From Eretmocerus hayati (taxonomy: Eukaryota > Arthropoda > Insecta > Hymenoptera > Aphelinidae): a stretch of 64,000 nt of DNA. Made by a program: the position numbers and the translations under genes. A model generated the notes under the pieces. It ran no database searches and had not been told where the DNA came from. It was given only the letters and a program-made list of their open reading frames with translations. The DNA lies in the NCBI GenBank assembly GCA_029851415.1, contig CM056743.1:30082405-30146404 (forward strand), given 5' to 3'. The first letter of the stretch is position 1. Every line of letters starts with the position of its first letter. Below are positions 1-64,000 of the stretch, one piece after another.

Positions 1-371
1 ATTAGAGTACGAAAAACGTGAAAATCTCATGTTGCTAAAGCAAAAAAGTGTTGATTGGGATGTCCGTAACAATGTCCAATAGCAAAAATTCATGTTTCCG
101 AGCGATAACGCATTGTTTTTCCAATGTTAACAAAAGGTAGATTTGCGGGCTACAGCAACGGCGAGGAAGCAGACGACGCGACGCCGCCCAACGCCGCTAC
201 CGTTGAATCTCTACGGCTATATCGTGCGCAACTACCCATTGTTTACATTGAAAAAACAATGGGTTATCGCTCGGAAACATGAATTTTTGCTATTGGACAT
301 TGTTAAAGACATCTTAATCAACATTCTTCCGCTTTGGCAACATGAGATTTTTACGTTTTTCTCACTCTAAT
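1..371. repeat. foldback element at window edge
   Basis: Bases 1-131 are nearly the reverse complement of 240-371; both arms carry the same stretch around GTTGC, CGAGCGATAAC and CATTG. The centre (about 140-235) is unusually GC-rich for this window. The outer end on the left coincides with the window start, so the true border and any target duplication cannot be seen. The 75-codon open frame across it is a by-product of the repeat, not a gene. Confidence 0.8.
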
Positions 372-689
372 CGATCGCTGAAAATCGCGATTTTCGCAAT
401 TTTTCAACTTTGAAACGCTCACAGCTCGAAAACGATGACTTATCAAATAACCTTACAAAGTTGCTTTGGGACCAAAAAAGTTGATATTGCTAATTTGTTT
501 AAACAATTTCATTTTAAACAATTTTGCACCAGAATTTCGTCTGGCAACATGGATTTTCGGATTCAGAAGGGTCTTCTGGAGGGGATCCCGTAAAAAAATT
601 CCATCAGACGGATTTTTCCAGCGATGGCGGTGATTTCGCCTAGTCTATATCCCACGGCGCACGATACGTACGGTGCAACACACGCACAC
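372..689 (+). repeat. degraded dispersed repeat, same family as 50280-51065
   Basis: Several blocks recur in order near 50.3-51.1 kb: a segment beginning TTTTGCACCAGA, then GGGTCTTC..GAGGG.TCCCG, then GGTGATTTCGCCT against GGCGATTTCGCCT. The two copies are clearly related but eroded. No coding potential is visible. This stretch ends where the I-element target site begins. Confidence 0.45.
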
Positions 690-702
690 ATAGGCTCACG
701 CG
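690..702. repeat. 13-bp target site duplication, left copy
   Basis: ATAGGCTCACGCG here is repeated exactly at 6905-6917, bracketing the I-type retrotransposon. A 13-bp duplication is typical of target-primed reverse transcription. The same bases form the left tip of the foldback that continues at 6918, so the retrotransposon landed in the end of that repeat. Confidence 0.8.
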
Positions 703-937
703 GAGTTCGTTTGTTCGTCACATAGAGAGCAGTCGCATAACCTATACCGCTTGGATGGGCAATTCGCTTCTTCTATATCTTTGGGCCGTGAAAGCCATCA
801 GTAGCAGCGAAGCACAGAATAAAAAAAGAGGAGGGGTAATTTTATCCTATCTCTTTACTTCTTCTATTTCTTCTATTAAATTATTCTAACTTCCAATCTT
901 TCTTTCTCTCATCAAATCAAATCTATAATCATTCGAC

Positions 938-2592
938 ATGGCTTGCGCCACCGAGATTTCAGACGACGAAATGGATGATTTCATGGGATTTGAAACCGCA
1001 AATTCTCAAAATCACTTGAATAATGATTGTGAAATGAACACGGATAACGATTCAGCCGGGAAAATCAATCCAAAAGGCATTTTAAAAAATGGTAAAAGGA
1101 CATCCCCGGATGATGAAATCCAGAAAAATCTAACCTCGTCAAAAAACAAAAAACTCTCGAATATTGATTTTCCTGGACAACATGGAATTTTCTTAAACGA
1201 TTCCCAACCTTTCCAAAATCAAGACAACTCAAACATGAACTCATTAATTTCAAATCATAATACAAACTTTGAATCTAATGGTATTGAAAAAAATTCCGAT
1301 CTTTACAACAGTAACTCCAACCTTTCACAGATCTCTGGCACCTCTGCTTTAACCCAATCTGAGACCACGGACTTTTTTCCGAGAATCAATTTTAAAATGT
1401 CACATTTCATGAAACACCATAGACCTCCCTTTACTGTACATGTATCTCCTATCAGCAATGATGTAAAATCTATTCTGTCATCTAAGGTTGGGAGTCTTCT
1501 TATTCAAAGTTATAATAATATCAATGAAATTTATTCAAGTCCTAATAATATCAATGAAATTTATCAAATCAACAAAAGAAAAATTGGCATCTCAATTCCA
1601 GATAGGAAAACTGCCAACTCTTTACTCGATGATCATGTATTCCCAGATAATGGTCTCAACGCAGTCATTCCTCTTCATCTGATCACCACTGATGCAATCA
1701 TCAAAGGTGTACCACTTGAAATTTCAACTCAACAGATTGTACAATTAGCTCATGCGGATGGTAATGTTATCATCCTCTCTGCAAGAAGGTTGAACAAAAA
1801 AACAGTTAACTCATCAAACAAAACTTTCAATTATACTCCTTCGACTACTATTCTTGTCACTTTTGATTCATACGTTATGCCTAGATCTATTCGCATCAAC
1901 TATGTGAGATACAATACTGAACGGTATAAACCTTCTCCAAAACAGTGCTATAAATGTTACAAATTTGGACATCTAAAAAAAATTGTAAAGCTAAGGCCAT
2001 ATGCATCCACTGTGGTGAGTTAGATCATTATTCAATACTTCACTGTCCTAAATCTTCTGATCCACCATGTTGCAGTAACTGCAAAGGCGAACATGAACCA
2101 ACTGACTTCAAGTGTCCTGTCGAAATTCACCAATATCAGGTTTATGATTATGTCTTCAAAAACTTCATTACATTAGATGAAACTAGAGAAATATTCAGGC
2201 AACAAGGTCATCAGAATCTGAACTTGAGCAACTTTCCCCCACTTCAAGGACATTTTCACCAACATAGAGGTTCCAATATCCTCACTTCAGCAACTTATCG
2301 GCAACAACAACAGCACTCTAAAACTCACAGAACCACATCTACAATAACATCACCACAGCAGGTAAGCCCATCTGAATTTGACCTGAGTTCTCTTGCAACA
2401 AGCATAGATAGTTGCCTTCATTCTCACAACAATAATGATCAATCTGTTAGTATGCTCTTGAACTTTGCCAAATTAATAGTAGACACTGTCATTAAAAATC
2501 AATCAAAAAATACAATACCTAATCCCACTGACAACATTCCACCTAAACAAAACTGCAATCCTCTCTTGAATTTACCCTCTCAATCTAAATAA
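938..2592 (+). pseudogene. LINE ORF1 (gag-like, CCHC), frameshifted
   Basis: This is the nucleic-acid-binding ORF1 of the I-type element. Translation starts at ATG 938 after a CT-rich leader; the N-terminal half is Asn/Ser-rich and low in recognisable structure. The C-terminal half has three cysteine-histidine knuckles: C-x2-C-x4-H-x4-C beginning CYKCYKFGH, then CIHCGELDH, then CSNCKGEHE. The first knuckle is split by a frameshift at a run of eight A (1975-1982): one frame stops at 2023, and the rest of the protein continues in the frame open to 2592. A one-base indel in the A run explains this; whether it is a real mutation, a consensus error or slippage cannot be told. ORF2 begins 17 bases downstream. 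Confidence 0.85.
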
Positions 2593-2609
2593 TTTCTTAT
2601 TGTTACAAT

Positions 2610-5600
2610 ATGAATAATAATATTACTAATTTATTTAACAAAAAATTGAAAATTTGTCAGTGGAATATTAATGGATTTGCAAACAAAAAACATGAGGTCC
2701 TAAACCTATCTCATGATGTGGATATTTTTGTTATCATAGAATCTTTTTTAAAACCTAACTCTAAATTCAGATTCAAAAAAAATTTTGCACTTGTAAGAAA
2801 TGACAGGCTAACTAATAACAAAGGTGGTTTATGCATCTGTTTAAAAAAAATGTCACTTTTCAAAAATTACCCAGCTTTATTGACATACCTGATATTTTTG
2901 AGACTCTGAATGTTATAATCTTTCCCAACAGCAATAAACCAATTTTAATCTCTGCTGTTTACAGACCCCCAAGTAGGCCTCCTCATCAAAATTTTGATCC
3001 AGAAGTTTTTTCCCAATTTCTTAGAAGAACTGAAATTTTCATCCAACACAAAAACATAAGCGCAATCATTTTGGGAGATTTCAATTGCCACCATTACTCG
3101 TGGAATTCAAATAGTGAACAAGACTACTTGGGTCTAGAGCTATTCAATGCAGTCAATGACTCAGATTTTATTATACTAAATAATGGTTCTAGAACTTATT
3201 TTAATCATAATTTTAACAAAATATCTGCAATAGATTTGTCAATTATCTCTTCAAATCTTGCTCCTACAACAAAATGGTCAGTCCACTCTCTCGAGTGATC
3301 ACTTTCCTATTTTTATTGAACTGATTTTAGATACAAACCAACACAATGCTTCTCAAAATAATGTTTCACATTGTATTAGCACAAAAAATATAGACTGGGA
3401 GAAATTCAAAAAAAATTTAATATCTTTTGAAACCACTTCTAATGATGACAATTTCAAGGATCTCTCTGTTCAAGTTCAATATGAATATATTTTAAACTCT
3501 ATATTTCAAGCTCTGGATAACTCAAGAAATAATACGCATAAAACACCTCGGCATGGTTATCAAAATCATTCAAACAGAAATAGAACACAACTTTTCACAT
3601 CAAAAAGGAAATATTCTGATACTCCTTGGTGGGATGATAATTGCCAAAAATTAGTGGATGATAGAGAAAACTCTCTTGCAGACGCCTTAGAAAACTTCTG
3701 TATTGACAAATGGATTCTTTATAAAAAAACTAATGCAAAAGTTAAAAGAGAATTAAAGAAAACAAAGGTGAAGAAATTTCGAGAATTCACTGAAACCTTA
3801 AACTGCAAAACACCTCTGGATTACGTCTGGTCAGTAGTTAAAAAATTTAAACATGGAATCTTGAATGATCAAATTCAATACTCTAATGATATTAATTATC
3901 TGAACTCTTGTGATTCTTTCATCAGAGAATTTTGTAATTTACCTTCATATGATTACATCCCTCCAAAAGAAGATGAATTGTGTAATAATCCTAATCATAT
4001 CAATCTTGATAACTCATATATTGACGCTCCCTTCACTAAACAAGAAATGATATTCGCTATCAATAGTCTGAAAACCAATAGCTCTCCTGGTCTGGACAAA
4101 ATTAATAATGAAATATTACAAAATATCCCATCATGTATAGTGGATAAAATCTTGACTATGTTCAACAAAATATTCAATACTAATGAATTTCCTTCTGAAT
4201 GGAAAAAATTTTTGATTACATTGATACCAAAGGGATCAAGTGGCAAAGTTAGACCTATTGCTCTCGCTTCGTGTTTGTTAAAATGCCTGGAGAAAATGGT
4301 TTATTTCAGGGTAAATTTCTATCTTGAAAATAACAATCTTCTTTCACCTACACAATTTGGTTTTCGCAGAAAAAAATCCTGTCATGATTGTTTGGCTATA
4401 CTAACTACTAATATTTATAATGCTTTCCTGGAAAATGAGTACATTGTTATTTTATTTCTAGATGTCAACGGGGCATTTGATTCTGTCGACCCCAATATTT
4501 TGATGCAAGATTTACTTGATCTCAATATTCCTTTCAAAACAAGAATGTTCATTTTTAATCTTCTGGCTAACAGAAGCCTAATCTTCAAAGTTGGAAACAG
4601 CCCTAAAGGACCCTTCCCATTGTTCGTCGGCTTGCCACAAGGTTGTGTTGGTAGTCCCACTAATTTCAATATTTATTCTAAAGACGCATCAAAATGTATG
4701 GAACCTAATTGTCATTTACTACAATTTGCGGATGACAATGTAATTTTTTGTTCCAGCAAGAGTTTGCCTGAAGCCATCAATTCAGTTCAAAAAAGCGTTG
4801 ATAACTTATCTGACTACTTTTTAAACAGAAAACTCATTTTATCTGCCATCAAAACTAATCTCTTAATCATGTCAAAAAAAATCTTTGACAAAAATGAATT
4901 TAGTATAAAAATCTATGATAGTTTGATCAAACCAACAGAAAAAGCAACTTACTTAGGTGTTATTTTTGATGATAAAATGACATGGGCACCTCATGGTGAA
5001 TATATAATTTCTAAATGCTCAAAAATCAATAATGTAATAAAATTCTTGAGAGGAACTTGGTGGGGAAGTCATCCCCAAGTTCTATTGAATATATACAAAG
5101 GACTGATTAGGGGTGTATCTGATTATGCATCATTTATATACAGTTTCAAAGACTATAAGCAAGAACTCTCCTTTAATCGAATACAGTATAAATCTCTAAG
5201 ACTTGCACTTGGGTATAGGCAAAGCACTCCAATTCGTGTAATTCATGCTGAGTCATGTGAACCACCCTTACACCTTAGAAGCTTGAATCTTGCCCACAGG
5301 TATACCTTGAAACTTTTCTCACAAACTAATCATCCATTAATATTGGATCTACATAGACTTCTGCTTAATACCCAAATGAATAACAAATATGGAATAAAGA
5401 AGAAATTTTCTCTGCTGAGTGCGTATGGGGAATTAGTTCATATGAAATACTTAATCTACAAATCTGATATTACACCTCCGTTCAATTATGATCTACAATC
5501 TATTTTTTACCAACCTTCTTCCGATATCAAATCAGGAACAGTAATTAAGAATTCTAGATGTCCAAATGATGCTTTCAGAAACATATTCAAAACACAGTTA

Positions 5601-6491
5601 TCCAATCACTTTAATCTTTTTACTGACGGGTCTAAACTATCTGAAAACTCTAACGGTGGATACGCAATCTATTCTGATGATTGGGAAAAAGAACTCATAA
5701 TCCAGAAGAAAATGTCTGGGTATGCTTCCATATTCTCCCTTGAAGCTTCAGCCTTAAAACATGCCATTCAATTCAGCAGAGATAACCAACTGAGCCCCAC
5801 TGTGATCTATACAGATTCCCTCAGTGTTTTGAAATCTTTAACTTCAAACCCTTTCAAGAAAGATATCTCCTTTTTATCTTTGGAAATTAAAAAATTGTTA
5901 TTTAAAGCTCACTCAGAAGGTCTGTCTATCCATCTAGTATGGATTCCATCACACCATGGGATTACTGAGAATGAAAGAGTTGATTTCCTGGCCAAAAATG
6001 CATGCAGATATGGTGAAAATTCTGACATCCAGATTCCGCAAACAGATTTACACCAGTACATAAATCAGAAATCATCTACTAAATTTTTCAGTTTCTTAAA
6101 TAACTTCCGTAAAAATACTGGTCATTATTACTTCAATAATTTCTTTTTGAAAAAGCTGAAACCATGGTTCCGGAAATGCAACAGTTCAAGAAGACTTATT
6201 GTTACCATAAATAGAATAAGATCTAATCACTACTCTCTCAATCATAGCATGCATAGAAAGAATATTGTCAATAATGAGTTTTGTTCATTTTGCCCAGAGG
6301 TGCCAGAAGATATTAATCATGTCCTCTGGGAATGCCCTCAATACTCATCTGAAAGAATAACCTTGATCAAGTGTCTTAAAAATGCTGAAATCAATGAACC
6401 TTTCTCGGCTGAATCCATTTGTAAATTCCCAAACAGTCTGGGAAGTCATCTCATTTTCAATTTTTTGAAAGCATGTTCACTTTTTATATGA
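2610..6491 (+). pseudogene. LINE ORF2: endonuclease, reverse transcriptase, RNase H; two frameshifts
   Basis: This is the polyprotein that nicks target DNA and copies the element RNA. In order: an apurinic-type endonuclease (QWNINGF near the start, GDFNCHHYSWNS at about 3078-3115, SSDHFPI at about 3290); a reverse transcriptase (about 4050-5000) with the catalytic FADD near 4726; an RNase H (about 5600-6010) with the acidic residues in FTDGS, LEASAL and YTDS and the later PSHHG..E..D segment; and a C-terminal CSFC..H..C cluster (about 6283-6336). The frame is broken near 2843-2850, at a run of eight A, and again near 3285-3297, both in the endonuclease region. From 3258 the frame is open for 1,077 codons, so the enzymatic core is intact. 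Confidence 0.9.
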
Positions 6492-6904
6492 TAACAATAA
6501 TATAAATTGCTACTGTTATTCTAGGTATCCGCTATAACCTAAATCATCCATTTTATACCTGATTCCTCCTCATTATCTCCTTCACTTTCATACATATCAT
6601 ACCTTCTACAACTTCATTTTCCTTCCTCCATTCTTTTCTACCCCTCCTCGCCAAACAGTGCTGAGCAAAAACCATCTACATCAATATTAGAAGAGCTCTT
6701 TTAATATTGCCTGCCACTACAACTAGAATCAACATCATCAATCAACTTATTCCAAGATAAACAGAATAGTTCAACGAGAAACTTCTACAAAAAACCAGAT
6801 ATTAGTCCATCCAATACAGTTAATCCAACATCTACACGAAATGGCCTAAGTCATACCTGCCCATTAGGAGCAGAAGACAAGGCCAATATATTTGAAAGAA
6901 GAAG

Positions 6905-7073
6905 ATAGGCTCACGCGCCGCGATGTTCGTTTTTGTTTACAAAGCGCTGCAAACTCATTGTCTCACATGCTATCGCGAGTTTTGGATATAAAAATGCTCT
7001 CTCAATATCCAAGAGTTGGAAAATATCAACAGAAGCGCTTTGTAAATAAAAACAGACATCGGCGCGTGAGCTT
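6905..7073. mobile_element. small foldback split by the I-element
   Basis: About 40 bases at the left (GGCTCACGCGCC onward, through TTTACAAAGCGCT) pair with the right end, where AGCGCTTTGTAAAT leads into GGCGCGTGAGC. The interior is about 90 bp. The first 13 bases also exist at 690-702 because the I-element duplicated them on insertion, so this foldback is older than the retrotransposon. Confidence 0.7.
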
Positions 7074-7141
7074 GGATGGGCCTGCGGTGCGCCGTGTCAT
7101 GCCCCGTGGGATGGCACGCGCTCGAATTGGAGACACGCCCG

Positions 7142-7584
7142 TAGGGGTTGTCTACAAATGAAGTGCCTGCGCCACGTCTTGGCGCATGATGCGGCTCACG
7201 GCATCCGCGCTAAAAAGTGGGTGTTAATTTATGGTACATTCGGGAACAAGGTGAACTGCAATGGGATGACGGTCAGCGGCCATTCGAGATCTCCCATCTC
7301 ACTCGCACCTAGTAGGTTATCCCATGAGTGCGAGGGAGACGACAGATCTCGAACGGTCACTGGCCGTCATCCCATTGCAGTTCACCTTGTTCCCGAGTGT
7401 ACACACACATCGAATGCTCATTCCGACGTCATGGGACCGAGGTCGCTAACCTCCGATTTTATACTTCGGATATATAATCGGTCACGGGGAAATTTATTTA
7501 GGGTGAGCGGCGTTAGCGCGGGTGCTGTGAGCCGCGCCATGTGCCAAGGCGCGGCGCGGGCGCTTCATTTGTAGACACACCCTA
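7142..7584. mobile_element. foldback element hosting a nested hairpin MITE
   Basis: Outer inverted repeats begin TAGGG..TGTCTACAAATGAAG at 7142 and end with the complement at 7584; they stay paired for about 70 bases on each side and are GC-rich. Inside lies a separate TA-flanked hairpin (7237-7399). Open frames of 89 and 138 codons that cross this region are products of the symmetry and are not called as genes. Confidence 0.75.
7237..7399. mobile_element. TA-flanked hairpin MITE, copy 1
   Basis: The element is a near-perfect hairpin 163 bp long. It begins CATTCGGGAACAAGG, ends with the complement CCTTGTTCCCGAGTG, and is bracketed by TA dinucleotides. Related copies lie at 11024-11181 and 52086-52260. 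TA borders and short size suggest non-autonomous elements of the Tc1/mariner type; no transposase is present in the window to confirm this. Confidence 0.8.
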
Positions 7585-7599
7585 ATAGCTCGACAAGCG

Positions 7600-8378
7600 C
7601 CTTAGTACATTTTTATGGTGGCAAAAACAGCTCCGCGTTACGTGCAGTGTGGGATAAGTGAATGGGAAAAATATCTACACGTACTTTGTACTCCCTACCA
7701 CTATGACCAGTCTCATATTGGTGGGTAAAATTGAGAAATGAGGAAGGTTTTTAATAATTTTCAGATGCATTCACAAAAATCACAGCGGCCAAATCCACGA
7801 GAAATCGCTAGTCCCCTTCTTCGGCTTTTCTGTCTCGATATCGATCTTCAAAGACCTCTATCATAACTGTGTATGCCAAATAGATGGCATGTGACTTCAC
7901 CCAAAGGTAATCGACCAGAGTGTACTGTGAGGGTTTTCTCATTTTTGACCCTCTAGTTCGAGCCTTACCCAAATGGGGGCTTATCTATTCCATTCTGCTT
8001 GTCAAGACCTATCGGATGGTACCCCTATAAATTTCACCCGTAACGCTCCCTGTGAATTATTTTAAATCACCCCTTGTGTATGTCCATATATATGCGTGTC
8101 TGTAAATTGTCGTCTCTTTGTCACGCGAGTACTCCTTGACCCCCAAAGCAATCTTACAGAAACTTCGAGGGTGTGTTCTAAACTTATCAATGATAAATCC
8201 AGTCCATTGACAGCTTCATACTCTCAAGACTTTCTCTTCCACGTCAAATTGATTACTTAAAATTCAACCCAATTTTCAGACCATGTTGGTTCAAACGTTC
8301 TGACATTTAAGACTCTGAATATAAATTGACAAATATTTAACCTAAGTATTTCTCGGTCGTTCTGAACAGAATGGTTGA
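7600..8378. other. no gene seen
   Basis: No coding region or clear repeat structure was recognised. Composition is AT-rich with scattered stop codons in all frames. Confidence 0.5.
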
Positions 8379-8482
8379 TAATCATATTATATTCGTGAAT
8401 CGGCAAATCGATCTCAAATTTGAGATTGATAGAGAAATTAAACTAGTCCTCCAATGCCGATTCACGGACATAATATCATTTG
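8379..8482. repeat. short hairpin repeat
   Basis: The left arm ending TTCGTGAATCGGCA pairs with the right arm beginning TGCCGATTCACGGA; the arms are about 26 bp and the loop about 50 bp. It looks like a small foldback; no target duplication is obvious. Confidence 0.55.
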
Positions 8483-8874
8483 AAACATAAGAGGACGAGT
8501 CAAGTTCGAAAAGTGTAACCAGAATGGTTGATACGAAATTTTGATCGTAACTTCCGTTTTCCTCAAAATTTTTTTTTCATTTTCCCTCCTATGTCACTCC
8601 AAAACTCGTATATACTTCGATCGATCTCTTTGAAATTTTGAGGCATTATTCAACGTCCTTGTGCAATGAGCCCAGTCTTTTTTGAGCCATATCCACCGAT
8701 TTTTTATGACTCTAGGGTCATTTTGCTTTCTCAAAGAGAAAACCTTGTGATGGTGCAGAGTTTTTCACATGTATATTATTATAGGCCGAGCGGAATGCTC
8801 AAAAATGCTCATGGTACGTGCTACTACCTTCCTATGTTCACTGTGTCTGCGGTAATGGCACAGTGCGTTACCTA

Positions 8875-9655
8875 AGGTAAGTGTGCCTAATTTGCCCCCA
8901 CTACTTTTGTTTTGCTCGCCATTTCAACTCATCTCCATATTTTTCAACGAACCTTAGCTCATTTTAAAGCTTGTTCCAAGACCTTTGAAATGAGCTGAAG
9001 TACGTTTAATCTCAACAAATTAGAGCCGAGATATCTTGACTTTGGCTAAAGAAGATGTTTTTCGAGTTTCCAACAGTGTGTTCCTAATTTGCCCCCACGT
9101 GGAAAAGAAGCCTATTTTCATGAGATTATACGGGTTTTTCGTATAATCGGGATATCTCGGCTCCCAGACCTCCAAATAAGACGTACTTTAGCTCATTTTG
9201 TAGCTTTTTTTACCTTCTCTCAAATTTCTTGAGTGAGATTGATGTATTTGAATGGAGCGAGGAATGAATTTGGAAAAAGACCATGGGGACAAATTAGGAA
9301 CACTGCACTTTTTCTCGTAATATGGGCGTAGAATTGGCTAAAAATCGAGTTTTGCAATTCTGCAAAAAGCATTCTAAAGTTGAGATAAAGATGAAGAAAA
9401 TGATTTAAAGGACGTTGAGATTGGTTGCACCAATTTTGTTTGGCATAACTTTTAGTGGGTAACAAAAAAGAAGTCGAACGTACCGAAAACCACTTTTTTG
9501 TTGTAAGAAATGCGCGGGTCATAGAGGATAGGTCCAGAACGTTTATTTCCTCATATTTTAAGAAAAAAATGCGCGGCAGCGTCTGCGGGTGCATACATTT
9601 TAGAACTTGAATGGGGGCAAATTAGGGAATGGGGGCAAATTAGGCACAGTTACCT
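8875..9655. mobile_element. TA-flanked element, GGGGGCAAATTAGG family, copy 1
   Basis: This 781-bp element starts AGGTAAGTGTGCC and ends GGCACAGTTACCT, with TA on both sides. Just inside each end is a G-rich/C-rich block (TTTGCCCCCA at the left, TGGGGGCAAATTAGG twice at the right). No intact transposase frame is present, so it is non-autonomous. A second complete copy is at 48157-49111, and pieces occur at 11857-12370, 15940-16510, 25310-25730 and 47351-47770. Confidence 0.75.
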
Positions 9656-9934
9656 TAGTTTTCAAATTGACATTACCTTTTCGGTAATGCCCCGTGCCGT
9701 TGCTACGTCTATGTATGTTTGGCGTTGAAAAATGATATGGCGTTCCCGTTAATGGTAAGTCGCATTAGATTGGCCATGTCTTGTGTGAAGAACTAATACC
9801 GCATGGCATTGGCTGTACCGAGTGTATGGAGTGTTAATGCCGCGGTTCTCAAACAATTTTTGGGCTGCTCGAGGTGTAGGGGTCGTGAGTGATATTTTAT
9901 CTTCTCGATAAAAGTTAACATGCATACATCCCAT

Positions 9935-10625
9935 ACTTACGGAAAAAATTCGAAGACCCAAGTTGTAGAACACAAAACTTCCGACAAAGAAGGTTCTCAC
10001 AAATTTCCCGGAAAACCCAAGCCTGGGTCGGGAAATGCGCGAAAACCGTTCCGCGCGTTCAACATGGACTTATATGGGGCAGCCGATGCAGCGCTACTAA
10101 ACTCGATGCTAATTTGATAGTTTTCAATTTAGGCCTGGGCGACCAAGTGCATCTTGAATAGGATAAAATTCCCTTCAGTATGACACGAGTCGTATCTCGG
10201 CAAGAACGAAGCACTTCGAGCATGGCTCAAAAAAGAAAGACAACTATGGTGTCGAAACGGTATTCTCGCAGGCAAAACTGCCGGCACGCGGTGCTCAAAA
10301 TTTGCACTTTACTTCGCTTCGCGCTGGAAAAGCTCCATACTCAGCAAGATACGACCTGTACCATTTCAAAGGGAATTACATCCTCCTCAAGATGCACAAG
10401 GTCGCCTAGTCCTAGATTGACAACCGTCAAATTGGCATCAAGCTTAATAGCGCTCCCGCGGGTGCTCCATATAAGCCTATGTTCAACGCGCGGACCGGAT
10501 TTCGAGCATTTCCCGCCCCAGACTTGGTTTTTCCGGGAAATTTATGGGGACCTTTTTTGTAGGAAATTTTACGTTCTACAACTTAGGTCTGCACAAATTT
10601 TCCGTGAAAATGGATATTTTTTGAC
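9935..10625. mobile_element. foldback element with long inverted arms
   Basis: About 9935-10163 is the inverted, diverged copy of about 10386-10625; shared blocks include AAGTTGTAGAAC, AAATTTCCCGGAAAA and CGCGCGTT. Arms are about 230 bp and the centre about 220 bp. The arms have diverged noticeably, so the element is not recent. Open frames across it are not supported as genes. Confidence 0.7.
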
Positions 10626-10629
10626 AACA

Positions 10630-11020
10630 AAGATATGCCGGGGTTTCCGGGCTGGCGACCTCATGCGTTTACTTCAGTGCCTCACAATACATACGAATAC
10701 ACCTTTCAACCTTCTGGAACACGAGGTTTTATTCAGACTACTCTCCATTTCCCTCCAGCACCCGAATTAATTCACTCCAAGTTCTTCCTCGTGTGTTCTC
10801 CTACTCAACTTTTTCCAACGCAGCTTCGACGATATCACCAATAGTACTAAGATCGATTAGTTCTATCACTGGCACAGTGATAGCAGTGCCATCGTGTCGT
10901 CTGCGTAATCCACAATTTTTACTCACCTTTCCTCGGATAGAATCACTCCTCCCCCCTCTCCTTGGGGCAGACCTGTTTTGGTTTTCTTCGTAGAGATATC
11001 CTTTGCCATGGTTGACATAT
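10630..11020. other. no gene seen
   Basis: No coding region, repeat border or RNA gene was recognised between the foldback and the next hairpin MITE. Confidence 0.4.
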
Positions 11021-11023
11021 GTA

Positions 11024-11181
11024 CACTCGGGAACAAGATGAACTGCAATGGGATGACGGTCCGCGGCCATTCGAGATCTCACTCGCTCCTAATAGGTTAT
11101 CCCATGTGTGCGAGGAAGACGACAGATCTCGAATGGTCATTTTGACCGTCATCCCATTGCACTTCACCTTGTTCCCGAGTA
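11024..11181. mobile_element. TA-flanked hairpin MITE, copy 2
   Basis: The left end CACTCGGGAACAAG and the right end CTTGTTCCCGAGTA are bracketed by TA. It is closely similar to copy 1 throughout, including the internal GAGATCT blocks of both arms, and 5 bp shorter. Confidence 0.8.
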
Positions 11182-11184
11182 TAT

Positions 11185-11850
11185 AATCCTGCTTTTAAGC
11201 ACCCTTGTCGTGGACTATATAACCACTATGGAGGTTGTTCGCCCCTATTCCTCGTGTTACTTCTTTTTAATAAGTGTACGCAGTGGATATTTTGGAGACT
11301 TTTATTCTTTAGTGAGTGATACACATACAAGAAATACATACTCGTGAATTTCGATAAGAACTGGGGAAATATCCTATATTTCATACAGTACAATCACTTG
11401 AGTTCTATTCAAATTGAATTGCTATCTCAATCACACGTACTGTGAGAATTTTCTTTGATAAACAAAATTGAAGATCACCATAGAACACACCAGGTTCATT
11501 CGATCACTGCTTACAGGGCGTACTGTGGTGCTCCAAGAGCCTTGATTAGATCTTATTCAAACAGGTGTTCGGATGGGGCATGCCATGGGGCGCCCTGAAC
11601 GCCCTACTGGCGCTCCGGAATTTTCCAAGCTTTCTCTAATGGAATACAGACAGTTAAAAATTCTCAGGACGGCCGATACAGCGGGCGCTCAGAGCGCTCC
11701 AAATTGAATAATCGAATAAAGCTATCGGGAGACCCCTAAACTTTCTGAATAGTGATATACATTCTATACCTATTTGATGCTCATTGTATGTCATATGAAT
11801 TATAATGACTTTATGTGGAAAGCTGAACAGTAAGAACAATTCAGGCATAC
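11185..11850. other. no gene seen
   Basis: No supported coding region. One short stretch contains repeated GGCGC..CCTGAACGCCC-type motifs near 11580-11620, but no periodic array. Confidence 0.4.
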
Positions 11851-11856
11851 GAGATA

Positions 11857-12370
11857 AGGTAAGTGTAGACAACTTGCCCCCATATGCTCGTTGACCTTTC
11901 CGCAACTTTTTTTTACGTTTCTTACGTTAGGATATTGAGAAAATTAGTGATTACGTTCATATCCGAGTAATTTCTGTGAGTCCCAGCAAGTATAAAGTGA
12001 GATCTTCCTTCTTTCGTTTTTGCCCAGCTAAGAAATCTTCAGCGAAATTACGTTTAGTAAAACTGGTACCAACAGTTTTTGATTCGACCAATCTAAAGGA
12101 ACCTTGGCGCACTCAATGCATCTTTTCAAGACCTTCAGAATCCGTATTTTGGAGTTGCAGAACTCGGATTTGAAGAGATCTCATGAGCAAAATACGGAGA
12201 TCGATCGCAAAAATGGAGGCCAAAGCTGGTGTGTGCACAACAAGCTACCATGTGGTTATCTCGAAAAGGAATGCTGTACGATGTGGTTTTTCGACCCTCA
12301 GAGCTTGCTTATCAGGTTAACATAGGACGAAGATAGTGTTTTGACCGGCAAAAAGCTCCAAATGAGATTG
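11857..12370. mobile_element. partial copy of the GGGGGCAA / AGGTAAGTGTA element
   Basis: The left border is intact: TA then AGGTAAGTGTAGACAA, followed by TTGCCCCCATATG. The body matches the reverse complement of the right half of the 48157-49111 copy, sharing blocks around CGGAGA..GAT, TTATCTCGAAA and ATAGTGTTT. The opposite border is missing. Confidence 0.65.
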
Positions 12371-12374
12371 CACG

Positions 12375-14520
12375 TTATTGCATGCAAAATATGAGAAAAT
12401 AAGTGATTTACATGGACCGCGAATCATTTCTGCGTTTCCAGTAAATTTCTCCAATTCCCAGATTTTCACAGACTAGAAATCACTGGAGAAATTGCAATGG
12501 GTATAAGCAGTGCTGAATTTTTCTAATTTGACCAATCGTTGCGTGCCTTGAGGCATTTCTTGTTTCAATATTTTCAAATCCGATTCTTAGAATTGGGTCT
12601 TTGCATTTTTTAAAGTACCTCTGAAAAATATCCCACTTCCATTTTTATCATGGAAAATCTAATTGGAAAGTCAACATTTTGAATTTATGCTTGCATCACT
12701 GAAAACGATTCCTATTGGCCGGAGCTCCTCTGACTTTACAACTTAGTAGATTCAAATGGATCACATCCGAATAGATGGGGAGGAATTCTGTACCATTCCA
12801 ATTTTGATCTTACACAGTTTTAGGATCAACTAATATTTCTCCACAGGTACTTTGGTCTTCAAAGAGTGTGTGCTGATATGATAAGTCACCTTGCAACCTT
12901 TCCTCAGCTTGGTTCTCGCGATACAACTTTGGACATTGGAGGTTAGCTGCTGACGTAGCATCTCAAGCGTACCCCGAAAGCTTTTCGTGTGGGCTCAAGA
13001 TCATACTCCTCCTGATTGCTCTTGTCTTCTGAATATATGGTGGGGTCACTTATTGGCTATTTAACATAATCTATAATCACGTAACTGAGCTTCCAGAGCA
13101 ATGGCCATGTATGTCATGTAGCTTAGATGTAGTGACAAAAATGCACTTCCAGCAGTGATGATTTATATTATTTCTTCTGACATGGAATATCAGCAACCAC
13201 TCTACATTCATTGGAAAGAGCTTAAATTATCCATGGTTTTGGAGTCATGAAAAGTGGAAGTGTTTTTCACCCTTCCTCACTCGTTGCTGGGTGGGGAGGG
13301 GGGGGGGGGGGGGGGAGGCTTACTCAAAAGTAATCTCATTTAATCTGAATTCTAAATTTTGTGTTGGACAGTTCTTGAACTGGAGTTACTTCATCACTTC
13401 TGAAAGAACTACTTTCTCGTAAAATGCCTTGTGAACTTGATGTATATTTCTTACATGTGGGCAAATAAAATGATACTCACTCTATTTTATTCTATTCTAC
13501 TCTAAATTTGATTTAAACAGCTGATGATGAGGCGAGTATCATAGTGTCGAGTACCAAGAGATCCTGTGTTCTCAATTATTATCACTGTGTTTTTATTGAT
13601 GACAGTTGGATATTCATTTATGCCAATACTTGTGATGGTAGTTTTTTGAAAGTCAGCCAAGCTCAATAATGGAATAACTGATAATTTTGATTATGATATT
13701 TGAGGTATTAGATCAATATTATAGAAAGTTTTTCTTTCGTCGCAAGGAAAGAACTTTTCGACCATTTTCTGCAAAAAGCTGAACTGGGGATTCACGTCTC
13801 AGTTCACTTTGTGAAATGGGCATCTAATTCCAGGGCTGATACTGAGATTTCTTTCATTTGCGCAGGATGGTGGTCTTACATTGGTGTAGGAAGTATGTCA
13901 ATGGTCAAGTATGCTTGTTAGTCTTTATACAGGTGCTGAAATGAAGCATTAATTTAATCTGATCAGGAATCAAATAAAAATTTGCATCTGATTCTTCTAT
14001 TAACTTGGAGTGAGCTGGATTGAGCTGGAGATTTCTGGCAATTAGCAGGAAAATGGTTACGTATCATTTGTAAATTATTACTCGACACAAATTGTTAGTG
14101 GAAGAATGAAGTCATTCCGACTCATTATTCCAGGTATCACTCACGTTTTGAAAGTGAAAGAGGTTGATAAGATTGAAGAATTGTGTCATTCTGAAATGAA
14201 GACGGAAATACTGATACTCGCGGACGAATTTTTTGTTATTGAGGTCATTTGAAAATACAATGATTATATTATCAACTATGTCAATGTGAATGATGAGTAT
14301 TTATCTTTATCCCCCGGGCAAAAATTGAAGGAGTTTAGTCAAAATGTCCCCAGTAGAATTCCTACGTACAAGAAAGTGGTTCATGTAACTAAGATGTTAC
14401 CCGTGTAATTCATTCTTGCTCGAAATTTCAAAAGAAGGAGTAAAATACGGAATGAGAATGCAAATTGGATAGTGTACCATAAAACCAATATGCCCGGTGT
14501 ATGACAATAATATAGTGGGT
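12375..14520. other. no gene seen; one poly-G tract
   Basis: Nothing codes convincingly in this 2.1-kb stretch. It contains an almost pure G tract at about 13290-13317 and a short ATTCT-type repeat near 13483-13500. Confidence 0.45.
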
Positions 14521-14529
14521 GGATGAGAT

Positions 14530-14860
14530 AAAGATAGTGGAGCTCAGCAGCAATCGGTGGCCTTCAGTGGTAGTCAGTGGAATTCGGTGGAGTTCGGTGG
14601 AGGTCAGTGGATTTTAGTGCAAATCAGTAGAAGTGACAGAATTCCATTGCAAAGAAAGGGAAATTATTGGTTGTACGTCAGTGGGATTCAGTGGCGGTCG
14701 GTGGAAGTCGGTGGGCGTCGAGACCGTTGACAGTCAGTGGCGATCAACGGCAGTCAGTGGAGGTCAATGGATGTCAGTGGAGATAGTGGGGGGTCAGTGG
14801 AGTTAATTGGAGGTCTGTGGAAGTCAGTGGACTTTTATGGAGTTCGGTGGACCTTCTTTT
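14530..14860 (+). repeat. degenerate GTCAGTGGA minisatellite
   Basis: Short units of 9-12 bases built on CAGTGGA, GTCGGTGGA and TTCGGTGGAG recur for about 330 bp, with an interruption near 14640-14690. Unit length and sequence drift, as in an old minisatellite. The strand is strongly purine-rich. Confidence 0.75.
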
Positions 14861-14869
14861 TTACTACTA

Positions 14870-15930
14870 TATCATATAGGGATACTACTATATAATATAG
14901 GGAGATTAGGAGCTTTGAAAAAATCGTAAAGAATCACAGTAATTATCTAAAAAGTATATCGGTGATTCCGTTGAAAGTGTGATTTTCCGTGTTCCAAGTG
15001 CCCCTTAGTTTCTGAGGGTTTGAATATGTATTACAACAATTTTCTGGGGTGTATTCTATTGGTGCGCAACAATTTTGATAGTTTTTGAGTCGATTCTGAC
15101 GTCCCCGTAATTTATAGTGCCTCATAAAGGGCCGAAATGTCAATTCCGTCCCCTGTAGTAAACCCAACTCCGACTTTTGAATTCATCACGACGCATATGC
15201 GGAGTCAAAAATCCCTATATGTAGCTATGCACTTTAATTTTTAATACTTCAAACTACATACTCCACCAGTTTGCGAGTCAGAATTACTTGCTTAGTTCGC
15301 GCACGGACATCCGACATTTTGAAGACGGGTTTGCACCGAAACTGCTCGCACAGCACTAATTAGGTCGGCAAAGTTCCCGATAATCTATTGAGCCTTTCTA
15401 ACCAATGAGGTAGGTTTCGAGATACCCAAATACACCTAATTCTTGCGTGACATAAACCAAAAACTCGAATCCGCACCCACGCGCACCATATAAACATGTT
15501 TTCCAAATGGCGTACAAAATTTTCTGTCCTTTCCGTCCCCATGGTGTGCTCCTCGCCAACGCGCTATATCCCTTTGTGGAACACATTTTCTTGAAGTATT
15601 TGATTGCATTAGAGCAAATCTATGCGGAAAAGAGTCTACGATTAGTTGGCGAGCCGTGGGAATTTTTATAAGGGGAAATGTCAATTCCGTCCCCCTCTAC
15701 GACCCCTTAAACTGCACATATCTTCGTCTGACTTCACTTTTGAGATACGCGGCTCTGGATACTTCCTTTTTGTGCCCAAACAAGTGTAAATGACCTGCTA
15801 CGAGACACCGGAACTCATCTAGGGTTGAAATAATTTTTTGACCCAAATCACTCCCTGCGACGATTTTGGACCCAAAAAATCACACTTTCGGCGGAATCAC
15901 TCATACAGAATCTGGAGAAAAAGATTTCTC
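14870..15930. other. no gene seen
   Basis: Two direct copies of AAATGTCAATTCCGTCCCC (about 15136 and 15677) hint at an old repeat pair. No open frame here has features of a gene. Confidence 0.4.
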
Positions 15931-15939
15931 AAAATCATG

Positions 15940-16510
15940 CAAAGGCCCAATTGAAAAACTTTGACCAGGAGTTATTTGATGTGCAAAAAACGGAGATCAC
16001 TTGTAAAACAAGAAGACCGACATCGGAGTGTGCCCAAAATGCTCCCATATGCTTATCTCAAAAGAGCGTGCAGTACAACTTCTTTCACTACTTAAAATGT
16101 ATTTATATCGTCAAAACGAATCGGAAATAGTGTTTTGAAGTGGTGAAAGCGTCAGAATGCGGTTGCGAGGCGATAAAAACAGATGAGACGATTTTAGCCC
16201 ACCGCCGATTTACATGTTTTTTTTCTGGGAAAATGGAAAGTTAATCAAAGTCAGACGTATTCCAACTCACTCTGAAGGTGTTGAAACAAGTTTCAAAATG
16301 AGCTTGAGTACTTTGAAAAATATTGAGTTCGGCTAGAGTTGTTGCTAAAAAGGCCTATTGGGGCAAGTTATTCCGCACACCCCTTCATAAACTCTAAAAA
16401 AGTCATCTTAAAACAAGTTTCAAAATAAGTCATACAACTTTGAAAAATGTTGAGATAGATCCGAGCTGTTGAGGAAATAGCTCAATGGGGACAAGTTGAG
16501 TTCCCAAGAC
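15940..16510. mobile_element. degraded relative of the GGGGCAAGTT element
   Basis: It shares blocks with 11857-12370 and 48157-49111: AAAACACGGAGAT-like text, ACATCGGAGTGTG, GCTTATCTCAAAAGAGCGTGC, AATAGTGTTT, then GGGGCAAGTT and GGGGACAAGTTGAG. Neither terminus is intact. Confidence 0.55.
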
Positions 16511-16514
16511 CTAT

Positions 16515-18290
16515 ATCTCGTGGTTATTGACGTGAAAATGGAAATGTGTTTTACATCCATAACCAAATTGTATATTTGTTATGTGCTAGACATCAAGAGA
16601 CAGAATATATCATATTAAAGTGGTGTTTAATTGATCGTGGACGACTCGGTGGAACGAAAGACAAAAGTCTGAGGTTCGTCCGCTTCGATTGATCAATTTT
16701 ATAAGAAGAATAGGTTGATGAGAATTTTGTACACCTGAAGTTATGGGTCACCGAGGAATACACAACAGGTATTCAGGTGATATTGAGATGTTGACATCAA
16801 TTTATATCGATTTATATCGATTTATACCACTACCAGTATTATCAAGAACTGAAATGCCGATACAAAACGTCACAGATAATGCTGTTCATAATTCAGTTGT
16901 CCGCGAGAAGTCGAGAAGAAATAGTTAATGAATTCTTCAGATGAGTGATTCTGGAATTGACAGGACAAGATCGTCACAAAGGTGGGTAAGGAAAACTTTC
17001 AGAAAGGCTGTTCTGATGAGTTCTATGCCAAAATTGTACATACAGATATATTTTCAACCTAATGAGGTCAAATTTGATCGATTCTCATTAAATGTTCAAA
17101 ACGCTCTAACTCGAAGTGAAATGTATTAATCATTTTTGATCAGGGGGCATCTTGAAGATTTTAAGATGGCTGATGATTCAATCAGTGGTGCAGTACGATT
17201 TTCATTTGCCTCCTAGGGCATATAGGATATTATAATTAAGTAAATGTCGAAAGAGTTGGAATTTCAGGATAGACCTTTCACGAGACAAGTCCTGGACTCG
17301 TCGTGTACTAGGTATTTCTCGGTCTCGTCTAGATCTTGACGGGATTTCTCGATGATCTTATTTAACACATCATAATATAGGCTTCTATTTTCGATAATGT
17401 CTACACCTCAGTATTTGTTCGGGTTCAAATGAGTTGTCTTATGTGTTAATCTTCCTATAAATATTTGAATAAATCATTTCATTGATCATTATTCTTTTAG
17501 AATATATTTGAATTAAATCTATTTTATACTATCACATTGTCAATGCGATCGCTGCTGCAAATTTCATTCCAAATTTGTAAAATGCTTGATTGAAATTTTT
17601 TTTTTCTTGAACATGAGACGCTGCACTCTCATTGTCTTTCAGGCGTATAACACGGACTCGTCTGGGGCTACAGCTGTCTTGTTGAAGTTTTAATCAAAGA
17701 CTACGACACGACTCGGCGCAGAACCCGTTCGTGGGCATTCTGATTATCGGGAAAGATATTTGGAATGATTCTCTTTTAATCCTTTTCGACAACTATCTAC
17801 GCGGTTATCAAGTGACGAAGCGAAGGACTAACTCTTGTGCTTCAGAATTGGCAGCGATCGCACGTCCCTCTTGAAGAATTTTGATATCTGTATACTTGGA
17901 TTTGTTGAAATAAAAAGTTTTCAAGTTTCACGCAAAAAGATCGTCTACAACTCAACTGTATCCCTTTTCACGAGCAAGAACAGGAATATGGTTTGAATCA
18001 TTCTGTCTCATATTGAAGAATAGAGAATAAGACGACCCATTTGAGATTCTTTTACAAAGATACCACACAAGAGAATCAGATATCTCTAACTCAATTTTTG
18101 ACCTCGGACTGGACATATTTTTCACGGGTAAAATCATCCTAACACCACCTGAGATCGAAGATCTGTATAAGACTCGATATCAATCTCTTATATGTCACAT
18201 CGGTTGTTGTATCCCCTCAATGTTTGAAAAAGATGAATTGCTTATCCATACTTCCAGGAGATACCCGATATTTTTGGAGAGCTTGAAACT
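16515..18290. other. receptor 3' flank, no gene seen
   Basis: This lies downstream of the odorant receptor stop codon on its strand. The 61- and 62-codon frames here lack any recognisable motif. The 3' untranslated region and the polyadenylation site of the receptor must lie here, but no signal could be placed with confidence. Confidence 0.4.
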
Positions 18291-18294
18291 CTGT

Positions 18295-18345
18295 TCAAAC
18301 AAACGATGAAAGGAGGGTATAGTAGGAGAATCCTGACTTCATCAA
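18295..18345 (-). CDS. odorant receptor exon 9 (C-terminal)
   Basis: The acceptor TTTTCCAG is followed by 16 codons and TGA, encoding LMKSGFSYYTLLSSFV. This short last exon, ending in SYYT-like residues shortly before the stop, is characteristic of insect odorant receptors. The intron before it is only 77 bases. Confidence 0.9.
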   Translation of the reverse strand: MMKSGFSYYTLLSSFV

Positions 18346-21300
18346 CTGGAAAATTGAATAATTATTCAGGGCAGTTCTCACGGATGAATAGTGACATCGA
18401 ATGTGAGAATCGATCGACTAACCTGGGAAAATGATTCCATGTTCAAAATTATGAGATTTCCTCCGGTCAACTGACATAGCTGCTGACTCCGCAACATAAC
18501 AAGAAGTAGTCTCCTCTTTATTTTCTCGGAAGCGAAGTACCACTTGGTACCGTAACTGTTTTTTAACAAAGATTGAGTGAGGCTAGGAACAGTAATTTGC
18601 TACGAGCCCAGTACTTATAGAACCGATTCTATCCCCACCCCTTTTCGGGTACAGGATTGAAAACAGCTTTTGAGTTCTTTCCCATTTCCTGACGTGAACC
18701 ATCGAATACGCCCGTTCACTCACGATTCTGTAACCGGAAGAGCATCGAAACGAAAACAGTCACATAACTTTCGTTCCTTTCGCCGGAACTGGAATACATT
18801 CGATATCACGTCCCATTAAGGCGATGCGATCGCTGTGCACCGCGACCATGGACCTTGAAAATATATCTTACATATAAAATTTGATTATTCGAAGTTTGAC
18901 ACAAGTTGTCGGATACTTGTTATTGTCCAACTTGTATTCCTCAATCCGTCGCTTAGCCCAAATCACAAGAAAATCGGAGAAAACTGGGAATAACTCAGAC
19001 GGGGGAACTTCCTAACCTATAATATACGCACATTTTCATTCCCAACTTTCTCCGATTCTCTTGCGATTTGGGCTCGAATCTAAGTTAGATGATGACAAGT
19101 ATTTGTGCACTCGTCATTTAGCCCAAATCGCAACAGAATCGTGGAGAAAGATGGGAATGATTTTCAGCTTGCATGATGGTGACCACATCGCCTTAAACAA
19201 CGCGAAATTTGATAGATCTGTAACTATGTTACGGGAAACAAAAAAGGAAGCTACTTTCGGTTCTGATTAGAATCCCGATAAGGAATTGGATCACGGCCGA
19301 TTAATGGCATACATTTGTAATGATGTTTATGGATGGAATGCATCTGATCAATTGGATATTTCAGTAGTGCATCAAACCAAATATTGAACATCAATAGGTT
19401 TATTCGATTATGAAGATCGGACCAGTCTGACTGATGTGACTGCGCTGATCTAACCTGACCGAACGCGCGTTCGGCGAAGTTTAGCCTGACCAAGTCAGAC
19501 CAACCACTTCCTCTTACACAAGCTCAGCTATAACTTTTCATGACAGAAATGTTGCTGTAAGGGCTCATTTCACGATTGTGGAAATAGATCTACGTCAATG
19601 CACAGGGAATTACATTCCTCGGAGTGTTTACATTAAGATAAGGTGTGGTTAAGCATCTGACGGCGGAGCAGCTGCCGCAGCTGGTCTGACTTGGTCAGGT
19701 TAAGCCATGGCCGAACGCGCGTTATGGGTCATGTTAGATCATGGCAGTCGGATCAGTCAGACCGGTCTGATCTCCATAATCGAATAAACCTAATATGAAT
19801 TGAAGCTCGTCATTTGTCCATATAAGACTATAATATTCAATCAATCTCAATTTCAATCAGACTTACCAGTCTCGTGATATATCTTCATTTGCATCTATTA
19901 ATCGCTGTCCGGGTAAGAATATGCAGAAAAAATGTAGCAAGCTAGATGTATATAAGGCTCCGTTCCTGATTCCTAATATAAAACCCTCTTGGTGACTCAA
20001 AATAACCTGCAAAGGGGAAATCATGAATTTGAGAAGAAAATGAGCATTAGATAATGGCTGAACCAAAAAGTTTTCTATAACTTCCCACGGCCCCGGTGCT
20101 TCCCGCGGCCGAGTAGCATAAACGAGAAAAATTGAACAGCAACACGCTCATGGGAATATTTCAATTTGATTTGCACATTTCGACGTACAAGCTGGATCTA
20201 GGGCTCGTTTATTCCCAACATTTCAGGAATTTCTTTGAGGGAAGGGTGAACCCAAGTTTTGGACTCTCGCCTAAAATATCATGGGGAGGGGGTTCGAAAA
20301 TCTGGTTTTTATACGTATTTTTTCGAGCTGAAAACCATGACGTAGTCGGTTTTTCAAAGAAGAAATTTTTCGACTACCATATTTATTTTCTGGCTCACAC
20401 CCCCTTCGACGGATCGCCATACCCATACGACATTCAATTCAAAACTTTCGAAAAACCAAAAGAATACTCTTTAGTTTCGATCGAAGAATTAAATTGGTTT
20501 GATGGACAAAAATGGCAAGAATCAAGGAAAAATATCACTGGGAAATCATAGGATTGTTCGGTTTTTTGAAAAAAAAAAATCCGACTTTTGCACTTTCTTA
20601 TTCACTATCTCGATGTGATTTTTCGATGTGAACTAGAAAGTATTACAAATTATGAAGATATAATTCATCGGTCTTTGCGAGTTAAAGTCAGCTGATATTG
20701 CTGACGTTTTTGGCATCAATCGAGAATAGATTCTACTCCACTCTCGATCAATGCACCTTTAGAGCCTCGTATGGTTTGGCAGAAGGCCGAAGAGCTGCCA
20801 TAGTAAAAATGTTGAGGAATCAAATGGGAATAGCGGCTTAAATTGACCTTCCTCGCAAGCGCTTATCGAAGATGAACTTTCGTATATAAGGGCGTTCAAA
20901 CCATCGAACACTCGGCCACTTGAGCCGCGTGTCAGTGGTAAACTTTCATATCTCTTCCACCACTTTGAAAAGCCCGAGCAATGAGAGAAGGGCGAAACAC
21001 GCATAATATCAGCGCAGAATCGAAATTTTTCACGAAGTTTCTCATTTCTCATCTTTACTCCTTTATTCCTTTCCATCAAAGTCCTTTAGATGCATCCCCG
21101 CAACCATACGAGGCTCTAAAGGTGCATTGATCGAGAGTAGAGTAAAATCCATTCTCGATTGATGCCAAAAACGTCAGCAATATCAGCTGACTTTAACTCG
21201 CAAAGACCGATAAATTATATCTTCATAATTTGAAATTCCCGCGAGTGATAAATACGATATCCGATCAAATCGATCTAGTGTCAAAATTAATTACATATAA

Positions 21301-24300
21301 AAAGTATTACGATCATTTTTCGGAATAACCGATATCATATGAGTTCTGTGGCGTTTTAGCGAGAAAATTCAGATTCTTGACCCGGGAAAAATGTATCCAG
21401 TCCCACATAATTTGATGGATTGGTCTGTGAATTTTGTGGGAATACTTTTCAAGGTTTTGAACAATATGTCGTACGGATTTGGCGATCCGACGGAGGAGGG
21501 GCGAACCAGAGAATAAATAGGGTCGATTTTTTTTCTAAAAAATTGACGGTGACATCGTTTTTAGCTCATAAAAATACGTGTAGATCCAGATCGTCAGCCC
21601 TCCCCCCCCCCCCCCCCCCCACCCCTCCATAATTTCTAGGGCGGACGCCGGACTTCAAAATTGGGGTGTAACCTCCCCTTAATCGCAAGAACCCGATTCG
21701 CTGAACCAGACCAATTCTTTTACATGTTTAGTATATTTTCGAAATTGATGATCTCGACGGCATTCTTCGATCATCATCCAAGTTTGCCATACGAAATAGA
21801 GTTCCTTACGTATTCTGATTTGCTCAATACGACGTTTGTAATTTTATGGCGCTAAGATTCTTAAGATATGCCCAAGATAGGGTATGAGCTGATTTTTCCA
21901 AGTTGCAAATTTTAAGTCTAAGCTATATACATAATAATTTTTGCAATAAACTTTGGAATACTCATAGGGGACAGATATCCTAGTTGAACTCACGACAGAC
22001 TGTTATCAGACTACACGACAGACTATTCATACAGACAGGGGAATATCCCCTGTTTCGCGTGTGCCCTCGGGAAAGAATATTGGTGATAATTTGAGGATAC
22101 AAAATAGTCAGAACATGAATGCATTATTCGCAAATTGTCAATTTGTACGGAATTCAAGATAAAGCTGGGCTCCTCATTGGTGAGGGGAAATTTTCATTTT
22201 CAGGGCTGAAATAAAGTTGATATGTCGCGGATTTCTTCCTGAGCATCTTAGTCCAGTAGGATTAGATTTTTTTCAGAAAAAAATTAAAGAATGGTGTTTT
22301 AAAATATGATCGTGTAGACCAAGACGTCAACATACTGTGCTTGAATTTGGCAAAGATGGCGTGCGGTGGAAGTTGTTCGAAAAAATTCAAACAGTCTGGA
22401 AAAGCTCTTTCCTGGCTCCTGGGAAAGCGGCTATTGGCCTTACAGAGAAAAGTTGTGACCCAAACTTGTAACCGAAAACTTCCTTTAAATACTGCTTTTT
22501 CTAGATATCTCTATCATGATTTGTTCATGAGTAAATGGAGGAGAAGTGCCGAAGATTGCCGTTTTTACATTGATTTTTGTCTCGGAAAATTCAAGTGGGA
22601 GAGTGTTGCCTTGATCGTCACAAGTGAGTTGTGATCTTATCACTATGCATGTTTTTTTACAGATCTCTATCTTGCTTTGATTTCTTGTAATATTGATTAT
22701 TTATTACAAGATTCCCATTTTTATTTAATAATAATCCAAAGTTTGCCATAGTTGCAGCACTGTGCTTTGGGATCTAGCTCTGAACAAGCCTTGAATATGG
22801 GGATGATCAATAAGCAAATGAATTTGTGCACTTGCAGTTGGTTCATTTGAGCGTTTTCACCACATGTCATTTTGAGATATGAACAAATGAAATAACTGTT
22901 CCGTGTGCAATTTTCTCGAAGAATCGACCACGGGCTCTGATAGCCATCAATTTTTGACGAATTTAAAGAAAAAACGTCATCCCCGAGCATTAGGAGGTGA
23001 GTTACGATTTTTTTTTTTTCTAAAAATCACAACCACTCGAATAACGACTTCGAAAGAACGAGGTTCGGCGATATTATTCACTATTAGAATTCCTACGTGA
23101 GAAAAAATTCAGGAGCCATTACCTGTAAAACCATCCCTTCGAGGGATGTATCAAGAGTAGAGAAAAATGATGCAGTATTCGCGCGCACTCGGTCCGGGGA
23201 GTGGGGGAAGTTGGAGAGATGAGAGATGAGGTCGTTCGGAGAGTGCGCAGGAATTGAATCACGGGCTTGAAATTCGGATGCGCAATAAGAATCATGGTTA
23301 TCTCCGAAACTATCCAACCCAATTCGACCATTCTTTTCCTCATTCGGAGTAGCTTCTCCTGAAACGAACAATGATGATGTTGTTGTCCATCCAAAATGCA
23401 TAGGGAGAGTGGGGCAAAATTGGACGGATTTGCAGTGGGGCTATCTGACGATACTTGGGTCTAGGCACGCTATAAGACTTTGAAGTTCATCTATTGAATA
23501 GATTGTAAAAAAATGTTCAGATCCCTAGGTCTCAGCGTTCGTACTCTTTCTTGAAGTTGAAAAAAAGAAATCTGTCCAAATTCGCCCCGAGCTTGGGGGC
23601 ACTCTTGACAAGTTTTGGGGGCAAATTCGGACAGCCTTCCAAAATTGAGGTGTACGGCATTATTCCTTACCGAAGAGAGTCGCATTTGCTCATCAAAACA
23701 CGTGGTAATAACCTAGAACCAAGAGGGAAACCCGCCTGAGACTTTTACATCCTCCCATAGCCCGAGCAAGCGAGCCATTTTTGTGTCATTCTTCATAATT
23801 ACTTGAAATAGGCGTGTCATTAGTGCACTGCCGTCTTCAGCAATCAGCAATCGACTGGTGGCTTCTAAGAGTCTACTTTCATTAGTTTCTCTTCAAATTG
23901 GAGGTACCCTCATTGGCCCTAAGTTAAAGATCCAAATGATAGTGGGCGACAATCAACCCAATATCAGTGAATATGACAGTGAAAATGCGGAAATCGAGCA
24001 CTATTTTCGAACACGTAGAAAGCGACTTCTGACCTCTAAACTGACTCCTAAGACGGACATTGGTTATCGTAATTTCATTTTCTCACACATTTTCAATGAA
24101 CAAACTCACCCTCAACCTCCCGCGCTTCGAAAAATTTGCCCAAACGCATACGCGCCTCGATACGCACAATTCTCGAAAAACACGGACACGCGGTCGGCCG
24201 ACCAATTTTAGATGGGATTTAGCATTGTCCGAATTCGCCCCTACCAATTCGTCCAAAAATGCCCCCAGGCGTTTTTTTTTCGCAAAATTGTGATCATTTG

Positions 24301-27300
24301 GGCCCAAGTGAACCGATTTTGGCCCACGACGGCTCAAAATCTTCGTTTTGTAATGTAGTTTTCGACCCCCAAACGACGATTAAGCTCGTCCACTTTTGCA
24401 ATGTAGCGTGAATTTTTGCTTTTGGAAAATAAACCGCGTGAGGCCCTCGAAAAGCACCCTTATGTCAGCGAGGACTCCCAGTATCGTTTCAGGAGGTCTA
24501 ACCACGATGAAAACCATTGTCTGTGATGGTATTAAAAGAGAATTTACGCGGCGAAAGCCTACACTCGCCTCCGACCTAGCTATCTCACTTATCCAATTTT
24601 GCCCCCGTCCAATTTTGCCCCACTCTCCCCTATGGCCGCTCGAGGCGGGGAACATGTCCAAAATATTGGGAAAATCCATTTTTGTATGACAAAAAATGGA
24701 TTTTTGTCCCGCTTTCCCAGGAGCCAGGAAGAAGCTTTTCCAGACTGTTTGAATTTCTTCAAACAACTTCCACCCCACGCCATCTTCGCCAAATTTAAGC
24801 ACAGTATGTTGACGTCTCGGTCTACACGATCATATTTTAAAACACCATTCTTTAAATTTTTTCCAAAACGGCCTCCTTTTACTCCAATTCTACTGCCTAC
24901 TCACGATGAATCTCTATGTGCATGTGGACCATTAGAATGGGAAGAGGTGGCACAACGGTGACTTGACGAGGTACACAAGTTAAAGTATGATACGGAATTG
25001 AGAGTTGAGAAAACCATACTCCCGTAAAGAACACTCTCACTCGCGGAATACAAAATAATACAACACTCACCGTAAAAGAAATAGCTCCAACTCCTATTGT
25101 ATTCAGGATCAGTGTAATGAACCACGTGAGCGTATACGTTTCTTCAAGCACTCTAATCATCCTGAAACATTTCTCGAAAGATATATTCATTCAAGGTTCA
25201 CAGGGGAACAACCAGATATGATCCGACCCAATTATTATTATGGCCAAAAAGCAGATACTTCAGTGGTGAGGGGAGGGGGGGGGGTCTGAAGCTCTAGCTA
25301 TACCTCCACGCGTATAACACGCCAATTTCCATGAGATTATATGGGTTTCCCGTCAAATTGAGATATTTCTGCGCTGGCATTTCCAAAACAGTCGGACCTT
25401 GGCTCATTTTGTGGATTTTCTTACACCTATTCGTACTATTTGAGGTGAATTGAGGTTACCATTAGGTGAAGAACGAATCTAGAGAAAGGTTACCGGAGCA
25501 AATGAGGCAAACTGCACTTTTTTAGTATTATGGGCGTGAAGTTGGTCAGGAATCGAATGGTGCCACTCTGCAGAAAGGATTCTGCAACTAGGACGAGGGC
25601 AGAATAATGAGCTGAAGTACGTCGCGATCAATACCGTCGTTTTTGTTTGGCATAACTTTCAGTGGCTACGAAAAAAGCCAAAATTAGCAGAAACAGTATT
25701 TTTTGTCAGAAACATACAGGCCTTTTTGGATCGCTCGAAACAATCAGTTTTCCCATTCTATGGTAACAAGTATAAGAGCGATGGGCAGCAAGTTCAGTGC
25801 GTGCGTATATTCGAGATCTGGGAGGGGGGGGGGGCAAAATATAGGCAATGGTGGACACTTACCGTACCTTTTCTTTTTGGAAAAATTGAAGTACGTAATC
25901 ATAATTTTTGTTATTTTGTAAAAAAAAGTTCATGATTTGGGTCAAGGGCTCGGTTGAAGAAAATTAGAAGATCAATGTGTGACATCTGACGTGGAATTAC
26001 ACTGAAAATTATTTGATATCGATTAACCCCTCACCATAAGGCCTCGTTGTGAACATCCACTGCAGAATTCATCATTTTCACTGCGCGGGCGTGACAAGCA
26101 GAGTTTGGTGAACTGCTGATGAGATTAAGATCCATTTCCACAGCTTTTTTCACCCGAATACTGTTGAATAAATAAAACAGTCCTGAGGTGCTGACAATAT
26201 CATTATACCAGTGGAATGGCACTCGTTCGCATATCTATAAAATTCTCAAGTTCTAATGGTGAAAAACATCGAATACAACTACATCATGACTGACAAACAT
26301 AATCGCGGCTCATTCAAAGTTCTCATTGGCCTTTAGGATCCTTGAGGCTTCAATCGCTGATCACGCGAGAATAAAAAAAGAAGTTATATCATTATTATCA
26401 GTAATATGGTCATTATTATGGAATGTAGGTTCTGCAAAATGACTTTGAAAAAGGCACAGAGCATCAATAAAGAGGAAAAGGAAAATTTTCAAATCATTGC
26501 GGATTCAGTCTACTTCAGCACTCGCTGGAATTGATAAAAATGAGTCGATTGATTTTTCCTGCCAATTTCTCATTTTTGCACAGCTCATGCGACGTTTTCG
26601 GTTGTATTATTTGGCCCTCTTTGAGCTTCAGAAAAACGTCTAATATTGCGTGTGAGTCATACCAAGAGATCAAAGTGACAATTGTTTCAAGCGATAGACA
26701 GGCTAATATTATCACAAAATAATATTAACCACGATAACATCCGTGGGGAGTAATAACACAGCCCCACAGAAAAAAAGTTCTGGCCTAACTCCCAAACTAC
26801 ATCCTCAAAAATTCATGATTCTCCGAGAATGCTTGGGGTTGGTGATGAAACCATACGTTATTCTACACATATTCCATGTTATCACGATCGCTGAATCCGA
26901 ATCCGAGGTTGATTTGATCCCAGCACGTCAAGGTTCTGACATAATCTCAAAAATTCATGATTCTCCGAGAACGCTTAAAGCTGGTGATGAAACCATACGT
27001 AGTTTTGCGTTCACTCCATAAGTCTCGCGACCAGACTTTATCAAGCTCACAACTCGGGCTCTATTCTTTTTTGGAGCTATAGCGAGTCTTCTTTTCTTCG
27101 AATGACCTATGTATGGTATACCGTTGTCTCTTCCCTGGTGTTGTATCTCGTTTCAGCATTGGGCAGAAATCGACCATCACGTTTACATCCCATCTTCCTT
27201 GATAGCGAGTTTCCATCTCTTTGAGATCTTGATGAAAACGTTCGCCTTGCTCTTCACGAAAGTCTCCGACGTTTTCCGGGAATTCATCCAGATGGTCACC

Positions 27301-30300
27301 CAAAAAATGTAGCTTGAGGCGCATATTACATCCTAAAGCTTTGAAATCATTCACCATTTTTCTGACAATTTTTCCATAATTTGGACTTTTCCTATTCCCC
27401 AAAAAATTAGTCGATATCTCTTGAAACTTCTCCAAGCTGCTCCTCCAAGTGGAGTCATCACTTTGATGAAATTTGTATCTCTCAACATGGTGCGGACTTG
27501 TGGTCCATCGAAAACTTCTTGTTTTATATTCGCTTCCGATAGCTTCGGAAATGTTCTCTCAAGATATTTGTATCATTCACCATCTTTATCCAAAGCTTTC
27601 ACGAATTTTTTCTGAGGTTATGTCAGAACCTACACGATTTTGAAGTAAGTGCGAAACAAAGTACGCCCCAATCAACAGCTCCGAGTACTCTTGAGGTTAT
27701 GTCAACCTCGACATACTGGGACCCAATGGACTACGAAATTGGGTCCAGTGACCCCGAAAATATGGAGTAATTGCGAAACTACGCATGGTTTCATCGTCAA
27801 CTTCAAGCATTCTCAAAAAATCATGAATTTTTGGGGCTATGTCAGAACTTTGACGTGCTGGAACCAAATTGACCTCGGATTTGTATTCAGTGATCCCGGA
27901 AACATGGAGTAAGGGCTGAATAACGCATGGTTTCATCGCCAATCTCAAACATTCTCAAAAAAACATGATTTTTTGAGATTATCTCAGAATCTTGACGCGC
28001 TGGGACAAAATCGACCTCGGATTCGGATTCAGCGACCCCAAAACCCTATAGTTACTGATCCAAAGTGATTCTAATACGATTCAATTGTGATCCCCGAGCA
28101 AATTCTAAAAATCATGGTTTTTTGAAGGTTATGTCAAAATGCCGAAGTGCTGGGGCCAAACTGACCCCAGATCCGGATTCAGCGACCCCAAAATTGTAAA
28201 GGTAGTGTAGTTTGAGAGTTAGGTCAGAACTTTTTTTATGTGGGGCTGTGTAATAAAGATGAGATAGCTCAGTGCCATTTATAACCCCAAATATTGATTG
28301 AAGCTTAAAGCAATTATCATATTAACCGCTTAGTATGACTCACCCGCAATATTGTCATTTCTTTTAAGCTTTGACGTACGCATTAACTTCGTATTTTCTT
28401 TTTCAATCGATCCCGTGCGTTCTCACGTCATAACTACCCAATGCGCGCCGCGCTCGGTGACTACCAAACGTGTCACATCGGATGGGACTAGAATCCACAT
28501 CTCTCTGCTTGATTTCGATAATAGAAACTCAGTCTAGATCCATGTGACCCATAATAACGTTACGTGACTGCTAATTACATCAAGTGACCCATGGCGTAAG
28601 GATAACAAGGTGTGGGACCCCGAACGATTAGAACGCATCGGCTACCGCGCAGACATGGCGGCCTACGAGCGCCATCCATATTGAATTTCTAGATGTTGAA
28701 TAGAGTGCATATGTGAGTAACCGACAACCAGCTGTCGTGCCGTGTTGCTCAAATTTGCATGTAGCTCCACAAGCCCCACATCTAATATCTTGGAAATGTT
28801 ATACTGTTGTGTTGAGAATCAATGCAAGAATCTAACAGGGCCAGTCTACGATGGAAAGAAAAAGTAATTCAACCGATTTTCTCGGGCTAAGAATCTTCTG
28901 GACAGATTCATGAGAGCGTGTGGAGCATGAATGAGAATTCTAAATCCCAATATCGTCATTAAACATTGACATTCAGAGAAAATCAAATTAGTGATTAATG
29001 TGATGATCTGACCATTCTCCACCCGTTCGTATGAATGAATAAATCCGTATAGTCGTAAAACCGGTGGCAAAACACCGTGCTATGTTCATTCAAAGGTCCT
29101 GCGATGAAATCTCATTATGGCGTCGGTCGGTGGGCAAGCGAAAACGTGCGCGGTCACACACCTTGTTAATTTTACGCCATCAAGTGACCTCTAATAAAGT
29201 CACGTGACCCCTGATTACGTCACGTTACTCTTAATCACGTCACGTGGTCCCTCATTACATCGTGTGACCACTCTTTCTATCACAACCGTTTCGTTCTGAG
29301 CGTATATATAAGTCCGTGCTTCCGAGTCCACGGAGGGTCGAAAGGCCGTGAAAGTGAAAGTTGCGTAAACATTGGATTTACCTTTGGATGTGTTTCGGGG
29401 TATTCTCGTGGTCATTCTCCAACAAGGATCAAAAGAATCTGTAGAGGGGATTTGAAAGAACAACCGATTTTTCCGGATATTATCCTGTTCTTCTCAAAAA
29501 TCAAGTTCTATCGCCGTTCATATCCGTTTCTAAGACTTTTATTAACTACAAAAAATTGTTTGTGTACACTCAGTCGACGAAAAAAGTCCATACCTCACAG
29601 AATGCTTGTGATGCCAAAACTGGGATCGAATAGAATTGGATGGTTCGAATTTAATACTGAAGGAGCAGAAACAAATTTGTATGTATCATGAATCCTGCGG
29701 ATCTTCATTCCCAATCAATATACACAATGCTTGATCATCCTGGGCGGATCATCAAACATGTAATCTCGTAAATTCGCATATAGAGCCGAACGATTCCTCT
29801 GAATACTCACCGAAAGTCACTCGGTGTTCGTACTTCTGCCAATATTTATGGAAGTCGTAATTCACTGACTCAAATGCTTGTGCTTCGTATTTTTCGAGCC
29901 TGGGTCCGATCATCTTGACGTCCAACATCATGGGGCAAGCTTTATCAACAGGTCATCAAGCTTTATGAAGCTCTACAATCGAGGATTCTGTCATCTTATA
30001 GGGATTACTGAATTCATAGAGATATTACAGATAGAGGAGGGAAGAGGTGGGCCTCTCTGTAAGCGGGATTTTCTCTGCAAAAGAGAGAGAGAAAAGCCAA
30101 GGAGTTTTTTTAAGGTGGTTGTAGGGCAAATACGCTGCGACGTACGAAGGAGAGGCACCGGTCAGCCAAACACGGCTGGCCAGCACCTCCCCAACGGTCC
30201 CGGGCTGGAATCCGCATCGATACGGCCATCCGAACCGGGTAAACCCTCTCTCTCTTCCCCTTTGGCACTGACCATCGGACAAGGGAGAGATCCACCAACT

Positions 30301-33300
30301 TACCAATCCGGCCCCGGCACCGCGTGAGCATTACTTCAGGGCCGGCGGCGTCTCGCGCTCAGGATCGAGCGTCTCTCTTCTCACGACTCGCGGGTGCTGT
30401 TTCTCCTTTTTCGATCTTCTTCCATCTCTTCATTCTTCTTCCTCCTCTCTTCTTCCTTCAATCTTCGATCTTCGATCTTCTCTCTTCCCTCTTCAGTGCA
30501 TCATGTTCCTCCTGAAACCATTTGGATCTCTTCTGTTTGAATTCGTAGACTCACTGTAATTCACCTGCTTCGAGGCGCCTCACTTTCCGCTCTTTCTCCT
30601 AGAAAAGACAAGGAGTCCTCTTTCTTTCTCTCTCGCACCTGCGCGACGCATTGCGCAGTCGACACCAAGACACATAGGCGCGTCGGAGAGGGGATGATGT
30701 ACTGCGCGATGCGCCACGCGAGTGCGAGAGAGAGAGAGAAACAGGACGCCTCCTCTCTCCTCTCTCTCTCTCTCTTGTGCGAAGAAACGTCTAGGCTGCG
30801 CTTCCCTTTTCTATCTGTAATATCTCTATGAATGAAATTCCCGATTTCGAGGAGTTGTTTCGGAAATCTTTCATGCGACTAACATATTGAACTTCAAAAC
30901 TCGTGCCGAAACAAGCTTTTACTACCCAATTGGAAGTTGCTAAAACTTCCACGTAACTTCGGACAATTCACTGTGAGATTTCTCAGAATTTGCAATGGAT
31001 ACCAGTTTCAACCCGTTACTCTGTCGGTCTAACAGGATTTTCCTTCTTGCATTCGTCAAAATGATCTGCACCTAGTGATAGTTGAAATGTGTTCACAAAC
31101 GCGATTCGGCGATTGAACTTATACCAAAAGTTTTTGAGAATATTATAGAGAACTTTCGTCTGCTCCGAAATGAGAATTGATCCATACAAATCCATCGGGT
31201 TCGAATTATGACAACATATTCTGAAAAATTAGAACTTTCTGCTTCGGTTGAAAATACCCAAACAATTTCTTGGGGTTGATTGAAGTCTGAGGAACAAATA
31301 GAAATGTGAGTAGAGCTCAAATGTTATGAAAAAACATGACAGAATTTAGAAAAATTAATTTTGCTCCAAAATTCCTCCACAGATTTTTTTGATTCTCATT
31401 GGAAAATGACCGCAAGAACACCCTAAAACATATCCAAAAAGAAAAACCCATGTTTACGCACCTTCCACTTTTTCGGGTTTGCGACCCACTGTGAGTCCTC
31501 TTCATCCAGTCTCCACCGGCACTCTCACGCCATTGCTCTACCCAAATTGCTGCCACCCTGGACGTGCCACGACTACCGCGAGTTCCGGGACCTTCTCGAG
31601 TGATGAGTCACCACGTGTGTGTGGTTTTCGTGTTCAACACTTTGGTTTCTGAGTCGAAATTGATGTTAGAAACCATTCGTATCTTTTGCCTTCCTGCCCC
31701 TACTCCCATCCCTGTGGCAACATTGTAAACGCTTTTTGGATTCCGATTGAGCCATTTGTAAAATGCTTTGAAATCTTTCAAAAAGTAAAGTCTTTGACCT
31801 CGCGTACTCGCACCGTCGGGCAAGACGCTCGATCCGGTAGCGGAAGACTACGCCATCGCTCGATCCATGGACAAGTGCGGCGTTCAACGCAAGCCGTACG
31901 CACCAAACCCCGAAGCCAAGACGAGAACCAATGAAACCTGCACGGGCTGCGAAAGGACCGGAATCTCGCACGACTTGGAGCGAATCAGGCTGCAGCCACT
32001 ACTCAGCTATCTAGCGACCCTGGCGCCAACCAGCCTAAGGCCGAGCTGTCGAACGGGCGAAGTTGAATTCGCTCATTGACAAGGAGCCCGAGGACCCGCC
32101 ACGCTGGTACTTCGTGATCCACTTGTCGATCAACTATTCAGCTTGAAGGGGGCCATACATGACATAGCCGAAACGTCACAAGAGTTGTTCTAAAATAAAA
32201 AATATCAGGAAAAATCAACCAACTCATTTCAATTGATTAAACGACATTCTGCGATAGAATAATCGCAAGGAGAACCTTGCTGGTATTTATAGTCATTTCA
32301 CCTACCCGGAATCCTTACGAACCATCCGTATGCGACAATCTATGCCAGCTTTCCAATTACGTTTGGTTAAAATCCGTGCAAATACTCGGTTAGATAATTT
32401 CATGATAGAGCTTAGCAGATCGGACTAATTGATTTCGTGCCTAAAAAACAGACTAACTGCATTGAGTCCACTCTACTGCAAGCTCTACCGGCCCAAATAA
32501 CACGAGGACTAGCGCACACTGTCGCAACAGCCTATTGAAACTGACCATAAGCTGTCCCACGAAGGGATTCGTGAGGTTTTGGGGTATGGAGAACGACTTA
32601 TAAATCTTAGCCCAAGCTTACACGCTGTCACAATCTACAAGATCTCAAGGTCATGACAAACCCAGTCTTTATCCGACTGCGCAAGAATACGAGGATAATG
32701 CATTTCCTACAAAAAAGGATATCTCAGAAATGAGTCTGCAATATATGGGAGATAATTATTCGGTCTACCGTTTTGATGTGAAAATGAGTCGATTGTAGAA
32801 AAAGAGCTCATCGACTTGACTCCTTTCCTTTTCCAAGAAGTGAATTTGATCACGGATTACAACTTGTTGCAGCCATTCATTCCATAAATGGCGTAGGAAA
32901 TTTTATAAAATCACTTAAAGCATGAATTCAATGAGCGGCCCACCATTTAATTCATATACGATGGAGTTCCGCATATCTTCCCCCAAGAAGTCACGGTGAG
33001 TCATTTATGCGAAAAAGGCCGTGTTGCGTGCACGTGCCTTTTGCCCGTGGGGTATGTTTTGGGGTCATTAGTAGAACATTTTCCATCAAGAATCAAAAAA
33101 ATTGGTAGAGGGTTTCTGAATTAAAGTCGATTTTTCGATTTTTTAGCCATTTTTTCAAAACAGTGGATGACCTCCATCGCTCACTCCCGCATCTCGCTTT
33201 AAAATCGACTATTCAAAATGATCGAAGTACCCAATCCGACGTCGAAAGACCCGATCCTTCGGAATTCGAGGTTCGAATCAGGCCCAGATATGATCTGAGT

Positions 33301-36300
33301 AATTTCGATTGACTATAGTGCAGGAAATCCTCTTTTTATGAATAAATTTCACGGAAAATGTAGGTGTCCCTCGAGTTGTTGGATTTTGTTTGAATTCGTT
33401 TGACTTCACCACGATTCGATTACAACTTATTTGTGAACTGTTTTGTGACTTTTCAAATTTTTCCAAGATTTTTTAAAGATTATTTCAAGATTATTCTAAG
33501 ATTATATAAAGATTATCATACGGTTTTTCTAAGGTTTTTTGAAGGTTTTTGAGATTGAAAATACATGACCGAGCATGCCTTGGAACCACCTTAGAGAAAC
33601 GTTCAGAAAATATATTAAAAATATATTCCATTTTCACCTAGGCATACACTATTATTGACTTCATTGTTCCACACGAGCTTCATTTACTGTTGGGGTTGAT
33701 AAGTCGGGTGTCTGAAGCTAGCCCAAACATTCTCTCACAAACGCAAACAATTTAAACCATATTTTATTACTTTTTTATTGCTATTTTATTGCCGCAATTA
33801 GAAATTTATTGCTGCAAACCCGCCTGAGCAATTAATGTTTGGGCCAGCTTCAACCTGAAGCTATCCCAAACATTGAGTAATAATGATCCGATCAGAATCG
33901 GGCTTAGCTTATCTTTTGTTGCTGTTTCATTGCTCTAAGGCTGGAATTCATAGTCGTTAATCCGAGATTACAGTCGGCGGATTTAGGGCGCTGCGATCGC
34001 CATGGCAAGGCATTTTAAAACTAGGCACAGCAATCGCAGCGCTCCTAATCCGCCGATCCTGATCTCGGATGAAAGACTATGAATCCGAGCCTAAGAATCC
34101 GTTTCGATCATCCCTCCAGAGTGAATACCGACCGAGCAATTAATGTTTGGGCTAGCTTCAACCTGCAGCTAGCCCAAACATTGAGTAATAATAAGCCGAT
34201 CCAAATCGGGCTAGGCCTATCTCTTATTACTTTTTTATTGCTCTTAGAATCTGTTTCGATCATCCATCTAGAGTGAATACCGACCGAGCAATTAATGTTT
34301 GGGCTAGCATTGAGTAATAATGAGCTGATCCAAATCGGGCTTAGCCCATCTTTTGTTGCTTTTTTATTGCTCTAAGTATCCGTTTCGATCATCCCTCTAG
34401 AGTGAATACCGACCGAGCAATTAATGTTTGGGCTAGCTTCAACCTGAAGCTAGCCCAAACATTGAGCAATAATGATCCGATCGGAATCGGGCTTGGCCTA
34501 TCTATCATTACTTTTTTATTGCTCTTAGAATCCGTTTCGATCATCCCTCCAGAGTGAATACCGACCGAGCAATTAATGTTTGGGCTAGCTTCAACCTGCA
34601 GCTAGCCCAAACATTGAGTGATAATAAGCCGATCCAAATCGGGCTAGGCCTATCTCTTATTACTTTTTTATTGCTCTTAGAATCCGTTTCGATCATCCAT
34701 CTAGAGTGAATACCGACCGAGCAATTAATGTTTGGGCTAGCATTGAGTAATAATGAGCTGATCCAAATCGGGCTTAGCCCATCTTTTGTTGCTTTTTTAT
34801 TGCTCTAAGTATCCGTTTCGATCATCCCTCTAGAGTGAATACCGACCGAGCAATTAATGTTTGGGCTAGCTTCAACCTGAAGCTAGCCCAAACATTGAGC
34901 AATAATGATCCGATCGGAATCGGGCTTGGCCTATCTATCATTACTTTTTTATTGCTCTTAGAATCCGTTTCGATCATCCCTCCAGAGTGAATACCGACCG
35001 AGCAATTAATGTTTGGGCTAGCTTCAACCTGCAGCTAGCCCAAACATTGAGTGATAATAAGCCGATCCAAATCGAGCTTGGCCTATCTTTTATTACTTTT
35101 TTATTGCTCTTAGAATCCGTTTCGATCATCCATCTAGAGTGAATACCGACCGAGCAATTAATGTTTGGGCTAGCATTGAGTAATAATGAGCTGATCCAAA
35201 TCGGGCTTAGCCCATGTTTTGTTGCTTCTTTATTGCTCTAAGTATCCGTTTTGATCATCCCTCTAGAGTGAATACCGACCGAGCAATTAATGTTTGGGCT
35301 AGCTTCAACCTGAAGCTAGCCCAAACATTGAGTAATAATGAGCCGATCCAAATCGGGCTTGGCCTATCTTTTATTACTTTTTTATTGCTCTTAGAATCCG
35401 TTTCGATCATCCATCTAGAGTGAATACCGACCGAGCAATTGATGTTTGGGCTAGCATTGAGTAATAATGAGCTGATCCAAATCGGGCTTAGCCCATCTTT
35501 TGTTGCTTTTTTATTGCTCTAAGTATCCGTTTCGATCATCCCTCTAGAGTGAATACCGACCGAGCAATTAATGTTTGGGCTAGCTTCAACCTGAAGCTAG
35601 CCCAAACATTGAGTAATAATGATCCGGTACGAATCGGGCTGAGCCTATCTTTTATTACTTTTTTATTGCTCTAAAAATCCGTTTTGATCATCCCTCTAGA
35701 GTGAATACCGACCGAGCAATTAATGTTTGGGCTAGGTGGAAACCTGAAGCTATCCCAAACATTGAGTAATAATGAGCCGATCGGAATCGGGCTTGGCCTA
35801 TCTATCATTACTTTTTTATTGCTCTAAGAATCCGGTTCGATCATTCCTTCACATTGAATACCAGCCGAGCAATGAGCATCTCACTGAGATATGGATGAAT
35901 CGTGCGGGGTGCGGAGACGATACGCCCTATCCCGACAATGTGATGCATCACCTATGGATTTTTCTCCAAATTGCCTAATAGATGTCTGTATGATTCTTCA
36001 CACCATTCGAATTGAACGGCAATCAAAGATGTCGCAGAATAGTGCATTATTGCGATACGAGGGTCTGGACACTTTCTTTCGCATCCAAGTGATGGGTTTC
36101 TGGCCACGCCGTAGGTGGGGATTGGAATCGTTACGAGGATGCAAGAAAACGGTTTTACTCCCGTGTATCGACCCACACTTCTGCTTGCACAAAAACAAAT
36201 CTCTCATCCGATGCCAGTAGACTTTCCGACATAATCTTACTCACCGTAGTTGTACACTAACTACACGAGTCAATGGCTAACTAACCTCACATTTCTACCC

Positions 36301-39300
36301 ATATCAAAATATTCGAAATCATCATTATTGTTGATAGCTGTACGTTTTTTACCGAAAAACTTACAAAAACGGTTATCTAAGCCATCCCTGACAGAATTTG
36401 GCATGTTGTTCAAGGTTATCTATCCTAAAATCGAAATCATCGATGGTCTGTTTTACATTTCGCGCTTTGGACAGACAACTACTCGAAAACTACGTGGTCA
36501 ATAAGCTTCAGGCTTATCCATATGATTTATCGGTATATAAACTGAGATATCCCGCAGTCCCACCGTTTTTTCTTGATAAGATTTTGCACTGGACCCATTT
36601 TTGTGATCTTTTTGAGGCCCGCTCCCATAAGCGCATCGTTAGAAATGTGCGAAACACGTCAACTGTTGACGATCAGTACTCCTAAACGAGATGGTCAACC
36701 GATCCGGAATTTCGCATACGTACTTTTTGATACTAGAACTATCTTCCTGCACAATCTCGAGGAATTTTGTTGATGAACAATTTTGGTGTATAACTACCTT
36801 AAAAAATGTCTTTTCCCTCCAATAAAGTTTTTGGATAAATGAAATATAACAATGAAATTCGTTTTCCCGAGATTTATCGACCATAGGTCACCATTCTCAT
36901 TCATATGATACTATTGATACTCTTCCCTCTTGTCTTGAAGAATAAGAGTCGTTTGTTATAGAGGTTTTTCGAGTTGCCTAATCGATCGGTCAACACGAAC
37001 TTTTGATTTGGTCGCATTTTATTCTACATTCTTTGTACTCTTTACATTAGTCTGTAAGACCATGAAGATGAGATTCTAAGAAAATTTCGTATCAAAAAAT
37101 CGATTCAGCGTCTATTATTCCACCTAAATCGACTATTTGATCACTTTTCCAGCTCAAGGAGGGGAGTACAAGTCATATTTAAGTCATGCTTTCTCCGTGA
37201 AAAATGGAAAACTCGCAAAAAATTGATTACTGCTCGAAAAACACTATTCCAGGCATGCTCTTAATCCACTCAAATCATCATCAGACTCCTCAAAATACAT
37301 GCTCAAAGTTTCAGAAGATCGGTTGAAACATCCGAGAGATTTCGTGTTCCGTAGAAAGCAACATTATGTCAGTTCTTTCATGTTCCTCAATACACTAGCT
37401 TCTTCCGCAATCGGGATAACTATCTATCAGAATTCTGTAGCAACCAATCGATCCATCGCGTCAAGACCAAGGTATGGAAATCGAATTCGTTACGAAATTT
37501 GAATTAGAATGTAAGAATATTTCAATTACAATGAAAAAAAAAATAATATTTCACATTTCCGACTACTGATACGTGGCATGATGGAGTCTTACACTTCCAT
37601 GAGAAAGCATTTTGATGATCTCGTTCAACAGCGTATTTGATAAACTGCGAGTGAAAGCAGACGAACTGTGTGCAAAATACATTTTGAAGTACAGTGCATC
37701 ATAATCAGGGAACTTCGCATAGAGTTGATGAGGTTGTACCTCGCTGTTGAGCGTTATCTCTTTGACCAGAGCCATAGGTGAGGTTTTAGATAATGACTCG
37801 GAAGCGGAGAATTTCATGAAGAACTTATCTTCCGCAAGTTTGTAGGCGCCTGAATATTGAGAAATGGCCAAAAATACCTCCAATCTTACCAGGAGAGGTC
37901 ATCACATCCGGATCACGGATTTGGCTGAAACTTTGGGCATGGTCTTTTTTTAGTGCCAAAAGATGAAACCTAAAATTATAGACCCTAATGCTCAAGCGTT
38001 TCCGAGCTACAGCCGAAAACATTAGCATTGCCCATATAGGCCCATGTTAAAAATGATGCATATAGGTATACCTGCAATGCTAATGTCCTTGGCTATAGCT
38101 CGGAAACGCTTGAGCGTTAGGGTCTATAATTTTGGGTTTCATCTTTTGGCACTGAAAGAAAACTATTCCCGAAGTTTCAGCCAAATCCGTGACCCGGATG
38201 TGATGACCTCTCCTGGTTAGTTCGAATATAATGTACCTTAGTGGTCAAGAGACTATTCCACTAAAATCCAAATGCAGGAATGATAACAGGCCTGAGTCAA
38301 GCACCAATCGAGATTTATCTGGGGAATGAGCATGTCCATCAATTTTCCCATGGAAATTGATGGACATGCTCATTCCCCAGATAAATCTCGATTGGTGCTT
38401 GACTCAGGCCTGTTATCATTCCTGCATTTGGATTTTAGTGGAATAGTCTCTTGACCACTAAGGTACATTATATTCGAACTAAGATTGGAGGTATTTTTGG
38501 CCATTTCTCAATATTCAGGCGCCTACAAACTTGCGGAAGATAAGTTCTTCATGAAATTCTCCGCTTCCGAGTCATTATCTAAAACCTCACCTATGGCTCT
38601 GGTCAAAGAGATAACGCTCAACAGCGAGGTACAACCTCATCAACTCTATGCGAAGTTCCCTGATTATGATGCACTGTACTTCAAAATGTATTTTGCACAC
38701 AGTTCGTCTGCTTTCACTCGCAGTTTATCAAATACGCTGTTGAACGAGATCATCAAAATGCTTTCTCATGGAAGTGTAAGACTCCATCATGCCACGTATC
38801 AGTAGTCGGAAATGTGAAATATTATTTTTTTTTTCATTGTAATTGAAATATTCTTACATTCTAATTCAAATTTCGTAACGAATTCGATTTCCATACCTTG
38901 GTCTTGACGCGATGGATCGATTGGTTGCTACAGAATTCTGATAGATAGTTATCCCGATTGCGGAAGAAGCTAGTGTATTGAGGAACATGAAAGAACTGAC
39001 ATAATGTTGCTTTCTACGGAACACGAAATCTCTCGGATGTTTCAACCGATCTTCTGAAACTTTGAGCATGTATTTTGAGGAGTCTGATGATGATTTGAGT
39101 GGATTAAGAGCATGCCTGGAATAGTGTTTTTCGAGCAGTAATCAATTTTTTGCGAGTTTTCCATTTTTCACGGAGAAAGCATGACTTAAATATGACTTGT
39201 ACTCCCCTCCTTGAGCTGGAAAAGTGATCAAATAGTCGATTTAGGTGGAATAATAGACGCTGAATCGATTTTTTGATACGAAATTTTCTTAGAATCTCAT

Positions 39301-42300
39301 CTTCATGGTCTTACAGACTAATGTAAAGAGTACAAAGAATGTAGAATAAAATGCGACCAAATCAAAAGTTCGTGTTGACCGATCGATTAGGCAACTCGAA
39401 AAACCTCTATAACAAACGACTCTTATTCTTCAAGACAAGAGGGAAGAGTATCAATAGTATCATATGAATGAGAATGGTGACCTATGGTCGATAAATCTCG
39501 GGAAAACGAATTTCATTGTTATATTTCATTTATCCAAAAACTTTATTGGAGGGAAAAGACATTTTTTAAGGTAGTTATACACCAAAATTGTTCATCAACA
39601 AAATTCCTCGAGATTGTGCAGGAAGATAGTTCTAGTATCAAAAAGTACGTATGCGAAATTCCGGATCGGTTGACCATCTCGTTTAGGAGTACTGATCGTC
39701 AACAGTTGACGTGTTTCGCACATTTCTAACGATGCGCTTATGGGAGCGGGCCTCAAAAAGATCACAAAAATGGGTCCAGTGCAAAATCTTATCAAGAAAA
39801 AACGGTGAGACTGCGGGATATCTCAGTTTATATACCGATAAATCATATGGATAAGCCTGAAGCTTATTGACCACGTAGTTTTCGAGTAGTTGTCTGTCCA
39901 AAGCGCGAAATGTAAAACAGACCATCGATGATTTCGATTTTAGGATAGATAACCTTGAACAACATGCCAAATTCTGTCAGGGATGGCTTAGATAACCGTT
40001 TTTGTAAGTTTTTCGGTAAAAAACGTACAGCTATCAACAATAATGATGATTTCGAATATTTTGATATGGGTAAAAATGTGAGGTTAGTTAGCCATTGACT
40101 CGTGTAGTTAGTGTACAACTACGGTGAGTAAGAGGATGTCGGAAAGTCTACTGGCATCGGATGAGAGATTTGTTTTTGTGCAAGCAGAAGATAAGATCTA
40201 TATATGAGATGATTATTTGGTCTCATTGATCTTGAAGGACGGTGGGGAACTAAATAAATTCCCAAAATTTCATAAAAGAAATTTTATTGCTACGTTTCGT
40301 CCACTAGGTTTCGTGGACCTCATCAGGCTCCAGGTTTCTGTTATGACATAGAAAGATAGAAAATATGAAATTTTTCACAAAGTTACAGTGACCATCTACA
40401 GTTTATACATGAGATCGAAAACAACAACACCATCAATTTTCTTGACATATCTCTGATCCGAGAGGATGGAAAAATCATCACCAACTGGTATCAAAAGCCA
40501 ACGTCATCAGGCAGGATTTTGAATTTCAAATCCAATCATACTATGAACCAAAAGAGGAACATAGTGTTCAATCTAGTCGACAGAGCCACATCACTTTCAC
40601 ATATAAAATTTCATTCCTCTAATTTGTCGCTTATAAAACAACTCCTTTTAGATAACGATTATCCTAAAGATTCCACTGATAAATGTATAAAAACCAGATT
40701 ACATCGTTCAAAAGATCTTATGAACAGAGCAGAAAAAGTACGTTGCAATCAAATCTTATATGCCGGCCAGAACAAAATCTGTATCCCATACCACGAACGT
40801 TCATTCGAAAAATGTAATGCTCTGTTCAAACATAACGATATTCACACTCTTCAAAAAGTTTCCAAGTCATTAAGTTCAATAGTAAAATTAGGCAAGGACC
40901 AACTAGACAAATTTAGCAAAACTGGTGTTGTTTATAAATTTCAGTGCAAAGACTGCCCAGCAACGTATGTGGGAGAGACAAAAAGACAACTAGGTACACG
41001 TATTAATCATCATGTTACAAACAAAGATAAAAAGTCCGTAGTTTCTGTTCACAGACTTAATGATAAACACGATTTCCATTGGGATCAAACCAAAATTCTT
41101 GACACAGAGAAAAATTGGAAAAAAACAGTTGATTTCTGAGATGATCCATATTAAATTCGATGAAAACTGCATCAATAAAAAAGACGATATTCAAAATCTC
41201 AGTCGAATATATAACCCGTTGTGGGCAACGGCTGACGAAGCTCGTTGACCCCCGCTCTCTTTCTCTCTCCCACATGCACTACTTTTCATATATATGTCAC
41301 CTACTGTATGCTGAGATCGCGCTAATATGAATATGAGTGTAAAATGAGAGCGATGACTCATTCTATTTACCTGTATCGACAGGAGCCAGACGTTATGTCT
41401 GTGCTCTATTATAAGATCGTTCAAAAATATCATGACGATCTAAAGAATAACGTAAGTTGCGCATCTTCAATATTTACACATCCATTATTTGTCAAAAATT
41501 TCATATTTTCTATCTTTATATGTCATAACAGAAACCTGGAGCCTGATGAGGTCCACGAAACCTAGTGGACGAAACTTAGCAATAAAATGTTTCATGAAAT
41601 TTTGGGAATTTATTTAGTTCCCCACCGTCCTTCAAGATCGATGAGACCAAATCATCAACTCATATATTAAACATCAAGGACGAAAAATCTACAAAATTAC
41701 TCATGATATAAGAGCTATAATGGTTGCTGTGTTTCCCGTGACCCTCTCAACTGTCGGAGCAAAATCGTCCATGAGGCACCATGCTCCATCTCCGCGTCCA
41801 TATGAGTATGCCTTGTAATGCACGGTAATTTCCCCATTTTCTGATCATCAAAACAATAGAGTGTGGTGCTAGTGCTGCCCGTTGCTCCGCTGGTCAAATA
41901 GCTAGCAGTTATACCGACTGCATCATGAGTTTGTACACCCAAAGGAGATGGAAAATTCCTACATCGTATACCTGTCAAAATTCGGAGTCAAAATGCTTCA
42001 ATAGTGAGAAGCCTGACCAGTAATTTTGAAGGAATTTCCCTAATATTTATATCATGATATATCACCGCGTTGGAAAATATTGTTGTACACTGAGAAAAAT
42101 TTCTTCTAAAATCCAATAAATATGTTTATTCATCGAAGATTTGATTGGTTTGGTAACTCATTTTTCTTCAATGAATAAAGTTTCAAATTTTCGAATCAAT
42201 CTGTATTCAAACCCACAATGAAAATGCCCTTTAATTTTCAATTTGATAAAATCAGAAAAATTTTATGGAAAAATATTTCATTCAAACGGAGATATTCCTT

Positions 42301-45300
42301 CATGACGAGTCATCAAATTGAATATCTCAATATTTCCGAACAAGAGCAATCATACCGAATAAATATCGATCCAGATTCGATTATTCATGTCATGAATTTC
42401 AATCAATGCGTGTTAAATCAGAGGTCATATCAAAACTTCCATTTGTTACCTTAAATAAGAATAAATATTCATTCAATACCATTGTCGATTCATCGAATCC
42501 TAAGGATCAAACTTTCATATTGATTCAATCGATTTTACAGATGTTCATATGCAGTCGTATCATGGTTATACCAATTATTCATTCCTAGTGAATATATATT
42601 ACTGAATTCAAGGGTCAGATTCACTTATGATTATTAATAAACGTTTTGCTGAGAGCTGTACAATAAGACGATTGGAGTGGTATAAATTCGAGCTTATGAT
42701 TTGAAAATTCTTCAATATCAAAGATTGAGCTCCCAATTTAGTCCTCCAAATATCATCATCTGACCAGAGCATACATAGATATTGTGATGAAATGAATCAG
42801 ATCTCAATTAGACAGTAAATCAGTCTAAGTTGAGCGAATATACGTTGTTTTAAGAAGATAAAATGTGCTGAACCATGGAATGTTCGAACAGGAGGAATAT
42901 TCTTCCTATTTTATCGATGATTTATCACTCTGGATTGGAATATTACTCATTGGATATTTGAATTGAAGAATTGAAACTCTCATTTTGATTCAGTATTCCT
43001 TTCGAAATTCGATATGTCGTCGTCTTATATTCATACTAAATATTTAGTCATAACGAATGAATATTGCGAGATTCAAGAATCAGTTCCATTCATGATTAGA
43101 ATCTCATTTTTTGTCGAATAGTACTCAGCTCAGGACATTAAGAAACAACCCGAAATGAATCAATTCTGATAACGAAAAATATCCTCGATTTCAATGTTAT
43201 TTACATTTGCTTTTACCAGTGGAGCAATTAATGTTTGGGCTAGCTTCAGGTTGAATCTAGCCCAAACATTAATTGCTCGGTCGGTATTCACTCTCGGGGG
43301 ATGATGATCGAAACGGATTCTTAGAGCAATAAAAAAGCAATAAAAGATGGGCTAAGCCCGATTTCGAGCGGATCATCATTACTGAATGTTTGGGCTAGCT
43401 TCAGGTTGAAGCTAGCCCAAACATTAATTGCTCGGTGAGTATTCACCCTAGGGGGGTGATCGAAACGGATTCTCAGAGCAATAAAAAAGCAACAAAAGAT
43501 GGGCTAAGCCCGATGTCGATTGGATCATTATTACTCAATGTTTGGGCTAGCTTCAGGTTGAAGCTAGCCCGATTTGGATAGGCTCATTATTACTCAATGT
43601 TTGGGCTAGCTTCAGGTTGAATCTAGCCAAAACATTAATTGCTCGGTCGGTATTCACTCTAGGAGGATGATCGAAACGGATTCTAAGAGCAATAAAAAAG
43701 CAATGAAAGATAGGCTCAGCTCGATTCGTGTCGGATCATTATTACTCAATGTTTGGGCTAGCTTCAGGTTGAAGCTAGCCCAATCATTAGTTGCTCGGGC
43801 GGGTTTGCAGCAATGAATTTCGGATTGCGGCAATAAAATAGCAATCAAAAGGAATAAAATATGGCATAACTTGTTTGCGTTTGTGGAAGAATGTTTGGGC
43901 TAGCTTCATACACCCTGATAAGTCATACTCATGACCGTATGGTACAAGAGTTGCAAGAAATTGCTCGAAATTGAGCTAAGTCAGGCAGTGTGAGTCGCCA
44001 GATCTTCCACGGTGGTGAAGAATGCAATGGTAATGATCGTAAAAAGTTACTGAATGATAACATAAACCTCATAAATGGCAGAGATGAACCTCCTGTGAAG
44101 AAATATGTGGATATTCTGGGAAGTTTCGAAAAAGTCGTCAAAGCTAGTTTCGGCACAAATGTTCTTCAATATGCTAGTAAAAGAGCAAATTTTCGCGGTT
44201 GCTATTTGAAATCGTGTATTTCTGTTTTACCGAAAGTTCATGCAGTTATGTATCACATTGGAGAATTTTGTAATAGAACTGGAACTGGTCTCGGAAAGTA
44301 CAGCGAACAAGCATTCGAGTCAGTTCATCACGATTCCAGTGAAGTAGGTAAGAAATATAGAATTCATACTGCACATTCTGCTTATTCAGATCGTCTTTTC
44401 CGTGCCATATGCGAATCCAATGGATTACATGTATGATGTATTGTTCCCGCAATCGGTACAAGGATGTCAAATCCCATTCCACCCTGATGAAGATCACACG
44501 GTGAACATTTTAGGATATGAAATGAGAAGATGTAACTGTTTAGCAAGTGCGCTTTGTGACACTTGTTACATTTTGCACGAGCAAGATTTTTCTTGTTAGA
44601 AACTGATGATATGAGAGTGGTCTGTGCTTGGACAGTATTATCTTCAGAGGGCATTTCATTCGTATTGAAACAACAATTCGAACAGAATCGAATGCTCGTT
44701 TGTTATCAAACCTTTCAGAATAACTTCTCACTTATTTTCAGGATTCCAATCAAATGATGAGATAGTCTTGGGCATAACAAATATTATTGAAACACAGTGC
44801 TATGACGATACACACTCCGTCAGCATTCAGTCTATCCATGTCCACCGTTGACAATAGATACTCTTGGATTTAGCTTGAATTTTAATCATAAAAAGAGGGT
44901 TTCCTGCACTATAGTCGTCCCGAATTACTCAGATCGTATCTGAGCCTAATTTCGACCTCGGATTTCGAAAGATCGGGTCTTTTTGAGTTCGATATGGGTA
45001 CTTCGATCATTTTGAATATTCGATTTTAAAGCGAGAGACGGGAGTGAGCATGCAATGGAGGTAATCCACTGTTTCGAGAAAATGGCTAAAAAATCGAAAA
45101 ATCGACTTCAATTCGAAAACCCTCTGCCAATTTTTTCGATTCTTGTTGGAAAATATTCTACGAATGACCCCGAAACATACCCCACAGGCAAAACCCACGT
45201 ACACGCACCTCGATCTTTTTCGCCTAAATGACTCACCGAGAAGTATCATCTTCATTCGTTCTAGAAAATCAGACCGTTCATCTATTTCATCGCTCTATAC

Positions 45301-48300
45301 GAGAAGATGATCCAAAGAGACGTAGCTTTTCAATGTAATACTGAATGTAAGAAAAGAAGCAAAACATACCTGACTATCCTGAGGAGAGCGCAAGCGTGAT
45401 GAACTTGCATTATGTAAACACAGTCATGGGATAGATGTGTTAATCCCGTAACTACCATTATTACTGTTGCGTTAAGATATTCCACGTAGAATAGTTTTTC
45501 ACAATTCCATGGATGAAGAAAAGGGATAATCAGGAAAGTTCTATCAATGCTGGTTTTGTTTGAGTCCCAAATATACAGAACTGATTCCTTCACCGTCATT
45601 ATCAATCCAAAAGTGGCTACGAGTGACGATCCGAGTACTGAAAAGTGATGAATGAATTACGATGAAGAACTGTCCAAGTCTTCTATACATGAGTTGATCT
45701 ATTACGTGATAATAGAGAACCACATTTCCGCTCGGCCCGGGGCATAGAATTTTAACGAATTACTCTCGAAATTACTACTTGGCGTTTTTCAGACTAGTTT
45801 GGTGTATGAATTACTTCTTCTTTACTCATGGATGAACCAATTTTCGTGCCACATTGTCAGAGATTGCAGTAATGCATTACGTATAAAGTACTTTTAAGTT
45901 GATGACTATTCGATCAAGGGATTTGTTGGCCTCCCAAAATAACTTGGGTCTTGAATCTGATTTGAGCAACCGATTCTCCGTGGTTCATTTTCGAAGTCTA
46001 TATTCTCGTTATATGGTTAATATAAATCAAAAAATGTCGGAATTTCGCGATCTGAGCGAGTGACCCAGTTAACGGCATTATCCGTGATTTAAACAGATAA
46101 AAGGTGGCATGAAGTTTTGGGCAAAAAGTCTGATTCCAGTTTTGTCTGGGCTATTACTCTAAATCCTTAAGAGTTGAGTTCACCCCTCAGTAGGATAGAA
46201 TTTATCTCTGAGGATGGAGTAATCACGAATATCTTCAAGTCAAATTAAATTTACCTCCAGTCAGAGAGAAAAACTCATGGACTCTCTCATTACCTCGAGC
46301 CTAGAGATGGAGATACCTCTGAGCTTGACTGATTTAACGAGCTAGTCGATCAGGACAAGAACCATAACCTCCAGGGTGGAGTTCTCAAGTCTCGTCTCGA
46401 GTAATGAGCTCATATTTTTGACACGTTTATCTTGATCAAACTAAATCAAATTATAACGTCATACGGGAGTGACGCGAGCAACTCAATGCCGCCCTTGTTG
46501 CGTGATTGTCTCCTGAATTGCAGCCCATTTAGGGCCTGAATCGAATGGAGGAAGTGGAAGAAATTAATTAATTCAATATCACAAGGTCATTTCCATGCAA
46601 ATACGGGCAGATATGAAGTTGAAACCAAATATGCCCCCCCCCCCCCCAATAAGTCACTTATTTTTGTAATACTTGTACCACCATCCTTAGATCCTTCTCA
46701 GTGACAGTGAGAGACTCAAATGAGCAAATTCCATTTATATCTGGATGAAAAGTGGTTGGAAATATGAAAAACCCCGGGACGCGTATCCCCTTATTTCGTA
46801 GGGGTTATGCGGTGGTTATCTTGATTTTGACCTTGGAGGTCATTTTTAAGGTCATTTGGGTATTACTCGATTTTTTAAAATAAAGATTTCTACTTTCAAC
46901 CTTGGATTCTGAAAGAACTCGGAAAACCATGAAACGTTTGTCGAGATTATCTTTTGCTACGACTTGACCTTGGCGAGATAAATAAAGGTCAGTACGGCTT
47001 GTCGGTAACCGCTGTAGCTCCAAAAATGAGCGTTTTCTTAGGAATTCATTTGATCTAAGTTCTATAAGATCACAGTGAAAAAAAGGTTGTGGCCTTTGAT
47101 TTCCTTGGAGGTTATTCTCGAGGTCATCTGGAGGCCACCCGTATTGACCTTCATTCACTTCGCCGAGGTCAAGTCGGATCAAAGAATGACTCACGCACGG
47201 GCTAGATGGGAAAAAGTGAGCCATGAAAATGACACCAAGAACTGCGAATGTAGTCTTTTTCTAGGAGTTGAACAGATCAAGATACCGTTTTGCAGTAAAT
47301 CTAAATGTTCGAGTAGCATAGTATTGCATATTTTATGAGAAATCCTATCTAAGGTCAGTGTACCCAACTTGCTCGGCACGCCGATCTCAGAAATGGACTC
47401 TCGTTGACCTTCCCGCATATTTTTTTACGTTTGTGATCTTAAAATATGAGAAAAAAGTGGTTTGGATCGACTCCGATTAATTACTGCGTTTCCCCGAAAC
47501 TTTAAAGTGATTTTTCCATTATTCGTGTTTGCACGGCTAAGGAATCACCGAGGAAATCGCGTTCACTAAGACCGGTGCAATTCCATTTTTATTCGACCAA
47601 TTTCAACGTACCTTACCGCATTCAATTTCTTGTCTTAAGACCTTCAAAATATGCTCTGATTTGGAGCGATGCTATGTACAAAACACGGAGATGATTTGAG
47701 AAACAATAAGAAGGCCGACATCGGAGTGTACTCAACATGCTCTCATAAGTCAAATGACGAAATCTACCTAACCTTCAACTTTTGGACCATTCTGGAGAAA
47801 GAAAAAATTTTCACATTAGTCGGCGAGAGTGCGCAAGAACTTCCTTAACTCGTCCAGAAGCAGTACAGTGAAAGAATTAAACGTGGTTGAAGTGTCAATT
47901 TCTAACTTGAAATAAGTCAACAATGGATTCAGTGTGCTCGGCCCTATGCTATATACATTAGATCGAACATTCTACATTATTATGTCGAGATCGGAGAATC
48001 TGGCCCCTGCTTGATGTTCATTCTGATTCTAATCCTCATTGATCTAGGAATCCCATGTAAATCATCAGGTTAACAGACAAATGAATTTACTTCCCCGATT
48101 TTGCTCCTCGGATCTGTGGAGCTTTGTATTACTCACCTCCTCGCATTTTATATGTAAGGTAAGTGTACCCAACTTGACCCCATTAAGCCATTTTCTTAAT
48201 AACTTTGGCCCATCTCCATATTTTCCAACGTACCTTAGCTCATTTTAAAGCTTGTCTTAAGACCTCCTTTAAAATAAGTTAAGGTACATTGAATTTGAAC

Positions 48301-51300
48301 CAACTGGAGCCAAACTGATTTAATCCTCCCAAAAGGTGATTTTTGAGAGTTTACAGAAGTGTGTACCCAACTTGCCCCCATTAAGCCTTTTTCTTAATAA
48401 CTTTGGTTTATTTCAACGATTTTCAACGTACCGTAGCTCATTTTGAAGCTTGTTTAAGGTCCTTTAAAATGCACTAAATTACGTCCAATTTCGATCAATT
48501 GGAGCCGAACTGTCGCAATTCTTCCGAAATAAATGATGGAAATCGGCGATAAAGTGTTTTTATCGCCGCGCACGCACATTTGGAGCTTTTCGATGGTTTG
48601 AAACACTATTTCTGACCCATATTCACGTGATAAACACGTTCTGATTATTAAAAAAAGTCGTTCTGCACGCCCTTTCGAGATAAACATATTGGGGCATGTT
48701 AGGTACGCTCCGATGTTGGCATCCTTGTTTACAAATCGTCTCCGTGTTTTGCACATAAAACAGCTCCATATCCAAATTTTGCAATTTTGAAAAATGGATT
48801 TTTAAGGTCTTGAAACAAGGAATCAAATGCGCTAAGGTACGTCAAAATTGGTTGAACTTAAAGATTTTGGCGCCGATTTTACTGAACGCAATTCCCTCGG
48901 TGCTTTCTTAGCTAAGCAATCACGAAAAATGAAAAAATCACTTTAGATTCTTTGGAGAACGCAGGAATGATTCGGGGTCGACTTAAACTACTTACTTTCT
49001 CATATTTCAACATAACAAACGTAAAAAAAAATTGCCGGGAGGCCAAGCCCATCCCCGAGATCGGCATATGGGGGCAAGTTGGGTACAGAGGCAAGTTAGG
49101 TACACTTACCTTACATCATAGTCGCTACAGCTACAGGCGAATAACTCGAATTAGCTTTCACGAGACCTTCTCCTCTCCACCTAGCAATGGCAATGGCCTT
49201 TTTCACTCAGATTGAATAATCATGCAATATCATATCAGGCTCTGTATATTCACTATTGCAGCATTCGACAGCTGTCTCACTTTGACGTCATGCGGGGTTC
49301 ACCCAGCAAGGTCACTCGCAAATCGTCTGACTTGTAAACAATTTGTACAAGATGAGAACAGTTCTTGTGAATTTTTTTCCAATAGCAAATCACTTATCTC
49401 GATTTGCTCGAATTCGCAAAAGCTTGCCGAATAATGCAAAATGCCAATTCGAGGTTGAGGATACGTTTTTCCATTTGAAAAAAGTCGATATGACCTCCAA
49501 TCGAACTTGAAAATGTCATCCAAGGTCACTCATTATTGTTGTGATAATGAAGAACTTCCATCCCTAACATTTTCTGATAAAACGCCCACCCTTTTAGCTA
49601 CAGTGTGGTGGCTTGGTGGCTACCGTCCACCAGTACTGACCCTCCATTTTTCTCGCTGAGGTCAAGTCTGATCAAAAAATGTTTTAGACGAACGTAATTT
49701 TTCACATTCTTCCAGAATCCGAGATCGATAGTTTGTGTTTCCATTCAATAAATCGAGTTAATCTACAAATGACCTTGAAATTGACTTCCAAGGTCAAAAA
49801 CAAGATCTCTAGCGCCTTTTCGCTGTGATCGTGAAAAACCTCAATCGAAAAATCCTCGATAAAATGCTTACTCGTGGAACTACAGCGGTTGCCGGCAATC
49901 CTTACGGAGCTCTGTTTATTCCACCAAGGTCAAGTCGGATCAGAATGTTTCAGACATGAATTTCATAATTTTCCACGTTCCTTCAGAATCCAAGGTCAAA
50001 AGTAGGTAATCCAGTTTGAAAAATCTCGTTGACCCGTAAGTGACTTTGCGAATGACCTCCGAGCTCAAAAACAAGGTCACCACCAGATGCCCTCCCCCCC
50101 CCCCCCCGAAATCAGGGGACATGTGGTCTGAGGTAATTCGCGATTTGCAACCGTTTCTGGGAAAAAAGGGGGAGTTCTTCTATTTGAACACCCTGCACAT
50201 GCCACCGACTGATTTATTATATAGTCGACACGAAGTCCTTTCGGGGAACTGCGCATTGGAAAAATTTGAAAAACACAAGGTTCTGCCCCGGAAATATCCA
50301 TTGTTGCTATTGGATCTTGTGCAAGACATCCTACCTAGAGAACCAGTTTCGACACTGACTATGAATTTTTCGATTTGTTGTTGCTTTTGTATAACAATGA
50401 AAATCGCAAAGTTTGAGTTTTTCCTACTTCAAAATGCTTATACCTCAGAAATGATGGCTCTCAGGGGAAAATAATTCGCGCACGCTAAAAACAAATTGGC
50501 TCGGTTTAGCAAAATCTTTAGGTGACCTAACGTTTTGTTGATGCTGTGTTCGGACAATGTGAGTTGGTCTGCTATCCTGCTAAATCTAACCTTCGGACTT
50601 TTTAGTGAAAAACAAGCTCGTTTAGCAAAATTTGCCGCTGAGCTAGCAACTTGACGTCAATGGCCGAGCAAATGTTTTGAAAAGTTCAGAGCGCTATACT
50701 GTTTTAGCGAGGAATTTTTGTTAAAGTAATGAGAAAAATCGATACTTTGGCAAAATACACTTTAGCACATGTCTTCTGCTTAATCAATTATGCAATGAAG
50801 TGCCATGCCAACAAGAAAATCTGCACGAAAATCGAAGAGATTAGTGATAACAACAACTGCAATTACCGGATCGAGAGGTCTTTTGGACCTGAGAAAATGA
50901 TTTTCACAATTCGTTTCAACGATTTCGGTTTGAAACATTTTGCACCAGATTTCGGCTTGGAAACATACATTAGTAGCAACAGTAGGGTCTTGCGAGGAGG
51001 GTCCCGCGAAAGAATTTCATTAAATTATTTTCGCATGCAATGGTGGCGATTTCGCCTTGTCTGATTTCGATAAACTAGCTTCAAAATATCAAGCTGTGGC
51101 GGTCACAAAATGATTTATCTGGTGACCTTGAACTTTTAACCGGTAGCTTACATACAGGTAACATTTGTACCAATTTTTCTTTCAACATGAGCCGTCTTTA
51201 ACCATGGATCAATATTTGTCCAGGCTAGCTGGAGTATTATGACTTGTGGTCATTTCCTGATGCACTTTATTACCAGAATCTGATTCCAACAACTCCGATT

Positions 51301-53795
51301 AAAAAGAGCTAGGAAAAATGATAATGCACTCATTTTGATATTTCCGTTATGCAGTTCAAACTGCATAGTTGGAGTAATATAATCATGTAAATGCATGGTT
51401 ATTTATCTATATTTTCTTTTCACAGAGTATGAATCAAATATAGGACACGAATAATTCTGCTGGAGAGACAAATTGATCGAAACCATTCTTTCAAACCTAT
51501 TTCTCAGAGACCGTAGTTTATCTGTGATAACTCACCTGCGTAGATAAGTACCACTACAATCCCAGAACTGCAATATTTCTTTAGTTGAAGTACTTCGCTA
51601 ACATCGGTTACCGTGGCCAAGTCAGCGAAAATTTTATCATGCAATTTTTTCCTCTGCACACATTTTACAGATGTGATCCAAAATTCCAAACAGTGAAAGA
51701 AAATTTCAATCAATCGTGGGATAGCACAGGTAGAAATGACGAATAATGGAAGAATGTCCACAAAATAAAAAAAATCGCCTGTCGTATTATATCTAACTCA
51801 AATCGACCGTCTATACACTAAATTGAGGTCTGTTAGGGTTTACCATGTCAGAATTCGTTGCTAGATGCAGAAAACTGTTTCGTTGGAATTTAAAAGAGAA
51901 TCATGAATGTGACTCACCCTATTCCGTAACAGCCGGCTCAGGACATGTTTTGCTGTAGACGCTGAGAAGAAAAGGAAGCCCGCAAATCCGTTGATACTCC
52001 TCACAATATCCCCGTTAAGATTTAGTATAATCTCCAATGTCTAGTATGGAAGATATCATTATAGACAGGGAATTGAGGACACATATACTCGGGAACGAGG
52101 TGAACATAATAGTATAATATTAATGACGGTCAGCGCCTATTCAAGATCTCCCCTCTCACTCACACCCAATGGGGTTATCTCACAAGTGCAAGGGAGACGA
52201 CAGATCTCGAACGGTCACTGAGACCGTCACAGCCATTGCAGTTCACCTTGTTCCCGAATGTATGTGTAACGTCGTTCGAGGGATGAAAGACGGAAAGAAT
52301 AGCTGACAGATAAAAAGAAAAAAAAATATGTTCAAAAAAAAAAATATGCTCGAAAAGTCAAAATATACATTAAAGCGATACGGTCGCCGTGCAATCCGGG
52401 AATTATTCTTACTTACATGAAACTCAACATTCCGACAATACAAAATTAGACACGAGTTGTCCACTACTTATTATCATCTGAACTATGGTGGAAAACTTGC
52501 CATTCGTCACCGATCACAAGAGCATCGGAGATTAATGAGTATAACTTGCCCGCGGGTACTTCCTAGCCCTTACAACAGGCACATTTTTGTTCACAAAAAT
52601 CTCAGAATCTTTTCGAATTTGGGCTAAACGAAGAGTTATCCAGGCCGAGTTAGATGATCATGAAGCCTGGATAGGTCGTCGTTTAGCCCAAATTGGATAA
52701 GATTTCGAGATTTTCGTGAACAAAGTTCATGGTGCACGGCGGCCGCACCGCCTTAAGACTTCGATGAAATGAGTGCTGAATTGAGCCCGTTTTGCGTTGA
52801 TTGCTGGACTGTCACGCAGAAGAGGGTAGAGTTACAGCGAATCTATCACCACTGTCGCCCAGTTGAACTAGCTGAGTGTATTGCTATCCTCAACCGGAAT
52901 GCGAGTGCTATCGTACGATGGGCCGCTGATAATGGTCTGAAGTTGAACTCGAAAAAAACCACCGTCATCATTCTTGGAAGTAAACCTAAACTGAAGTTCA
53001 TCGAAATTGATGATCTTCCTAAGATTGTTTTGAATTTCACAATATTTTGAATATTGTATATTCCTATTATCTCCATTAGTTTTGTATTATGATATTGCAC
53101 TGCGCGCGCTACAAATCTCGCCACAAATGCCTAATTCAACTTCTGTCATTTGCCGTACCTGCAGATATCAACATACTTTTCTGTACTTCTCTTGTACCAA
53201 TAATCGCTTCAAATAATATGTATCTACTTTTACTAATCCCGAAGAGTCTCTTGAGGTTTTACCTCCAGACTCCGATAAAATTCATTTCAATCAATCAATC
53301 AATACCATGCCGCAAAGGCTGAATGAAGAATCTCTGAACTTGTCGCATCTTTTTCTGAGCTTGATCAAAAGTTTGCCGAAGTTCAGGGGAGGTTTGATAC
53401 AATTCAGAAAAAGTTTTCGTGAGGCTTTCTCATTCTTAATGTATCTAAGAACTTATTTAAAAATCAAAGTAGGAAAATCCCGTGATAACAAAATAATTTC
53501 GACGCGGGAATGTGCTTTCTATTATGGCAATTCTATACTCGCAATAATGCGAGTAGATTTTCAGCTTTACTGTTATCGAGGTGCTCGGGTGAGCTACTTT
53601 GTTCGATGGAATGAGGAGCGATCTTGGACAGGATCAATCACTCGTTTCTAGGTTATGTTATCTTACCGCAGATATGGCACCCCCTAAGGCTATGAGAAAG
53701 ATAATCCAAAACATTATCGTTTCATTATGATATGGTGAAATTCCTTTTACGCGTTCTATGATGAGAAGTATCTTCCATGGCAGCCTCGTAGACAT
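18295..53795 (-). CDS. insect odorant receptor, 9 exons over 35.5 kb
   Basis: Seven-transmembrane ligand-binding odorant receptor of olfactory neuron membranes; such receptors work as channels with a co-receptor (family knowledge). Exons on the minus strand: 53795-53667, 52040-51918, 51653-51536, 45637-45370, 26160-26035, 25161-25071, 20006-19867, 18555-18423, 18345-18295. Every intron is GT..AG and all phases agree (0,0,1,2,2,0,2,0), giving 1,179 bases, 392 residues, the usual family length. The C-terminal half carries the family hallmarks: GQRLIDANEDI (about 318-328), CYGTKWYFAS (332-341), RRLLLVMLRSQ (346-356), LTGG, and a final LMKSGFSYYTLLSSFV. The start is the first ATG after an in-frame TGA. 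Introns are 1626, 264, 5898, 19209, 873, 5064, 1311 and 77 bases, mostly repeats. No duplicate exons exist in the window, so one gene is preferred over a mosaic of copies, but the 19-kb join (exons 4-5) lacks transcript proof. Confidence 0.85.
18423..18555 (-). CDS. odorant receptor exon 8
   Basis: 133 bases between an AACAG acceptor and a CAG/GTTAGT donor. The first base completes the Cys codon begun in exon 7. It encodes 44 residues with YGTKWYFAS, RRLLLVMLRSQ and LTGGNLIILNMESFSQ, the most conserved block of the family and the start of the last membrane segment. Confidence 0.92.
18820..19192. mobile_element. TTAA-flanked MITE, copy 1 (receptor intron 7)
   Basis: A 373-bp element begins GGCGATGCGATCGC, ends CATCGCC and is bracketed by TTAA (18816-18819 and 19193-19196). 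Internally, paired blocks around TTAGCCCAAATC and TTTCTCCGATTC give a foldback structure. A related copy is at 52374-52752. TTAA borders are typical of piggyBac and some Kolobok elements; no transposase is available to decide. Confidence 0.72.
19397..19790. mobile_element. TA-flanked foldback MITE (receptor intron 7)
   Basis: A 394-bp element begins AGGTTTATTCGATTATG and ends CATAATCGAATAAACCT, with TA on each side. Both arms repeat CTGACC..GTCAG blocks and CGAACGCGCGTT. Arms are about 100 bp and the loop about 180 bp. Confidence 0.72.
19867..20006 (-). CDS. odorant receptor exon 7
   Basis: 140 bases from the acceptor TTTGCAG to the donor TG/GTAAGT. It encodes VILSHQEG, then a hydrophobic stretch (LLHFFCIFL) and PGQRLIDANEDISRD. 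The final TG joins the T of exon 8 to give Cys. The HFF..L.GQ.L.D pattern is diagnostic for the receptor's sixth membrane segment and following loop. Confidence 0.92.
20010..20640. other. receptor intron 6, 3' part; unassigned open frame
   Basis: A 139-codon frame on the plus strand (20132-20551) is antisense to the receptor. It has no motif, signal or family resemblance that I recognise and is not called as a gene. A run of nine A lies at about 20570. Confidence 0.3.
20646..21232. mobile_element. foldback MITE with 132-bp inverted arms (intron 6)
   Basis: The left arm 20646-20777 begins CAAATTATGAAGATATAATT; the right arm 21102-21232 is its close inverted copy. The 324-bp centre is unique. 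No clear target duplication was found beside the ends. Confidence 0.78.
21240..22270. other. receptor intron 6, no further feature
   Basis: Contains an almost pure C tract at about 21601-21620 and no supported coding region. Confidence 0.4.
22277..24862. mobile_element. 2.6-kb element with 154-bp terminal inverted repeats (intron 6)
   Basis: 22277-22430 and 24709-24862 are near-identical inverted arms of equal length: TAAAGAATGGTGTTTTAAAA at the outside and CTCCTGGGAAAGCGG at the inside. Between them lies a second complete element (23403-24630) plus about 1 kb of sequence without a recognisable transposase. The 97-codon frame over the left arm mirrors one in the right arm and reflects the repeat. 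Confidence 0.72.
23403..24630. mobile_element. nested element with GGGGCAAAATTGG ends
   Basis: It starts GGGAGAGTGGGGCAAAATTG, ends with the complement (CAATTTTGCCCCACTCTCCCC) and is flanked by TA. Further copies of the GGGGGCAAATTCGGAC and GTCCGAATTCGCCCC blocks lie inside each end. The internal 1.2 kb shows no intact transposase. The end style resembles the AGGTAAGTGTACCC family but the termini differ. Confidence 0.7.
25071..25161 (-). CDS. odorant receptor exon 6
   Basis: 91 bases between a TTTCAG acceptor and an ACG/GTGAGT donor. The first G completes a Trp codon with the TG of exon 5; 30 codons follow, encoding MIRVLEETYTLTWF then ITLILNTIGVGAISFT. The LEE..T..WF..L pattern is the classic entry into the fifth membrane segment of insect odorant receptors. 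The exon ends in phase 0, matching exon 7. Confidence 0.9.
25310..25730. mobile_element. partial copy of the 8875-9655 family (intron 5 side)
   Basis: It follows 9110-9540 in the same order: CATGAGATTATA.GGGTTT, GATATCT.., GCTCATTTTGT, ATTATGGGCGT, TTTTTGTTTGGCATAACTTT and AAAAAAG. Neither end is preserved. It lies inside the 873-bp intron between exons 5 and 6, and accounts for about half of it. Confidence 0.6.
26035..26160 (-). CDS. odorant receptor exon 5
   Basis: 126 bases from the acceptor TATTCAACAG to the donor TG/GTGAGG. The first T completes the Ser codon begun by AG in exon 4. It encodes IRVKKAVEMD..., then ARAVKMMNSAVDVHNEAL. The A..H..AL segment leading directly into LEE of exon 6 is typical of this loop in the family. 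The intron upstream is the 19.2-kb repeat-filled one. Confidence 0.85.
26757..28250. mobile_element. DNA element with CACAGCCCCACA ends and 6-bp TSD
   Basis: The 1,494-bp element starts CACAGCCCCACA and ends with its complement; the inverted ends stay similar for about 45 bases. Perfect TAATAA duplications flank it (26751-26756 and 28251-28256). Subterminal repeats of roughly 140-170 bp, containing CTCAAAAATTCATGATT and GATGAAACCATACG, occur in tandem at both ends and point toward each other. The core holds the broken protein gene at 27061-27615. A 6-bp duplication with CAC-type ends does not fit the best-known superfamilies neatly, so the class is left open. Confidence 0.8.
27061..27615 (-). 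pseudogene. relic of invertebrate transposon-type protein (EQGERFHQD family)
   Basis: Reading on the minus strand from about 27615, one frame gives KKFVKALDKDGE, a stop (TGA), then YKYLERTFPKLSEA and FDGPQVRTMLRD; near 27400-27425 the match shifts to another frame, which runs FKALGCNMRLKLHF, EQGERFHQD, METRYQGRWDV and ends at 27061. I recognise this order of motifs from a widespread uncharacterised protein found in many copies in arthropod and cnidarian genomes; its function is unknown to me. One stop and one frameshift make this copy dead. Its position inside an element with inverted ends and target duplications suggests the protein belongs to that kind of element. Confidence 0.7.
28257..29365. 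repeat. two small 20-bp minisatellites and spacer
   Basis: Units of 20 bases on the pattern CACGTGACCCCTAATTACGT occur about three times at 28541-28600 and about four to five times at 29186-29272, both in the plus orientation. Several units contain CACGTG. The 600 bp between has no supported gene. Confidence 0.65.
29370..29490 (+). repeat. dispersed repeat A, fragment
   Basis: It shares GTTTCGGGGT, CATTCTCCAACAAG and AATC..TAGAGGG with the longer copies at 32995-33345 and 44880-45245. Only the middle of the family is preserved. Confidence 0.5.
30105..30500 (-). mobile_element. 3' end relic of an R1-clade LINE
   Basis: On the minus strand it carries CCTGAAGTAATGCTCACG followed by CGGTGCCGGGG, matching the start of the 3' region of the young LINE at 54132-56860 (CCTGAAGTAATGCTAACG, CGGTTCCGGGG). 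Upstream, GCGCGAGACGCC also matches, and a purine-rich run (about 30400-30500) fits the charged C-terminal coding end. A short A7 at 30111-30105 may be the old tail. The remainder of the 3' region has diverged. Confidence 0.5.
30500..31325. repeat. CT/GA-rich low complexity with a hairpin
   Basis: 30608-30660 and 30699-30757 are inverted arms rich in TCTCTC/GAGAGA with GCGCGA and GCGCAGT cores; they form a GC-rich hairpin with a loop of about 38 bp. CT-rich runs surround it. No gene is seen. Confidence 0.6.
31330..31500 (-). repeat. dispersed repeat A, fragment
   Basis: The reverse complement shares the block running from the acceptor-like GGTGCGT through GGTTTTTC, ATGTTTTAGGGTG and TTTTCCAATGAGAATC with the copies at 32995-33345 and 44880-45245. 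In translation the resemblance to the 44880 copy is also visible, but this does not imply a gene. Confidence 0.5.
31505..32985. other. no recognised gene; GC-richer patch
   Basis: 31800-32150 is clearly richer in GC than its surroundings and has short open frames, none longer than about 100 codons and none recognisable. It could be an old coding fragment of a mobile element. Nothing is seen in the rest. Confidence 0.35.
32995..33345 (+). repeat. dispersed repeat A, longest plus-strand copy
   Basis: It begins AAGTCACGGTGAGTCATTTA, passes GGGGTATGTTTTGGGGTCAT, TCGATTTTTCGATTTTTTAG and ACTATAGTGCAGGAAA, and matches the inverted copy at 44880-45245 along its whole length. The two lie on opposite sides of the palindrome and of the satellite blocks. 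Confidence 0.7.
33463..33560 (+). repeat. short AAGATTATT tandem repeat
   Basis: Units of 10-13 bases such as AAGATTATTTC, AAGATTATTCT and AAGATTATCAT are repeated about eight times, merging into AAGGTTTTT units. Confidence 0.6.
33695..35870 (+). repeat. higher-order satellite, 152/129-bp units
   Basis: Successive ACCGAGCAAT landmarks lie at 34131, 34283, 34412, 34564, 34716, 34845, 34997, 35149, 35278, 35430, 35559 and 35711, spaced 152 or 129 bp. The pattern 152-129-152 recurs as a 433-bp higher-order unit. The 152-bp unit contains a palindrome (GCTAGCTTCAACCTGAAGCT); the 129-bp unit has lost 23 bp there. The left end carries an AAACGCAAACAA segment shared with the far end of the inverted block at 43215-43925. 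A small MITE interrupts it at 33940-34090. Confidence 0.9.
33940..34090. mobile_element. MITE inserted in satellite, 5-bp TSD CTAAG
   Basis: A 151-bp hairpin begins GCTGGAATTCATAGTC, ends GACTATGAATCCGAGC and is flanked by CTAAG on both sides (33935-33939 and 34091-34095). Other satellite units have a single uninterrupted CTAAG at this point, so the borders are certain. Arms of about 55 bp carry TCGGCGGAT and CGCTGCGAT. Confidence 0.8.
35875..36177. other. spacer between satellite and palindrome
   Basis: About 300 bp without a recognised repeat or gene. A 109-codon plus-strand frame starts here and runs slightly into the palindrome; it has no recognised motif. Confidence 0.4.
36178..40190. 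repeat. near-perfect palindrome, 1,837-bp arms, 8-bp spacer
   Basis: Left arm 36178-38345 and right arm 38354-40190 are reverse complements about the spacer TCCCATGG (38346-38353). Once the 328-bp MITE and its extra TTA are removed from the left arm, both arms are exactly 1,837 bp. Only a few substitutions were noticed, for example CCACCG/TCACCG-type changes near 36560 and two bases near 36236. Open frames of 106, 95, 84, 81, 67 and 66 codons appear twice, once in each arm; none is recognised, and they are not called as genes. A segment of the arm (about 39210-39560) is related to 61600-62170. Confidence 0.92.
37889..38216. mobile_element. TTA-flanked MITE in left palindrome arm
   Basis: A 328-bp foldback begins CCAGGAGAGGTCATCACATC and ends GATGTGATGACCTCTCCTGG, flanked by TTA (37886-37888 and 38217-38219). 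The right palindrome arm has the empty site, with a single TTA equivalent (38480-38482 on the plus strand as TAA), proving borders and duplication. A 3-bp TTA duplication fits PIF/Harbinger-type elements. The centre (AGCATTGCCCATATAGG..., AATGCTAATGTC) resembles the element at 63308-63635, also 328 bp. Confidence 0.88.
40200..41667 (+). mobile_element. 5'-truncated Penelope-like element with inverted terminal repeats
   Basis: A coding remnant of a Penelope reverse transcriptase and GIY-YIG endonuclease lies between inverted repeats (about 40200-40382 and 41489-41667). Penelope-like elements are known for terminal repeats in direct or inverted order. Both repeats contain a hammerhead-ribozyme-like core: on the plus strand of the right repeat CTGATGA, a hairpin GTCCAC/GTGGAC, then GAAAC (about 41539-41572); the left repeat has it in reverse. 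The element begins about ten bases beyond the palindrome's right end. Confidence 0.85.
40384..41248 (+). pseudogene. Penelope RT C-terminus plus GIY-YIG endonuclease, frameshifted
   Basis: The frame is open from the inner edge of the left repeat and reads FIHEIENNNTINFLDIS and NWYQKPTSSGRILNF, the end of the Penelope reverse transcriptase. It continues to the endonuclease: GVVYKFQCKDC, TYVGETKRQLGTRINHH. Near 41119-41125, a run of seven A, the frame shifts: one frame stops at 41139 and the natural C-terminus (LISEMIHIKF, YNPLW) continues in the other to 41248. The palm and fingers of the polymerase are missing, so this is a dead 5'-truncated copy. Confidence 0.85.
41668..43214. other. AT-rich spacer, one unassigned minus-strand frame
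   Basis: A minus-strand frame at 41715-41978 (87 codons) reads as plausible protein (GVQTHDAVGITASYLTSG) but I recognise no family and see no flanking splice sites that would attach it to the receptor. The rest is strongly AT-rich with nothing else supported. Confidence 0.3.
43215..43925 (-). repeat. inverted block of the 152-bp satellite
   Basis: About four units of the same satellite as 33695-35870 in the opposite orientation (TTGGGCTAGCTTCAGGTTGA, TTGCTCGGTCGGTATTCAC). The outer end near 43800-43920 carries the same non-repeated border segment (AAATTCATTGCTGCAAACCC and GCAAACAA in reverse) as the left end of the plus-strand block. Units here are more irregular than in the larger block. 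Confidence 0.85.
43940..44436 (+). pseudogene. relic of an invertebrate transposon-type protein
   Basis: The frame open to 44436 contains RQIFHGGEECNGND, then SVLPKVHAVMYHIGEFC, GLGKYSEQAFESVHHD and a short charged C-terminus ending LFRAICESNGLHV before a natural stop. I know this motif series from repetitive, uncharacterised proteins of many invertebrates; the function is not known to me. Upstream, MVQELQEIAR and EIELSQAV lie in other frames, so at least two indels have broken it near 43970-43990. It abuts the end of the inverted satellite block. Confidence 0.6.
44880..45245 (-). repeat. dispersed repeat A, inverted copy
   Basis: Reverse complement of 32995-33345 over its length, with moderate divergence: TTTCCTGCACTATAGTCG, TCGAAAAATCGACTTCAATT and CCCGAAACATACCCCA. 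It lies 125 bases beyond the donor end of receptor exon 4, inside intron 4. Confidence 0.7.
45370..45637 (-). CDS. odorant receptor exon 4
   Basis: 268 bases from the acceptor CACTTTTCAG to the donor CAG/GTATGT. The TA at its start completes a Val codon with the G of exon 3; the AG at its end needs the T of exon 5. It encodes LGSSLVATFGLIM (third membrane segment), the loop with RTFLIIPFLHPWNCE, and YVEYLNATVIMVVTGL...DCVYIMQVHHACALLRIV (fourth segment). The P..PWN..K...Y...Y and H..ALLR patterns are those of insect odorant receptors. Confidence 0.9.
45640..46800. other. receptor intron 3, no gene seen
   Basis: No supported coding region; an almost pure C tract lies at about 46635-46648. Confidence 0.45.
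46808..47190 (-). repeat. single inverted unit of the GACCTCCAAGGTCA repeat
   Basis: In reverse complement it shares CTTTCAGAATCCAAGGT, AAATGACCTT and GACCTCCAAGGTCAAAA with the tandem units at 49480-50090. Confidence 0.55.
47351..47770. mobile_element. partial copy of the AGGTAAGTGTACCC family
   Basis: It begins CTAAGGTCAGTGTACCCAAC and follows the same order as 11857-12370, including CGGAGATGATTTG, CGACATCGGAGTGTAC and AACATGCTC. The far end is missing. It lies 0.4 kb from the complete copy. Confidence 0.6.
48157..49111. mobile_element. complete TA-flanked AGGTAAGTGTACCC element
   Basis: 955 bp starting AGGTAAGTGTACCCAACTTG and ending GTACACTTACCT, with TA at 48155-48156 and 49112-49113. 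Subterminal blocks TTGCCCCCATTAAG and TATGGGGGCAAGTTGGGT recur near both ends. No intact transposase. It lies in receptor intron 3. Confidence 0.78.
49480..50090 (+). repeat. two tandem units of about 265 bp
   Basis: Blocks at 49674-49775 and 49937-50047 match in order: GATCA.AATGTTT, TTTTCCACGTTCCTTCAGAATCC-like text, then TGACCTTG/TGACTTTG and CCAAGGTCAAAAACAAG. The array ends at a C tract (about 50094-50107). Confidence 0.55.
50110..51530. repeat. receptor intron 3, relic of the 372-689 repeat family
   Basis: 50280-51065 shares ordered blocks with the first 660 bases of the window (TTGCTATTGGA, TTTTGCACCAGA, GGGTCTTG..GAGGGTCCCG, GCGATTTCGCCT). The two open frames here (144 and 111 codons) match nothing I recognise. 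Confidence 0.45.
51536..51653 (-). CDS. odorant receptor exon 3
   Basis: 118 bases from the acceptor TGTGTGCAG to the donor GCAG/GTGAGT. It encodes RKKLHDKIFADLATVTD..EVLQLKKYCSSGIVVVLIYA. A basic stretch, then a D...D..E...L.KY pattern leading into a membrane segment, is the usual second-loop organisation. An earlier acceptor near 51780 would be open too, but it does not match the phase of exon 2. Confidence 0.87.
51918..52040 (-). CDS. odorant receptor exon 2
   Basis: 123 bases, 41 codons, phase 0 at both ends, between ATCTTCCATACTAG and AGG/GTGAGT. It encodes TLEIILNLNGDIVRSINGF, the hydrophobic AGFLFFSAS and KHVLSRLLRNR, which runs directly into the basic start of exon 3. The 264-base intron to exon 3 is the only other short one besides the last. 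Confidence 0.85.
52086..52260. mobile_element. TA-flanked hairpin MITE, copy 3 (intron 1)
   Basis: It begins TACTCGGGAACGAGG, ends CCTTGTTCCCGAATG and is flanked by TA. Related to copies 1 and 2 but with an altered left arm (a TAATAGTATAATATTAATG block replaces conserved bases). It sits 45 bases beyond exon 2. Confidence 0.72.
52374..52752. mobile_element. TTAA-flanked MITE, copy 2 (intron 1)
   Basis: TTAA at 52370-52373 and 52753-52756 bracket an element with ends AGCGATACGGTCGCCGTGCA and CGGCCGCACCGCC. Internal TTTGGGCTAAACGA and GTTTAGCCCAAATT blocks pair, as in copy 1 at 18820-19192. Confidence 0.72.
52836..53306 (+). mobile_element. LINE reverse transcriptase fragment with TCAA-repeat tail
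   Basis: The frame reads HHCRPVELAECIAILN, AIVRWAADNGLKLNSKKT and VIILGSKPKLK, the segment after the catalytic YADD of Jockey/CR1-like LINEs. The catalytic motif itself is absent. About 270 bases on, the copy ends in ATCAATCAATCAAT, a short tandem tail of the kind some LINEs leave. It is antisense to the receptor in intron 1. Confidence 0.65.
53310..53666. other. receptor intron 1, remainder
   Basis: A plus-strand frame of 114 codons (53307-53651) has no recognised motif. The intron's GTAAGA donor is at its right edge. Confidence 0.4.
53667..53795 (-). CDS. odorant receptor exon 1 (start)
   Basis: ATG at 53795 is the first after an in-frame TGA two codons upstream. The 43 codons read MSTRLPWKILLIIERVKGIS, PYHNETIMFWIIFLIALGG and AISA, ending GCG/GTAAGA in phase 0. 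A short N-terminus of about 25 residues before the first membrane segment suits the family, whose N-terminus is cytoplasmic. An additional upstream non-coding exon cannot be excluded. Confidence 0.82.
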
Positions 53796-54117
53796 GATTC
53801 ACTCAAGTGTCGACAAATTCATTCAAGTCGGTGAGAATTTCGTGAAAGGCATCCAGAGAATGACTGAATTAGAATATCAACGGTCCCAAGATCAAGTCCT
53901 TATTCTTGGTGTAGTGTCATCCAAGTCAACGGTGAAAATCTGTAAATATTCGTGATTAGAATTTTCGTTACATTAATGGGCCAGTTTGCGATAACTCAGC
54001 CAGCTCCGTTCCAGAGACTATATTTGGAGACCCAACCCTTTCTCCGTTTGTAGGACACATAGCTGGTCATATATGACCACAATTTAGTCGGGAACATGCC
54101 GGTATAGATATATGAGT
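53796..54117 (-). promoter_or_regulatory. receptor upstream region, cut short by LINE insertion
   Basis: Only about 320 bases separate the receptor ATG from the left border of the R1-clade LINE. Promoter elements of the receptor should lie here or beyond the LINE. No TATA box or initiator could be assigned with confidence. Confidence 0.35.
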
Positions 54118-56451
54118 AGGCCCGCGATAAACCTGAGAGCAGAGGACCCCGGAGAAGAGCTCTCGCCGGAGGAGACGGTATCGAGCGTCATCCGGTCCAT
54201 CACCCGAGCCTGCGACGCCTCCATGCCGAGGAGGAAGCAACCCCGGTTCCAGAAGAGGCAAGTATACTGGTGGAACGATGAGATCAGGGATCTTCGCCGC
54301 AGCGCAAACGCTCAGAGGAGGCGAGCGAAGCGAGCGCGCAAACGTGGACGTCCATCAGCGGCAGCAGACGAAGCGGCCTACAAAGAGGCGAAGAAGCTTC
54401 TTCGGGATGCCATCCGTCGCAGCAAACAAAAATGCTGGTCGGAGCTATGCAACATGGTCGATCAAGATCCGTGGGGCACACCGTACCGGGTGGTCATGAG
54501 CAGACTGCGATTGAGAGACGGACCAACAGCGCCAACTGACAAAGAGTCAGTTCTACGGATCGCCAGGGCACTCTACCCGAGAGGGGAGCCCAGACTCACA
54601 TTCCCTGGGTTCATCTACGACCCAATCCCCCTCTTCACCGAAGAAGAGCTAAGACGAGCCGCTACAAGACTGGCGAATGGTAAGGCCCCGGGGTTGGATG
54701 GTATCCCTAATGAAGCCCTGAAAATAGTGGCCCGAGAGCAGCCTACCCTACTATTGAAGCTGTTCAATAAGTGTCTCCTTGCGGGAGTGTTCCCGAAAGT
54801 GTGGAAACGGCAGAAGCTAGTCCTCATCCCCAAGGCGAAGGGTGGAGAACCAGCGGAGCCATCATCGAATCGGCCACTCAATATGCTGGACAACATCGGG
54901 AAGATGTATGACCGCATGATCCTAAACCGGGCGGAGAAAGAGTATGAGCGTAGCGGAGGGATGTCCCCGATGCAGTTTGGCTTCCGCAAGGGGCGCAGTA
55001 CAATGCACGCAATAGAAAGCGTACAAGACAGAGTTCACGGAGCGCATACAATGGCTCCCCAACCAGGAGGAGGGTTTTGTGCCATAATGTGCTTGGATGT
55101 GAAGAACGCCTTCAACACAGCAAGCTGGGAACGGATCTATAGGTCCCTAGATGGAAGAGTCCCCCTGCTCGCAGTCATCAGCGATGGACTGCGTGACAGA
55201 GTCCTCGTATGTGACACCGATGAGGGAAGGGTTGAGCTGGAATTATCTGCAGGGATAGCTCAAGGATCCGTGTCAGGACCGTTCGAATGGAACACGCAAT
55301 ACGACGAGTTCCTGAACATGAGTCTTCCAGATGGGGCAGAACTCATTGGCTTCGCGGACGATGCGGCATTAGTCGTGGTCGCCGAAACCGCGTGGCAAGT
55401 GGAGTGTGTGGCCAATGAAGCTCTCTACCGCATTGGTCAATGGTTCCCTGAGAACGGGCTGGAGCTTGCCAAGCACAAGTGCGAAGCGATGCTAGTCACC
55501 AAGAGGAGGAGTTTCGAAACTCCCGTGTTCTCCATCAACGGGTACGAGATTCCACTCAAGAGGGAACTTAAGTACCTTGGGGTTTGGTTTGATGACCGAT
55601 GGAGCTACAAGGCACAAGCCAGAGAAGCAGCGCTGAAGGCAGACAGGGTCGGTGGCGCCCTCCAGCGGCTCATGCCAAACATTGGTGGCCCCAAGCCAAA
55701 CAGAAGAGCCTTACTCAGCACCGTGAGCTATTCCATCATGCTGTACGGTGCACCAATTTGGGGGCAGGTAGCTAGAGGGTCCGTAATCGATGCAAAGCTA
55801 GGTCCAGTCCAGCGGCGTTTCGCGCTACGGACGATCAGTGCTTATTGCACGGTGTCTGACCACGCAGCCTGTGTGCTTGCGGGTACACCACCCATTCGAC
55901 TGCTTGTAGCCGAGAGAGTGCGGGTATGGAAACGCCAAGAAACCCTCAAGAGCGATGGAGTCGTGCTCAACCCCACTCGCAAGGCCCTCATACGAGACGT
56001 CGAGAGGGGGGAGACCGTCGAAGAGTGGCAAAAAGAGTGGGAGAGCTCAACGAATAGGAAGTGGACGCGAAGGCTGATCCCCAACATAGCCAGGTGGATC
56101 GATCGAGCTCACGGAGAGCTGGATTACTGGCTGACGCAAGCGTTTAGTGGGCATGGCTGCTTCGGAGAGTACCTGGAGCGGTTCCAGAAGAGGGAGACCC
56201 CGGTCTGTCAGATGTGTGCGGCAGACTGGGACGATGTGGAGCATGCACTCTTCCATTGCATGAACACAGCTACGGAGAGAGCGGAGCTCGTGAACTGGCT
56301 TGGAAATCAGATCACCCCTGAGAATCTATTGCCGTTCATGCTCCACAACAAAGAGACATGGGATAAGATCGCCGCCTATATCAAGACGGCGATCACCCGA
56401 AAAGAAGAGCGAGAACGGGCATTGCAGCGTCAAGCAAGGGGCGCTGCATAG
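54112..56451 (+). CDS. R1-clade LINE ORF2 fragment: reverse transcriptase
   Basis: The frame is open for 779 codons. Its first ATG lies in the target DNA: codons up to about residue 7 come from host sequence and the duplication, and the element begins within that frame at 54132. Visible reverse transcriptase motifs: KAPGLDGIPNEALK, SPMQFGFRKGRSTMH, CLDVKNAFNTASW (catalytic Asp), AQGSVSGP, FADDAALVV (catalytic pair near 55351) and KYLGVWFDDRW. The C-terminus has CQMCAADWDDVEHALFHC, the cysteine-histidine cluster typical of the R1 group. The complete ORF2 would have an N-terminal endonuclease, absent here, so the copy should not retrotranspose autonomously. Confidence 0.9.
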   Translation: MSRPAINLRAEDPGEELSPEETVSSVIRSITRACDASMPRRKQPRFQKRQVYWWNDEIRDLRRSANAQRRRAKRARKRGRPSAAADEAAYKEAKKLLRDAIRRSKQKCWSELCNMVDQDPWGTPYRVVMSRLRLRDGPTAPTDKESVLRIARALYPRGEPRLTFPGFIYDPIPLFTEEELRRAATRLANGKAPGLDGIPNEALKIVAREQPTLLLKLFNKCLLAGVFPKVWKRQKLVLIPKAKGGEPAEPSSNRPLNMLDNIGKMYDRMILNRAEKEYERSGGMSPMQFGFRKGRSTMHAIESVQDRVHGAHTMAPQPGGGFCAIMCLDVKNAFNTASWERIYRSLDGRVPLLAVISDGLRDRVLVCDTDEGRVELELSAGIAQGSVSGPFEWNTQYDEFLNMSLPDGAELIGFADDAALVVVAETAWQVECVANEALYRIGQWFPENGLELAKHKCEAMLVTKRRSFETPVFSINGYEIPLKRELKYLGVWFDDRWSYKAQAREAALKADRVGGALQRLMPNIGGPKPNRRALLSTVSYSIMLYGAPIWGQVARGSVIDAKLGPVQRRFALRTISAYCTVSDHAACVLAGTPPIRLLVAERVRVWKRQETLKSDGVVLNPTRKALIRDVERGETVEEWQKEWESSTNRKWTRRLIPNIARWIDRAHGELDYWLTQAFSGHGCFGEYLERFQKRETPVCQMCAADWDDVEHALFHCMNTATERAELVNWLGNQITPENLLPFMLHNKETWDKIAAYIKTAITRKEERERALQRQARGAA
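54118..54131. repeat. 14-bp target site duplication, left copy
   Basis: AGGCCCGCGATAAA is repeated perfectly at 56861-56874 after the A tail (the first A could belong to either). Confidence 0.88.
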
Positions 56452-56799
56452 CGAACAACGACGACTTGAAGAGTGATCATTGACGACGAAGAGAGAAAAC
56501 AGAAGAGCGGACACACCGAAGAGGGACGCCTCATGGCGCGCGATACGCCTCCCATCCTGAAGTAATGCTAACGCGGTTCCGGGGTGGGTTGGTTAGATAG
56601 TGGTTGGCTGCCCCCAGTTCTGCAATGATGGCTTGCCAACATCGTAGGGCTGAGAGCAGAAGGTTTTAGCCCCCAGGGCACACGGGCGTTGGATTCATGC
56701 TCATCCGGTTTACCGGGTGAGCAAAATGAAAGCGCTTATGGTCTGCCGGTGGGAGATCCATTAGGGATAGCCTGTCATCAGATTTTTCCTTATATTCCA

Positions 56800-56860
<61 letters not shown>
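54132..56860 (+). mobile_element. young 5'-truncated R1-clade LINE
   Basis: It runs from a truncated ORF2 through a 350-bp 3' region (56452-56802) to 59 uninterrupted A, flanked by a perfect 14-bp duplication. Perfect duplication, pure long A tail and an unbroken reading frame indicate a recent insertion. GC content is well above the surroundings. The endonuclease region is lost. R1 elements usually insert in rRNA genes; relatives such as TRAS and SART target telomeric repeats. The flanks here are neither, so this lineage or copy is not site-specific in the usual sense. Confidence 0.9.
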
Positions 56861-56864
<4 letters not shown>

Positions 56865-56874
56865 CCGCGATAAA

Positions 56875-58205
56875 ACAATGTATAAAACACAGGTGAATCT
56901 TGGATCTTGTTCCAAGTCACCTCTCCGCAAGCTTTAGGTCAAGATATGCACATTGAGGTACACCCATGAAGATAAATGTAAAAAGATATTTTGACTCTTG
57001 TGCCCGAATGAAAATTTTGTTGAGAAGTTATCGAAAAATTTATGGATTGGGATAAGGATTCACGAGTTCTTGAATGAATGCAAATCAGTATTCCCTATTA
57101 TCAGAGAGATACTCTAGACGGCTGACTTGAAAATCATTTTTCTAGACCATCGAATATCTGTGTGGTGATCAGCTCAGCTCCAAGGGCATGAATCTGCAGT
57201 TCTTATAAACAAAATCGTAGTTATTGTGGAATTTCAACACACAATCTCTCGAGCTTTTTACGCACAACTGGATTGAAGGTCTTACAGGTCAAAAATAACT
57301 TTTCACAAAAATCAAACTTTACAATTGGCTATTTTCTTTAAATTCTTGGGAACAAAGCCCTCTTACTTCTTTTTCTATGTTATCCTCCCATAATTCCTCC
57401 TTCAATTAAGAAACTTGTAAAGCAATATCGAAAATCTTCAAAACGGATGAGTGAACCGTAGGTTCGGAATCACCATTACACACCATACATACCAAAATTT
57501 CTATTTCTATCTTACGTCCGAGTTCTTGCGAAACTATCAAGGAAATGAATTCGTTCCAAGCTGTTACAATATTGAAACCACAAGACTAGAGGTTCCGAGC
57601 AAGATTTTAGCCAGTAAAGACGTCGAATAAATGAGCGTAACCCTTGTCGACGTTTTCAGTGTATTACCTAGTCAACGTGTATGATGAGTCATGGCAATTA
57701 TGATATATGTCAGGGAGTAACATATAAATGGAGCATGAATAGTTCAAGATATAATTTCAACGATTTCTAATCTCTAGGATATAGTTCATTGGAGACTCAT
57801 TCCATGAATATTTCTCTTTGACTTCGCAAAATCATGTAAACTCTCATTAGAAAAGTGTATGGGCTGTGTGCAGTATTCGTGATTTTATCTGTTCCAATAA
57901 GAATAGGGATCTCGATTATCTGAATATATTGCACAGGGCTATAACATCTTGAGAAAGATATTTTTCATGGTCAAAATACCATCTGTCAAAACTGTAAGAA
58001 AGTAAGCTGCTAAAGAGGATAAGCAGAATTTTTCTCAGAACGTAACAAGCTAGGCAAGCACTCCCCCCTCCCTCTTCCCCAAATATGAATTAATATTTGC
58101 ACTCGTAAATTCACGGTATGAACAAGTTTTGCGCAGTATAAATCTGATCTCATTCAATTAATTCAAAGCACAATGTTTCACGGACAACATCAATGGAAAT
58201 TACCA
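56875..58205. other. no gene seen
   Basis: AT-rich flank without recognised coding sequence or repeat border. Confidence 0.45.
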
Positions 58206-58212
58206 CAAGAAA

Positions 58213-58329
58213 TAGTATATTACGCAACTAGGGAGTGAAGTGGGCCTTTTACTCCCGGGTGTGGATTATCGCTGGAGGCGAATCCGAGAGCGATAAACAC
58301 CCGGAAGTTTGAGGCCCACATTACTCCCG
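58213..58329. mobile_element. short hairpin MITE
   Basis: TACGCAACTAGGGAGTGAAG pairs with the end ATTACTCCCGAGTTGCGTA; the arms also share GTGGGCC and CCGGGTGT. Total length 117 bp with a short GATTATCGCT loop region. No target duplication is certain. Confidence 0.65.
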
Positions 58330-58429
58330 AGTTGCGTATGCTATTTTTTATCCTACAGGACTAAAGTACGCCCCCTCCCCATCCACGCGCGCATCCGAGC
58401 ATGCATTCTTTGTCGCAGTAATCTGGGGC

Positions 58430-59713
58430 GGGTTTCAGCAAACTTTAGAAATTTACTAAATTTACTAAATTTACTAAATTATTAAAATTTCCGTAAAAGC
58501 GCATGCGCTGGGTCCGAGCAGGAGCGGCGAGTTTAGTCCACAAGGTGAACAGCACTCACTATACCAAAATCGCCATACGCGCGCTTTTTCAAATTGGCAT
58601 GTGTAAAATGAAAATTTTGGGAGCGAGGAAATGAGGCGTTTATGCGAAGATACGTGCATAGTGAAAGAATAGACGCACCTGATTCTTGCAATAAGAGTGA
58701 AAAATTGTTGAAGCTGAGATGCTGATTATGAAGGAACTGACCGACCCAATGTCGAGTCTGTCTTTCATCGCAGATCAAGGAGAAATCAATCAGTATTGTG
58801 ATGAAAACGAACCCCAAGCGTCTTACGTATAGCAGTAATACACGAAGGCGTTTTGTTCCCAACCTTCATCCAAGAAAATTTCACTCCTTAATATCTAAAT
58901 CCAAATATTCCTCAATTTACTGATAGAGATTTTGAAATTTTCACTTCAGTTTACAATGAAGGTTCGCCCTTCCTTTTTTTCATTTACATAATTTATTTAT
59001 TCAAGGAGAATTCAGACATACAGGTATTTTTACACTGGTATTCGTGATTATTCAGGTAATCGTAAGCTATGGATGTATTAGTCGCTCTATAATATCTCAA
59101 TATGGAGCATTTGCAAGCTCTGAAAATTCATTAGGTCACCCAGTCACCGATGAGACCTTCCTCTTCTTTAGGATTCACAATCATTTGGATGTTCAAAACA
59201 TATGGCATGTCATCACTCTGTTGCGATATTTCGATTATTTCGATTCAGATACTAAGGAGTGAAATTTTCTTGGATGAAGGTTGGGAACAAAACACCTTCG
59301 TGTATTGCTGCTATACGTAAGAAGCTTGGGCTTCGTTTTCATCACAATACTGATTGATTTCCTCCTGATCTGCGATGAAAGACAGACTAGACATTGGGTC
59401 GGTCAGTTACTTCACAATCAACATCTCAGCTTCAACAATTTTTCACTCTTATTTAAAGAATCAGGTGCGTATATTCTTTTACTATGCACGTATTTTCGCA
59501 TAACGCCTCATTTCCTTCCTCCAAAAATTCTCATTTTACACATACCAATTTGAAAAAGCGCGCGTATGGCGATTTTGGTATAGTGAGTGCCGTTCACGTT
59601 GTGGTCTAAATTTGCCGCTCCCGCTCGGATCCAGCGCATGCGCTTTTACGGAAATTTTGACAGTTTAGTAAATTTAGTAAATTTAGTAAATTTCTAAAGT
59701 TTGCTGAAACCCA
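58430..59713. repeat. inverted repeat with 461-bp arms
   Basis: Left arm 58430-58890 and right arm 59253-59713 are equal in length and similar throughout: GGGTTTCAGCAAACTTTAGA at the outer end, AGTGAAATTTTCTTGGATG at the inner end. Each arm holds a TTTACTAAA triplet repeat near its outer end. A 362-bp spacer separates them. Mirror open frames of 109 and 90 codons reflect the symmetry; they include a hydrophobic stretch but no recognised family. Confidence 0.8.
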
Positions 59714-60014
59714 GCCCTGGCTCAACGATCAATCTCGTCACCTGTGGCAGTTATAATATCATTCTTCTTCGTGGGGAATACGCACAAACAACTTTGGGAA
59801 TCGACACGCCCTCAATGTCATATAACCTTGTCAAACTATGTTCCGCTAAAGTCTCATGAACGGCCTTGAAACCGTGGCCTCCGGGAGTCACGGCCCATTA
59901 ATGTCTTACCCGATTGCTAGTTGCTCCGTTCCCTAAAATTTTGTGATGTCCAAGATCTATGGTTAATTTTTCCCAAACATATGAGTAATTCCATCCGAAA
60001 CAGACCTACGAAGA

Positions 60015-62405
60015 AGAATCAAGTCTAAGACTGTTTTCTTGGCCTTTCGATTCGAATCTATGAGACAAAATATGAACTTTTCACCACGTATGGGACCCTA
60101 TAAAATTTTTCGAGGTATCTGAGACACATTTCGATTGACCCTTTTTAATTATCTCCAACAACAAAGTTTGGAGCTTTTTTTCAATAAAATTCATTTGTCT
60201 CAAATCACATCAGAGATACGCGAATGCGCTTTCCGGCATTCGAAAGGTCTTTAAAAACCCATCGAAATCGGTCGCGTGAAACTGATTTTGAGGTTGTGGG
60301 CAATTCAGCGAGCAAAAATTGAAGAATACAATAATATTAATTTCTGAAAAAACCATTTTTGAAAATTTGATGTTCGATGTGAAATGTTGTGTTTTTCTCA
60401 GAAAAAAGGCCCCAAACATTTTTGCGCGTCCCTAGGCCTGTTTTTGCTATTTTCTCCAAATTTATTTTCCAGTTTGAAAATCGTCTCTTTTTCTACGCAT
60501 GTGCATGCGCAGGAATTGGGTTCCCTGAAACCAGTTTTATCAGAAAGCCAAGAAAATTTCCTTGAGAATGAACGCTTGGCGAAGTAAATTTCATCAACTG
60601 AGACCGGAGTTGCAACGTGTGGTAGATGAATCCTCAGCTTATAGGCGTACGCCATCCTGCGCAAATTTTCTCCATCACTCGATCTCTTTGGTAGATTCGA
60701 TCCACGTCTCGAGATATAGGTAATCTCTTTGCTCGAGATCCAGTGGTCTTAATTCTTAGTTGTAGCTTTTGTTCAAATGCATGGCATTAACAATCGCCAA
60801 GTAGTTATTTTGACGGAAATTTTTTCGGCTTTCTGATAAAATTGGTTTTAAGAATCCAAATTTCTGCACATGCGCATAAAACAGACGATTTTCGATCTTC
60901 TAAAAAATACACTTGCAGAAAATAGAAAAAACAGGCCTTAAGACGCTAAGTTCAGAACCATCTCATTCCGACAGAGCACAACATTTTACATCAAATATCA
61001 AAATTTCAAGGAATAAGGAAATGGCTTCTTAAGGGATTAATATTTCTCTATTATTTGTCCTTTCGCGCAGTTACCGCCCATAACCTCAAATTCAGTTTCC
61101 TCAAGGCCGATTTTGATAGGTTTCTTCGAGACCTTTCGAACGCCGCAAACGGCATTTCCGTAACCCTATAATGTGATTCGAGAAATATGAATTTTACTGA
61201 AAAATACGCTGCTAAAAGAGATTAGCAGAATGATTTCTCAAATCACATTTATTAAATCAACAATTCATCTATCGATTATCTGAAATTCGAAATATTATGA
61301 TTTTTCATCATATAATGAAAACAATTTTGTACGTTTATTCAAATTTTATTATAAAATCCATTCACATATACTTTTCTATTGTATTCTTAAATAATATCAA
61401 ATATGAATATATGAACTACCCAAAAATAATAACCGAGAAGAATTTTTTGAAAAAAAATTCGAGGAAAAACGGAATAATATTGCTTCATAGTTAACACGAA
61501 AACTCAAAACCGCTTCGATACATTATTTTTAAACACTGTGGGTGGATTACAAAGACTCTTACCCTAAGGCCAGTGAATTTTGAGCATTATTCGATGAAAC
61601 TTTTTTATGACAAATTTTCAATGAGGTGCTGAATCGATTGGTTGATACGAAATTTTGTTAAAATGTCATCATTATGGTCTTAGAGACAAATGAAAAAAGA
61701 GTACAGGGAAGCTAGAATTAAATGAGAAGAAATCAAAATTGTGTATGAACTAATCAATTCAGCACCTCAAAAAAGCTTTATATTGAACGAATCATATTTT
61801 TCAAAGCAGGAGAAAAATATTTGAATAGTTTTTAAGATATGAAGAAATGAGAAATTTTCAGAAAAAATTTTATGATTCAGGTAATAACGGTCGGGGGGTG
61901 CTAAAATTGTAGCGTTCCCATCTACAGATGACACCAAATATGTGTGCAAAATTTGAAGGGGATTGGTGAAAACGGTGACGAGTTCCGCTGCGACATAGAA
62001 AACAAAATACATATACACATACACACAGACACGGTCAGAGGGCTCGAAAGATGGGGTGATAGTAATTTTCCAAGGCTTTATCAAAGAAAACTGTCACCTA
62101 GAGTCGATAGATCTAGGGAAAACCAAGAGGACAGTACAATTTCTATGTATCCAAGAGCTTTATTGGAGGAGAAAAAAATTTTTTGAAAAAAAAAATCGAA
62201 GAAAAATCCACTACCATCAAATGAAAGCTTTCTCTTCTGAGAAAGCAAAATACCCGAATTTTATTGTTGGAGATAATTCGAAAGGATAAATAAAAATGTG
62301 TCCCAAATACCTCGAAAATTTTCATGGGGTCCCATACGTGATGAAAAATTAATATTTTGTACCATCGAATCGAATGGAAAAGCCAAGAAAAAAATCTGAG
62401 ATATG
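60015..62405. mobile_element. composite inverted-repeat element, 2.4 kb
   Basis: Outer blocks 60015-60180 and 62260-62405 are inverted relatives (GGTCCCATACGTG.TGAAAA, TGTTGGAGATAATT, GGCCAAGAAAA). Inside, 60195-60580 and 60795-61190 form a second inverted pair of about 390 bp (GGCATTTCC, ACATGCGCA, GGTTTT.TCAGAAAGCC). A third segment (61600-62170) is a diverged relative of the palindrome arm near 39210-39560. No transposase is recognised; it may be several elements rather than one. Confidence 0.6.
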
Positions 62406-62409
62406 ACCC

Positions 62410-63300
62410 TTTTTCGCACGTCTGTTTCGCGTGGAATCAATGTAAAATGAATAATTCATGATTCGTGTGACGTCTGCAACCAGAGAGCAGAGCAGGGTAG
62501 CAAAAGAGACCTCAAATAAAATTGGTGATATGGACTAAAGTATGTACCTGGAGATAATCCAGTCCTCTGATTAATATTTGTCACCTGGTGGGCATAGCAA
62601 ACTAATTGAGGCAATTGCAAGTGTTGGCAGATGACAACCGACGACACATGATTCGTTCTGGTGGCAGTATAAATGATTTGTTGGCTCTCACAAATTGCTT
62701 CGTTAGTCATTTTTATATGAATATTTTGTTGCGATTTCGCGAATTCAGGTGGGATTAGTCTAAGAATAAGAACATCATTTTTCTTGTGGTGATGCATGAT
62801 TTTCTCAGTCGTTGCCAAACCTGAATTGTTTTCTTCCCCTCGGTCAGACCTAATGAAGCATGATATATATTTCCATACTAGATTGTTTACGCCATGATGA
62901 AGGATTATACTCACCTTGCTGTGAACGAACAGAATTGTGGAGGAAGATTCCAATTATACCCGTTATACCCACGTGTGACTGATTGATTTCTTCGAGGGTT
63001 TCTTACAATGTTAGCATATTAGAGCACAGAAACAGAATATGGTGAAACAAGTCAGACCGTCAAAATTGTACGCGTTTTGTTTCACAATAAATGCCTCTAC
63101 CAATTAAAGGAATTCAAGCTGTGACAGTTGAATGCACTAAGTCAATGGTACCCTTTGACACCTGATACCTTCTCTAAGTAGATGGTACAGTCCCTGCATC
63201 TGATTGCGATCCATGTGCTTGAACTGTTTACCCGTTTCCCCGATAATCGATCAGTATTTTCTTATCCAGGATATTGATTTCGGCAGTTCCTCTCAACGTG
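62410..63300. other. unassigned open frame, no recognised gene
   Basis: A 165-codon frame lies on the minus strand (62456-62953). Splice-like sites (CAAG/GTGAGT near 62915 and TTCATTAG near 62855) suggest it could be spliced host sequence, but the predicted residues match no family I know, including odorant receptors. Confidence 0.25.
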
Positions 63301-63307
63301 TAACTTA

Positions 63308-63635
63308 CAAGGGAAGTCCGGAGTCTCCGGGTCCTGAAATCTCACCAAAATTTTTCACAGTTCCGTACCACCTAACATATGAAGAATCCAAAGTAACTCC
63401 GTCAAATGGGCCTTCTGTCCAGAGCTACAAGCAAAAATGTTAGCGTTGCCAGTATATCTATATATATCACTTCTTAACACGGGCCTATATAGGCAATGCT
63501 AATGTCATAGGCCGTAACTTCGGACACGAGGCCCATTTGACGGAGTTACTCTGGATTCTTCATATTCTAGGTGATAAAAAACTGTAAAAAAATTTTGGTG
63601 AGATTTTAGGACCCGGAGACTCCGGACTCCCCTTG
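63308..63635. mobile_element. TTA-flanked MITE, relative of 37889-38216
   Basis: 328 bp beginning CAAGGGAAGTCCGGAGTCTC and ending GAGACTCCGGACTCCCCTTG, with TTA at 63305-63307 and 63636-63638. The central part (GCCTATATAGGCAATGCTAA) resembles the palindrome-borne MITE, as do total length and duplication. Confidence 0.8.
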
Positions 63636-63671
63636 TTAGTGCTTTTGTGTTCTGAGTGCTCACTAGTAGTA

Positions 63672-64000
63672 CAGTAAAACTTCGATAAGTCGAAGCTCCA
63701 TAATCCACGAGAAAAACTTCGAGTTAGCGAATATTCGAGTTAGTGAAAATTTGAGTTATCGACGAGGCGTGGGAATGAATTCAAATTAAAGTTGTTTGAT
63801 TCGAAGAATATTTTTTCATCCACGAATCGGTATCTTTTTGATGCGTATCGTCGTTACAATCAACTTTTAAATTCATGACGTAATTCCGGTCCTAATGACT
63901 CGTTATATTTCCTATATGAATTGAAATGAAATAAAACGTGGCAGAATTAAAGTTACATTTCTCAAGGTGGTACTAACGCTACTGATGAGTCCAAGTGCAG
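63672..64000 (+). mobile_element. left part of a pogo/Tigger-like element
   Basis: After a TA dinucleotide (63670-63671) comes CAGTAAAACTTCGATAAGTC, followed by repeated GAGTTAGCGAA, GAGTTAGTGAA and GAGTTATCGA blocks. CAGT..AACCTCGATAAGTCGAA-like ends bordered by TA are typical of pogo/Tigger transposons. The right end lies beyond the window and no transposase is visible. Confidence 0.5.

Follow-up and report, generated by a model that had tools for sequence, protein, structure and literature searches.

A single gene, very probably encoding a tuning odorant receptor of the 7tm_6 family in nine small exons whose introns have been enlarged by mobile elements and satellites, lies on the minus strand of the window, the whole stretch of 64,000 nucleotides of Eretmocerus hayati DNA analyzed here. 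A tuning odorant receptor (OR) contributes a subunit of seven helices to an odour-gated channel, its partner being Orco. On this model, a pre-mRNA of about 35 kb would be spliced from nine small exons to give a 392-residue membrane protein, and, by analogy with the family, this protein and Orco would together make up a cation channel opened by odours in the neurons of the antenna; we infer the expression, the Orco partnership, the ligand and the history of the introns. The long introns would entail a long transcription time and a reliance on correct splicing, and no special mechanism would be needed.

The gene model was rebuilt from the sequence and runs from position 53795 to position 18295 on the minus strand. 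Its exons are as follows.

53667 to 53795, minus strand: exon 1, 43 residues, with the start ATG and the first hydrophobic segment; the least certain exon
51918 to 52040, minus strand: exon 2, 41 residues; the Pfam alignment begins within it, at residue 67
51536 to 51653, minus strand: exon 3; a hydrophobic segment (residues 116-134) spans the junction of exons 3 and 4
45370 to 45637, minus strand: exon 4, the longest, 268 bp
26035 to 26160, minus strand: exon 5, no family match alone
25071 to 25161, minus strand: exon 6, no 7tm_6 match alone
19867 to 20006, minus strand: exon 7, no family match alone
18423 to 18555, minus strand: exon 8, the strongest family signal
18295 to 18345, minus strand: exon 9, holding the TGA stop; too short to be scanned alone

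An earlier note on this DNA had proposed nine minus-strand exons, none longer than 268 bases, with consistent GT/AG borders and phases and 392 residues free of stops, and the rebuilt model agrees with it, both end coordinates being exact to the base. The coding sequence of 1,179 bp gives 392 residues and a TGA stop with no internal stop, all eight introns have GT/AG borders, and the intron phases are 0-0-1-2-2-0-2-0. The introns, in order 1626, 264, 5898, 19209, 873, 5064, 1311 and 77 bp long, sum to 34,322 bp. Splice sites were ranked by a crude score, at sites that had not been chosen blind. All eight donors fall within the top 1.3% of the 3,268 GT sites on the minus strand, and five of the eight acceptors within the top 8% of 3,570 AG sites; the other three, which lie between the top 18% and 36%, are ordinary by this score and are counted against the model. 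The 995 bases after the stop codon contain no AATAAA, and ATTAAA occurs downstream of the stop at two sites (17780 and 17694).

The joined protein matches Pfam 7tm_6 (PF02949) at 82.3 bits, against a cut-off of 25.8 (E 4.2e-23), in one continuous stretch that covers residues 67-380 and positions 14-311 of the 313 in the profile. This alignment of the joined translation was one of the checks that the earlier note had called for, and together with matches to insect odorant receptors and Orco among Protein Data Bank (PDB) sequences it bears out the proposed identity. In the PDB search, 14 rows fall at E <= 1, of which 11 belong to insect odorant receptors or Orco and the other three to somatostatin receptor type 3 (E 0.086-0.16). 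The best match is 8v00_D, "Odorant receptor OR10" (E 9.7e-10, query residues 193-389), OR28 (8v3c_D) is matched at E 1.9e-6 over query residues 173-390, and several Orco chains are matched in the C-terminal region, from E 1.1e-9. The similarity to PDB sequences sits mostly in the C-terminal part, and the kinship with OR10 and OR28 is distant, the N-terminal part of the receptor having no detectable alignment with them. When residues 1-255 were searched alone, seven rows appeared up to E 10, Orco accounting for four (the best at E 0.048) and somatostatin receptor 3 for three (E 0.078 among them), and residues 1-134 gave no odorant receptor in the PDB, the best of two rows being at E 1.1. Receptors of this family have about 400 residues and seven membrane helices. 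The hydropathy profile of the 392 residues here has seven hydrophobic peaks of at least 1.0, but the presumed fourth helix takes up two of them, and no peak falls where the seventh helix is expected.

Searches of a large protein collection (no relative at E <= 0.001 among 7,293 candidates) and of viral contigs (nine pattern matches, none encoding a relative of the receptor) do not bear on the identity, because insects may be scarce or absent in both collections. According to excerpts of PMC6080948, Orco has an expanded intracellular loop 2 with a TKKQ motif. The C-terminal region of the present protein resembles that of Orco, whereas the TKKQ motif is absent from its 392 residues and the Orco chains in the PDB, among which we include 6c70_A, listed simply as "Odorant receptor", have 463-495. 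On sequence similarity, the assignment of the joined protein to the insect odorant receptors of the 7tm_6 family is supported, and nothing unusual relative to these receptors was found in the protein sequence itself.

The contribution of each exon was judged by scanning exons singly, by leaving one out at a time, and by reordering. Eight exons were scanned singly against Pfam, exon 9 being left out, and 7tm_6 matched two of them. Exon 4 stayed under the cut-off with 14.5 bits; exon 8 alone exceeded it, with 33.9 bits, which indicates that the conserved C-terminal part is present. Exon 6, and exons 2 and 3 joined, gave weak unrelated Pfam matches and nothing else. Removal of exon 8 lowered the 7tm_6 score from 82.3 to 33.1 bits (a loss of 49.2), and removal of exons 4, 5, 6 and 7 lowered it to 57.7, 56.6, 67.5 and 56.4 bits (losses of 24.6, 25.7, 14.8 and 25.9), losses that overstate an inner exon's own share because removal also brings a gap cost. 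Without exon 9 the score was 78.4 bits (a loss of 3.9), and without exons 2 and 3 it was 80.9 and 82.2 bits (losses of 1.4 and 0.1), while without exon 1 it rose by 1.4 to 83.7 bits. Of three reorderings of the exons, one was scanned; it scored 34.5 bits, about as much as exon 8 alone. The leave-one-out and reordering scans therefore support exons 4 to 8 in their order, and the earlier argument that the agreement of the exons goes beyond chance holds when 82.3 bits in order are set against that reordered score. From the 7tm_6 profile, exon 9 gains a little backing and exons 1 to 3, at no more than 1.4 bits, are not supported.

These scans also qualify the statement that ordinary open reading frame (ORF) scanning shows nothing here. 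Exon 4 lies within a 108-residue stop-to-stop ORF (45330-45656) and exon 8 passes the Pfam cut-off alone, so that ordinary scanning does not come up empty and the description of the gene as hidden was overstated. An ORF list would pass over the gene, and a scan for the family in all six frames ought to detect it.

That the model is complete, candidate exon 1 and its start codon included, is plausible; completeness is likely but unproven because exons 1 to 3 add at most 1.4 bits. We infer that coding begins in exon 1. The gene could be real and its modelled 5' end mistaken, with one or more genuine first exons elsewhere or other borders for exons 1 to 3, a reading which is compatible with the main explanation and to which we give a smaller yet appreciable chance. 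The higher score without exon 1, the small cost of removing exon 2 or 3, and the failure of residues 1-134 to match any odorant receptor in the PDB speak for such an error. The N-terminal part of odorant receptors is poorly conserved, however, and low Pfam scores at the N-terminal exons are expected for that reason. Exon 1 is, moreover, the sole candidate on the minus strand across the 12 kb upstream (64000-52041) to pass a simple filter for 5' exons that required a start codon, a phase-0 donor and hydrophobicity and that covered phase 0 alone and had been set in knowledge of exon 1. Applied to the whole strands, this filter passed three candidates on the minus strand, exon 1 included, and none on the plus strand. 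The best 17-residue hydropathy mean in exon 1 is 2.38. Two codons before the ATG there is a stop in the same frame, which also tells against a misplaced 5' end.

Over half of the gene span is intron 4. Self-repeats of the window (blastn, at least 50 bp) cover 12,284 of the 34,322 intron bases and none of the 1,179 exon bases, and 8,794 bp of intron 4 recur elsewhere in the window. The main features of this intron are listed here.

26161 to 45369, minus strand: intron 4, 19,209 bp
32991 to 45241, no strand assigned: outer pair of inverted arms at about 32991-33351 and 44876-45241 (86-88%)
34091 to 35873, no strand assigned: satellite-like tandem array with periods of 129, 152, 281 and 433 bp
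36159 to 40209, no strand assigned: palindrome whose arms (36159-37888 and 38480-40209) are 99% complementary and separated by 591 nt
40369 to 41139, plus strand: GIY-YIG ORF, PF01541 at 24.2 bits against a cut-off of 22.6

The palindrome arms are 99.77% identical over 1,711 bp in the self-alignment, and a palindrome with arms of 1.7 kb points either to an inverted duplication of very recent date or to a fault of the assembly. A related satellite-like array of 129- and 152-bp units lies inverted at 43230-43802. The outer inverted arms may mark the two ends of a single composite mobile element of about 12 kb, for which no convincing target-site duplication was found at the arms, and the GIY-YIG ORF may be the remnant of a Penelope-like element. 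Near this ORF, two inverted stretches of 182 bp (40200-40381 and 41488-41667) share 94.5% identity. Two further ORFs in intron 4, at 27061-27558 on the minus strand (165 aa) and 43975-44436 on the plus strand (153 aa), matched no Pfam family at E <= 0.1; they presumably resemble proteins of mobile elements. The introns of the receptor, above all intron 4, would have been enlarged by the insertion of mobile elements and satellites, and the small coding pieces would lie scattered over 35 kb because such repeats had swelled the introns between them.

An intron of 19 kb filled with repeats, in which a 99% palindrome could be an assembly problem, raises the possibility that exons 1 to 4 and exons 5 to 9 are remnants of two receptors that have been joined, or a misassembly. 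We regard this as very improbable, since the intron phases agree on both sides of intron 4 and the Pfam match is continuous over the junction of exons 4 and 5. An alignment to Orco also runs ungapped across residues 212/213, although the match there is weak (14.2 bits, i-Evalue 0.17), and no leftover duplicate exon was seen in the window. With the receptor protein as query, tblastn returned the nine exons as the nine best matches in the window (at least 40.0 bits each), the next being at 21.6 bits (E 2.6), and showed no second set of OR exons there, a search by which a distant paralogue could be missed. The compatible phases, the continuous Pfam match, the single set of exons and the scores lost with exon 4 or exon 5, part of which is gap penalty, together support the conclusion that the exons on both sides of intron 4 belong to one gene.

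Upstream of exon 1 lies a retroelement.

54088 to 56861, plus strand: retroelement remnant with a reverse-transcriptase ORF (54088-56451) and a run of 59 A bases (56803-56861)

The ORF matches PF00078 at 77.3 bits and shows no endonuclease domain in Pfam. It begins 293 bp upstream of the receptor ATG, and the promoter region is therefore invaded or short. The true 5' end of the element was not located, no word of more than 7 bases being shared with the far flank, and no convincing target-site duplication was found. Such an element beside the start codon may have cut off the promoter, so that the gene would be a recently silenced one, a reading compatible with the gene model; the small distance to the ATG and the pure A run at the far end, which suggests a young insertion, would fit it. 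We consider it improbable, as the coding sequence and the splice sites are intact, a short proximal promoter could fit between the ATG and the element, and the 5' boundary of the element was not pinpointed. It is more speculative still, and most improbable, that the inverted repeats of intron 4 (the arms at 32991-45241) fold within the pre-mRNA and draw exons 4 and 5 together for splicing while the retroelement has replaced or altered the promoter, which would place the receptor under control derived from mobile elements.

The window as a whole is rich in mobile DNA. It has 51 stop-to-stop ORFs of 100 aa or more; 17 of them were scanned with Pfam, and four of these passed a cut-off, all with domains of mobile elements. 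One further element is the following.

929 to 6491: non-LTR element, with an endonuclease ORF (2819-3298) and a reverse transcriptase/RNase H ORF (3234-6491) in overlapping frames, by Pfam

The ORFs at 929-2023, 1954-2592 and 2589-2909 matched no family and were placed in this element by position alone. Self-complementary stretches lie at both ends of the window (1-371, 79%; 63303-63640, 78%) and are perhaps hairpin-type mobile elements. An Rfam search of the window at gathering thresholds gave no matches, and ARAGORN, run with the bacterial code, found no genes in it.

The ratio of intron to coding sequence had been put at about 29:1 and called extreme for the family; the measured value is 29.1, while the second part is unsupported because OR genes with long introns, from 14 kb up to at least 55 kb in size, have been published, according to excerpts of PMC6080948. 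There, OR genes of the firebrat (Thermobia domestica) contained within single scaffolds span 14-43 kb with long introns, and Orco spans at least 55 kb; the receptor described here falls within this size range and resembles these genes in its large extent and long introns, which are thus known elsewhere among the insect receptors of PF02949. Excerpts of PMC9147661 give 9.7 kb, maybe a sum per gene, as the greatest intron length among the ORs of the green peach aphid, and the present receptor exceeds it.

The intron phases can also be compared with published models. The last four OR introns are inferred to be ancestral with phases 2-0-0-0 in the excerpts of PMC6080948, and the Thermobia domestica receptors end in this way, whereas the receptor here ends 2-0-2-0, with phase 2 between exons 7 and 8. 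The ancestral ending is no requirement, and models such as that of ant OR subfamily I1, given in excerpts of PMC4549895 with seven exons and phases 002020, have been published. The last four phases of I1 are the same as those found here in a gene of nine exons with phases 00122020. The 2-0-2-0 ending fits a hymenopteran receptor, the likeness being one of intron phases. Nine exons alone do not place the receptor in the hymenopteran 9-exon OR subfamily.

The earlier observation was correct and careful, with the 5' end unproven, and the receptor gene itself is ordinary, OR genes of such size being already known in the family. It provides a clean example of how automatic annotation could fragment a receptor gene where mobile elements enlarge its introns, and since annotation may break at such introns, the number of odorant receptors counted in repeat-rich insect genomes may be too low.
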